Of a stretch of DNA of 64,000 nucleotides, positions 1-64,000 are shown piece by piece. Made by a program: the position numbers and the translations under genes. This stretch comes from Astropecten irregularis. Its lineage: Eukaryota > Echinodermata > Asteroidea > Paxillosida > Astropectinidae. A model generated the notes under the pieces. That model was not told where the DNA came from, made no database searches, and saw nothing but the letters and a program-made list of their open reading frames with translations. Location: contig OZ020254.1 in assembly GCA_963971285.1 (NCBI GenBank), positions 7,006,001-7,070,000 of the forward strand. The letters are read 5' to 3'. Positions within the stretch are counted from its first letter, which is position 1; each line of letters opens with the position of its first letter.

Positions 1-666
1 ACGTAACGTCTGTCGCTAAAAACATCAGAATCCTGGGTAGTATACTCTTGAGTATTTAATGTTGTTTGCGTCAAGAGTGCCCCTGTATTGTATGCATGTT
101 ATAAATGCACATTTTGTATTGTAATTTAAACAAAAAAACAACAGTGGTAGGCTTTGTATGGTTGCAGATTTTAGACTACATGTATTACCAAAACCTGGTT
201 CATACTTCACGGTGTAAAAGCGAAATTTACGTCACAAACTGGATATTCGTGATGAATGTTCGCAAGCCTAAGTTGAGCACATTTTAAATGACATTTGTTC
301 ACTGCAAATGTCATGATGTCAAATTCGCTTTGTGTTGCAGTTTTCTTAAATGGACGGAGAAGTTACTATGACTACGGCTGGGTAATATCAACATGCATTG
401 TAGTGTAGGATGTTCCTAAAAATATATTATTTATGTTTGGATTTAGAATTTGAAGGAAAAAAATCATTTTCTCAGGCGAATAAATAAAAGATACTTTATG
501 TTTGTGGAACTAAATATATGCTTTAAAAAAAGTAAAATGTGTACATCATCAGGCACTAAAATAAACCTTGTTTTTATTGTTATATAGTATGCTTTTTAAT
601 ACAACAAATACTGGTTAACCAGTTTGTTATATATGACGTGGCTTGTAGTTGGATGACCGGTGTTTT

Positions 667-722
667 AAGTTGACAAACGAGTTGCTGAGGCTTTATCGCA
701 TGCGAAACTTGTTTGTCAACTT
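667..722. repeat. Short inverted repeat (17 bp arms)
   Basis: AAGTTGACAAACGAGTT at 667-683 pairs with AACTTGTTTGTCAACTT at 706-722 with one mismatch around a 22-nt loop. Likely a degenerate hairpin element. Confidence 0.6.
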
Positions 723-1160
723 CCTACACCCATGAAAGCTAGAAATTGACTTTCCGCCCGGAATTTTGTATTTATAGCTGCTTTTTTATTGTCCACCATT
801 CAGAGGTTTTTTGGTGATAGGCATTAGTGATTGCAGCAGAAATGTTAATTGTGTGCTGTCATCTATTCAGGTACAGGTATCTAGGAAGAAGTTTGCCTTG
901 GTGCAAGCTCTGCATTAGACTATTATAACACATTGTTTTCCTAAATGTGTTTGTCCACTCCTTATGCACTTTTACTCCTTGTGTGACATCCCATTGTACG
1001 TGTAATTCATTGTCTGCACATGATGGGGAATTGACCAATAGGAATTGGGCTCTTACTCATGAATATGCATAAAGGTGTATAGTAATCACAAATATTATAT
1101 GATGTATATTGCTCGTTACAGGTAGTGAGTGTTTGACAAGGTGTCACTTTCCGTACTAGG

Positions 1161-1406
1161 GGCCAATTTCACGGAGCTGATAAGCAGAAAAAAATTGCTA
1201 AGCACAAATTTGTCTTGCTCAATAAAACAAACCACCATTAGAAATTCCATTTGATATTCATGGTCAGCGACCATGACAACAGCCAAAGAACAGCCACAAG
1301 AAATGCACATTACATGGACATTTGGTTGTTTATCCTGTTTTCATTATAAAGACAGAAATTTCATGGATAGCTAATTTTTGTGCTAAGCAGGGTCGTGAAA
1401 TTGGCC
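1161..1406. mobile_element. MITE-like element, GGCCAATTTCACG termini
   Basis: 13 bp perfect terminal inverted repeats (GGCCAATTTCACG...CGTGAAATTGGCC) extend imperfectly inward (CTGATAAGCAG against CTGCTTAGCAC). About 246 bp, no coding capacity. The ends resemble those of the GGGCCCAATTTCATGG family elsewhere in the window. Confidence 0.65.
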
Positions 1407-1937
1407 TTAGTTGGTTTCTGTTTAAGCAGTCAGCAGACCCATGCAAGGACTTACCGTGACTTCAATGCATGTTTAATTATCTACCCTCACCCTATCCCCT
1501 GGACATTTCGGGTTAGGGGCTCTCTTGGACTGGAAGACTTCCAGCTTAAAAAATGCAACCAAAATCAATGCGATACAGCATTCATGTGGCATATTCTTTG
1601 TGAACTTGGAACCACGTTGAACCTAATTATAAAGCCCCATGCTAATTACCAGTACATACAATAGTATATTCTTTTTATACAAGTTAATTAAACCACGAAT
1701 GGGGAATTTGGGATATTTATTTTCCTCATTGTAAAAAGCTCTCTGTAAAATTTGTCATACAACCCCTTGAGTGTGAGATCAAGTGTTTTATGAGAAATTG
1801 TTCATAAATTATCACTTTTGGTGTATGTAATCATGTGTATCATAATCTATTACGTAAGAGGATTCAATGTGTAGTGTACGTTTCAGTTTCAGTATTCCAA
1901 TTTGTTATAGATCTACATTTGAGTTTGTTAGGGCCAC

Positions 1938-3392
1938 AGCTCAGGGCTCTCCCTTAACTTTTTTTTTCAGTCGCCAGCCGGACTACCCAGCCAGAGTTTT
2001 GGGTAGTCCGCCAGTTTTTTAAGTCGCCCGCATATGTTTTATGCTATTTTTTAATAAAACTTAAAATTGATAAAAATACATTGTTATTTGCAATTTCGGC
2101 AAACAAGTGTTACTGGTAACTACGTTATACTTCAGAGTTCATATCTAGTTGAATCATTCAACCAAATGTCAGTATTTGTTTAAATTGATAAAAATGTACG
2201 CTAATTGCAAATATATTACACAATCACAACTAAAGTTGGAAGTCAACACTTATATATAAACAAAAGTGCACATCAGCTTCAGTTTTGCGCTAGCAAATGT
2301 TTTCTTGCACTTAAAAAAAAATTATTTAAAAACATTAATTATATGTTTATTTTGGTTTAATTAATACAAATCAGTTTATTGGAAATATTAGAAGATTACT
2401 TGTAAAACGAGTATAACATTGCCGGATATAATACCTGCCATTTAATATTATAAGAAATCAAGAACCCGGAAGTATGCTGCGTAATGGCTGTTGATGAGTA
2501 CCGTACCGGGGCGCCACGCCAGGTGTGGCGTGCTTAAAAGTTACAACTGAATTGACCAGACCCTTCCAGAACACCCCGACTTTTAGCTGATTTCCGCTAT
2601 TTTTAAGGGTGCCACATTTTATTTTGCGCTATTTCTACCGACATGACAGACCAAGCAAATCTTAGCGCGATCTTTTTTTCCGACAATGTCATGAACACCG
2701 ACATGAAACACGATGTATGCATTGTCACGATTGTTATTTGTATCGTTGCGAGATCCCCGTACAATTACAAATATTCTGACCGTACCGTAAAGCGCATTTT
2801 CGTGATCAGCTACATCTTACTTGAATTTCAGTCGGTAATTTTGTCCAAGAAGAAACACACTTTTCACGTACATGTGCTTGATCTAAAAACAAACGCTGTG
2901 AGAAAAATTCCTAGGGCGATGAATGCATAGAGAAGATGTAAACACGATGCATCGTGCAGTCAGCATGGTCATAATATCGAATATTCTACGACTGGTATCC
3001 GACCCACACGGCCACACGTAAACGTTACGATATCAAAACAACGTGCACCAGTCTCAACCACGTGTGGGCAAAGACTACATACGTACGTACTGTGTGTGTG
3101 CACTGTACAGGCTCGGTCGGTTCCGAAGATCTGCCGTACGGGGTAGGATTTTTGGACGGTACGGAACATGTATATCGCGGCCGGGCAGCGTAAGTTTTCT
3201 TTTCGGCCCCGTATTTTTTAGTCAATGTTTAAAAAATAATCGGCCGGGCATAGGAATATTTTGTTTTCTACCCTTTATTTCAACAAAATTTGAGTCGCCC
3301 GCCGGACTACCGAGAGAAGGGTTTTGACTCGCCCGCCGCTTTTTTGAGTCGCATTTGGCACCCGGGCGACCGCTAAGGTCGAGCCCTGAGCT
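1938..3392. mobile_element. 1.45 kb element with inverted ends (AGCTCAGGGCTC)
   Basis: AGCTCAGGGCTC at 1938-1949 is the exact inverse of GAGCCCTGAGCT at 3381-3392. Inside each end lies a GC-rich subterminal block built on GTCGCC, GCCGGACTAC and AAGTCGCCCGC, repeated in inverted orientation. The middle is AT-rich in the left half and CG-containing in the right half. No transposase is recognisable; the longest open frame (2643-2930) has no familiar motif. Probably a non-autonomous DNA transposon of unassigned superfamily. Confidence 0.6.
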
Positions 3393-3475
3393 AGATTTTG
3401 TCTTTCCTCCGTATTTCAATTCACTTTTGCCAGTGATTTGTTGTTCCCGAGCTGCTGTGTCTAGGCTCACAACTT

Positions 3476-3781
3476 GGGCCCAATTCCACGGAATCTGTTA
3501 CCATCAGACATAAATCTTACTACAATAACTAACTATAATAACATACTTTTTTTGCTAACGGTTAGCGTACACTGTATTTCATCGGAGAGTTGTCTTTCTC
3601 CCTACGCTAAGCAAGAACATTATTCAGAATGCATATGGCACCGCATTAGTAAAAAAAAATAGAGGTTAGCCTAGAATTTCTAACCGAAAATCTTGCTTAC
3701 GGATTCCATGAAATAGATTTCATGCATAGCAGTGCCCGTAAGCACACAAATAGGCCGTAGTGTACTGTGTGACATTGGGCC
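3476..3781. mobile_element. GGGCCCAATTTCATGG-family MITE, copy 1 (diverged)
   Basis: Shares with copies at 10287 and 44679 the ends GGGCCCAATT(T/C)CA(T/C)GGAATC / ATTGGGCC. It also shares the subterminal blocks CTTGCTTACGGATTCCATGA, AATAGATTTCA and GCAGTGCCCGTAAGCAC. The right end is eroded. Confidence 0.65.
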
Positions 3782-6700
3782 TTGATATGTCAGATCATTG
3801 GCAGTTAATGAGTTCACATTGTGTCAGATTGGCAGCCAGATCAAATGTATTTGATATTAAGGAGTACCTGTCATTCAACTGGCCGACAACTAAGTCCGTT
3901 TGCCACTTGCACCATTAATCCTGAAGCCTAGGGTTCAAGTCCTGGTTTAGGCCATTTATCAAAATCAGTCTTTGAAATGACTCGAAATGCATAACTTCCA
4001 AGCCCAACCACCCTTCCAACTCCCCTTATGATGACAAGGGCAATAAATATTTGGAAATATTATTAATACATATTTTCTGGCAGTGAAATGGAAAAAATAA
4101 TATGCACTTTAGTGGTAAATAGAATAAATTTTGTAATGGAGCGCCATTGATATTGAAAGAATCTAGTTTAAGATCTTGATAGTTAAAAAGCAAGGCATGC
4201 TTTAACCACTGTTTCACTCCTACCAGCAGTGTACTAAGGAAAGTTAATATTTAAAAGGGGAGTTATCTTTGCGTGTGTATTTTTGATGGGTGATGGGGCC
4301 GATTATTACACCGAATGCCCTTCAGAAATGGCTTTTCAATATGCAGTGTAAATAAATTCAACCTGAATATAGAAAATAAGAAATATGCAAATTATTTCCC
4401 GCCTTTATTTCACCTACCAACCCCCCCAACCCCCCCCACCCATTTCATTCCTGATATCCATCACGTGCAATTTCAGTGTATAAAAAGAGATTAAAATGAA
4501 AGAGTAGCTACATTCAAGTGGGAGCACTGTTTCAGTTTTGTATTGTTCTTTTAAAAAGCATCTAACCTAACCGTCCTTGGCAATTTGGCTTGGGACCTTA
4601 AAAAGTCCAACACTGGAGCTGTAATGCCAATAATCCACACATTGATTGCATCATTGGAACCTCGTGCTACATCTCGGAACTATTTGTTCAAGAATTTCAT
4701 CCCCATTTGCCTTATTTTCTATCAGTTAACAAGACTTTGAAGAATTGAAACAAATCCTACAAAACATACTGCATACAGTTTTGATTTATTATGGTTTGTT
4801 ATGTTCAGAAATTATATTACAAGATTTAAGATATAATATTTGGACATATTCTCTTAAAGAGAAGCAATTGAAAGGTGACAGTCTTGTTTTCAATCAATCA
4901 CATCAAGCTGCGACGTACAAAAAATATTACACATGGATAAGAAGGCTTTATAGTGCTGACCTAATGGCATGACTGTGTGCAAACTAATTGTGCAATGCTT
5001 TTTTCATGTTAACAGGGGGCCTCCTGTATGTCGGATTTCAATCTTAAAGCCTCTTACACTAATTTGCCAGATAAGTTGCGTGCTGATTTTACAACTGATT
5101 TACATGCAAAGCCAATATTTGAATTTCAAATGGCAATGTTTCAATATCATATCATACAAATTTACATCGGTGAACGGTGTCATTACATTACATTGATCAC
5201 CCTCAGGACAAAAGATGTATACCACATTGTTCATAAACCAGAGGTCATCACATTAGGTACTGCACTGATACTGCATTAGTCTTATTTCTGAATGCAACAT
5301 ATTCAATGGCAATCTACTGCACTTTGTGTTAATTTTTCTTCACAAAATGACTTGTTGCATTGTAGTTGAAAACTTATGTTAAATCATTACATCCTTTCAA
5401 ATGACTTTGGGAGGGACATTGATCTCAGAATTATTGAGCTTATTAAGGGGAAATACACGATGTTTCTCAACGTCTAAGAGACTATAATGGAACGTGAATC
5501 TCTGGCAGACACTTATTTCTTCAATCATTGTGCAAAGAAATATATCTCACATCACAAGAAGTGAAGCCAATCTGCTGTTAGACTTAATAGTATACTGTCA
5601 CTATGGGCCCTTTACAAAACCAGGCTATCTTGGGACTTATTTCGCTACCACTATTTGAGACCAGCAAAACAAAAATAAGGGATTAGGCCACATGATGCAG
5701 CCGAAGAAAGGTTCCAGCTTAATCATGTATCACAAGCCTTTTACATCACTTTATAGGGCAAAAAATTGTACAGGCCCTATGAAGTTCAAAAGAATCTTAA
5801 TGAAAAGTCTGATGAGGGCAAAGAGTGAATCTTGACACACATTATCTTAGAATCTAAACCATTACATGCAAAGCATATAATTCTATATACAATTTCAAAT
5901 GTGCATGTCATCAATAAATAACATTAAATGGATTGGAATTTGAAAATTCATAAGACAAAAAATAAAGGAGGGGGGATGAATGTGCAAGGTTACAATACAA
6001 AAACCAAATGTGTCCCATGTGTAGAACGGCTCTCTTCTTCAAACATGAACAATTGTTTCACTGAAAGATTGTGACAAACAGTTTCTCAATGGAACTTTCA
6101 ATTTATAAATGGCGCTCAGATATTTCCAATCAAGTGATTTCTCAACTTGTCTGTATTAGTTATGCTAATTCCAAATAGAATGGTCATAATTATTGGATCA
6201 TGCTGAAATGATTGGAAAGGGAATTTTAGTTTCTGTACACCACAGTTGTAAACACAAAATCTGTGTGATTTCCAAGAACTATCAAACCTGGGTGCCTGCA
6301 CCATATCCAAGTGCACTTCCTGATCCAACCCAGAGCCGCTGAGCACTTGACATTCCAATCTCAAAATAACATCAATCAAACATGATAAAATCCACAAATC
6401 TTTACACAGGCTTATATATAAGGAGCATAAAGCAAAGCATATTTACACTGATTTTTGGTTGGTTTGCCAGTTACAACTAAAAAAAACCAGAAAAGTGACA
6501 ATCAAGTCAAATTACCTACAGTTTAGGAAACAAATTGGACATCAGTACGATAACAATAATATGTTTATCCAACTAATTGTGGGCAATAATAAAATGGGTT
6601 TATAGTCCAATACAATATCAGGCAATATGGGCGAACTGCCAATTTAAGGACCCAACAATGCACAAGTATAAAGTTTACTGGACAGTCGCTTATAACATCT

Positions 6701-7041
6701 GTTGTTCTGACAATATACTGACCCAATAGTCCTTTCATTGACATCCCCCACACACCATCTTAATTTTCCTTTCTCATCCAGTAATTTGTGAATCATTCAG
6801 GAAATCCTTACAAGAATACAAACACAGGCATCTAACATAAATCACAGACGAAAGTAAAGGTCTGCTAGCTACAGTGGTTTGAAAATGACTACTTATTACA
6901 ACTAAAATGAAGCATTTCTAATGTTATCTTTTAAAAACAAAACAAAAGGAAATGGATCTTATCCAGCATAAACCGAACCATGACAGAAATGAATGGCAAG
7001 TCTCCAGGTGTACTTAGCTAGTACAGCTATGCAAAAGTTAC

Positions 7042-7203
7042 AATAGCGCGCCGCACTTGCGCTAAAAATAGCACCGGATCTCAGACAAACATTGCAACCA
7101 TGCAAATGGGAGTGCGTGTGCCTGTGCATGTACACTACGTGTGTGAGACAATGTTTGTCTGACATCCGGGGATTTTGTGACGTCATTAGTGCGGAGCGCT
7201 ATT
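7042..7203. mobile_element. Hairpin MITE AATAGCGC family, copy 1
   Basis: 162 bp. Ends AATAGCGCGCCGCAC and GTGCGGAGCGCTATT are inverse of each other. A second inner inverted pair is CCGGATCTCAGACAAAC / GTTTGTCTGACATCCGG. A second copy lies at 60334-60505. Confidence 0.75.
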
Positions 7204-7427
7204 AGTGGACTTACATGTGTGTAAATCGATGACCAAGTACCACACTAACTGCTTCAAAGCGTCTTTTCCATATCATTTAAAACAGTAATATTCAATTGCT
7301 AGTAAAACATTAGTCAAATTCTACCAACAAATTGGCTAATTCTATAACAAAAATCACCTGAAGAGAATACATGTGATAATAATCAAACCACCAGCCTTTA
7401 GATATAAAAGAGTGTTCTGTATGTGTA

Positions 7428-7609
7428 CAGTGGAACAGCACTATACATGTAAGTATAACAATCACTGTTATACTTAACATTTGGCTATACTGAACATCAT
7501 TTTTGGCTCCCAATTTTTGTGCACAATACATAGCGGATGGGGTAAATAAGGAACGATCACTATAACGGACAATATCTGTATGCATGTTCGTTATAGCGGC
7601 GTTCCACTG
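7428..7609. mobile_element. pogo-like MITE, CAGTGGAACG family, copy 1
   Basis: 182 bp, ends CAGTGGAAC...GTTCCACTG, with TA on the left flank (the right flank has mutated to CA). It shares GGCTATACTGAACATCAT, TTGGCTCCCAATT, GTGCACAA and ACGGACAATATCTGT with the copy at 48847. It lies in the presumed MARCH5 3' UTR. Confidence 0.75.
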
Positions 7610-7809
7610 CACTGGTATTTATATTCTTTGTAGAAAAGGGGGAGGGGTTGGTGTTTGAGAATCCCAAATGACCACTCAATGCCGGCACACAGATGGAAGT
7701 AAATCAAACACAAGCTGTGGAAATGGACTGTGATGGTTTTGTCTGTCAGTTTCTCTTGGGGAAGGAGAGAAGAGTGGGGGTGGGGTTGGGGTGGGGTAGG
7801 GTGAGCTCA

Positions 7810-7935
7810 CTAGGAGGGTTCCTGGCTATTTTCCTCTGGGTAATCCTGGATGGTGCGGTGAGCTTGTCGCAGATACTGGTGTTGCTTGTAGAAAACCTTG
7901 AGTGCTCCTTTGATTGTGACAAATGCTATGCCACC
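7810..7935 (-). CDS. MARCHF5: MARCH5 terminal coding exon 4
   Basis: Encodes residues 258-298 and a TAG stop at 7812-7810. It begins GGIAFVTIKGALKVFYKQ, matching the last hydrophobic segment and tail of vertebrate MARCH5, and ends with an acidic/polar tail (EENSQEPS). The acceptor is a long T tract ending CTCTTAG. Confidence 0.95.
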   Translation of the reverse strand, partial: GGIAFVTIKGALKVFYKQHQYLRQAHRTIQDYPEENSQEPS

Positions 7936-10900
7936 CTAAGAGAAAAAAAAACAAAAACAAAAACATCAATATTTAAATGTAAACGTGTTTGAAAATAACT
8001 TAGATTTAAGGCTATGCATGGCAGAAGTACAAAAGTAATTTAGGATTTGCGGTAACACCATGTGACGTAAACTCTTTTGTGAGTATGGGGTGGCTCTAAA
8101 AAGAGCCGGTTAACTCGACATTCCGGTCAGTATACTCTGGCCATCTTCAGGAGAAAGTTAACCGAGTTAACCGTTTTCAGAGCCACCCCTAACTCACAAA
8201 AAGAGTTTATGTCACATAGTGTTACTGCGAATCATATTACATGTGTTTGAAAATGTTAATATAAATGCAATATTTAGTTTCATGTACACAACCGACCCAA
8301 TGATGACTCATAAACACGAGCTGACTATACATAGACATGGAGATGTACTTACAAGCACACCTAGAAATGGTTTATAAACACTTCACTGAACACACAATCA
8401 AGTTACTGGTAGTTGGAGGTGTTGTATTCAGTACAGTCCATGCTATAAAATGGAATCTTTGTTCATGCGACGATGGTACCAGTATACTTTGTTCCTTGGA
8501 TTTGATCCTTCTATTTTTACTGGTACATTTTAAGACTTATTTACTAGTCAAATCTCGAGTCAATAAGGTTGTGTCCTACATTCATGGACTTCAAAATACT
8601 ATACATGTACACCACAATCTCGAGCTGGCAGTATATTACCTAGTGCATAATCCATTCTGTTAAATTCTTCGACAGATTATAATTCAGAGTCATTGAAAAG
8701 TGAACAAAGAAAAATTGACTGGAGTGGGATTCGAACCAGCGACCCCCAGACCACTGTACAGGTGCTCTACCAACTGAGCTATCCAGCCCTATATACATGT
8801 AGGCAGTGTCCCTAATAGTCAATAATCATAATTCGTTTGGAAGTCGGAAGCCATGAAACCACCCACATACGATTATACACATACCAGAAGGATCACTTAG
8901 ATACGCACATTTTATTACACGATGAGGCACTCTTTGTTCTTTCTTGAGAGCCATTCTCAAGAGCCATTCTCTGTTCCTAGATTTCCTTTCCATTTTCTGA
9001 ATTAGTTCTGAAAATAGTCATTCTATAATCAAGCAGAAAGCTTACCAGCATCGTCCTTTGTAAGTTGGAGTGAAGCCATCCAAACATGAGCTTGCCACAC
9101 ATGGTGGCGATGGTGGGGAAGATCAAGGCCCCGCACAGGACCCTGGTGGCCGAGATGGGGTCAGCCATGGGCATGAGTTCAGCGGGCACCCTAGGTAGCA
9201 TCATCCCACCAAGCTCAGGGAAGAAGTAACTCCAGAAGGGCAGCTTCGGGGAGTGCTTGCGCCAGAGTCGCAGGAGGTAGTCCTCCCAGCGAATCATCTT
9301 GGACAGGATGAGCATGACAGGGATGGTGGGGAGACCGATCAGGAGGAACAGGGGATCGGCCCGTTCCATCACGTCCAGACCCTCCTTGTGGCCCAGGACC
9401 TGCATGACGGTCACCGCCCCGTACGTGACGGCCGACCAGTAGACAGACCCCACGACAATCCCTCCAGCAGCAAAAGGGCACACCTTGTATATAAGTCTGT
9501 CCAGCACATCCAAGATGTACACCACGGAACCTGAAAAACAAATAGGAATGCTCTTATGGACCTTAGCCACAGCGCATCCATACTACATTCAAAGCAGTGC
9601 AATCAAACTGAAGCTTGGATACAAAGTGGTCTGATACCCGTTTTCTTTCTAGAATTGGTGTTAAATCTTTTCCAACGGGTATACAGGGAAGGTGACAAGA
9701 TGGATGCACCGTGAATAAGGCGTGTTAACTTCTGGCTTCCTGTCACCATGCCTCAAACTGTACAATTTTTTTTTTTTTAATCTACCTTTTTTAAATTTTC
9801 TACCATCATTATGTTCATCAAAAGAGATGAAATTAATTGTTATTGCGATTGAACCAAAAGAAATACAGCAAAACCCCAATCATATTCGAAGATTTCAAAG
9901 CTTACAGATGCATATCTGTAGATGCACTGGTAAAAGGATGTCTTCACTAGCCGAAAAATAACACACATGATATCTTAAAGGAGCTTGCTGTACCAACCTA
10001 AATCTGGGTATATGATGATGTACTCTGTGTTGCACTGAGGGCAAGACACCTTGATGGTGCTGTTCCCTCGTTGCTTCTCATCAATCCACCTTTGAAGGCA
10101 CATCTGGTGGACCCACTTGGTGGTTCCTCGGCAGCGACAAGGCTGGGTCCAGCGAGCCATGCGATCATCATCCTCCGTGGCAAAACACACCCAGCAGGTC
10201 TTCCTGCAATGCAGAAAGGGGGAATTTTGGGTAGGGTAGAGTGGACAGGGTAGGGTTAATAGATCAGAAGACAGGGCTTGTAACATGGGCCCAATTTCAT
10301 GGAATCCGTTACCGTTAGCAAAAATTCTTCGCTTAATACGGTAGCAGACTAATTTTTGGTTACGGTTAGAGTATTTCACGGAAGAGTTTCCTTTTTGGTA
10401 ACTGTAAGCAAGGAATTTGTGCAGAATGCATACGAAGCGCGTTAGCAGAAAATAATCACGGTTACCCCAGAAATTTTTTCGCTAAACGAAAGGTCTTGCT
10501 TACGGATTCCATGAAATAGATTTCACACATAGCAGTGCACGTAAGCACAAAAATAGGCCGTAACGGATTCCATGAAATTGGGCCATGGTCATCAACACCA
10601 AATTGCTGTTGTGTAAGCATGACCGATGATGACCCCTATGTGCAGCATCAACCAACTTGATCTATATTATGATCCAATTCTATGATTCCCATGATTCTTA
10701 TTCAAGCTGTACTGTATGAATTTCATTTCATTTCTAATTATAAGAAAGTTCTATGAATGTATATTCAGTATACAAAGGAAATGTAAAAAAATTTAGTGAT
10801 TATTTTGTAGAAACCTCATAATTTGAAATGTTGGGTCTGAATATTTTCTTCCAACAGCATGCAGTGCTCAAACATTGAATGACACAGAGACAGCAACATA

Positions 10901-12336
10901 AGACACTCAGAACAGTTAAAAGAAGTTCTCTTAAAGTAAATGGAGAAATACTGGAATGACCATTATTTGCAAGTCTATTCCCAAATCCCAATTGAGATAA
11001 TCATTGTGATGACCAGTACAGAGTTTCACTATCATTGTTCCAATGGAACACCAAATGCTAATTGCTTTGGGTCTTTGTTCCAACTCAGCTCCCATTACTG
11101 TCAACATATGTGTGGGACTGCCACTGGGACCAGCTTTCCATGATTTAATCAGCCAATCAAAGCTCTATTGTCATGCTAATGCTCTGCCCACACTCTGAGA
11201 TCATCAAGCCATGGAGTTAGCTTATTTGGACATGATAATGATCCCTAGCAAGTGACCACAGGAAAAGGCTGATGGGCATTTAGATGCTGACCACAAAGTC
11301 CTTCTTCCAAGTGACTTCATTATTGCTTTGTTAGGTTTGTTAAATGCTAATCATCATAATATAACCATAATTGCTTTTAGATGAACCTGAGTAATGTGAA
11401 GTGTGGTGTTTGAAGTTAATTTGGTGTAACTCATTCATCTTCTCATAAAACAAATAATTATCTTTGAGTGTGGGAACCCAATTGATGAACCTGTCATTTG
11501 TGAATTAATACACAAAGACAAAACATGCATTCATTTGCATGTTAGCATCCCAAACATCAACATCATTGTGAAAACTTCATTTGAGATACAAAATGCTCCT
11601 TGAAAATGATCTTAGTCATTGGATTATAATTAACACAAAGGTTGATGAAGGACTGAATTGTACTCCTCCACAATCAGTGACAATTAAACACACAATATGG
11701 CACACTACTCCAAGTGACTTCAACATAGGTTCAATAAGACTTCAGACCTATATCACTCTTTAAAAACTTCCATAATAACAGTCACAATTGTCCAACACCA
11801 TTAGAAAATATATAAAGTCATGATTGTGAACAAATAGCTTCATCCAGAAAATATGTACCAAAATATCTTTCAAACCTTACTTAAGTTGCATATTTACTGA
11901 AAAGTGAACAAAGAAGAATTGACTGGAGCGGAATTCGAACCGGCGACCTCCTGAATACCGTACCGGCGCTCTACCAACTATCCAGCTCTACGTTGGTGGT
12001 GTCCCAAATAGTCAATCTTTGTTCGTTTGACAGTCAGAAGCCATGAAACCACACACACACACCATATCCCAGGGATCATTTCATCGATACACGCAGCAAT
12101 GCTGCAGCCTGAGAATGGTGCATGGGGGATCACTGAAAGAGGATACAGCTTTTTAATTAATATAAAACATAAACTGCTGATCAAGTACAATAATGAGTAA
12201 GACCCCTTTTGGATCAAAACGTCAAGCCCCCAACTTGACAGTATCCATCAACTAACCTGTCATCTATGCTCCTACTTCTTGTGGATGGCTGCTTAGAAGT
12301 GGCATCCACTTGGGGTTCAGCTTCCCCACTACTCAT
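7810..12336 (-). CDS. MARCHF5: MARCH5/MARCHF5-like membrane RING-CH E3 ubiquitin ligase, 4 coding exons
   Basis: Joined exons 12336-12257, 10203-9998, 9530-9046 and 7935-7810 (all minus) give 897 nt and 298 aa; every intron is GT-AG. Residues 30-84 form a RING-CH C4HC3 domain: C30, C33, C49, C51, H59, C62, C81, C84. Hydrophobic stretches near 114-141, 154-174, 225-246 and 256-270 fit the four-pass topology of the family. The run from about 114 to 175 (VTYGAVTVMQVLGHKEGLD and onward) is nearly the vertebrate MARCH5 sequence, and the C-terminus keeps QYLRQAHR. In mammals MARCH5 sits in the outer mitochondrial membrane and ubiquitinates mitochondrial dynamics and antiviral-signalling proteins; that role is inferred here by homology. 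The start was set at 12336 (A at -3). An in-frame ATG at 12417 would add 27 residues. The N-terminus is about 14 residues longer than in human. The gene lies head to head with the CPEB gene. Confidence 0.95.
8044..8233. mobile_element. 190 bp hairpin MITE with ~65 bp arms
   Basis: The left arm (GATTTGCGGTAACACCATGT...GGTTAACTCG) and right arm (CGAGTTAACC...TTACTGCGAATC) are inverse over about 65-70 bp with a few mismatches. The loop of about 40 bp contains TCCGGTCAGTATACTCTGGCC. It lies in MARCH5 intron 3, ~110 bp from exon 4. Confidence 0.8.
8693..8930 (-). mobile_element. tRNA-derived SINE, copy 1
   Basis: On the minus strand 8788-8717 is a 72-nt tRNA-like core: a 7-bp acceptor stem (GGCTGGA/TCCAGTC with one G-U), box A TAGCTCAGTTGGTAGAGC and box B GGTTCGAATCC. 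The anticodon arm lacks T33 and the T-stem has mismatches, so it is not a working tRNA gene. Flanks GAAAAGTGAACAAAGAA and GAAGCCATGAAACCAC are shared with the 11898 copy, which defines a longer repeat unit. Confidence 0.75.
9046..9530 (-). CDS. MARCHF5: MARCH5 coding exon 3 (membrane segments)
   Basis: Encodes residues 96-257, including the highly conserved MQVLGHKEGLDVMERADPLF block and the GLPTIPVMLIL segment. The acceptor is ...TTTTTCAG|GTTCCG. The donor is ATGCTG|GTAAGC, phase 0. It is markedly GC-richer than the flanking introns, as expected for a constrained exon. Residues about 190-215 (PFWSYFFPELGG...) form the most divergent loop relative to vertebrates. Confidence 0.96.
9998..10203 (-). 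CDS. MARCHF5: MARCH5 coding exon 2 (RING-CH domain)
   Basis: Encodes residues 27-95 and one base of 96, which is the whole RING-CH zinc domain (CWVCFAT to CPQCNTEY). The acceptor is a T/C-rich tract ending GCAG. The donor is TTTAG|GTTGGT, phase 1. All eight metal ligands are present, so the ligase domain looks intact. Confidence 0.96.
10287..10584. mobile_element. GGGCCCAATTTCATGG-family MITE, copy 2
   Basis: 298 bp with terminal inverted repeats of about 25 bp (GGGCCCAATTTCATGGAATC at the left, its inverse ending TTGGGCC at the right). It lies in MARCH5 intron 1, about 80 bp upstream of exon 2. No coding capacity. Confidence 0.8.
11898..12095 (-). mobile_element. tRNA-derived SINE, copy 2 (D-arm deletion)
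   Basis: The minus-strand tRNA-like core 11987-11921 retains box B GGTTCGAATTCC and GGTAGAGC but lacks 5 nt of the D arm. Both flanks match copy 1. It lies in MARCH5 intron 1, about 160 bp from exon 1. Confidence 0.7.
12257..12336 (-). CDS. MARCHF5: MARCH5 coding exon 1
   Basis: Encodes residues 1-26 plus two bases of codon 27: a short Ser/Thr/Gln-rich, probably disordered tail ending SRSIDD. The donor reads GACAG|GTTAGT, phase 2, and joins exon 2 to make Arg27. The frame stays open upstream to a second ATG at 12417, so the start is the least certain part of the model. Confidence 0.75.
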
Positions 12337-12723
12337 TGTGGACGATGTGGAATCCTCAAGTGCAGACTGCAGGAATCTGTTGATATTCACAAAGACTTCG
12401 CACACATCAACACACACATGCTTCGCACATCTCTATGCACCTGGATATGTCTCAGTCATTTCTGGAAACAGAAAAAGTTAGTGAAATGGAACGTTAGCAA
12501 AGCTTCATAACCGTTGCCAAGCGCCTTGCCTGTCTGGTTCCTATACACTTAAATAACCCTAGTCATGTTAGGCATAGTACTTCTATCTACTAGTCTACAT
12601 AGCAGAACTTACAGTCACTAACGTTAGGAACCACTTATACACAATTAGGGCCTACCAAAATAATTAACTGTTTAGACAGTTTGGTATTACGATCATCGCA
12701 ACATCTTTTAGTTTTACTGTGTT

Positions 12724-12862
12724 AAGTTGCGATGACCGTTACCCTTGGTCTGACCATGGGGTCTGACATGGGGACTTTCCCCAGTCAGTCCCCATGTCAG
12801 AGCAAGGCCAGTCCCCATGTCAGACCAAGCAACATGAGCAAAGGGTTACGATCATCGTAACT
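12724..12862. mobile_element. Hairpin element with internal GTCCCCATGTCAGA repeats
   Basis: The outer arms GTTGCGATGACCGTTACCC and the inverse GGGTTACGATCATCGTAAC enclose an inner inverted pair (TCTGACATGGGGAC / GTCCCCATGTCAGA, the latter occurring twice in tandem). Another direct TTACGATCATCG copy lies just outside at 12687. Non-coding. Confidence 0.7.
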
Positions 12863-12874
12863 AAACTAACTTTG

Positions 12875-12995
12875 GCGTTACCTCAGTTTAGTACACTCAG
12901 GTTAGCAGCTGGTACTGAGACCCAGTCGTAGTAAGTTAGTTTACTGTAGAAGCTGGGTACCAGCTACTCTGAGTGTACTAAACTGGGGTAACCCC
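12875..12995. mobile_element. Hairpin MITE GGCGTTACC family, copy 1
   Basis: 121 bp. The left GTTACCTCAGTTTAGTACAC and right inverse GTGTACTAAACTGGGGTAAC arms are about 40 bp. Inner CAGCTGGTAC / GTACCAGCT also pair. Related to 57559-57706. Confidence 0.75.
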
Positions 12996-13280
12996 CTAAC
13001 TTTAGTTAGTGTTTACTTTTAATTATGCTTTTGTATGATCGCTCTTGACGTTTTGTCATTGACCCATTTCATAACTTAAATTAGGCCTAACCAAACTTAA
13101 ACTTAGGTTATTTTATAAACTAGAAGTAGTCAGTACAAACGACACAGTCTGGCTGGAAACGGACGGTAGGCCTACTCAAGTTGCCCCGGCATGGGGGAGG
13201 AAGGATCAATACGTTACTCGTTAGCAAGGGAAGGGCGGCCTCCTCCAGCTCCACTACAGTCTACCCATAGGACTAGGCCT

Positions 13281-13437
13281 ATAAGCCTTATCGCAAATAC
13301 CGCCTGGTTGATTTTGGACAATGGTGGAAAGGCACCATGGGAAGGAAAAAGGGGCATATTTTGTACCTTTTCCCTTCCCACAGTGCCTTTCGACTATTGT
13401 CCAAAATCAACCAGGCGGTATTTGCGATAAGGCTTAT
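13281..13437. mobile_element. Near-perfect 157 bp hairpin
   Basis: The outer 42 bp of each arm (13281-13322 and 13396-13437; begins ATAAGCCTTATCGCAAATAC) are exactly inverse. The next ~28 bp pair with a few mismatches, leaving a loop of about 11 nt. The lack of decay suggests a recent insertion, gene conversion or selection on the fold. It lies ~1 kb upstream of MARCH5 exon 1. Confidence 0.85.
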
Positions 13438-14539
13438 GGTCAAATTGTGTGTACGTACGTCAGTGACGGTACGGAAATGATTTTCAAGAAAACAAATCGT
13501 GACAACAACAAAACTAAGCAAAAGTTCCCAACTTACGTCACCTTTGAATCATGACACCGCGGCTCCTAAGAAAACGGACAACATGAAATCCCCAAAATAA
13601 ACAATAATATAGGCCTAATTCATTTGATCACCTTTAATTTCTCAGTAGGACTAGGAGTAGGAGTGTTATTTCTCAATGACTGAATGAACAGTACAGCGGT
13701 CGAGATTCTAGGTCCCAATATTCGGCTGCACTCTATTTCACCGTGCAAGAAGAAATACTCTACGGAGAGCCTAACTGTACGTCAATAATCCCAAAATAGA
13801 AGTACAGAAGAGAAGATCAATGAACTCTGTGTAGAGCCCTTAGCATTTGGTGGTGTCACACGGACAAATAAATTCCAAATTACGATCATTCATCATTGGC
13901 CTTATGACATGACAAATCAAGTTTTCTATGATATTATAGGCTGACGGTGGATTATTTTATACTAGAATTGAAATTCGCCCATTCTTAGTGCTTGTGATTA
14001 GTCGCGTATACACAGGATTTGTTCAAGGGAATGTGTATTTTTTTTTAAGTTGCGAGGCCATGGCGTGGTGTGCAAGTCCGGAAATTTTTGGATATTAGAT
14101 GCTCTCTGGTGCACTGCATTGTAGTATATTTCATTTCAGGGCCCTTTTTGATAGGTTTTTGCCGTGGAAATATGATGGGATTTGTTCTTTTAATTTTAAA
14201 TAATTTAGGATTTTACACCAATTTGACCCGGTAAATTTTCATATTTTTGAGATGGCAAGTTTGTTTTCATACCGTTTTCTTTTAGACGCAGTATCAAAAT
14301 AATCATTTCGGCATAAAATTTGTTTGAGCAAAATTTGAAACTATGACACAATAATAGTTTGCACCAGTTTTGAAGAAACACCGCCAATTTTTCGAGATCC
14401 AACCTACGTAGGCCCATTAATAATTGACAGGTGAATAATATATATTTTTTACAGTATATGGTTTCACCCGAACTCTCACCAAAAAGGAGCCTAGTTTCTC
14501 AGTGCATGATTTGAAGGCATGAAGCCGAATACAATGGTT

Positions 14540-15695
14540 GGTAAAGGTCACAGAACAGCACTCACACTTCGTCTAATCCAACATGTACATGAAATTATAA
14601 ACCTGTGAAAATTTGAGCTCAATCGAACATCTGAGTCACGAGAAAATAGTGAAAACCCCACTCAATTCTTCTTATAAAACATAAAAGATTAATGGTTTTG
14701 ATGGCTAAAATAGTATGGATTTACTACAACTAGTTAGTATCATTCGGGATCTTTGGGCCCAGATTTAGATGATAATTATTATATCACATTTTGTAGATTT
14801 CTCCTCTGTATATGGGTCCGTTATCGTAAATGACAACATAAGCAATGTACAACCACCGTCTCGTGCTCCAAACATAGGCCTGTTGAAACGTGAATGTGTG
14901 ATAACAAGTTACCCCCCCCCTCCCCCATAACAAAACAAATGAGACACAACTTTTCAGTTGTGGCAAGTCTCCCCCTTCATTCATAATTTCTAAAAGGAAG
15001 TGAGCTGTTCAGTGAAAAAGAAAAATACTGCATAATACTCGCACCTGCCGATTGGAGTGTATATAGTTTGCACACAATGTCCGAACCCTTCACAAAAAGA
15101 CTCCCCGTATGAACCATTGGAAAGTTGACTGCACACCTGTCAATGAAACTTTTGTGTGGTCTTACATACAAGGCCGTGCAATCCAAGTTCGGCAGCTGCT
15201 TCTGACTGTTCCACAGCGACTGAGTGAACAGTTGGGTATAATATCAAAGTTAGAAAGTTTTGTTTCGAGTAAATTTGGATGACGTCATGATGACGTTGAT
15301 CATTAGCCAATTACAAGACTTCTTCAAATTTGCTGAAGTGTTTAAGTAAGGTTCAGTACAGGATTGGTACCGTAACATACCCAAACATAAACTTGTTCAC
15401 TGATATAATTTTAGCCTATACTTTCAGGGTATAGAAACATGGTGCTGGTAGAAACATACCGTTAAAATAATTCCGCCTGAAATGCTGTATTTATCAGAAA
15501 TTAGTCAAACAAAGACCGAAAACAGTGAGTAAGATCGAAACCATTCTTTATGTTGTATAAGAAAAATATGAGTCGGTTTTTCGTTATTTTCTTGTGACAC
15601 ATATCTCCGATTGAGTTCAATTTTTCACAGATGTGTTATTTTAAGTACATGATATAGATTAGACAAAGTGTGGGTGCTGTTCTGTGGCCTTTACC
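14540..15695. mobile_element. 1.16 kb unit with ~120 bp inverted arms
   Basis: The left arm begins GGTAAAGGTCACAGAACAGC and the right arm is its inverse ending TGTGGCCTTTACC. Homology continues inward about 120 bp (CTGTGAAAATTTGAGCTCAATCG, GAAAATA). Nested inside at about 15420-15525 is a block matching the middle of the 42599 and 62057 elements (TTTCAGGGTATAG...GGTAGAAACATACCG). Confidence 0.65.
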
Positions 15696-16645
15696 GATCC
15701 TGTATTATACTTTTTGTGCGGAGTAGAAAACCACGCGGTCTAGAAAACCTGTATGACCAGCTTTGTGGTTATTTACCACAATCACAACCTCGGATTTGTT
15801 GAAAGTTTTAAATATTTTTTACAATCATAATTATTTGAGGAGATGGCGAGTTTATGTTATCTTAGTTGGTAGTTGGGTGTTTGTGTGTTTTATTTTTGTG
15901 TGAGGAGAATACTGCATCGAAATACACGAATGACTTCAGTTAACCATTCCGTGAAATGAAGAACAGCTATAGCGTTCCACGTTGTCAGCCCGTTTGAGGC
16001 TTTGCACAGGTCACACATTGTAATCAACATTGTATAAAATCATTTCACGATGATTATGCATTAAAAGCTTAACCAATTATTGAAATAAAAAAAGTTTGGG
16101 TTATAAATACTGTAGTTTATAATTAATGTTATTAAACTTTTCAGATTCAATTATTAATGTGATGATGATTCTTAATGATGATATACGAATAATGTGACAG
16201 GAATACTGGACGAAAGACAATTATTAGTTTTGCAATTGGAAATGTCCAGTCATCGGAGGTGTAATTTACATAACGACAATTATAGGCTCAGTTTCGTATG
16301 ATGACAAGCATATAGACATAACTCAGGTTATCATAACTCCGTGACAAGATTTTAAAATTCTTTCACCGTGGCAACCGCCGGAATCCGTTAAAGACCCCTC
16401 TGAAATTCGAAGAATGATTTGAGACGTATCGAAAGTGTCATATATGGCCACGCTCGGAATGCATACCACCACATTTTTCTTTTCACCGTCATGTAATTTA
16501 AGACCATTATAGACTGAGGTATAAGCTTTGACCATATTGCTACAGGGTATGGGCTCTGTCGTCCAAAGGTTCATGAATTTCTGACCACACGATCAGTTCG
16601 TGCTTGGCTTTGTCCGAAAGTTGTTGTTCTCCTGTTCATAGTACC

Positions 16646-17085
16646 ATGGCCCCGGACGACGACACGTACGGAACCGCTGCAGGGTTTCCTCGTCCAGTAC
16701 ATTTCTCAGCTCAATTTTCTTTGTGTTTCCTGCAAGCTTTTATAAACATCTTTTATGAGGGTAAGCCTTCAACCCCCCCCCCCCCCCAGTCCGACCCCCA
16801 AGTCGTCTGCCAGGTCTTTGTTAGACTAGTAATAGGTCGCGTGCGGGCCACGCGAGCAGACAACCATCTACTGAATGGTCCAATAGACGGGTAACATTCT
16901 TGTGGTTTTTGTCTTGGCCAGCTCTTAATTCCCAGATTTGTGTCTTCAGTGGTATAGATTGTTGTACCCTTCACTTTCCCTTTTTTCTGTCTCCTTTGTT
17001 TTCTTTGTCCCCAAAACTTCAGCCCATCCTCGGCAGTGCAAGCTCACCGTGGACAAGGGCGCCAAGATATCGTCAAGCATTTTAG
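16646..17085 (+). other. Weak candidate two-exon coding segment, unrecognised
   Basis: A first segment 16646-16760 starts with ACCATGG (good Kozak), encodes MAPDDDTYGTAAGFPRP and on, and ends TATGAGG|GTAAGC in phase 1. A second segment 17023-17085 follows a T/C-rich acceptor ending TTCAG. Read in the matching phase it is open for its whole 63 nt (HPRQCKLTVDKGAKISSSIL), ending before GTATTG. I recognise no family and found no convincing third exon before the CPEB gene. It may be an alternative transcript start, a lost gene, or chance. Confidence 0.2.
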
Positions 17086-19092
17086 GTATTGAATGTTTAT
17101 AGTTTATATTCGCACATGTAAAAAAAATCATACAATTTTCAACTTCCTTAAAATAAAATCTGAAATTGTACACTGGTATAAAGTCTCAGAGTTAGGAGGG
17201 CCTGATGCGTTTCGTTCATAGCAGGATCTTTATCGAAAGGCAGCTTTCGTCGAAAGTTGACGGCCCATTACTTGTATTGGTATAAAAGTCTCCATGATTT
17301 GAACATCTGCCTCCAATATTGAGTTGAGGACAGCAACAAAAGCCAGGTATATAATACATGTTGGTTGATGCGTTCCGTATTTGGGCATGCAAGCACGCTC
17401 TGCATTGGCCCCCAAACTGCTCCCTGGAATATACAGCGTGTCCTGCAGCTGGGGGTTCCCCTATAGGCCAATGGCATGCGGAAGCTGTTTCGAAACTGCC
17501 GGATTTGATTTGAGTACGAGCATGATTTCTTGCTTCCACTCCATATCGAGTATTTTTTTTTTTTTGCTTTTAGCCTAAGACAAGACAGAGATAAGAAAGA
17601 TGGGTAGGTGGGAAGGAACTTGGAAACAATAATTATTTCCTCTAAAAAGAAGAAGAGGAAAGAATTATTCCGAGTCAATACAAGTTAATTAAACTGATGC
17701 CGCAAACCGAAAACGTCGAGTCCTGAACTTAATATGATTCAATTTTTTTGGCAATCCTAAGTCAAGCCCAAAAGAATGTTTCACAAATGCCATACAAATA
17801 AATAACTTACATTATTATACACAAATTCACAAAGTTACTGAGAGAAAACAAAGTACAAATTTTATTTTTTATTAATATACGGTATAGGCCTATAAATGTA
17901 CATAAAAGTGGGAAGGCAGGGGAAATGCCCCACCCCATAGCTCTAACATCAACAAAACAAAACATTAATTAAAAAAAATACAAGTAATAAAAAAATGTGT
18001 GAAATTACATTTTGCACAACTATCACAAAGTCCCACTCAAACTTCGAGGTTAGAATGAGAAAATCTCATAGTAGTACTCCACTACTCCAGCAAAACTTGA
18101 GAGCCCGAAAAAAAAAAAGGGCCGGTAGGAAAGTCAAAAATTATAAAATGCTTAGATGTGATTTGTACATCGTTGTTTGTGAAATTAAATCAAGACATGA
18201 ACATTATTTCAATATTTTGTAGCAGTCGTAGTGGAAATCAAGATTGTACAAAGATTCGGCCATATCAAAGATCGGCGGGCACCCGCATTACTCTAATCCA
18301 GTAAAATTGGCTGGCAAACTACTTTGGCGCCTTTTCACGTAGTGGTTGTTATTTATCCCAGCAGACAATGTTAAGCAAGAAGGTCGTCACAAAAAGAACC
18401 CACAGGTAAGCCCTGGCACGAGCGGATCCACAAAAGTGTGAAACAACTTTTCTCCCCGACTATTGTCCAAATCGCTCCATTCATGAACCTTTTGTGGACA
18501 AAGCGCCCTCGTTGGTTTATGTGAGACAGTAGCAGCTGGCCCGGCGTTGCCGCTCGTGACCGCCAACTGTTTCTAATACCCCATTTCTCGTTCAAAATTA
18601 GCAAAAATAAAAATAGTCTTTCAAAGACATTGATCAAATAATTAAAATCACCCGTTGACAAAAGTTTGAAGGAGTGCATACTTATCATAAATTACTGTCA
18701 AATAATTTTGAAAAAATGGACGTTGTCGGTCATAAAATGAGGTAAATATTGTGCCCATGAATTGCTTACCATAATTGATGAGATGGGATTGAGAAACCGC
18801 CAATGTCACCAACAGTTTGTGTATGTCATAGTGCAACCAGCCGACTGCAGAGAGCGCACAGCACCAGTATGAACACATTTTTCACCGGGGTCGCATAAAC
18901 AGTCACCGTATGCTTACCGCGTGTACGTGTGTACCGGCGTATTTGCGGATTTCACAGGGAAACGGCAAGCGGCTGCTCGGTGAAACAGCTGGACATGAGA
19001 GGTACACTTGACGAATTTGACCATATTTTTTGATACAGAAAGCAAATTAACAGTGTAAATCTGGTTCACCAAGGCCGACTAGATCTTGCTAA

Positions 19093-20388
19093 ATGGGGGA
19101 TTTTGGTCTGGATGTTCATCCACACGATACGAGGGCCCTTTCACCGCTGGAATTGTACCCGAATTCGAGCACCGTGTCTTTGTTTTCTCCCGAGGCGCTA
19201 ACGATGCAAGATGACATGCTGATGGAGAAAACTGCGAGCAAGCAGCACATTCAGCAGTTATCGCCGAATCCAGATCTTAGCTCCGACAACTCGGACGACT
19301 TGTCACCTGGTTCAAAGTCAAAATCGGGTGATTCGAGTCCGCCAACTGTCCCAGACAAGAACAAAGCTCAATCGGAGGTGGCTCCCAATTCAACATCGGC
19401 TGCAGCCGCAGTGGGTCTTTTACAGCTACAGCAGCACATCGGGTACTACGCACAAGCCCAGGCCCATGTCCAAGCACAAGCACAGGCTCACCAACAACAA
19501 CAGCAGCAACAACACCAGCAGCAGCAGCAGCAGTTTGTCCAGGACGTGAACCCCGGCAACTATATCAACAACGTAGCTGCCAGCTCTGGAAACAGTGGCG
19601 TGAACTCTGTTGTAAGTTCAAGCAGCTTCACCAGCACTCCCAATCTCTGGTCAACTGCAGGGGCAGCTGAGGAATCTTATTTCCAAGGGCTGCCGACCAT
19701 GAATGGCACAATGCAGTTTCAGAACTTTCCCCGCAACTCATCACCACTCTTTAGTCCGAATGCCACGTTATCCCCACAGCTTGGGATGCAACAGCAGCAG
19801 GCTGTCCAGCAACGCCGTAGCCTACAACCTCACCAGACAGCAACACAGCAGCAGCAGAATATTTACCAGACAGCAACCCAGCTACAACAGGCTCAAGCTC
19901 AACTGCAGGCACAGGCTCAGGCAGGAAGTCTTTACCTCCAAAACAAGCAGTACACAGCAAACTGGAATTCCGCAGCTGCTCAGCAAACAGCAGCAGCAAC
20001 GTCATGGCCATCACCACAGGGACACCAACAAGGAATCCAGCCTTCAGTCCAGCAGCAGCAACAGCAAGGGAATCCATGGGGAACGGTGGGCTCTCCCCCC
20101 AGTGGCCCAGCTCCAGCTTTAGCTAACAACATTCAGCAGCAGCAGAGGCGCTCCATGCCAACTGTCCACAATCAATCGGGCACCCAACCCTCAATATCAC
20201 CCCAAAAAGGCCGTGTTCTTTCCAACCCCATTATCTCGCCACCCAAGTTTCAGCGAAGCACATCGCTGCCAGCAAAGAACTACGGACATCAGTTTCCATC
20301 GGGCATGAACACAGCACCGAGCTTAGAATTCACCAGAGCTGATGGAAAGAGAGGGGACGCCAACACAAACACACTGTTCCCATACCAG
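19093..20388 (+). CDS. CPEB: CPEB exon 1: Q/A-rich disordered N-terminus
   Basis: Encodes residues 1-432, phase 0, donor CCAG|GTGAGA. Q7-H-Q6 lies at 134-147, an alternating QA stretch at 120-132 and 266-277, and further Q runs near 233-256 and 319-325. Ser-Pro sites and basic RRS sites (241-243, 352-354) are candidate kinase sites. Reading past the donor gives 44 intron-encoded residues and a stop, so this exon alone looks like a 476-codon ORF. It is clearly GC-richer than its surroundings. Confidence 0.95.
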
Positions 20389-23300
20389 GTGAGATCTTGC
20401 ATTCTCAAAAATATTCTAACGTTAGGTCCAGCATATGACCTGTGTCTGTCCCGTTTTAATGAGTCATCACCTTTCATTTTCTCTTTCAATCTTATGAGAG
20501 CAGTATCCTATAACTTCAGCTAACCTTTTGTATGTAACGCTAACCATAATTTGTTTGTCATACCTTTATTCCTTTAATTTTAACCATGGTGCATGGAGCT
20601 CACCAAGACACCATAGCTCCATGATTTAACTGACCTTTCTTTTACAGGCAACAGATACTCTAGACGTTAGGCTAAGTTTTATGTCATCTGCTACCATCTT
20701 AAAGAGGTAATCATGATGGTACAATGCTAAACTGGTACGTATGATGTAGCCTATACTTGCTGCATCATGCACATATTGAAGGTCAATAAGTTACCCTTTG
20801 ACCTTTGGCCAATTGAGCTCTACTCAAATGACATCATGTACACGCTTATTCATAATATTTTGCTTTCACCCTGAATATATTTTTCTCAATTTGTTGTTGT
20901 GGTACCGTGGATTTTAGCATCAAATTCAAATTGTTACTTTTAATACATGTGCTGGACAATTATTTGAAATAAGCAGCTCTTCACCACATACCCTACCAAA
21001 TTTTGAAATAGCAATTAATATGTCCCTTGATCAAATGCAGCCTTTGTTAACCATGGGAAAGTGAGAAAGTTTTATATTAAAACACAACTAATAGGTAGTT
21101 ATGGTTTCTGTTGCCATTTCCTGCTGAAAAGGGGAACATTTATATGCTTGTTTTTCATAATAGTCGGCACTGAAAAGAGAAAGAAAAGCAAACTGGATAA
21201 ATCCTTAACTGCCTGCCATCCCACAATTTGCAGAGATGTTCATTGTGCAGTATGATTTTCTCATTCAGAAATAATTTTTTTTTGGTACATCATTAAGTGT
21301 AAGGACATACTGTATTTCTAGTTGTGGACATTCAGAGAGTAAAGTTAAGATGCAGTAAATACTTGGAGAAAATGCAGTATTGATTGCTTAAACACCTGTC
21401 ACCATATCATGGACACTCAAAAGTTGGCTGTCCATTATCACATAAAGGCCTTTTCAGGCTTAAGTCCTTTCAACATGATGAAGCCAACAAAGGTCTTGGA
21501 TGGTTCAACACAGATCGAACAAGTTACAACACAGCTTATTTTCACTAGAAGCTTTTTAGTTTCAGGTCCAGAACTCCAGATTATCAACTCTGGCTATGAC
21601 CAGGGTTGCTTAAATTCACATGATGGAAGGTCACATCAAAGTTTAGTTTGTATTGTATTGAAATGATAAACAAATGTTTGGAAAGGGTTCAACCAAATTG
21701 GTTGGACATTTGAAATACATATACCAAATACACTAGTAAGGGCACTAATAGGAACCCTCTGTATTTCTAGAGCTGCAGGTTTATTTCCATAGAAAGTGAC
21801 ATGCTGTCTATTTCAGAACAATATGGCTTGAGCGTCACAGAGGCTAGTATCAGGTTTCTAGTAACTGACTTTGTGCCGCTTTGAAAGTTCTTACTGGTAT
21901 TGGAATATCCTAGTAGAAAGGGGAACTTCAACTTGCTTTACCTCATCAGGAATGAAGTTGAAGCTGTGACAAGCAAGTCTATCTGTGACTGTTTTCTATA
22001 TCCACGAGACACCTTATTCCCTGTCTCATCTGCATGCTTACAAGCTGATGCACTTTGCTGAACACATACTGAACTTCAGATGCAACATTTCTACTAGACT
22101 GAACTTGATCTGTACAGGAGAATGGCACAGTCTTTGAGAATGAAACATATGCATTTTCTCTCCAATGTAAAATGTGTCTTGTTCTTTGTTTGAATTAGGG
22201 TAGGGAAACCTTAACCTTTTTTGGAATGAACCCTGGTTTGAGTTGACCTATAGTTTGACCCTCAAGCTAGATGATTTGCAGTTAGCTTTGAACAAGATCG
22301 GATTAATCTACAGCGTGAGATAATACCTGATACACACTGTACACTCTGAACACTGCACTTTGAGTGTGTCTACACATACTCTGTGCATAATGCTTGGTGA
22401 TTAATTTGGGGGTGTGCTGAATGAGCAAATAAGTGATTTTTGATCTGTGAACTTTACAAGAATAGGTATTATGCATCTCTCCTACAGGTAACGGGTGCAA
22501 AGTTCTACAATTATAGAAAGTACAATGCACAGCAAATTGATAATGGCCATATAATGTTGTATGAAGGTACACAGAACTGCAAATCTTGTTTAACTACCAT
22601 AACGGTCCATTCTTTTTTCTTATGGATATTTTGAGCTGGTCGACTCCTGTTTCTTGAAGTACACATAACCTAACTTGCAAGGCCATTGTACCATAGAGCA
22701 TGGGAACTTCCTTACTCTATGATTGTTCATACACTTTTAACTGTTGGACAAAAGCCCTTAAATGTTGAAAGGAGATTTACAATGTAATCTCTGAAAGCTG
22801 TTGCTGCTAACAGTGTGTTTACAGTGTGTTCTTTCTATTCAGTGGCCTCATGTTTTAACATGTGCCTGGGTCACATTGGTTATTGATCCTTATCTGTCTA
22901 TATTGGGGCTCCATTATATAACATGGCACAATACAGATGGTCTGTGGTCAAATATTTCCCAAGCCACCATGTGCATTTTAAAGGATATGTGTTTGCCTGC
23001 TAAGTATCTTCAGTGTACCTATTTTGCCCTGTCATGCACCATAAAAAGACATTTACATGCAATTTGTCAACAGGGTTACTGTAGCTAATTCTGCTATATA
23101 ATTGAATGGTAGAGTGCATACTCTGCAAAGCCATCAAGAAAATGGAGAAATACATGTGTACTTGTAACACTTGGCAGTTAGCAATGTGCTGACCCATTTT
23201 CTCTCACAATTTTTTTTACCTTAATACCTTGTTAATTTTTTTGTAAGGTCCTCATTTGTGAAACTTTTAGACAATGCTTTCTGATCCTCATTCGCGATGT

Positions 23301-26300
23301 CTAAAAATTGATTATTATCATCGTTTTGGAAATGGTGTCTCATTGAACATTCCTTTTGGATTCCTCTGTCAAGATTTTGGCTCATGGGTTGAATAATCAA
23401 ATGTATATAGGCTGCACTATGTGGAATGTCCACTCCAGACAAGCATGTGTGGAATCCGATTTAGAGTTCAACACACGTGAATTTTTGTGTGTGTGTGTAT
23501 GCAATGTGCAGCTGGAAGTAAACCTCTCTGAAAAATGAAAAGTTCTCTTATTTTAATTTTATATTTTCAGGACAATCTGAAAAGCTCCAAAAGCTGAAAG
23601 TGGTAAAAGACATTGCTGTCTGATTTGAATTTAAACAAAGCTTGGCCTGGTTATGTTCATGTACCTGGAAAATCGGCACAAATGAAGATGAAAGTGAAGT
23701 GATGAAATTGAAATTGATATAGGGCCATGTGCTTAACCGCATGCATGCGTAACCCCTAGGCCAAATTTGGCAACACTTAGGGAGTCCTGGAGCTGCAGTA
23801 AAACATACCATGACCTTGACACTTTTCCATAGGGCTGTGTAACCCCATTTCACCTTATTAGCATGATGTGTCATAACCTGCACATGGCTCAAACTCAAAG
23901 GAAAGCAGGGTGTAAGGGAAATGATTTTCAGTTTCAATTTTACTTTCTGAAGTGAATTACAAAGTGAAAAGTAAAATACAGTAGGCCTAATAATAAATAA
24001 ACGAGCATTTTTTTTTTAAATGTGTGACTTTTTATAGCATAAGAATGTATTTTCTGTCCAAATTATACAGTTTTGCTCTATCATGCAGAGACATTTGTTT
24101 TCTTTACGTGTGGCTTTTCATTCTTCATGTAGTCACTTCTACTATAGTACAGGCACTATACCTCAGGTGCATGTTTTATATAGCAGACATACTGGGTAAT
24201 CAATAATCAATAGCCTTTTCATTCACCCTGCACCAGTGCATTGGGTTTGTAAGACTTTTAAGAGGTCCACTGACTTAATTATTCAGTTGCTGTCTTAGAA
24301 TTAATAAATTCAGCAAACAAACGTATATAGGCCTACATTACAAGACATCTTTATTTGTTGACATAATTTACATATATACGCAGAGTTGTTTGTAAGGGCA
24401 GAGGCACTGACGTTTGTGGATACTTGAATATGCTGCACTCAGCATAGAAAACTCAGCCCCCAAATAAGGATCCATTTTATTTTTACTGGACAGGTACTCA
24501 CCTGAGCTGATAATGTCACCTTTATCTTGTTATTGGCCTATGTACATGTATGTGGGATCCCTGGCTATTTGAAATACCCTGTTTCATTCTTTTTACTGTA
24601 TTAATTTCAAGGATACAAATGCATGTTGGATATTGAGCCAATCAGCCAAGTACAAAAAGGTTGAAAATGCCCTTTATTATGAAATGTTGAAATTGTCTTG
24701 GAGGAATATTTGTTACCTACATACACCCTGTACATGTATCTCTTGTGACTGTGGTTGGCTCTTCACAAGTGACTGACATTGTGGAAATTTTTTTATAGTC
24801 AGTTCATGTGGTATAACAAATAGGAATCTACTGGAAAGGTTTAGGATTAGAATACATTCATTTGAAGGCATTACTTTAAAGTAAAGTGCAATAGGATCCC
24901 CTGTAGGTTGGCTCTTGCGTGCACTGTGGGGCTGCATCCTATAACATGTTAACCTCTAGTTACATTTCTCAAATACTTGCACAAGCCTTCACTACAGTAG
25001 TTACATCTGAGAGTACACGTGTACATTGAAATAGTACCAGCAGTACATACCATAAATTGTTTGGAGCCTACTTTCACAGACTTCAAGAGGGATCTAAATA
25101 TGACATGGAATTGCGTTACGTGTGCTGTTTCCTTGACATTAGCATTTAGACAGCTCAAACAGTTAAACTGGTGCTGAAAATGTCCATTGATGTGTGTGTG
25201 TATCTTGGTCTGAATAAATTGGAAGAAAAAAATACCTTAAATTAAGTCACATTGAATTAATTCCCATGGAGATTCGTGCGTAATTTTTATAGTTGTCAAA
25301 TAACCACAAGGGAAACTGACTGAATTTTTAAGTCATTGAAAAGTGAACAAAGACAAATTGGATTCAAATTGGCGACCTCCTGAATATTGTACAGGCGCTC
25401 TACCAACTGAGCCATCCAGCCCTACGTAATTTTTATATTATAGTTGGACCTTTTTTTAGAATGTTATCAGACATGCAACTTTTCCTCTTTTTACTTCACC
25501 CTTTGAAAAGTCATTGAAAATGCCATTGAAAAGGGAAAAACACTGTATAAAATATGGTAAAGATGGGAATTTCCTCTCTTTTTTTGGAAAGTCCAAGTTG
25601 CATGCCTGTGTTATGAAATTGGTTTGGAAGTTGTTTTTTCAAACTTCTTCTCACCTAGAGTAACTTCTACCATGGATGTTTCTAGTTTAATTTGTACTCT
25701 TTTTCTGATTTCTTTGTTTTTGTTTTGTAGGAGCGTGCCGGGCAGAATGCTGGGGTAGACCCTATGAACAGTATGAAGCTCTCTTCTCTGGAGCACCAGC
25801 TATTTGACATCATGCGAGGCACAGAAAACTCTATGGACCACTACACTCGAAACTCATGTGAGTATTCTTCTGTGTCACTCATTGTGACAGACTTCTTTGT
25901 ACCGTATAGCTAAATTCAGCGAAATGGAAGTAAGGCAGGGTTGACTGATTTCCTAAAACCGCTTCATAACAGGCATATTATTTTTAATCGTCACTCCACC
26001 CACACCGTTATGTACTAATGGCCCAATTTGTTGGTGAAAAATTTCCATTGTGAGAGATGGCAGCATTTGCAGCAGATCACTGGATGGATGAGTGTGTCAG
26101 TAGCCATTTTCAGCTCATCTGTCCACTAATAATCCCCTGGATAACTGGATAATCCCCAGGGCCATTTATTTACAGATAGGTGACCCTGACAGCAAGTTTT
26201 GGACTCTGTCTGCAGTGATGCTGTCCCTTAATTAATCCTCTATAGGTCCCCAAACCTCTTGATGCCTTGTGGGTGGTACTTAAAAGTACCGATAGCTGAA

Positions 26301-29300
26301 AAGTTTTTAGCAGGCACGTGTGCACACAACGAAAAAGTGTGATTGCGATTATTTTTTGGCATGTCCACACAGGCAGAAAACTGGCAACCCAAATCGCACC
26401 AGTACGATTTCGTAATCCTACTGCGCATGCACAACTTTACCTAAAGTTGACCTGCATTCAGTGCTACGTGTGCGACAAACTGATATGGTAGTTTTATGCA
26501 CAATGTGCTGTGGCAGAAACTTTATATAACGTGCGCGCCTTTCATGATAGGATACTAAAACTCAGGCAGCAAATGTTTGCGATTATTTGTAAAAAGACGT
26601 ACTTCAAATCACGATTAGGCCTACATTGTTTTTGTAGAACGAAGAAAAAGGTTTTTGAATCGCACCACACGTCGGCCTAATCACGATTATTTGGGTGTGT
26701 GAATGGGCCTAGTCCCAACACTAGTGAGTGGTTGGGGAACAATGTCAAGCCTACAGTCTTTAAAATTCACTTGTGCGTCTACGTCTTCAGCAGTCAGCCG
26801 TTTAAGGGCCAACTCTTGCTGCGTAGCGTACTAAGACATCTGAATCATCCATCTTGTTAGTAGGTTGAATTGGGTGCACGGCCACAGTGCATGCATTAAC
26901 ACTGTTGTGATCATAGTCTGCACCGCATTGAGCATTTTAAACCTCATCTTGGATTTCTGGCCACTAAAGTTTTATACTGACCTTCTCACCTAAGGGCTTG
27001 CATCCATCAACCATAAATCAATTTGGAAAATGTTGGCACTTGAAGACATCATCTACAGTAATGCTGTCATTATTGGGAGTTGGGACTCTTTCAACAAGGT
27101 CTGGTCCTGTGCCAATGTGCTCTTGTCTTAGCTGTTCACTGTCAATGAAACCGTATACAAGTTACAACTGTACATGTACTCGCAGCTTACCTGCTTTAAT
27201 CTAATTAAACAATAAAAGCAGTTTGGTCTTACACTCCATTTAAAATTAAGCTGCATTTTCAGACAAAATGACACAAATGTTAAATTGGTTTTATCAATGA
27301 TCATGCAGCTGCGCCCTAAATAATTAGTGCTTAAATAAAAAAAAACATCCATAAACAACAAAATGTCCTAAATTTTTAATAAAAAGAAATTAAACCCTAT
27401 TGATTTTCCTAAACCATCAGTGGAGGTTTGCATTTTCCCTGCTTTGTAATAGTCATCTGTGACCCAATTTAAAAATAGAACACATGGCGTGTTGCTGTCT
27501 AGGCTGCTTTGGGGGAGTCCTTGGAATCCAGCTGTTTATAGATTCATTCAAATGCCATCTTGGAGGAGAACATTCATTCACTGGTTCCCAGGGAGTAATT
27601 TTACCATGAGAATCATTTCTGAATTCAATACACAATAACCTTTTATTAAGAAGCTCATAATTTGGTTATCTGAGCAAATTATTGAATTGTTTTGTTTTTA
27701 ATCTGTTCCTTCAGCCAAAATTCAATCCATTACAATGTACATACACTGTATGTAAGCACATGCAACTGCCACGTCATCTTGATGGAAATTCATTTGGCCT
27801 CAAATTCCACACCATAATGTACAACTAAAAGTGCTAAAGACCACCATCTTGTAAAACTGTCTTGCACGGGTTATTAATTTTTGCATAGTTGAAACAAAGC
27901 CTAGATGGTAACTGGACAGCAGTTCATATTACAAGTAATATGATTGAATTCAAAATTGAAATGGAATAGAGAAAAGGAAGCTGATAGGCCTACTGCCTAC
28001 ACCATGATCTGTATCACCTTACTGCATGTCCTTGCTTTTTAATTTGCATTTATTTATTATGGACAGAAAGATGTACATGTATGTATTAGGTTTGTTACCT
28101 GTGTATGTAAATTTATTCAGGTTCTCAAAAAGACAGAGTGTTGTCTCAAAGTCTGAAGTGCAGGCCTTGGGTAACATTCTTAAAAGGGCAGGGCAATTTT
28201 CTTGAGTTATGAGCATGTTCATGTAGTAAAGGGCACTTCTATTAAAACACGAAAATGCCCATGGGAACATTGTAGGAGGCATCAAGACAAAAACCAGTTG
28301 GCAGTGCTATTGGAGAGCAATTGTAAAATTAAATCCCCCCCAATCTCATAAAAGGCCTCTGCTAATTGCATTGAGGCCCCTTCATTCCCCAGAAGACTAC
28401 TTATGTCCTTTTTCAATTTGGATTAGAAATTGTGATAGAAATCAAGTATAATATCAAACGTTACTCATAGATTTGAGTGGTATTGCATGATCTACCCTTA
28501 TGGAGCTCTTGTTGGTAAGCATTCTCAGGACCTGACCTGCCATTGTCAGAGCATTGTTAGAGGGACAGCATTGTGTTTAAAGTCCTTTATCTTATTTGTT
28601 TCTAGTGGGAGGAGTCGTTCATTGAGATAGGGTTTATCATTTGGCTCAGTTAAAAGAAGCATAGAGCCTTTTTGATTAATTCAATTAGTTTGCTTAACAA
28701 CACAATGCATAAAACATATTATAAATTGAAATTGTACAATGCCCTGTAGTCAATTTAGGGACAAGTGTGAACCTCAACTGGGTTTAAACCACAATACCAC
28801 ATCCAATGTACCGGTATACTATAAAATGAAATTTTATGTACCTTGAAGAGTTCTATTTTAATGTGGCACGTGGCAGCCTGTGATGTGCTGACTTTGTAAG
28901 TTTATGGTAAAGAGACCGCAGATTAAAGGGCAATGTAGATTTGTTTAGTTTAATTTTGGTATGCTAGCGTGCCCACACCAAGCCTAATAGTGACTCTAGG
29001 CGAGTCTCTTATTAGTATGTAGTCTTGTAGCTGGTCAGTAAAAAAACACAGCAACTGTAGAAACCTTATTAATGGGGCAGTTAGTTTTCATCATGTTCAC
29101 TTGGTCATGAAAGCAAATTTGCCTCATTTGCGGAGCTGTATGTTTTTCGAAGCATTTGTCTCTCACATGTTTGTCAGGAACAGGGAAATGCTGTATGTTT
29201 TTGAAAGTTTTAGAGTTGCCATGTTTCTGTTCATTTTTCTTTTGTTACAAGTTTGATTCATTTTGGAGCCCTTTAAATTTCCTTATCATTTGTTAAAATA

Positions 29301-32300
29301 TTGTTTATTTTAATATTATTATTATGGCCTATATTTTGTTTGTGTATAAATACTGTACTTGCTAATTTTTTGGAGGGTGGGGGGCGGGGAAGGGGCTATG
29401 ATTTTTGGAACTCCTTGAAAGTCATTGCTTGAGGACATAAGACCATGCACATGTGCATGCATGTAAATGAAGTAGGCCTACAACATTTACATACACACTA
29501 TATTGATGATAACAGGATTTGTTTTCATTGATTGTTTGACTGAAAATTTTCTTTGGCAAACTATCTGTACACGTTTGTATTATAATTCAGTTCCGTAAGT
29601 TGCTATGAAACGTGAAGTGTTTATGCCTCTTTGCACTCATAGACAGGTGTACATTGCAATTTGCTTTTTCTCTATTTAGGTTTCTGCAATAATGTATTCT
29701 GCTGATTTTGAATATTGGTCAAATTTTTACTCCCATATTGAATTACTTTCGCAAATTTGCAAAGCAATGACATTTCCAATGATATTATTTAGACTCCATA
29801 TGTGTAGGCCACAAACCATCATCTCACATACTGTATGTACAATATATCCTTCTGACCCCAAATTGCAATGGCATACATGTATTAAATTTATAATGCATGC
29901 AGATTATACTAGGGGCATATTACATCATGTATGTATGTACATGTACATGTATGCCTATGTGTTACATGTACATGTACAATGTACATGTCCATGTCCAGGA
30001 ATAGGAAATAACTCACTAATTTGGGTGTTTTTCTGCAGTGCCTTACACTGCCTTTTGAGTTTTATGTTCTTGAAATTTTTTGTGTCCAGTATTAAACACA
30101 TCTATCCTGTTTCCATTACAGAAAATAAGTTGTTTCCTAAAGAACAAATTGCATGTTTCCCATGTTAATTATTACATGATGGTTGCCTCGCACTGCAGCC
30201 AGACTGCTAGTATGCTAATGTAAATTGATGAGTACCGACTACAAACGGTATTGCCAACAGCTTGCGTCATTACTTTATGCATTATGCGTGGGAGAGATTT
30301 AATGCCCCGCAGTTTGAAATTTACAGATTTATTTCTGTTTCTGATGCAACAAGTTTCCTCACTAATTGTGGAAGGGCTTTGGGTCGCAATACTTGCACAT
30401 TTTTTGCTGCTTCATATTCTTCATGGATCATTGCATGCAGACGTGTACTACTTTAATATGGACAGCCTCCACTAAACAATCATCTTTCCCCCAGGGAGTA
30501 ATACTGAGCTGCTGTTACATAACTCCTCATTATACAGTGTAATCTATCATTTAGTTTGAAAGAAATCTATCTTCTGCATGTACACAGTATGTTTACCCTT
30601 GAGTTTAAAAATTACACAAATGGTTTGTAATTTGTTGTGTGGACATAAAACCTCGTCACACGTTAATTAAGGACCATTATCATTTAAATGTACAGTACAC
30701 GGAGTCATGGACAGTGTAGGTTGGAAGTAAATGTCTATATTTTATGATAATGTCAACTTTCTGTATACGACGTGACAATATGGTACACAATTACAGCAAG
30801 ATCTCATTAGCATTCTGTGCTTGTGCATCGTAGGCTGTATTTGCAATGCATTGATCAAAATACTCTTGTTAGGTTCTGCCCTGTTCACTCGTAACTGTGT
30901 GCATTATTAAACAAAAAAGACAGAAAAGGGAATTTGGATGCATGTGCCAAACCTTCCATTGGTAAGCCCCCACTAGTATGAAATGTAAGAAAAATATAAA
31001 AAAATACATTTTCTTTAATACCAGTAATAAACTGAGCACTGCAAACTGTTTATATTAATATGAAGTAATGACCTGTAATCGCTTAGAGTTAAGTTTAATA
31101 GGAGGGCCTGGCATTTTGATCTTAGTAGGATCTTTCTTAAAGGCTTTTATGTTTTACTGGTAGATTTTTACAGGATTGCCAAGACTCCAAAGCATTATTG
31201 TTACATGTAGGCCCAACATTTTGCTTGGAAAGCTTACTTCTTTAAGAATTACATGAAATATTTATGTGAAATAATTTCCTGCAAGATGCTATCATGTTCA
31301 AGAAAAATCCATTTGAAAACTAAGTAGCAACATACATATGTACATCATTGTGGGCATCAGAATCTCAAGGCCAGTGTAGCCAAATCACTAATGCCCAACT
31401 AGTGGTGCTTGTTGTACCTGTAGCCCTGTACATAATGAATTTGCAGATCATCAACATAATAAATCTTGGCCACTAATAATATGTAATTTTATAGCATACA
31501 GACTCTTTATTTTTAGATTTAGCTGTTCATATCCGTAATGAGTTCGTGGAAGCATATGCAAATTTGTACTTTTGGGTTGATTCTTTCGTCTCTTAAATTA
31601 TCTTTATTTGCTATTGAAGCTTAGTCCATTAGGACTATACATGGTGTACATGTGTACAATAATTCAAATAGAGCAGTCTCGCTGGCCTTAAGCATGATTT
31701 TGCCTATCAAATGAATTACCTGTATGCAAAATTGGTCTAATGGATAAAAAGTGCATACACTCTATGTATTCTTTTAGTAATGATGTGATATGACCTAATG
31801 TACCATTATTTTGTGTAATGCCCTTCATTTATTGCATGCATTGTACAAGTTTTTATATTCCCTTAATAAAAAATAGGAATTGTATATAGATAAAATACTC
31901 CTGAAAGGCATGCAAAGAAAAGATAGCTTTATGTTTTAAGATTATACACACGTATGTAATTTAAAGTTGGTGAACCTCTGTATACCCATCACCCAGTTAC
32001 TCGTATTAAGATTTATTTGGTTAGGCCAATGTACAAATGTACAGTGCATGGACAGTCATGTGATTACCATCCTGTTCCAAAGTGCAACTGTGATACACAA
32101 TAAGGGGAAAGAAAAAACCAATGAGAAGTATTATGGTGATATACTTTCAACTTTGTCTCCCACTGAAAAAGTCTGTTGCCAATAGAATATGTTTTGGAAG
32201 GTGATTATGACAAAATCAGGCTGCGACTTGGGTTGCATCTGTGCTCTGAACAGCTTGGGTGCAGTGTGTATTTTATAATGTTCCAAGGCAATATTGACTC

Positions 32301-35300
32301 TTGACATATGACCTTGTTGTACATTGTCATGTATGCATTGAATTTTGTATAGGTACCTGTACATAAATAATATTGTACTCATACTGAAAAAAAACATCGC
32401 AGTTTTATACCATTGATAGATCTTAGAACTCCTATTTGATTTTCTGAGGTACATGTAATAACACTTTGTGTGAAACTCCACATTTTTAGTAAATAAAAAT
32501 TTTGCAAGTAGGCCTATACATAATTTTTTCATTTACATGTACTGTACATTATACAGTGTAATGTATCCATATGTACACTACATGTAGTTCTCCCTATACA
32601 CTGTATGCAGTATAATTACACACTAAATGTATATATCATACGCCGGTACATGTTAGCCTGTTTGTGATCACATTGCAGTAAATTTGATAAGAATATATAA
32701 TCTGACCTCCTGCAGTTGTATGCCAGTCTGGCAGTGTAAACATGTATATCGTGCTATCTCTATGGTACCATTTATAGATATTGCTGAATAGTAATATAGA
32801 ATTTAATTACATAAATTATTATGGGGCACTGATGTACATGCTGGCATGAATTGCCATGAAAAACCAATTTATATCAATCATGTGTACAGTATGTATCTTT
32901 ATATGAGCTTTTTGGACATATGGTATGGAACATGCTATGTTGTAAGAGAACAAATCATGTAATTCATGGAAATATGAAGTGGAATAAATTATCAAAAGGA
33001 GTTCCTTAAATTTGTTTTCTAATGACAAAAAAAAATTGTCACATGTTCGGAAGAAATAAATTAGATTTAAATATTCACATATTAATGTGGGTAAATAACA
33101 CATACATGTACACGTATGTTAAAATAAATTTTTGTAACATTTAATGCAAGGACGTGTTACATTGTAGTAACGCAAGTACAGTTCTCATTATAATTCATGT
33201 GAGGCCACCAGCAAGAACTAGTATCCGTTCTGGCCAGTTACTATACCAAACAAACGCACTATGCGTAAACACATGGAGGTGTGGACACTGAGACAGCCTT
33301 GCAATCAATACTCAACCTCCGTCAGGCCGTAATTACGAACCCAGAATTAACCCGTGCTGAAAGGCTTCACCATTGACGTCATCCTGTGGCTTTGATAAAC
33401 AAGCAATCCCTCAGCTGAAAGGAGGCAGGGAGGGAGTTCCTCCGTCTGGATGTGCATGTACATGTACATCGAAAACAGAATAATTTAATATGCATTCCTA
33501 TCATATTTGTTACATTAATTTCTAAATAATTAGAATTGCTGTCTTGGATGCAATATTTTAAACAAATTCCTCAGTATTCAATTAATTTCATCCGGTTTGT
33601 TTTGGATATCCCTTTTTTAATTTCATCTTACTCTTGATGCGGCTAATATCAATTTTTTATTTATGAAATTAATGATGAGCTTTCATACAGGTTCATGTAG
33701 GCCCTTGTTAATATACATGTACATCCTCTTCATTGCTAATATTACTTGTGTACAAGTGAACATGAAAATGAAAGTACCAGTTGGTTTTATTCAATTCACA
33801 GACTGTGCTCTCAGTTATGTCGGTCTGGTGTACATACACGCATGTCATTAGTCCATTCCAAATGTGATTGTTGAAAAATTGCAGGGTTAGGGTACAAATG
33901 CAAATTTATTGGAAGAAAGTAACACTTATTAAATTTGCGTAGGCCTTCATGTACATGGACATTTTGTACATACTGAGTTACTGACCAATTAAACTGTACA
34001 TACTGTACATGTATATTGATGCCAATGCATTCATACATTATGTTTGCATTGATCAGTGTGTAGATGTACAGGCATATTTTGTACTGTGTATCTAGCCTAA
34101 TATCCCTAATTGTACAATTCCTTTATTAAACAAGTGCTGTATATTTACTTGTAAAGGCAGATAATGCAGATCTTAAGGGATTTTGTTTTAATTTATTTTT
34201 AAGCAAGGAAAACATCCTAAGAGGAAAGTGTAGTGGCAGAATGATATTCACCGAATGGAATAATTTTCTTTCTTTTGTTTTTTTTTAGACGAAGCAGTTT
34301 CATTATTTAAAAGCCACAATTTTAGTTCAAGGGCTGCGGGTCACCGTGATACACACACCGGCCTCCAAAGCTCATTATGCACACACCTTGCTCAATATGC
34401 TGTACAGCGCTGTCAATATCAGCCCACTCCATAATGATAATTTGGGTCTTTGTATTAACCACCAAGGTGTGAGAAATGCACAAAGGCTTGCATAGAATTC
34501 CACCAGCTGGTGATTTAATTACATGTACATGTATGGGACCCCAGTCATTTGCATTATGTGTACTGAGGTTTGTTGTAAATTTCAAGGTGATGTCCTGAGT
34601 GATTGAGAATTTCATTTAGGCTTATATGATATGAATACACTGTACAGTTTTTACATGCATGTAGACATACATTGTACAGCCGTGCAGTAAGTGTACATTT
34701 ATATGTAAATTGGAAAAATTATAATTTTGGTCAGCTGGATTGGTTAATGTATAATTTAAAAATGAAGAATGTTATTTTTTATTTTCAGTATGTAAAAAGT
34801 TACTGAAATGGCAATTTCCTCATAAAAATATATAAGTTTCAATTCCTTGGGAAAAAATCTCGCATCAATTTTACAGTCGTTTTTTTTTTTACAGTTGAAA
34901 TTTTCCGCCTTTAGTTTTTATAGTCTCTTATCGCAACTTCTCATTAAAAATTATTGGCGACAGACGCCATAACTTGGTAAATGCACATACATGCGCATTG
35001 CACATCATATACACACCATATACAATTATACAAAGCTCTGTACATGAACACTGTTCATTAAATATAAAATCTTAGCATGTACATATGTACATGTATGTAA
35101 TAATGTACAGCATACAAACAACGTATCTGTAACAATTACATATAAACATTAACTGAAACCAAAAGAAATATTCCACATTATTCAAATTCAGAATTCAACA
35201 TGCCAAACAGTTGGATGAATGTAGTGATATTTTATGAAAGATTTGAAGAAATATTATAGAACTATTCCTGAGCTGTGGAAGCAAAAATGGCTGCATTTAT

Positions 35301-38300
35301 TATTCCCGTCTCCATTGATATTGCAGTACATGTATACATATGCAAATACTGTCAGTGGGCATCTCATCAGATGTGGGCTGTTTGCTTTGCTATATAAAAG
35401 CATTGTATGAAAAAATAAAGAGTGGAAAACAGCTGGCCGTGGTGCACGTAATGCATTTGTGATTAGCATTTAGTTGCTAGGGAAATCCAATTGCGTACAT
35501 GTATGCAAAGGGCAGGGCGTCAATTTGTAGACAAATTTCTTCTGCATGCCCAATGCCCATGATGCAGATGTACAAATACATGTACTTTAATAAAAATTGG
35601 CCAAAGGCATTGGAATCATTCGTCCTCCGTAGATTTAACACAAAGTATACAATAAAAGAAAGACACATGGAGCATTCATTTACATAAAAATATAATCAGT
35701 TTGGAATCTTAGATTTTCATTAACAATTTGTTTTAGTGTGTTGGCCAATGTATACATAGTTTGTCCATTTACAACCTGCTTCATTGAAAAGAAAACCTAC
35801 ATTGTATATGTATGTAATATATTAGCCAATTTTGTAATCATTGTTTTTACATGTCATTTATGCTATTAGCAAATTTAACAGACAGCACTAGTATCATAGT
35901 ATGTGAATACTAAATTATCATACACAGGGACATACAATATGTATGATTATCTTTAGTTCATTGTTAGGTGATGATAGTGAATCAGTGATTGTTATGATTC
36001 GCCTTGTAGCCAGCAATTGATGAATCTCTCTGCAGTGCATCTCTTCTCTTGAAAGCTTGTAAGAACTCTGCTGCATGTTTCTACATGTACGTATAGGCAC
36101 GTCATGGTTCTTAGCCAGAGGGTTGTCTGGGTATCTCTTGTGCAGCCGGTTTGCCGCCTGGTACACCTGATTCATCTGTTTCATTTACATACATCGCTAT
36201 TCTGCATGAAACATGAAACATTTCAACAACCTGTTTGTCGGTTCACTCAAAATGTCCACACCTCAATTCTCAGTTCCAGCCCTTTAAACCCTGTAGCACA
36301 TGATTGAGTTATCATTCATATAATTAATTTAATCAATCTTCCTATTGATCTGAGAATTGGCGGGACACATTTTGCGCATACATTTTAGAAAACAAACTGA
36401 AATTTTTTTTATTTTATGTCCTTGCAGTCTTTCAGGGTATATGTACATGTACATGTAGCTATTCTGAAGATATGTGTTTTATGGTGGCATAGTAGGTACA
36501 TATGTACTTGTATTTGTATATGTCTGTGCTCGTTCTGTGATTTCATCCAAACCATGAATTAATTCAATTAATTAAAAAAAGAGACTTTCTACTGATGCGC
36601 CCATGGGGACAATGGAATGTTCTCCAGCCTTGATAATGACATGATCTTTTTAATAATATATTCTAATCAATCTTTTTTAATTTGTTCTCTGTTTGTTTTG
36701 TTGTTTTGTTTTTCATTTGTAGATGGTCTCCTTGATGATGGTCGGCATGATCAGATTGTCCCATCCCTAAGCTCACCCGGTCATATTTCACCGCGATCGA
36801 ACCCGGACTACGGCATTGAGAGGTTCTCCAGGAAGGTGTTTGTTGGTGGCTTGCCGCCCGATATTGACGAAGGTGAGTAGCTCTGCATGCTGGAGTGTGC
36901 GGGCCAAATTAAGATAATGATCTCGCTCGTGACCTGTGTATTTCTGTTCAAGGAGATTACTCTCATTATCTATTAAGTAAAAGGCGAGGGAGGAGAAAAC
37001 AAAAGACTATAACAAAACCTGGGAGAAGAAATTGAAGACCAGCCTACTTGACCAATCAAATTGATGCTAGTGGGCTATGTTGACCTATGATTGGACGAAA
37101 CTGGACAAAATGATCCAAATGTTCATTTTTAAATACAATTCTACTTTGGAAACAAATCCTTTAATTTCTTCACTAGTGTGATTAGGCCCTACAATTTACA
37201 TGTAAAAGAAAATATTTGTGTAGCAGTAAAAATGTGTCAAATTCATTTTAAAATATAATCAATTTTTTAATTTTGTATGATTTTTTATTTAACTTCCAAA
37301 AGCTGTGACAAAATTTGTAAACTCAGGTTTGATGGGCATGTATGTTTATATCTAATTGGTGCATTCTGTATAAAGCTGAACCACTTTTTCCTTGAACAGA
37401 AAAATCAGTGGCCCTCACGGTCACTTATATGCCAAAGTCAGCTTTCATTGTCAAGAAAATGCCCTTACACCTCACTTCACATGGGGGAAAAACATAACTT
37501 AATGCCTGTGTCAAATTAAAAAACACAGGCCTACCTTAATCCAACCCAAATTAGATTTTGCACATCTGCATGTCAGTTGGTTTTACACTCGTTGTAAGCG
37601 GAGAGCCAAAACCAAATTAGGCTCAACTTCAGATAATTTTTTTCCCCTGAAATCAAGAGAAAAACAAGAAAACTGTTCAATTTTGTGGCTGCTTATAAGA
37701 GCCCCTCCTAACAAGAGAAGGATAGAATGCTGGCCTCTGGCTAAAGTGCCCTTGAAATGCTCAGGTGTAGATATTAGGCCTAGAAAACCTAGATGTGTTT
37801 TTATTTTTAAAGGATGTTGTTGATGTTTTCAGTAACACTCATCATCATTTATTTCCAAACATCACTCAAAATAACTAGTAAAGTTGCAATTTCATTACAA
37901 TATTAAAGGAGGATGAAGGGTGATGGCATGGCAGGAAGCATAGGCTTATATTTGACCAGGCCACCATGCTTTTTTACAATTATTTAGATAATAATAGCTA
38001 AGTTGATCATTAAGGTGCTGCAAATAATGTATTTGTTTGTTGTTGGTTTTCAACCAAGAAGCCATGCTCTTCCCCTTATCCAATAAACACGCTGGCTTAT
38101 ACAGTTGTTTACGTATAATTATGATGGTTACAGTGCACTTGTCCCACTGTCAGTGTACTATCTCAGTGTTGCTAAAAATGGGAATTCATATTTTGGGATG
38201 TGTTCTTAACGGGATCCTTAATGCCAGATCTCTGCCGGTCTTGGAGTTTGTTTTCATTGTGCAGATGCATAGCATACTCTGATTGTATTGATTGGGAAAG

Positions 38301-41300
38301 CTATGTAATTAATTTTCATGGTCAATGATAAAGGGTCACCTTGATTGGATAGTATTGTGGTTGTAGACTCAGATATCTAGCCATGCTTGCTTTGCTGGAG
38401 GATCAGTGGTACTACCGGCATCTTTAAAAGGGGCTTGCAGTGTACATGTTTGCCGTTATAGAACATGTTTTTTTTTCTCCTTGTGTAAGCAAGTACACTT
38501 GAATTAATCTTCTTAGTTTCTGGGATATTTCATTACATGTACATAGAACCTTTTCCTGTGTATCAATTTCATTAGGCGTATAAGATACTCATATGAACAT
38601 TTATCAATGAACATGTACTATCAGCCCAAAGAAGTAATTTATATGTTTAAAATGTTTTGACAAAACAGCATTTAAAGCGTGTCGCACAAAAAAGGTCACG
38701 CAGTGCTTAAGGAGAAGTGCATGAGGGATAGTCTTATGAAATCAGGGTACACTTCACGCCATCTTTGATCAGTTTTGAGGCTTGATTCCTTTTAACAAGT
38801 TAACTGTTTTAGAACACAAACGGATAGGCCTACCAACAATCACAAAAAAAAATTTTTCAGTACGGGCGTTTCACAATAGTGCGCCACCATGAGTTTGCAA
38901 CCGTTGGACAATTTGTCGACAAACTGCGCATCTTTCCACATGCATAGTTTGTCGACAAAATTAATTCCACTATTGTGAATCACCCGTATTGATCTCACGA
39001 GAAATTTTCTAGACTCTCTTGTTCACTCATTTTTATTTTTAGATACATGTCAAAAGATTTAGAGCTTAATGATATGCCCAGCTTTTATTACATAGACCTA
39101 CATATAAATTTATATGTACAGTTTGTGCACGTACAGTTTCTTGCTGGTACTTCCATTGAATTATGGGTAAGCATGGTACAGTACATACATACATGTATAT
39201 GTATTATTGTACAAAGATACAGTAAACAAAAAAAGTGCCTTCAACATGTTCAAGGTCATCTTGCGTGAAATTAAATGGAAATTCTTAAAAAATAATAGGC
39301 CCTAATAATAATATTTGGTAATAGATAAAAATAAAAGAGTAAAGACAAATCGCTTCAAATTTGTTTTTTCCTTTTGTAACATTTTTGCAGAGGAGATCAC
39401 TGCCAGTTTTAGACGATTTGGCAGTCTAGTGGTGGACTGGCCCCACAAAGCAGAAAGCAAGTCTTATTTCCCACCAAAAGGTAAGCCCAATATACCCATT
39501 CCAAAGTGAATTCAATGTGACCTATCCTATTACATATTCTGCATTTGTTTGTCACTGTCTGGGAGCTTTGCTCATACTTGAATTCAGTCTCGTAGAGGTC
39601 TCAAATATCATTGATCCAACCGTGTCCTTATATTGATGCGCCCTTCTCCTTCTCAGTGTCCCATTCTGTTTCTTGTTATTAACCCCCAGAAGGGCGGGGG
39701 GAGAAGGGGTCGTCGTCTAAGAACATTTAAAGGAGCGTCAAAGTTCCAATCTGTACAAATCCAGAGCGTGTTCTGTCAATTTGACAATTACATGATTGCA
39801 ATGTAGGCCAAGGTGTACGGTATATGGTACATGTACGTCAAGCCTTGCAAGATGGAATCCTGAGTGATAGCCTAATGGGTCTTGCGATAGTAAGATACCC
39901 CCCAAGACGCTACCTAAAAGGAAACTTGTGTATCTGATTGCAGGGTTGAAGGGCTGCCGTCAACCATGACGGTATTAGTGCCTAGCATTAAGGCAAACAC
40001 TCTACAACCATTTGGTATGCAAGTGATATGCTGCTGGCCTCCGTAACATGTAGTTTGGGCTGTGTCATATGAGACAGAGAGACTGGCCTGTAATCTCGGG
40101 AAGCATCGGGTAGAATGCAGAGATGGGGCCTGTGATTTGAATTTGGGGGACTGGGGACTGAGAGACTGGGGCAATTCCATTTCATAATCACATTGGTCTG
40201 CCCTAGCCAGAATTTGACATGAGAAATATAAACGCAAAGGCTGTGAGAATTATGTTCCTTTGTTAACTCACATCTCAGGGCTTCAATTTACACACATAGT
40301 ATCCAGGACAGAATTTGTGATATTTTTAGTTAACACAGATTCTGAGTAAGGTTTGATAATGTAAAATTTACAATTTTATATTTACAATATATAATATTGT
40401 AAATATAAAATTTAAAAAAGTTATGTAAAAATTAACAAAATATTAAAAGAATTTGTAAGCACTGTGTGTAAAATGTTATGAAACATGTCTGATGCATTTT
40501 GTGAAAGGATTCATTCCATTTGTATTTTGAAATCAGTGGCTAACCCAATGGTTGAAATAAATGAAACCAGAGTACATGTACATAACAAATGACTTGTCAA
40601 AATTGCTGCACAGTTGAAGGAAGAAAAATGCTGTTATGAATTTAAGTCATAACATTTTCCTCATTTTAATGGCCTGCACTTTCCAACTCTACTAATGGCC
40701 GATACTGTTTTTCCCCCCAGGTTATGCATTCCTCCTGTTCCAAGATGAGCGGTCTGTGCAGGCACTGATCGAGGCATGTATCAAGGAGGAAGACAAGCTT
40801 TATCTCTGCGTCTCAAGTCCAACCATCAAAGACAAACCCGTAAGTTAATCCTCACCGAGACTGCCAAACGTATCCACTATGAAATTGTATACTTTGTCTA
40901 TTATATTTTTACATGTGAAAATCTACTCCAGTGATGCAGCCTACATATATAACCTTTAGTCTCATTGAAGGCATAGCTGCTCAACTGAAGCACCGTACTG
41001 TACGTGCTATATAGAAATGTATGCATGCAGAACCAATTAGAAAGCTAATTTATTATGCAGCTTGGAGGCCATTAGCGTTGCCGTCTGTATATTCATACAC
41101 AAGATTAAGTATCTACCGGTGCTCATTCAGAAAAAAAAATGAGCAAACAAAAAAAGGCTTACTGAAAGATTGGATATTATGTGCTAGGCATTAAAGTCCA
41201 AAATGGAAATTGTCAGAAATGGTACTGTATTTTCTTTTCCAGACAAATTTGTTGAAAGAAAAAATTACTGAATTTTGCTTGAAAATAAATTGACGCAAAT

Positions 41301-44300
41301 CCACCAAAAGAAATTAAAGGGAACAAAGGGGGACAATTTTGTTGCCATCTATCACTTGGTCATAATTAAATTCAGGTAAAAAAATACATTGTATTCTAAG
41401 GTTTTTGTTAAATTTTCCAATAATTTGAATTCAATTTGCGCTCAGCTGGTGGGGTAATTTACAGCTGATCATCCCAAAGCTGGTCTCTAGCCGCCAATCG
41501 TTCTACCCGGGCATGTACATGTATATTTTATGAATGGCCACCACCCTCAGTATTGTACATGTGTGTATGCATGCATGGTTGCAGGATATTGAGCCAGTGG
41601 CTCATTTGTCATTCCCAGAATGGACTCGTTCAGATGAGATTCCTGACCGCGTGTCTTCTCGTGCCCCCGTCACGATCCACAAGAATGTTGACCTGTGTTC
41701 CCTGTCCGTGTCCGCCTCTTGAAAGCAATCCCTGCGTGATTCATGCGGGATGTCTCTTGCCCGCCAGTCTCCCTCCAAGGAAACACTAGTCAAAAACAAA
41801 CAGCGTTGCTCAGCTTAACGCGGCCGTTCTCACAGGGATGAATGATAATTTGAAAAGGATATTCTGTATGAGAAAGCTATGCCTCACACGTTATTTTTAC
41901 TCCAAAATTACTTGATGAGCTGGGCTCTTGTCTGTACTAAATATAGGTACTAAAATGCAACGTAGAGATTCTACTGATGCTTAAATTGACGCACTGTTTT
42001 TATCTGAATGTATTTCTGTCTTGTCCTGTCTGTCATGTAAAGAAAAATAGATTTTTATATGAATTGAGAATTAGCTTGATTGAATACAAGAGATGAAAAT
42101 TGTATTTGTTACATGTAGGCAGTGGGTATGACGTACATTCATATAAAGTACAGTTACACTTGTACCTGTACTTTAATGGTCATTAAAAATAGCAAATTGA
42201 CAGTTAAAATGTCTATTTTATCAGTTACTATTGTGTCTTGTGTCTTGTAAAATACGTCACATATCTATTTCATGCTAAACCTGTGACATCCATGACAGAT
42301 GCCTAGTAAAAGAATAAAAAGTGGTCACTGTACTGTGCATGTATTTTTAGAATACATGTACATGTATGATAAAAATATGGTTTTTATTTGCAGATTACAC
42401 GATGCGAAATGCACAAATTATGGCTGTTAAATTGAATGGGAGGAGTTCTGTGCAACGTTTTTATATACATACATGTACCTACAGGTACCGTATGGCAGCA
42501 ATTTAGTTAAAACTAAGTTAAAACTTAATTAAATAAATATTAATGTTTGTTAGGCAGCATTTCCTTGGTCTGTTCCAATCAAGGATCATTTCTTTAAAGG
42601 TTGTATCATACTTTGGTAAGAGACCAAAACAGAAATGTTCACAGATTTACATATCACTTTCAGGGTATGAAGATGATGCTGGTAGAAACCTACCATAAAA
42701 ATTGTTCCGCCTGAAATGGTGTATTTATCCAGAAATTAGTAAAACAACGACCGAAAATCTTTTTGATCTTTTAAAAGATCAAAAATAAAAGAGAAAAGAC
42801 TTAAGAAATACCAAGGCAGTTTTTCACTGTTTTCTCAAAAAGTGGGCAACGTATGGGACTGAAATCTTCACAGATGATTGTTACTGTATCTGTCTTGGTA
42901 TTTTTGCCCATGAATTTGTATTTCTTTGATAAAAACCAAAGTATGATATTACCTTAAAGGACAAGACTGATTAAATGACTGTGTCAGCTGATTCTGTAAC
43001 TGTTATATTTGTCTGGATTGCAGGTCCAAATACGTCCGTGGAACCTTGCTGACAGTGATTTTGTGCTGGATGGTTCGCAGCCTTTGGACCCCAGAAAGAC
43101 CATTTTCGTGGGAGGAGTGCCGAGGCCCCTTCGAGCAAGTGAGTTTTTTAGTGGTTGTTTTTTTTTTCAGGTCAATGTTTTTCCCTTATGACACTGCACA
43201 GAATATTTAATTGCTTTATTGGATAACACTATCTCCATATGACAATCTTGCCAAGATGCATATTTTTGGACTCAGCATCCCAGTTTGTAAAACCATCAGA
43301 TATTCACACAGCGGCATCACATACATGTCCACAGAAGACAATAAGATATATAACAAGATGCTGAGATGCTTTTACGACGCTGCCCAATTAGTCAGTGTTT
43401 GACGATTGAAGATACTTGGCAAAACAACCCAAGGGCCACCTGCGTCTTGTGCAAATGAGGAGGCTGGCTGGAGAGCTTAGTTTTTTTTTTGATCAGGTGT
43501 CTCTGTGTTTGTTGTCCGTCATACCGAGAGTAGTCGTATCCCTTTGCTCTCGGCTAAAAGTAAAAGAAGCAACAAAAAAAAGGGGGGGTGGCCCGCCGTG
43601 CAGACAAGTGATACAAAGTACAGGCAGCCTAGTGCAGTTTTCCCTCTATTAAACTGGTTTGGACATGGGGCACGCGTGGAAGTCATAGGAAATCAATTAC
43701 CTGTTTCCTTCCTCAATCCACCTTGATACAGCTGTGGTCTTCCCCTAGTTGGCCTGAGTCATTTGGCATGTTCAGCTTATGGTATACGGACGTGCACGTA
43801 TACATATAGGATATCCCATAATGCAATTACATCCTGCCTAAATGTACAGTATGTCTGAGTATGATTGGGGTTCAGTTTGGGGGGTGGGGGTACTCCCCCC
43901 CCCCCCCCCCCCCAGCCTCTTCCTCCAGCCAGAGATAAAGAATCATGAATTATAAAGCGTTCACTTTCTGCAAGATTTGTCAAATGATACAAACCAAAAA
44001 GAAGAAATTAAAACAAAACAAAATGCTCCAAAACTTGAGTGGATTCTTCATTGTCCAAGTTTCCTGCCCCAACATTTCTATCCATTTTAGTTCCTCTTTT
44101 ACAGGATCTGTGCTTTGACAAAAATATTCCACACAATGGCAAAAATATCCAAGCATAATGGACGGTGATGAAGTACAAAATAAGAGCGTTTATATCCCCT
44201 TTCTATTTTCGTATTGGTGGTTAAAATACCATACAGTTTCCGTCGGCAAACAAGGAATCCTTGCCAGGTCCTTGGATTTACTTTCTTTCTGAGCTAAAAA

Positions 44301-47300
44301 CAGCCACAGAGAGAGGCCAACAATGACGTCATTAAGCCTGTCCATCAGAAATGTTCCATAACAATTTTCCTGGAAGGTTTATTCCTGGCTGCTGTTGCCT
44401 TTTCCGCTGTGGCTGCTTAAGAAAAACGAATTTCATGAAATATTTAAGGAAGATCGTGTGACATTTCACAGGAGTTTGTGAGAGCAGTGTTCCAATCTTT
44501 TGTACAGAAATAAATTACAGCTTCTACATGATTTTTCTGTGCAACCCCCCCCCCCAAAAAAAAAAAAAAAAAACCAAACCGATGGTACTTTGCAGAGAGG
44601 CAATTCTTTGGTAACTTGCATTACATGTTAACAGACTTTGACTTATTACATGATCAATCATTATCCTGTTCTTGTCCTGGGCCCAATTTCATGGAATCCG
44701 TTACCGTTAGAAAAAATTCTTCGCTTACGATAGCAAACTTTTTTTGGTTATGGTTTGCGTATTTCACGGAAGAGATTCCTTTTTGGTAATGGTAAGCAAG
44801 GAATTTGTGCAGAATGCATACGACAGCACGTTAGCAGAAAATGATCACAGTCACCCGAGAAATTCTTCGCTAACCGAAAGGTCTTGCTTACGGATTCCAT
44901 GAAATAGATTTCACTCGTAGCAGTACCCGTAACGGATTCCATGAAATTGGGCCCTGCTCTTACTTGAACCACTCCAAAGGTGGATAATCATAGGGCCTTT
45001 ATTAAATGGAGGCTTAGACTCAGGCTCCACTTCTGCCATCCATATGCTGAAAAAAAAAGGTTGTGGTTTTTCATTGAAGCTGAAGCTCTGTTTTTCTTCA
45101 GATAATCTATTTTTGAACCGCAGTCAAAAGCCTCCATACCCGATACCCGTTACCCGTTATTTTAGTATGGATTCACAAAATGGTGCCTTAGCCTTAGCCT
45201 TAGCCTTAGCCTGTGCCTCCTTTATGAAAATGTCCATAGACAGATAGAACCAGTTTGGTGTCTCATATTTGACTTAATTGCATAATGTTTTTGGTTCTGG
45301 GTTGGGAAAGAAGGACAACATTTTTGTATCATATGTTTAATGCCAGGACTTCCCTTAATAATTTGTGCATGAATTTGAAATTGTCTTGCTGTAGCATCTC
45401 CAATGCTGTTTCTTAACTCAATGTTTACATCATTCCATCTCTTCCCTGTCCTTCCAGTTGAGCTGGCTATGATTATGGATCGTCTGTATGGAGGAGTGTG
45501 CTACGCAGGCATTGACACGGATCCAGAGCTGAAATATCCTAAGGGGGCTGGCCGTGTGGCTTTCTCTAATCAGCAAAGTTACATTGCCGCAATAAGTGCC
45601 CGCTTCGTTCAGCTACAGCATGGTGATATTGACAAGCGGGTAAGTGCGGGCTCTTAATGCAGGTGTTTTCATTTTTTTTTTCCCCGCTGCTCTGTTCTGT
45701 TTTGCACTACAAACCGAATTACTTTGCTAATTTTGGTCTTCAGTCTGCTCTTAGGTACAGCGTAGGAGGGAATACTGCTCTCCATTTTTCATTTTCTTTC
45801 TCTCATTTGTACTGTCAAAATTTGTCGGCTTATCTTTGTTTGTGTGCTGGGTACAATTTCATTCCACTTTCGTTCTCTCCCCCGATGCCTACCCCACAAA
45901 TGTTTTTGTTCTTCTGGTGGATGATCCACCTGCACATTTTTTGTTCTAGATGAGTTTTTTTGGGGAGAGTGGGTTGGGAGAGTGGTTTGACATCGGCCAA
46001 ATTTATGGCACTGCCACCCACACACGCCCTTTAACATCACCCACTACTTAATTCAGGATCCCATACACTGTCGCCACACACACACGCACACACACTGGCA
46101 TGTATTAACCCTAGGCAAGTGCAGGCACAGTAGACATAAAAAACTCCAATAAATAATGTCACATGTTAAGCACATCGGCTCCACTGTCGTCGTAAATGTT
46201 ACACATTTCTTGCCGATAATGAATGAGTTTCTTCTCCGTATGACATGGCATGATGCGAACTCAACAGAAATTTGATTTTCAAACTAATATCATCAGCTCG
46301 GCAAGGGAAACCGCTTGATATGTTTTTTTCTTTTATTATTTTGTGACTATTAGGTTTCCTGTTTTCAAGTGGAAATATAGGAATTCATTTGAAGTCATTT
46401 ATTCTTGATGCGCCATATGGACAGTCAAAAATGTTAATTTCTTTTCAGTCCCTCCACCCACGCTACATGTAATATATCTCACACCGCCATACCCCCATCA
46501 TGCAAAATTCAGCGCACGCAGGCACAAGAAAAAATATTAACGGTTGACTGCAAAGTATAGTAGCTTGTACACCTGACATACTTTTTGCCATTCTACACAG
46601 CAAGTCTGTGGAGGTGGTCAGTTTCCTGTGAATGAAAAGCCCCTGTTACATTAATAAAATAAACGTAATAAACATGGAAAGAAAATAAATATCATTCCAA
46701 AAAGAGCAAGGCCGGTTCTTCTTTGTTAAGGGCACATGCATGGGAGAAAAGTCTATAGAAATGTTTGAAGGCTGGGAACCAAGGCAACGAAGGCAGGTGA
46801 AATAAAAAAAAACTGCTGGATTTTAATCAAAATGAAGAATCTTTTAAGTATAATATTTATTTCTCATATGAAATGTATTGAACAAAAAATAAAAATAAAT
46901 TTAATATTTATGTTTATGTCATGCTGTTTCTTTGAAATAATTATACATTCTGTACATTGTGTAATTACACTGAAATGATAATTTGGAATGATATTTATTT
47001 ATGGATTATGGAAGGACAAATATTATTTTATATATTTCTTGTACGCGCATTTTGCCCTAGAATGTAGAAAAACAATTAAGATGCTGAAAGAGAGCAGCAG
47101 TCAAAATAATCATTGGTCATCTGGCCTGATAGAAAAAACAGTAAGACCAAAACCAATTGTGCTTGGATTAGGAATGGAGAAACCTAACCAATTTATGATA
47201 AACAAATACATTTGTCAGTTATTCAGTTGGCTAGCCAAATTTGTGGATGACTATTGAAGATAGGTTTTGATATACTGGTTCAGTCCACTATTGTTGAATC

Positions 47301-48216
47301 CTGTGTGGGGATATTGTGTAACTTTAATACAAGGTTGGTTGTAGTCAGTTGATATGGTCTGGCACCCATAGACTAGTCCGTGATCAATACTCGTTCAACA
47401 AGCTCATGTGTGTGCCTCACGTCGTGTCAGTACGTAGGAGCCTTTCTATATTCTCCCGTTCCCAGTCAAAGAACACTGCCTGCAATATTGTACAGAGTCT
47501 GCAAAGGGTATTGATTACCAAGAAATTGAGCAAGTGCTGGTGTGGAGGCATTGTATGGCATTAGCCATGAGATCAATAGGAGTTAGATTTATAACTTGAG
47601 CACATGGTTTATATAAATTTCCCATCTTGTTTGTATACGTGCTCGCAGACCGTTAATAATAACTTATCACAATGCTACATGTATAGAGTGATTGAGCTGT
47701 CTGGAGAATTCGATTTTGTTTTTCCTACAAGTCATAATGTACGCCTTGGATGGCAATTAAAAGGGCTACAAACTGAGAGTAGCATGGGAATAAATTTTCT
47801 TACCCAATATGGATTTAGGTGACAGATTTGCCGAGTCTGGAGGATTGGTTATAATGCTAGTATTACACTTTCTTGCTCCGAGGGTCTTTGAAATAAACCA
47901 TGAGATCCATGTAAATTGGAACATCATATACTGTCATGACTGTAGACTATGACATTGCATTGAAGAACTTGTTTTTGGTCTTTTGTGGCAGGTGGAGGTG
48001 AAGCCGTATGTCCTGGATGACCAGATGTGCGATGAGTGCCAGGGTGTCCGCTGTGGAGGCAAGTTCGCCCCGTTCTTCTGCGCCAATGTCACCTGCCTCC
48101 AATACTATTGTGACTTCTGCTGGGCTACCATTCACGCCCGCCCTGGACGCGAGTTTCACAAACCCCTAGTCAAGGAGGGTGGCGACAGACCCAGGTCAGT
48201 TCCTTTCCGATGGTAA
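19093..48216 (+). CDS. CPEB: CPEB2/3/4-class cytoplasmic polyadenylation element-binding protein (orb2-like), 8 coding exons
   Basis: Exons 19093-20388, 25731-25857, 36723-36872, 39391-39480, 40721-40839, 43024-43138, 45458-45639 and 47992-48216 join to 2,304 nt and 767 aa. All junctions are GT-AG with matching phases. Residues 1-432 are low-complexity and Gln/Ala/Ser-rich. RRM1 runs about 509-595 (RNP2 [11 protein letters not shown]1 KGYAFLLF) and RRM2 about 617-697 ([16 protein letters not shown]). The ZZ zinc domain is C706, C709, C714, C723, C728, C733, C736, H741, H749. The RRM-ZZ region is close to identical to vertebrate CPEB2-4 and not CPEB1. The family binds U-rich/CPE 3' UTR elements and represses or activates translation in germ cells, oocytes and neurons. 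A TAA sits in frame directly before the ATG, which fixes the start for this first exon; an upstream coding exon spliced inside is not excluded. Confidence 0.97.
20389..25730 (+). other. CPEB: CPEB intron 1
   Basis: 5.3 kb, GTGAGA...TGTAG. It contains one tRNA-derived SINE with flanking duplication (25292-25424) and otherwise unique AT-rich sequence. In mammals an intron of CPEB3 carries an HDV-like ribozyme. I did not recognise such a fold here by eye. Confidence 0.9.
25292..25424 (-). mobile_element. tRNA-derived SINE, copy 3, with target-site duplication
   Basis: The tRNA-like core (minus, about 25420-25356) has an intact box A, but box B is damaged (TTTGAATCC) and ~10 nt of the 3' acceptor side are missing. 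A 13-bp direct repeat CGTAATTTTTATA flanks it at 25279-25291 and 25425-25437, which supports retroposition of a ~133 bp unit. It lies in CPEB intron 1, 300 bp before exon 2. Confidence 0.75.
25731..25857 (+). CDS. CPEB: CPEB exon 2: linker ([12 protein letters not shown])
   Basis: Encodes residues 433-474 plus one base. The acceptor is TTTTGTAG|GAGCGT and the donor TCAT|GTGAGT, phase 1. The [12 protein letters not shown] segment looks like a short amphipathic helix. Open frame, canonical sites and exact phase match to exon 3 support it. Confidence 0.85.
25858..36722 (+). other. CPEB: CPEB intron 2 (10.9 kb)
   Basis: The largest intron, splitting the disordered region from RRM1, with phase 1 at both ends. 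It holds TACATG-type simple repeats (about 29923-29997), a relatively GC-balanced unique patch at 33200-33440, and long AT-rich stretches. No additional exon could be identified by eye, but phase-1 microexons of a multiple of 3 nt would fit here without disturbing the frame. Confidence 0.85.
29923..29997 (+). repeat. TACATG simple repeat cluster
   Basis: Runs of ATGTATGTATGTACATGTAC and related TACATG words. The same palindromic word recurs in short bursts throughout the window (for example near 36440, 42355, 48622). Confidence 0.8.
36723..36872 (+). CDS. CPEB: CPEB exon 3: start of RRM1
   Basis: Encodes residues 475-524, from GLLDDGRHD through [20 protein letters not shown] before RRM1 is typical of CPEB2-4. 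The acceptor is CATTTGTAG and the donor GACGAAG|GTGAGT, phase 1. It lies after a 10.9 kb intron. Confidence 0.95.
36873..39390 (+). other. CPEB: CPEB intron 3
   Basis: 2.5 kb of unique AT-rich sequence with one hairpin element at 38861-38988 about 400 bp before exon 4. No coding signal. Confidence 0.85.
38861..38988. mobile_element. Hairpin MITE (TACGGGCGTTTCACAATAGTG)
   Basis: 128 bp in CPEB intron 3. Ends TACGGGCGTTTCACAATAGTG[trunc] and CACTATTGTGAATCACCCGTA pair over ~20 bp. An inner pair AATTTGTCGACAAACT / AGTTTGTCGACAAAATT also pairs, so the whole unit can fold. Confidence 0.7.
39391..39480 (+). CDS. CPEB: CPEB exon 4: RRM1 core
   Basis: Encodes residues 525-554 ([20 protein letters not shown] and on). 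It is 90 nt, phase 1 at both ends, with acceptor TTTTTGCAG and donor AAAAG|GTAAGC. Nearly invariant with vertebrate CPEB2-4. Confidence 0.96.
40372..40412. repeat. 41 bp AT palindrome
   Basis: Two exact 19-bp arms (AATTTTATATTTACAATAT and its inverse) around a 3-nt loop ATA in CPEB intron 4, about 310 bp before exon 5. Confidence 0.85.
40721..40839 (+). CDS. CPEB: CPEB exon 5: RRM1 RNP1 and C-terminal half
   Basis: Encodes residues 555-594 ([20 protein letters not shown] and on, ending TIKDKP). The acceptor is a T/C tract ending CCCAG; the donor is ACCC|GTAAGT, phase 0. Confidence 0.96.
42599..42953. mobile_element. TTAA-flanked non-autonomous element, copy A
   Basis: 355 bp. Ends GGTTGTATCATACTTTGG / CCAAAGTATGATATTACC, flanked by TTAAA on both sides. 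A central perfect palindrome lies around TTTTTGATCTTTTAAAAGAT (~42754-42785). Closely similar to 62057-62410. The TTAA flank suggests a piggyBac-type target, but no superfamily is proven. Confidence 0.75.
43024..43138 (+). CDS. CPEB: CPEB exon 6: inter-RRM linker and RRM2 RNP2
   Basis: Encodes residues 595-632 plus one base ([20 protein letters not shown], then [17 protein letters not shown]). Acceptor GGATTGCAG, donor GAGCAA|GTGAGT, phase 1. The next codon becomes Ile633 where vertebrates have Val. Confidence 0.96.
43894..43913 (+). repeat. Poly-C tract
   Basis: About 20 C in CPEB intron 6, preceded by GGGGGGTGGGGG, so a G-rich/C-rich inverted pair is formed. Confidence 0.9.
44544..44573 (+). 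repeat. Poly-C/poly-A junction tract
   Basis: C run of ~11 directly followed by ~18 A. Similar C(n)A(n) junctions occur at about 59084-59098 and 63565-63590. Confidence 0.85.
44679..44954. mobile_element. GGGCCCAATTTCATGG-family MITE, copy 3
   Basis: 276 bp, ends GGGCCCAATTTCATGGAATC and its inverse ending TTGGGCCC. It is highly similar to the 10287 copy over most of its length and lies in CPEB intron 6. Confidence 0.8.
44993..45230. mobile_element. Hexamer-ended TIR element, copy 1
   Basis: Shares with the 61006-61314 copy (inverse orientation) GCCATCCATATG, GGTTGTGG, TTTTCATTGAAGCTG, ACCCGTTATTTTAG and GGATTCACAAAATGG. The right end carries GCCTTA repeated three to four times. It lies in CPEB intron 6. 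Confidence 0.7.
45458..45639 (+). CDS. CPEB: CPEB exon 7: RRM2 body
   Basis: Encodes residues 633-693 ([20 protein letters not shown] through HGDIDKR). It contains the RRM2 RNP1 motif GRVAFSNQ. Acceptor CTTCCAG, donor AGCGG|GTAAGT, phase 0. Confidence 0.96.
47992..48216 (+). CDS. CPEB: CPEB terminal exon 8: ZZ zinc domain and stop
   Basis: Encodes residues 694-767 and TAA at 48214-48216. It holds the cross-braced ZZ ligands CDEC, C714, C723, C728, CDFC, H741 and H749, and ends [14 protein letters not shown]. Vertebrate paralogues end with the same FRW core, so the C-terminus is complete. Confidence 0.97.
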   Translation: MEVKPYVLDDQMCDECQGVRCGGKFAPFFCANVTCLQYYCDFCWATIHARPGREFHKPLVKEGGDRPRSVPFRW

Positions 48217-48846
48217 ATGGCTCCCCTCCATCCTTCCCTCCCTCTTCTGAAGTACAGGTGGTTCCACCAGTTCCTGCACAGAACAACTGATCGTGTTGAC
48301 TGCCAGAATTGAAAATGTGGTGGTAGCTTTGCTCGTTCGAAACAAAAAACCAGTTTAAAAAAAAAAGTATGGAAGTGTCTCTTTGTGTGGTGTTTAGTGG
48401 AAATGTGTCTAAACCTGTAATTATTTCAAATGAACTATTTTTGTAATGTTATATTGTATTAGTTTGATTTCCGGTTCAGACAACTTTCCCCTATTGAGCA
48501 CAAACTCAAACACTTTGGGACACGGTAAAGAGTTTAACCGTTATGGAAGCATAAGGCTGCATTTGAGGGGGAAAAAAACATGAGAAAAATTGAAATAGAT
48601 TGGGATGGGGCTGTATGTGTATGTACATGTACATGTACATGAATCTAGCCTCAACTCAGTCATTGAGTCACAGTGGCTCATTGTAGTCACTGGGGAATTG
48701 ACCCACTTTGGTTTGACCCCAAAGGTTGGGATGAGGAAAATCAGGTCTTCTGCTGTGTCTTCTTGGGGGAACAAAATTGCATGTAGAAAGCATGTTATTT
48801 GTTCAGTGGAGTATTAAGTATTAATGCATTTGAAAGAATGCCAGTA

Positions 48847-49034
48847 CAGTGGAACGCCACTATAACAAACACCGCTTTACCGAGCATTTGGCTATACTGA
48901 ACATCATCCTTGGCTCCCAATTGTTGTGCACAACAATACATACCCAATATGATTCTTTAAATCACTAATGAATGATCACTTTAACGGACAATATCTGTGC
49001 ATCCCGCCATGTTCGTTATAGCCGCGTTCCACTG
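48847..49034. mobile_element. pogo-like MITE, CAGTGGAACG family, copy 2
   Basis: 188 bp with ends CAGTGGAACGCC(A)CTATAAC and inverse GTTATAGCCGCGTTCCACTG, flanked by TA on both sides (48845-48846, 49035-49036). A TA duplication and CAGTGGAAC ends are the usual signature of pogo/Tigger-type Tc1-mariner derivatives. It lies in the presumed CPEB 3' UTR. Confidence 0.8.
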
Positions 49035-50989
49035 TATCACAAGTAATGATTAATGGGGTGTGTTTGCTCCCCCCAATGTCTTAAAATCTTTGACCTGATG
49101 CCAAATGTATGTGTGCTAATACTTGAAATTTTACAGGTAATTCTTCCCTCCTCAAACACTGCAAAATTTGAAATAATTCTCTAAAAGAATTTAAGACTTT
49201 TTGCCTTCTGAAAAAGAAACCAAAACCCCCCAAAACACAGCAACAACTGCACGACTTGTTGAACTTAATTGATTCTCTTAATAGTGGCATCTCTAAAGTT
49301 AGACTAGCTCTTGGAAAGATACGCGTAAAAGCCTTTGTACCAAAAATAGGCACGTTCAGATATTAATAGTGACTCAGTGAGCAATGGGTAGATTTAATAA
49401 AAGACAAATTGTGCCTGCATGTTTAATTCCACAACGGAAGTCTCTTATTTAGATGAGCCATTTAACATGTCAGTATTGTATAACCTTTATGCATGTTTTG
49501 ATACTATTTCAGTGTACATGCAGTATAATCTATTTGCCAGTCTTTGTAATGCCAAAATATTTGAAAGAAAAAAAAAGCAAGTAAAGTGCTGTCATTCTCT
49601 GTGATGAGATAGTCCTGTTGTTTGTAAAGTAGCCACGCTTGCTTCTTAAAATGATAAGAATTGATGTTGTGGTTACTGGTAGATGAAATTATGATCTTAA
49701 ACATAGACATGTTATGGCTGTTAGTGTACGATATTCCCCTTCAGTTTCGTGACAAAAATAACTAAAGACAAATGCCCACAATTTAACATAGCCTTGTACT
49801 ATTCACTGAGTTTTAAAGTCATTAAATTAAACGCACCAAAGCATACCTACTGTGCAATGACTCCCAAAGAAAAACATGCATAATGTTATGAATTCTATGT
49901 CTATTTAATGTGTGCTACATGAGAATAACAGCCAAAATGTGCACCAAAAACAAAAAAAAAAATGAAAAAAAAAGAGAAAAAAAAAAGATATAAAAAAAAC
50001 AAACCCAACTGATCTGTACTAGATTTTTACATTTGTAGACTTTCTAGTTAATCTTCCACTTTTTCAGATTTTTATTGTTGAAATTTACTGTGCGGTTGTT
50101 GTACGTGTTTGAGTACTAGAGTGGTTTATAAAGCTGACAATATAAATGCTGGTGGTATCAAGTATTTCAAGTGCTAATATAAATCATCAAGGCATGTATG
50201 AACTTTATATTACATATTATTTTTTAGATCAGCAAACGGGTCATTCATACACTTTTATACAAAGCGGTTTTCGTCTTTTTTTTTTGGTTTCTGTTATTTT
50301 GTTTTGCTCTGTCTCTCTCTTGTTTTTTTTTTTTTTAAGGGAAATTGGTCTATCTTGTGATAGACAATCCCACAAGCGTGTCAAATTACCACATGTGCAA
50401 TGTTTTTTCATTGTTTGTTTGTGTTGCTGCAGTGTCGGGATTCAAGATCCCAGCAGTCACTTACATGCATATATGGACATGTATACGTGACACTGAAATA
50501 GCCTACATGTTGGTTGAATTTTAAAAATTGACGTGTTATTTTTGGTCTTTATGTTTAGTGTTTTTTTTTTTTGTGAACCAAGATGTAATTTTTGAGCCGG
50601 AGTCACATAATATATATATGTGCATTTTATTATATGGTATCATCTAAATTCTCATTTACCTTCCATGTTGTGTACTCGTCTCTTCTATACAAATTCTAAT
50701 ACACCAAAATTGTATTGTACCCTTGACATTATATGTTGTCTATTTAATTTTTTTGAATGCTGCAGAGACGAATATTAATGATGTAGACACTGTATTCCGA
50801 TTGCAGATGTATTCCCTGTGTGTAAAGTATTGTGGAACCAGTTTGAAGTGATAAAAACAAAAAAAGGAATGAATTGTTGGATGATAGTTCAGTTTGTAGT
50901 CTCAATAGATGGTTGTGTTTCGCTATGTTGAAATTTAAAACTCTTACCAGAAAAATTATACTGTTCATCCAACAAATATAGAAGAGAAG

Positions 50990-50995
50990 AATAAA
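50990..50995 (+). promoter_or_regulatory. CPEB: Candidate proximal polyadenylation signal AATAAA
   Basis: AATAAA followed within 10 bases by a long T-rich and TGTGT stretch, the usual downstream element arrangement. It lies 2.77 kb past the CPEB stop. Confidence 0.4.
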
Positions 50996-51250
50996 ACTGT
51001 TTTTCTTTTTTGTGTATCCTATAAATTATTATGATGATAATGGTAGAATTCAAGTAAACTCAAATCACAGTACAGTATTTGTGGAAAAAATTGTCTCTGT
51101 GTTTTGAATCGACCAAGTATATATTGCTCAATTACTAAATATATTTCTCATTATTAACTTAAGATGTTCTTTTTACCTGACATTTCCATGTTTTAGTATG
51201 TAGTTTTTCCCTTGTACACGTACTTGACTAAGGTATAATTCTTGAAGTCA

Positions 51251-51440
51251 GGGACTTATTTCATGGATCTGCTGAGTAACAAGCAAGCAAAGCGAGCAAA
51301 GCTTTGCAGAAAGTCTTGCTCTTTTAGCAGCACACAGATTGCTGGTGCAGATTTCACACCATGTAGTTATTGCTTGCTATGCCAGTATTTGCACGGTATA
51401 CCAGTGTGCTATTAAACAGCTCCATGGAAAATGAGATCCC
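51251..51440. mobile_element. Degenerate TIR element
   Basis: GGGACTTATTTCATGGATCT at the left pairs imperfectly with the right end (CTCCATGGAAAATGAGATCCC). About 190 bp inside the presumed CPEB 3' UTR; a diverged MITE. Confidence 0.5.
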
Positions 51441-54400
51441 TGTGACTATTTGAAGGATGAATTAGCTTTTAATAGACAATGTATTGTGGCTGTCACAAAG
51501 CAGAGAATTTGATGCATTCTTGTTGTACAATAACCTTGTGTCTTAACTATTGGCTTTGAATAGGCAGTTGCCTTGTTTTATTATCATTAGAGTTTTTCGA
51601 ATTTTACCAAGCATTGAAATCGAGCATTTATCCTCACTGATGTTTCCATTTGTAATTTATTTATGACTAAACAACAACAAACAAATTTTCTTGAAGATTG
51701 GAAGGACCCAGAAAAGAGTTGAAGTGCATGTGTGACTGTAAAAAAAACATATTGTGGGAAACTTTTTTGCTTTTGTATCTATTCTTAGAAGCGTTTTTAA
51801 AAAAGATTGAAGAAAAAAAATGAGCTTTATAAAAAAAAATATCATATCGAGAAGTCGACATTCATTTTGCCCATTTCATATTTTGGGTGCAGTATTTTTT
51901 ACTGAGGATTAATAGAAACAAAATGCCACTGATGCCATTTTAACTCCAGAATTTTTTATAAGATAATAATTTTCATATTTACTGGTAATTATTATTCCTT
52001 CTGTGAAATGATTTTATGTGCCTGTTTAATATTCAGGCAATGCTTTTTTGGCTCAGTTGTGCTATTATAATTTTTTTTTTCCTTTTTACTTTGGTTAAGG
52101 TCTAATGACCCTAAGGCAGATTTAATGATTTTTTTTTGTTGATTCTTCAATTCGTGTTACCTGAAATTTAATAGAATGTATTGTAATTATTTATGAATTG
52201 TTTGGCAATCGGACTAATACAAAAGATCTTTGGTAATTTTATTTTTGCGTTGATCATCTTTATAGTTAATATAAATTACTCCTGACTTTGTACACACGAT
52301 GGGAAATGATTGTGCTCTGCTGTTATTGTAGTGGAGTTCATATTAATAGATGGTTTTTAATTACCTTAACTGCTAGTTATTGAATCAGGAGATTAATGAT
52401 ATACCATATTGTGTTGTGAATAGGCTTGTATTGGAAGCTTGATACTCTGGGATCATTATTCCATTTTTTGTACCCGTGTTTTTTGCTCCCCTTGACTGAT
52501 TTTATTATTATTATCATCATTATTATTATTATTATTCAATGCCATCCCACTTTTCTGGATTCCTTTGTATTTTTGAATCTCTGATTCTGTTTTTTTATCA
52601 CAGGAATGTTGTACTGGGATGTTGTACTTGTACCTAGTCAGTTTTTTGGTAGATTAATGGTGCTACATTGTATATTAACAAAAGAGGAATGTGTTTTTGT
52701 GTGGATGAGTAGATAATTCATTATTTAGTTAATTGAGGACTCAGAATTTGGTGTTAATGTGGAGTCCGCAAAAGGGCTCTTCGGAAAAAAAAAAAGGAAA
52801 GAAAATTGTTCATTTTTTCAGTGCAATATTTAATTGATTTTTTTTTTGATAATCTGTATTCAATGCATGATGGTTTCATAGTCAGATCGGTTGAAAGACA
52901 ACCAGTCCAACTTTTATTTTTTTAATTTTTTCGTATGAGCATTTCAAACCAGTAGAATTTTGATTAGAAGTGTGTTAATCTGTTTTTGTTTTTGCTTTTT
53001 TTTTTTTTGGAGTTGGGGGGGGGTTCCAGTTGTAAAATCAATACCTCAGTTTAGGAGTCTGCAGTTTAATATCTATCACCATGTACTGCAGGTTTGTAAT
53101 GAAAAAAAGAAGAAACAAATACTTTATTTTTCTGTTTAATTCTTAATTTAATTTATTATGCCTGTACAATCCTATGTAATATAGATGCATTTCATTTCAT
53201 GAGCTGGGCACATTTGATTTGATATGTACATGTATTTATTTATTTTCAAGTTTTTCGATCCTATAATGATTTTTTTTAAATGTATCATCGTATACATTAA
53301 CTTAAGGCAAATTCCAAACAAAAAATAAAAATGCTACTGTTCTCAGCAATTGTTGTGAAATATCTACAGAATCCCAACATTTACAAATTCACGTTCACAA
53401 GTCAAAATTTACATCTTATCTTAAAGTCACCAATTTTCCATCCTTTTGTTTTGTTGTTGTTGAAATTTTTGCATTTTTACATTTTAAACTCTGCAACTCA
53501 TGTGTTAAACAAATTGCCTGAATTTTATAGCCAACTAGACAAAAGAAAAAGTTATATCATTAAAAATTTCAAAAATCGTTACTTTGATTACCAAAATTGT
53601 TAGCATTGTCGCACCTATGAAATGAACTAGCATTGTAATCCATGTGTATATTTACACCAGTCATGTTTGGTTGTTGCATGGCAATCAAGGATGTAATCAC
53701 CAGAAACTACTATCTGTGCAAATAAGACCTGAACTCGTTACAATTTAATTACACATAATTATTTATTACACCAAAATTATTCTGCATTCGTGAAACGGCA
53801 CCTGCCAAGTGAACCAACAGCACCTGGGCTTATTTATGGATGAAGATGAATTTGTAGAAGGGTTGGTTATTCACATATCCACCACATTTGAAAGAAACTC
53901 ACTCTAAAAACACTCAAGTTTGTAGGACACCGTTGTCGGTTTTTTTTTTTAAGTGTCACAATTTTTGAGACATTTCTGTTGGTAAGACATTCAAGTCCAA
54001 AGGTGTGTGCAAAGAATTAACGATTTATACCAACTTGTATGTACGATGTTTGCAAAAAAAGGTTCTTATCTTATCATCTGTATACTGTTAAAAGAAAACA
54101 AATTGTCTTGCAGCATAAAATTATGAGTGTTTGGATACACATTAGGGTTTATATTTCTGCCACTTCCCATGGTTCATCCAAGTGTTACATATTATTCTCT
54201 CAGAGTTTGTTATTTCGTAAAAAAAAAAAAATACTAAGACAATGCAAAACTTGCTTGGCCTTTTGTGTTATTTATAAATCGTTCCTTCTACCCTCCTTTA
54301 TATAGCTGTCCAATTTTTCTATGCGTTAATTTAGACACGATAAGATGTGGTTTAAATCAAATTGATTATATTTTGAAATGTTTTGTTTTGTGATGGATCA

Positions 54401-54536
54401 TTGTTATATGAAATAAGCAATTAATTTATGATATGGAATTTTTTGTTAAGGTAATGACCACAGAACTTGCCGCATCGAAGATGTAGCACCCAATTCCAAT
54501 GTTGATTTGTTTGATATGAATTTTGTAGTAGTAATT

Positions 54537-54559
54537 AAAAAAAAAAAAAAAAAAAAAAA
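54537..54559 (+). repeat. Poly-A tract (23 A)
   Basis: Uninterrupted A run within the presumed CPEB 3' UTR. No retroposed gene body is seen upstream, so it is treated as a simple repeat. Confidence 0.9.
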
Positions 54560-55624
54560 TGCCCACATTTTTTCCATTAGCGCACTTCATTTCATATAGT
54601 TATGTTTTGCAATTTCATGCTTTGAGTATTTATAATAAAATTGTTATTATCCACATTTTTCTGAGGGAAATACAATGATTTTCAGGTTGAAATTTATGGA
54701 TTTTTCATTGGCGGTATAAACATGCTATGTATTATTGTAGATTGGAATAGGGGACATGGACAAAGTTTGATTTTTTTAAAAGCACCAATTTAATATGAAC
54801 ATGTTCGTACCGGAAAGAAAAGTAGTTGGATATTTTTTTGTTATCATTCTAGACATTTTTTATAGAACTATTGTCACTTTTTTGAGGAAAAAGATAAGGT
54901 TGTTTGTAACTTTTTAAGCCCATTTTCGATCATTATTCATTTGGAGAACTTTTGCCACTGCATGCATTATCCAAGCCTTGTGTTTTGGAAGTAGTTCATT
55001 TTCATAGATATCATTTCGTGTTCATCAATGCCACATATTTTTTACAGCTAGGTACAACATAATCCCCATTTTATATGAAAGAAAAAATAACAATCATCTG
55101 CTCTTAAGGTGAAATTCATACCAAAGTTTCTGTATTTGATGGCAGGAAGCATTTGTGTTCACTTTTGGATAACAAAAATGATGAAAATTGAGTTTTGGGA
55201 CGGGACTTGGTTTTTCGTTTTCTTTTTTATAATGCATTCCATATTTTTGTTTTGGACATTATTTTTCATTTTTTGTCTATATAAAATTAATAGTTGAAAC
55301 AAAATTGTAACAAAGATTTACATCAGAGTATAGTTTTCATTGATAATCTTTTTAAACATTTTTCTCAGCATTTTCTATGAAACATCTTAAGAAAAAAAAT
55401 TGTCATATTTTGTGTGCTTATAAAAGTTGGTAATAGATCTGAACGCATGTATATCTTTTATGTTACAGTGTACAGTTATTTTTGTCTATATATTTTATTG
55501 TTTCAGGAGTTCATTCATAATTTTGACAAAAAAAGTGAAACCATTTTCATATGGTATTTTTTAGGTATTTTTTTGTTAATCTTCAGAACCCTTTCACATT
55601 TTTTGAGCTCTTTGTGCGAACCTT

Positions 55625-55630
55625 AATAAA
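55625..55630 (+). promoter_or_regulatory. CPEB: Candidate distal polyadenylation signal AATAAA
   Basis: AATAAA followed about 20-55 bases later by GTCTGATG and a TTCTTTCTTCTGTTTTCTG tract. The strongly T-biased composition fades soon after and a transposon-like element starts at 55777, so this is a reasonable 3' boundary for the CPEB transcript. Confidence 0.4.
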
Positions 55631-55776
55631 AATTGGTGAACAAACAATTGTCTGATGATTCTTTCTTCTGTTTTCTGTTGTTAGCCTATATGTTTAAACT
55701 ATGACAAAATAGACGCCCAAAATATATTTGGGTGACAGTGTATGATAAAAATTCAATATTAAATTTGCTTACTTAA

Positions 55777-56153
55777 AGGCATTGCATATGTTTGGTAATG
55801 ACTCTGAAAATTTATGGCAATAAAAACTTACTTGGTGAGAAGTACAGCTGCTTTGGATAGTATAATGCATATTGAGAAACGTTCAATTCGAAGTATCGCG
55901 GTTATGGAAAAATAATAGGCACTTTTTATCTCCAAAAATTATGAATCTGAGAAGCGTTATGGCCGTAACGCTTCTCAGCTATTGACTAACTGTTCTCTGG
56001 GGTGAAATAACCGCTCTAGTTTGTCGCCAAAATCTCAAAACCGCTACCACCTTTTGAATTGAAACTTTCACAGGTTAATTTTATGGTATATATATACAAT
56101 TATATTGGTTTGAAACAAACAGTAGGCTCAAATTACCAAACGTATGCAATCCC
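55777..56153. mobile_element. TTAAAGG-ended element with central palindrome
   Basis: The left end GGCATTGCATATGTTTGGTA and right inverse TACCAAACGTATGCAATCCC are about 28 bp. The flanks contain TTAA-like sequence on both sides. At the centre (55947-55978) CTGAGAAGCGTTA and its exact inverse flank TGGCCG. Confidence 0.7.
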
Positions 56154-56159
56154 TTTAAT

Positions 56160-59100
56160 TAGTGGGGTTTCAAAGATAAGAAACTCCATTAGAACTTTCT
56201 ACTGTAATTGAAAGCAGTTCCTGAAATTGACACTAGTCATGATCAACTTGATGATTTGGGGTTTTTGTCATTTAAATATTGTGTTTTCCCCTTTAAATGT
56301 TGGGAAAACAAAATGACAAAGAGGTTGCTGAAAGATGTTCATCTCTGAATTCATTTTAACTTCCAAGAGTAAATTTGACAGAAATCAATTAAAATAATAT
56401 CCTTATTTAGTTTATAATTTTTCACTGTTCTTTTTTCAATGCCTGTAATTATGACCTGGGATATGAACCAGAGACCTTTTGAAATTTTGTCTGAATCAAC
56501 TCAACAATGAGCCAAGTATAAGCCTCACTCTGTCCCTCAACCAGTATCCAGACAAAATGTCTACCAAAGAAACTTTAAACTGAGCCAGCAGTGAGTCTAA
56601 AAAGAACAACATTCTGGTCAGTTAAGCTCTTGCTGTCTTCAGAAGAATGTGGCCCCATGAAGTGTGAAGGTGATCATCTTGTGCCGAATTCCACTTGCTG
56701 GGATGTGTGTGTGGTGAGTTTGTTATGGCATTTAAAACTTCATACACAACCAATGGAGCTGCTGCCAAAAAGTAAGTCCAAATAAAAGAGGAGCAAGGCA
56801 TGATTGCAGGCATACACACTACTTGTGTGTGTTCACTGAAGTATGGCAGAAGGAGGGCCACACCCTTGCTGAAGACAGGACATGACCATACCATACAGAT
56901 CCATATGAGGAGTTTATTCTAGATCTAAGTTACAGTGATCATGGATATTATGGAGAATCATGTGTGTCCCTGAGGTGTGATCCAGTGTCACCAGGTAATT
57001 CATAAATGTCTTTAAACCTCTACTGTTTCTCTTGTGCATATTTTAGTGCATAGACTGACCTGGGAAAGGTTTCCATATACACTGACAACACTTGACACCC
57101 ATTGCACAAACCCCTAGTGTATTCTAAGTGGACGCTTTCCATTTTTCACAGGTTAAACTTATAAAATAAACTTGAGTGTAAATGGTTAAGTCATATTAAG
57201 AATGTTAACATGGTTTATTTTAATTTTCCCTCAGTGGAAATCTTCCCCTGACTTGGAGCAATCAACTCCTAGTCTCCTACTATACATGCCTGGCCACCTG
57301 AAGATTCTTTAAAAAGACTTGACCACGCCCTTCCCACCATGCAGTAGCAGCATTCTCCCAAGGACAACCCAGGCATACTGGCTTGACTGGTAAGGTAACA
57401 CTTCTGGTTCTTTTCCTAAACTAAAATGAAACATTATTTGGTCGAAATTCCGATTAGCACTCGCACCACTATCATTAAGGTTTAGTTCTAATTCAAATAT
57501 CCAATCATACAAATGAAGTCACCAAAAGTTGTACAAAATGTCTGGATGTTAAAAATAAGGGCGTTACCAGAGATAGGTACACTCAGGGTAGCTGGTACCC
57601 AGCTTCTACAATAAACTAACTCTTAGTTTAGTTTGTACTAACTCTGACTCTTCATCTATTGGGTCTGGGTACCAGCTTACCAGATGTACTAAACTGAGGT
57701 AACCCCAAAATGAAAATATGTATTCTAAACACCTAGCAAACAACCTACGAAGTACTTATGGTAAGTGAAGTTGGCAAAAAATAGCCGTTCTCACTTACAG
57801 GAAAACAGTCAATACTGTTAGGACATTTTAATAATTTGTTTATGAACAAATTATGGTAATGGTTGTCCATTAAAGATATTCAAAGTGGATGAAAAACAAC
57901 TCAGAATGAAATGTCAAATCTAATAGAGTTAGGTTAATTCTTCATCTGAATTTCCAAAGCTAGGCAGGCCTATGCATACTCTGAGATGATACATGACACA
58001 TCGTGAGAAATCCAATGAAGTTTGGCTACCTCCAAATAACATGGAGAGTTTTGGAAACAAAATTGAGTATGAAAGAATCAGCAACAACGACAGCAAACAA
58101 ACTCTCTCTTCCCCCTTCTCTCTCGCTCTTATTTTACCTAAACAGAACTAAATTTTGTCATCAAAATCTTATCTGTAAGAGATTATATTTAGTAGCAGAT
58201 GGCCAGGGTTTGGGGCAAAGGTTGAATGGGTAAACAATATTTTGTCAGTGTAACAAGCTGCGGATATTTTCTTCAGTTACAAAACAAAACTATAATAGTA
58301 CCAGGATTTATATTTCTATAGTTTCTTTTCCCTGCATTGTCAAGACTCTGGCCAATATCTTACATTTTTTCCCTGTACTGCAGGTCATAGATGTACTTTA
58401 AAAGCAGGTTTTAGCAGACAATTTCTATTCTAATTGGGAAAAATGCATTTAAAAGTTAATACTAATTTCAAAGTTCCTTCTGCTTTTCCAATGAGAATTG
58501 GACAAAATTTCAAATTGTTAGCGATATGCCTTTTCTTTCCTTTCCCTACTATTGCATACATGAGGTAATTTGAGGACAGGGTGGTAATTAGGGGGTGTGG
58601 TGGAGATAGGGTGGGATTTAGGGGGTGGAGATAGGGTGGAAATTAGGGGGTGGGTTGAAGATAGGGGAGCCAACGGAGAGAAATTAACGACAATATCTCC
58701 CACCAATAATTAACTATAGCAAGGTATTTATTTCATGCAAACTTCATTCCATTCTTCCCCAAAACAAAATGACCCACAAAAAGACTACCATGTTATATTT
58801 ATTATATGAATCTTGATTCATTTTAATAATTCCATGTACAATACATATCATCCATCTGGGGAGTGGGTTGGAATAGTGTTGTAACTCTTTTTTACTGATG
58901 CACTGTATATTTATATTGATCCCCTCAATCTACATATTCTGTCACAATAGCGATTCACAAAAAACCCTGATAATTTAAAAATAAATAAATCATAAAACTA
59001 CCAATCCCTGCAATTTTAATTGCCTCCCCTAATTTAGAATGTCTGTCACATTTGGGCTTTTTGTATATATATATAGTCCTTATCCCCCCCCCCAAAAAAT

Positions 59101-60330
59101 AAAATAAAATACCCAAACTAAAAGAAATAAATCTAGGAAACGTAAAAAATGATAATTGCTAACAAATTTATTTCACCCAAGACATTGTACACATGTACAG
59201 GTGTACACTAACTCTCCTTATTACAGAGACCTTCACTACATAATGAAAATATGTATATTATGTAAGATATATAATTACATCCGTTCTACATGATAACATT
59301 GTATAGCTGGCCTTGGAGAACGGCAGTTATGAAAATATATTCAATACAGATTTATACATGGCTCGTTTACTGAATGAAACATATACATGTGTACACTGGC
59401 ATCTTTTCTGCATCTATTTTTTTTAAATTTAAACAAAATAATTTAAATCCAGAGATTTTGTTTGTTCATATTGTAGTCAGTTGAAAAACCACTCATAAGC
59501 TTGGACAAGAATGAACAACTAAGACATGTAGAAATTATGTTTTATGAAAATGATGCAAGCCGTATCTTTACTACCTGACCCATCTCATTTGAAATAACAA
59601 AACAAGAAAGAGTATAAAATCACTTGAGAAATAAATATTAACACCCAAAAAAAATCACAGACATGGCCAGCTAAGCCATGATCCCAAAATGACCCTCAAA
59701 TTATTTGGCAGCGGCTAATTTAGGTAAAATATTACCAACAAAAGTATATTATCAGAGATGCAACTGGACTATGGCAACAAATCTGAAAATGACTATGTCT
59801 ATGTTGTAGATCTGTGTAGTCATTGTGAGTAGGCACACAACACAATCAAAGGCAGTGTCTCAGAAGATATTAAGGTAATATCATTCAAGGAAACTTGAAA
59901 ATAAATTTTACAATTCAAAAATTTGAAGGGAAAAAGAAAATGGGGAAAAGATAGAAAAAAAGGCCTGATTTTAGATTAAAATCTGAAAAGTTGCATCTTT
60001 GTATAATGTGGAACCATGTTTAAACCAAGTCCTGAGTACATAAAATTTGCAAGTCCTTTTTTTTATGCTGCAGTCAAGTTATCAGATGAATGCTAGAAAA
60101 TGATTGATCCCTTATTGTGAGTGACCGAGCCGTTTCCTGTGCATATCATATGCTACAAGGTCATGAAAGAATAAGAGTGGAAGGTCTCCATTTTAGATGA
60201 AGATTTTGTTCTCATGGGGCATGTACATGTGCATAGACAAGGTCATGTCTGTTCAATGCACTGAATTGTGTTTAATGAATCCTGCATAGTTATATATGCT
60301 TTGCTATAATTGTGACACACCAGATTTGGG
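56160..60330. other. Gene-free region downstream of CPEB
   Basis: AT-rich sequence with one hairpin MITE (57559-57706) and a GGGGGTG/GGTGGAGATAGG minisatellite-like patch at 58580-58665. No exon with conserved protein features was recognised on either strand. Confidence 0.6.
57559..57706. mobile_element. Hairpin MITE GGCGTTACC family, copy 2
   Basis: 148 bp, ends GGGCGTTACC / GGTAACCCC. It shares GGTACACTCAG, AGCTGGTACCCAGCTTCTAC and GTACTAAACTGAGGTAAC with the copy at 12875. Confidence 0.7.
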
Positions 60331-60333
60331 CTT

Positions 60334-60505
60334 AATAGCACTCCGCACTAATGACGTCACATGAGTAATTTGGCCAGCGCACGCATGTACAAAATTCCCG
60401 GATGTCAGACAAACTTCATGCATGCACACAGGCACACCCACACACGTTTGCAATGTTTGTCTGAGATCCAGTGTGCTATTTTTAGCGCAAGTGCGGAGCG
60501 CTATT
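60334..60505. mobile_element. Hairpin MITE AATAGCGC family, copy 2
   Basis: 172 bp, inverted relative to copy 1. It shares the AATAGC(A/G)CTCCGCAC ends, GATGTCAGACAAAC, CAATGTTTGTCTGAGATCC and GCTATTTTTAGCGCAAGTGC. Non-coding. Confidence 0.75.
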
Positions 60506-61005
60506 GTGTATGAATCTTCCCACTCCCATTAGATCTTAAATCTAAGTAAGGGAATGAAAAGAAAATTATTTGAGGCTCTCTCCAAAAGAGACTCCACAAT
60601 TCCAAGTGTTCTCCATTCTGTTATTTGTGTCTGAGGAACAATGAAATGGAATGACTTGCAAACAGCAACTGTCTGGCTGTTCCGTGGTCTTTCTAAATTC
60701 ATAGAATGTGTCTCAGTTGTCCCAAATGGAACATTATGTGAGAAGGCTGTTGAGATCCAAGACTGACTGAGTGCTTAAATTGAATAGAGGCAGGAAAAAC
60801 ACAGAAAACAAATCTTGGAGCTTATTTCTCCTATTAAAATGATTCGGGAACTGCTGTAGATGCCAGAGAAGAGAGTGATTTGGCCTGAATCCTGACAGTA
60901 TATGTTTAAATAAATTAAAAGGCACACATGAATAATTAGTGTAATAATTATATCTAACACTAATACCATCATCATGGACCCTGTCCAAAGAGCTACATTC
61001 ACACA

Positions 61006-61386
<381 letters not shown>

Positions 61387-62056
61387 TGAAATACTGGTTC
61401 TCAGCAGATATTTCCCTTTCATAAACATTTGACAAGAAATACTGTTGGGTAGTTTAAGAAACTGTTTCAACCATGTCCTCATGCAAATCTCCCACAAATA
61501 TCAGCCTTTTTTAAATGCCATTTACTATTCTTATCCTTCCAAAACAGATTTGCGAGTAGGTTGTTTTTATGTAAAAACTTGTTCAATGATCTCTTTACGC
61601 CTACAACATGGCATACTGATACTGATAGCCGAGCAGCATACATGATGTGCTGGGGGTGGTCACATTTTCCTGAAGTCCTTCGCTCGTGAGTCTAATGAAG
61701 AACTGGGGATTTATCTCCATACAACCAGATGCCTAAATGGATCTGTGTAAAAGAAAGAAAGAAAAAAAAAAAGAACCGATCTAATAAATCTGCAATTTAT
61801 TCTAAAAGATTCTGGCATACATGCAAGCCAGGACAAGAACCGGCTTATAGGCCTACTCATATATAAACCATCAAGGGAGATAATGAGTTTTTCATGGAAA
61901 GAGCCCCAATTCATTATAGAAAAAATATCGGCTGGCAAATGTTTTTCATTGTTATGGGTTAAAATTATGATTTTCTTTATTATCACACAATCCAAAACGA
62001 AAAGCAAAGAGAAAAGTGCATATAGCTATCATGATTGATGTACATGTATGATTAAA

Positions 62057-62410
62057 GGTAGTATCATACTTTTGTAAGAAACCAAAACAGAAATGTTCAC
62101 AGATTTACGTATAACATTCAGGGTATGAAGATGGTGGTGGTAGAAACATACCGTTAAAATGTTTCCGCCTAAAATGGTGCATTTATCCAGAAATTAGTAA
62201 AACAATGACCGAAAATCTGTTTGATCTTTTAAAAGATCAAAAATAAGAGAGAAAAGACTTAAGAAATATGTGGCTGTTTTTCACTGTTTTCTCAAAAAGA
62301 GGACACCGTATGGGACTGAAATTTTCACCGACGACTTATCCTGTATCTGTCTTGATATTTGTGCCCATGAATCTGTATTTCTTTGATAAAAACCAAAGTA
62401 TGATATTACC
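62057..62410. mobile_element. TTAA-flanked non-autonomous element, copy B
   Basis: 354 bp, ends GGTAGTATCATACTTTTG / CCAAAGTATGATATTACC with TTAAA on the left flank and TTTAAA on the right. It is colinear with copy A over its full length, including the GATCTTTTAAAAGATC palindrome. Confidence 0.75.
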
Positions 62411-62668
62411 TTTAAATAAAGTACACCCACTGCTTTTAGAATTCAGATTGGCTAAATGACCCTCACTGAGATACTAAAGGTAAATGTTCATCTACATAGG
62501 CCATATAGAACAACAAAGAACTAAATAAGGGAACAGTGAGATAATGGTTTCAGGAGTGTAAATGTAGCCAAATGACCAGGGATAATAATCTCATATTGAT
62601 TGTGATATGAGCTATATGAAAGCGATTTATTTATTACAAGTTCGCTTTTAAACTTATGTTGGTCTCTT

Positions 62669-62802
62669 GCCAATGGGAGACTTTGGAGAACCGGTCTTCA
62701 AGTCAACAGCGCACGTGCATGCAATTGTGAGCATGCGCACATTGTTTTGCTTGTGCGTGCGCTGTTGAATATAAGACCGGCTCTCCTAAGTCTCCCATTG
62801 CT
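62669..62802. mobile_element. 134 bp hairpin MITE
   Basis: GCCAATGGGAGACTTTGGAG at the left pairs with the right end (CTCCTAAGTCTCCCATTGC). The arms run ~48 bp through ACCGGTCTT and CAACAGCGCACG with few mismatches. Confidence 0.8.
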
Positions 62803-63539
62803 TTGGATTGTTAGAATCTCGAGATAAGAGCATGAGATAACTTTCACTGCAGGAACCCTTTAACCCAAATTTATTTCTGAGCCAGAATCTCCGGCAAAAT
62901 GGCTGATTATCAACTCGAACTGTACTTGTCATACCAAATGATAGTCAGAAACATTTGAACTTGTTTGGTGTGAAATGGCATTAACGTAATAACTTAAACA
63001 CTCCTTGTGATGGGCAGCCATATTACCGAGGGCAATTTCTTTTTTTAAGTAACAAATCCAAGCTGAGCGGAGAACAAACAACAACAAGTCCTCAGGTTTG
63101 GCGTCATGTGCAAGGCCTCTGAAGGAGGTATGTAAACACACATCACAGCCTGATGATGCCTCATTTAGACAGAGCCAGTAGCATGTTAATGTCTTCATTT
63201 GTGCAGCCAAAGACATGATGGAGAGCTTTTACCGTCGGGCATTACAATCCATGATATGAGGCATTATCAACGGAATTGGCTACATCTACATTCTGTGGAA
63301 GGCTTTTTCTAGCCTTTGGGTGTATTCCACCCACACAGCGCTGAGTATTTGTCTGTGAGGCTCCCACCAAATGTTAAAGCTTCATTACACTGATGGAAAA
63401 AGAATCCTATTAAGAATGATCTAATCAAAATATCACCCGAATCTTACTCTGTTCAATGTAAATTATCCCAATCAATGTTATTCAGACAGAAATGCTTGTT
63501 TGCATGCTGGTGTTTTTTAATGAATTAATTCTTAGTAGA

Positions 63540-63780
63540 ATTTGTAGCCCAAATTTTTTCTAGCCCCCCCCCCCCCCCCCAAAAAAAAATCAAAAAAAAA
63601 ATCTTGAAAATACTGGATTTGTTCAGTTATTAAGCGCCATTTACATAAAAAATGCGTTGTGTAGGCTATAGCAGAAGCGAGTGTTAGAAGAACCCCAAAA
63701 AATGGCTCTTCTAGCCCCCCCCAAGATTTTGGCTCTAGAACCGCGCCTGCACATTACCCCCCCCCCCACCCCTACTCCCT
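63540..63780. repeat. C-rich low-complexity block near the right edge
   Basis: Repeated TTCTAGCCCCCC motif (63557 and ~63710), several C runs of 8-16 and C/A junctions. No open frame of interest. Confidence 0.6.
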
Positions 63781-64000
63781 CTAACCACCCCCATAAAAAA
63801 TACATTTTCAAAAATATATCAAAATTAATACCTGCCACTATATTGAATGACAGCTTGTGTAGAAAACCAAATAGCCTGAGAAAAATTTCAAAACTCATGT
63901 TTCAAAAGCTTCAAAGACACACTCAATATATTTGACATTTAAATAAATAAGAAAGTAAGAACAAAATGCTAATTTCTCAGTAAACATTTCCCTTGTTTTT

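Follow-up and report, generated by a model that had tools for sequence, protein, structure and literature searches.

The head-to-head arrangement of MARCH5 and a CPEB gene in the sea star Astropecten irregularis raises the question of whether it shares its origin with the neighbouring MARCHF5 and CPEB3 of human 10q23 and, if so, what has kept the genes together. We analyzed a 64-kb stretch of contig C18 (hereafter, the window) for which a sequence-only reading had proposed a minus-strand MARCH5 and a plus-strand gene of the CPEB2/3/4 class, with nothing recognisable between them. The mitochondrial gene order also indicates a sea star. Spliced models with GT/AG sites recovered both genes on the proposed strands, their stop codons falling exactly at the coordinates given in that reading, with start codons 6.76 kb apart (Table 1). 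All four ORFs of at least 100 aa tested in the interval lacked a Pfam family at E<=0.1, in agreement with that reading, and a hidden gene between the two starts was rejected on this result, in a search that short-exon genes could escape.

Table 1. Features of the sea-star IDE-MARCH5-CPEB region (window positions unless a contig is named)
Feature	Position	Strand	Basis or remark
IDE (outside the window)	C18:6987326-7004275	plus	PDB, Pfam and peptide landmarks
Part of the convergent MARCH5-IDE gap	1-7809		7 of 7 ORFs without a Pfam family
MARCH5 coding sequence, 4 exons, 298 aa	12336-7810	minus	spliced model with GT/AG sites; no frame break
MARCH5 exons	12336-12257, 10203-9998, 9530-9046, 7935-7810 (stop)	minus	spliced model
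Divergent intergenic block	12337-19092		6756 bp between start codons
CPEB2/3/4-class gene	19093 (first ATG)-48216 (stop)	plus	spliced model with GT/AG sites
CPEB first coding exon, 432 aa	19093-20388	plus	frame open to GT donor
CPEB tentative middle exon	25740-25856	plus	coding score 6.3
CPEB exon, start of RRM1	36723-36872	plus	spliced model
CPEB exon, RRM1	39391-39480	plus	spliced model and RRM_7 scan
CPEB exon, RRM1	40721-40839	plus	spliced model and RRM_7 scan
CPEB exon, inter-RRM and RRM2	43024-43138	plus	spliced model and chain comparison
CPEB exon, RRM2	45458-45639	plus	spliced model and chain comparison
CPEB last coding exon, CEBP_ZZ zinc domain	47992-48216 (stop)	plus	spliced model and Pfam
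Probable long CPEB 3'UTR	48217-56000	plus	end guessed from composition

The MARCH5 product bears the N-terminal RINGv domain of a RING-variant E3 ligase (Pfam, E=7e-13), followed by four hydrophobic regions scoring above 1.3, one of them borderline (1.31). Its PDB matches above chance were confined to the RING. Identity to human MARCHF5 was 195/264 (74%), a value that serves as a lead only. MARCH5 is single copy in a whole-genome search: four of the five matches fell within the gene itself, and the fifth, on contig C16, was weak and RING-only. The viral contigs scanned with MARCH5 and CPEB yielded no relative.

The CPEB model covers the first coding exon, six C-terminal exons and one tentative middle exon, whose peptide presumably resembles vertebrate CPEB3/4. 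Pfam detected RRM_7 (E=2.3e-40) and CEBP_ZZ (PF16366; E=1.6e-20) in the product. The RRM pair was identical to a CPEB4 chain at 182 of 196 positions (92.9%), as against 99 of 201 (49.3%) for a CPEB1 chain, and RRM1 matched CPEB3 at 90 of 101 positions (89.1%). These pairwise identities place the predicted protein in the CPEB2/3/4 class, as the earlier reading had held, and a CPEB1-like identity, at only 49%, was ruled out. Two CPEB zinc-domain loci were found genome-wide, namely this gene and a CPEB1-type locus on contig C14, where an RRM exon 5 kb off was identical to CPEB1 at 31 of 43 positions; a third place with an RRM_7 match (C14:4111088) appeared by eye to be an hnRNP A/B-type gene. Astropecten has one CPEB2/3/4-type zinc-domain locus, as expected of a pre-duplication single copy. 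For the intronic HDV-like CPEB3 ribozyme, an Rfam search of the window found nothing up to E=1, and the ribozyme was dropped as a marker of the gene; its absence is expected, because the accessible part of PMC8233481 describes the CPEB3 ribozyme in mammals.

The next recognised gene to the left of MARCH5 is that for insulin-degrading enzyme (IDE), which converges on MARCH5. The predicted product of this locus is a long M16 peptidase matching IDE: 2g47 matched in three stretches (E=1.1e-55), each of the 15 matching chains listed was IDE, Pfam detected Peptidase_M16_M (E=1.2e-21), and an HxxEH-type exon was present. Among 20 peptide landmarks, 14 were found, all on the plus strand, the remaining six being conjectural sequences. 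All seven ORFs tested in the IDE-MARCH5 gap lacked a Pfam family at E<=0.1, so that a hidden gene was rejected here too, with the same reservation for short-exon genes. With IDE, the MARCH5-CPEB pair becomes a trio whose order and orientation match those in human. Farther out, a phosphoglycerate mutase and a PDZ protein were recognised left of IDE, and a GTPase-like gene and a zinc-finger gene right of CPEB; to our knowledge, none of these four belongs to the human block.

We take the human order and strands to be CPEB3 (minus), MARCHF5 (plus) and IDE (minus), within the series CPEB3-MARCHF5-IDE-KIF11-HHEX-EXOC6 at 10q23.32-33. Compared with this order, sea-star IDE (plus), MARCH5 (minus) and CPEB (plus) mirror the human trio: CPEB stands head to head with MARCH5, and MARCH5 converges on IDE. 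MARCHF5 and CPEB3 share one hg19 interval (10:93.97-94.97 Mb) in the accessible part of PMC9926792, consistent with the proposed match in linkage, and HHEX, KIF11 and IDE are placed at one human locus in the portions of the literature available. Under random gene order, a head-to-head MARCH5-CPEB pair would arise with a probability of about 3e-5 to 5e-5, or ~1e-3 given linkage, and the trio with IDE in the right orientation with about 1e-9, or 3e-7 to 7e-7 given linkage; these figures are simple arithmetic on an assumed 20,000-30,000 genes, uncorrected for the number of noticeable pairs. The comparison is of one invertebrate genome with human, and it is the improbability of such a match that favours inheritance over convergence. 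Independent assembly of MARCH5, IDE and CPEB in both lineages would fit this sampling of a single genome, as well as the broken IDE-KIF11 and BTAF1-CPEB3 junctions in Astropecten, but the agreement of three genes in order and strands, improbable even given linkage, makes such a coincidence scarcely credible. We consider it very probable that IDE-MARCH5-CPEB2/3/4 is an ancient microsyntenic block, inherited from the echinoderm-vertebrate ancestor, that lay on the chromosome of the NK homeobox genes and HHEX and was subsequently duplicated. The chromosome stretch has probably carried the trio intact for more than half a billion years, much like the ancient metazoan microsynteny blocks in which unrelated neighbours stay adjacent across phyla (e.g. 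the accessible part of PMC8851819).

HHEX, KIF11, EXOC6 and BTAF1, all picked as flanking the human block, were searched in the whole genome. As at human 10q23, three of the four are linked to the trio, on the 20.4-Mb contig C18, and since C18 makes up 4.3% of the genome, at least three would fall there by chance with a probability of 3e-4. In contrast to human, they are dispersed, at distances from IDE of 607 kb for HHEX, 4.5 Mb for EXOC6 and 11.7 Mb for KIF11. BTAF1 sits on contig C11, which rules out a block extending to it, and KIF11 or HHEX adjacent to the trio as in human was likewise rejected, given the distance of KIF11 and no match to the homeodomain core motif in the 264 kb around the block. 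Because the flanking genes differ, HHEX, EXOC6 and KIF11 are distant and BTAF1 is unlinked, the conserved block is short. HHEX on the same contig would suit a model in which HHEX or CPEB has a long-range regulatory domain, with enhancers in or beyond MARCH5 and IDE, that includes the trio genes as bystanders, and a domain of this kind would account for both junctions together. However, HHEX is not adjacent, those 264 kb having no match to the homeodomain core motif, KIF11 and EXOC6, which neighbour it in human, lie megabases off, and few human-chimaera conserved segments are given for Cpeb2/3/4 in the accessible part of PMC10735318; we judge this model unlikely.

The earlier reading had also suggested that the pair persisted through shared regulatory DNA in the intergenic block. 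On this mechanism, a bidirectional promoter or enhancers would hold MARCH5 and CPEB together, and separation would harm at least one of them. Bidirectional promoter pairs have start sites within ~1 kb and a shared promoter. In human, we take the CPEB3 and MARCHF5 start sites to be ~100 bp apart, which would speak for such control; compared with this spacing, the sea-star genes differ in having start codons 6.76 kb apart. A single uninterrupted CpG-rich block of 6 kb fills the interval from the MARCH5 to the CPEB coding start, a point in favour of a shared promoter: observed/expected ratios in 1-kb windows were 0.72-0.96 from 13.0 to 19.0 kb and 0.12-0.69 in the flanking gene bodies. The block scored 0.83 overall, a value exceeded by 11 of 516 overlapping 6-kb windows across 264 kb. 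However, equal or higher peaks occurred at ~106-116 kb and 142-151 kb (window coordinates), so that the block may mark two ordinary promoters. CpG was also high (1.29 and 1.03) in two 1-kb windows at 2-4 kb, within the IDE-MARCH5 gap. Nor is the block compact, since it carries a foldback with 72-nt arms and a 1.15-kb inverted repeat, both of which look mobile. Rfam matches to plant miRNAs at 13308-13410 were dismissed, all being under their families' gathering scores and located on the foldback. Moreover, a shared promoter cannot account for the whole trio, because the convergent MARCH5-IDE junction has persisted too. The suggestion of shared regulatory DNA is unsupported by these findings. 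The bilaterian-wide Cpeb segment lies in the 3'UTR, again in the accessible part of PMC10735318, and this source cuts both ways; on account of it and the higher CpG peaks elsewhere, we hold a shared upstream region to be possible but doubtful, and the long-range domain to be improbable.

Homeodomain matches were concentrated on C18 (14 of 100 genome-wide; p about 1e-4 with clustering ignored). For four of the 14, comparison with PDB chains gave PRH/HHEX, Msx-1, Nkx-2.5 and a Clawless-type homeodomain (TLX2 second) as top hits; some of the other ten were named presumptively and the rest left unnamed. C18 carries HHEX, MSX, NKX2 and TLX-type homeoboxes along with the single CPEB2/3/4 gene. In this it resembles the NK-linked (MetaHox) paralogon, which comprises human 2/8, 4, 5 and 10 according to the accessible parts of PMC3112091, PMC2446394 and PMC2655272. 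CPEB occurs nowhere in the main text of these three papers; we infer that CPEB2/3/4 belongs in this paralogon. Because C18 carries the paralogon homeoboxes, a CPEB locus of the Astropecten type is the probable ancestor of human CPEB2, CPEB3 and CPEB4 alike. The proposal that CPEB3 kept the ancestral locus holds in that CPEB3 is probably the copy keeping MARCH5 and IDE, but not in setting it apart as heir, all three vertebrate loci being probable descendants. A genome scan for BOD1, from the CPEB2/CPEB4 side, gave no match anywhere and was uninformative.

Common descent of the sea-star and human blocks would imply the following history. The ancestral block would have sat on the ancestral NK-homeobox/HHEX chromosome and been copied by the two rounds of vertebrate genome duplication; CPEB would then have been retained on human 4p, 5q and 10q, and MARCH5 and IDE beside CPEB3 only. 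Persistence would most likely reflect passive retention in slowly rearranging chromosomes. The one contiguous CpG-rich block hints that the divergent junction may have been helped by an upstream region serving both genes, although we lean against it. Quite improbable, in our estimate, is the full combination in which the single CPEB2/3/4 gene lay beside MARCH5 and IDE on the ancestral NK chromosome, its three vertebrate copies CPEB2, CPEB3 and CPEB4 are ohnologs within the NK paralogon, and the MARCH5-CPEB upstream block has been jointly constrained as a promoter region ever since the bilaterian ancestor. A mitochondrial ubiquitin ligase and a neuronal translation regulator would then be coupled through that block.

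Our literature searches on linkage found no paper naming the IDE-MARCH5-CPEB trio; the word "synten" was absent in a term search of two CPEB-family papers (PMC9465852 and PMC11965684), and gene lists in the accessible parts of PMC4134484 and PMC7205035 merely name the genes. With the Astropecten trio, the CPEB2/3/4 duplication gains an outgroup for its gene order and the family is tied to the NK-linked paralogon, and loss of the MARCH5 and IDE duplicates beside CPEB2 and CPEB4 becomes datable. A split of 4/5 versus 8/10, proposed for MSX in the accessible part of PMC2655272, predicts CPEB2 and CPEB4 as sisters. The trio is, in addition, an inexpensive natural test case for deciding if shared control, or slow rearrangement alone, keeps old divergent pairs together.

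The first coding exon of the CPEB gene encodes 76 Gln, 29 Asn and 52 Ser. Downstream of the stop codon, the sole ORF tested between 50 and 56 kb (50146-50487) had a sub-threshold Pfam match only, and this region is low in G+C with T exceeding A, a composition suggesting that the CPEB transcript probably has a long 3'UTR.

We located the MARCH5-CPEB pair on the 20.4-Mb contig C18 of an assembly comprising 475.7 Mb in 168 contigs; the window corresponds to C18:7006001-7070000. The sequence-only reading had described a head-to-head pair bounded by 7810 and 48216, and these limits coincided exactly with the stop codons of MARCH5 and CPEB, whose start codons are separated by 6756 bp. MARCH5 contains a RING-variant domain (Pfam), to which the informative PDB matches were restricted, and was found as a single copy in a whole-genome search. 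It was identical to human MARCHF5 at 195 of 264 positions, a figure that serves as a lead and no test.

Coordinates of the gene pair (window positions) and of four homeodomain matches compared with solved structures (C18 positions)
Feature	Position	Strand	Description
MARCH5 CDS	12336-7810	minus	complete, 298 aa, four exons with GT/AG splice sites
CPEB gene	first ATG 19093, stop 48216	plus	spliced model
HHEX/PRH	C18:6380127		80.0 bits vs 37.3 for next structure
Msx-1	C18:13691523		106.6 bits, structure comparison
Nkx-2.5	C18:13392420		113.3 bits, structure comparison
TLX-type domain	C18:1520711		3a01 chain A (Clawless) 111.1 bits; TLX2 second, 85.9

Small elements were also seen in the introns of the pair. 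A tRNA-Thr(AGT)-like sequence in a MARCH5 intron (8716-8788, minus strand) scored 39.3 bits, exceeding the Rfam cut-off, and by eye a degenerate stretch in another MARCH5 intron, at about 11925-12000, resembles it; the two are probably a tRNA-derived SINE. Histone 3' stem-loop-like motifs lie on the minus strand in introns of MARCH5 (8066-8112; 39.4 bits, over the cut-off) and CPEB (26250-26295; 24.4 bits, under it), and no histone gene was among the genes recognised nearby.

The C-terminal part of CPEB carries RRM_7 and CEBP_ZZ domains (Pfam). Its RRM pair was identical to the solved CPEB4 domain at 182 of 196 positions and to CPEB1 at 99 of 201, and RRM1 matched CPEB3 at 90 of 101. A search of the whole genome gave two loci with a CPEB zinc domain: the window gene and one on C14 with an RRM exon 5 kb away (31/43 identical to CPEB1). 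Judged from these sequences, the CPEB repertoire of this animal appears to be the pre-duplication set. An additional RRM_7 match on C14 looked, on visual inspection, like a gene of the hnRNP A/B type. C14, which holds the CPEB1-type gene, also has nine homeodomain matches within 0.45 Mb (C14:15365917-15816398), every one on the minus strand; this group is probably the Hox cluster. The probable CPEB 3'UTR (48217-53000) contains the 8-mers GTGCAATA at 52821 and TACTTGAA at 49120, presumably of miR-92 and miR-26 type, respectively; a lone 8-mer within 8 kb has no significance. Regulation of Cpeb 3'UTRs by miRNAs is cited in PMC10735318.

In 200 kb of flanking sequence, reading frames were ranked by a self-trained codon score. 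The known MARCH5 and CPEB exons ranked 0 to 499 on the correct strand and one was missed; therefore, short exons can escape notice. The next recognised gene to the left of MARCH5 was IDE, fragments of which matched insulin-degrading enzyme structures (E=1.1e-55) and Peptidase_M16_M (Pfam). An HxxEH-type exon was also present, as were 14 of 20 IDE landmark peptides (C18:6987368-7004137), the six absent ones being guessed sequences. All the landmarks found are on the plus strand, and IDE therefore converges on MARCH5. About 9.5 kb separate the last recognised IDE frame from the MARCH5 stop, and none of the seven ORFs tested in this gap had a Pfam family. Eight neighbour fragments were compared with Pfam. 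Besides IDE, at least one family scored above the cut-off in a BPG-independent phosphoglycerate mutase, in a PDZ protein and in a C2H2 zinc-finger gene; a GTPase domain fell slightly under it, and three fragments had no match; to our knowledge, none of these mutase, PDZ, GTPase and zinc-finger neighbours belongs to the human block. At C18:6948387-6949041 lies a coding-like tandem repeat of 'WLSLVQPGPAWSSLAQ' type with several frames open simultaneously.

The order IDE(+) MARCH5(-) CPEB(+) mirrors the human order on 10q23, CPEB3(-) MARCHF5(+) IDE(-). MARCHF5 and CPEB3 are listed for hg19 10:93,966,910-94,966,910 (PMC9926792), and HHEX, KIF11 and IDE at one chromosome-10 locus (PMC3688709). The trio was named in no paper listed by our literature search, which covered few subscription journals. 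Chance figures for the gene order and linkage depend on an assumed number of genes and on neighbours picked for flanking the human block.

Linkage extends along C18, where the EXOC6 Sec15 domain was found at 2.45 Mb and the KIF11 tail domain at 18.66 Mb (E=3.7e-5), in an exon presumably resembling the kinesin-5 tail; the BTAF1 domain lies on C11, a different contig from the trio. A homeodomain scan gave at least 100 matches, and among the matches listed 14 are on C18. All 14 were read: besides the four compared with solved structures, seven are presumably NKX3, LBX, NKX1, HMX, EMX, NKX6 and NOTO, and three were given no name. Human CPEB2, CPEB3 and CPEB4 lie on 4p, 10q and 5q, three of four members of the NK-linked paralogon. 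PMC3112091, PMC2446394 and PMC2655272 place this paralogon on human chromosomes 2/8, 4, 5 and 10; the word CPEB is absent from their main texts. A single ancestral CPEB locus thus probably sat on the NK chromosome; the duplications in vertebrates would have copied it, and only the CPEB3 copy would have kept MARCH5 and IDE at its side.

The three proteins presumably have their ordinary roles: MARCH5 is a ubiquitin ligase of the mitochondrial membrane, CPEB regulates the translation of mRNAs and IDE is a peptidase. Between MARCH5 and CPEB, CpG observed/expected was 0.72-0.96 in six of six 1-kb windows (13.0-19.0 kb), compared with 0.12-0.69 in the flanking gene bodies on both sides. This pattern is as would be expected of an unmethylated upstream region between methylated gene bodies, and fits either one shared upstream region or two adjacent promoters. 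The block is not alone in this: among 516 overlapping windows of 6 kb, 11 scored higher, and values of 1.29 and 1.03 were reached in two 1-kb windows at 2-4 kb. Shared regulatory DNA in this block, as proposed in the sequence-only reading, may help to keep the pair together. Against its being decisive, the block carries a foldback at 13281-13437 (72-nt arms, 93% complementary, 13 nt apart), whose 13-base core word, with one mismatch allowed, occurs within 264 kb in the two arms only, and a 1.15-kb inverted repeat (14540-15695) with 39- and 83-nt stretches at both ends, looking like a terminal-repeat element. Moreover, the IDE-MARCH5 junction is conserved too, though without a common promoter. 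In PMC10735318, a bilaterian-wide Cpeb segment is reported to lie in the 3'UTR, and Cpeb2/3/4 are reported to have few human-chimaera conserved segments; a further point made in that paper favours a long-range regulatory domain.

Other observations came from elsewhere in the assembly. A 16.3-kb mitochondrial contig, read by eye in the echinoderm code only, has an ND4L-like frame after COX1, and ND1- and ND2-like frames on the opposite strand. This is the asteroid mitochondrial order, and the animal is therefore probably a sea star. On a 103-kb contig, at C131:30000-36000, cox1 forms an unbroken 552-aa frame in the standard code, the mitochondrial copy having 10 TGA; this contig is probably a bacterial symbiont or contaminant. 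Mitochondrial DNA copied into the nucleus is the probable origin of a partial cox1 (C25:9951047-9952018) that has 7 TGA and lies on a contig of nuclear size. Finally, four homeodomain matches inside a single 3428-aa open frame (C9:18534639-18537542) suggest a very large multi-homeodomain protein, for example of the ZFHX type.
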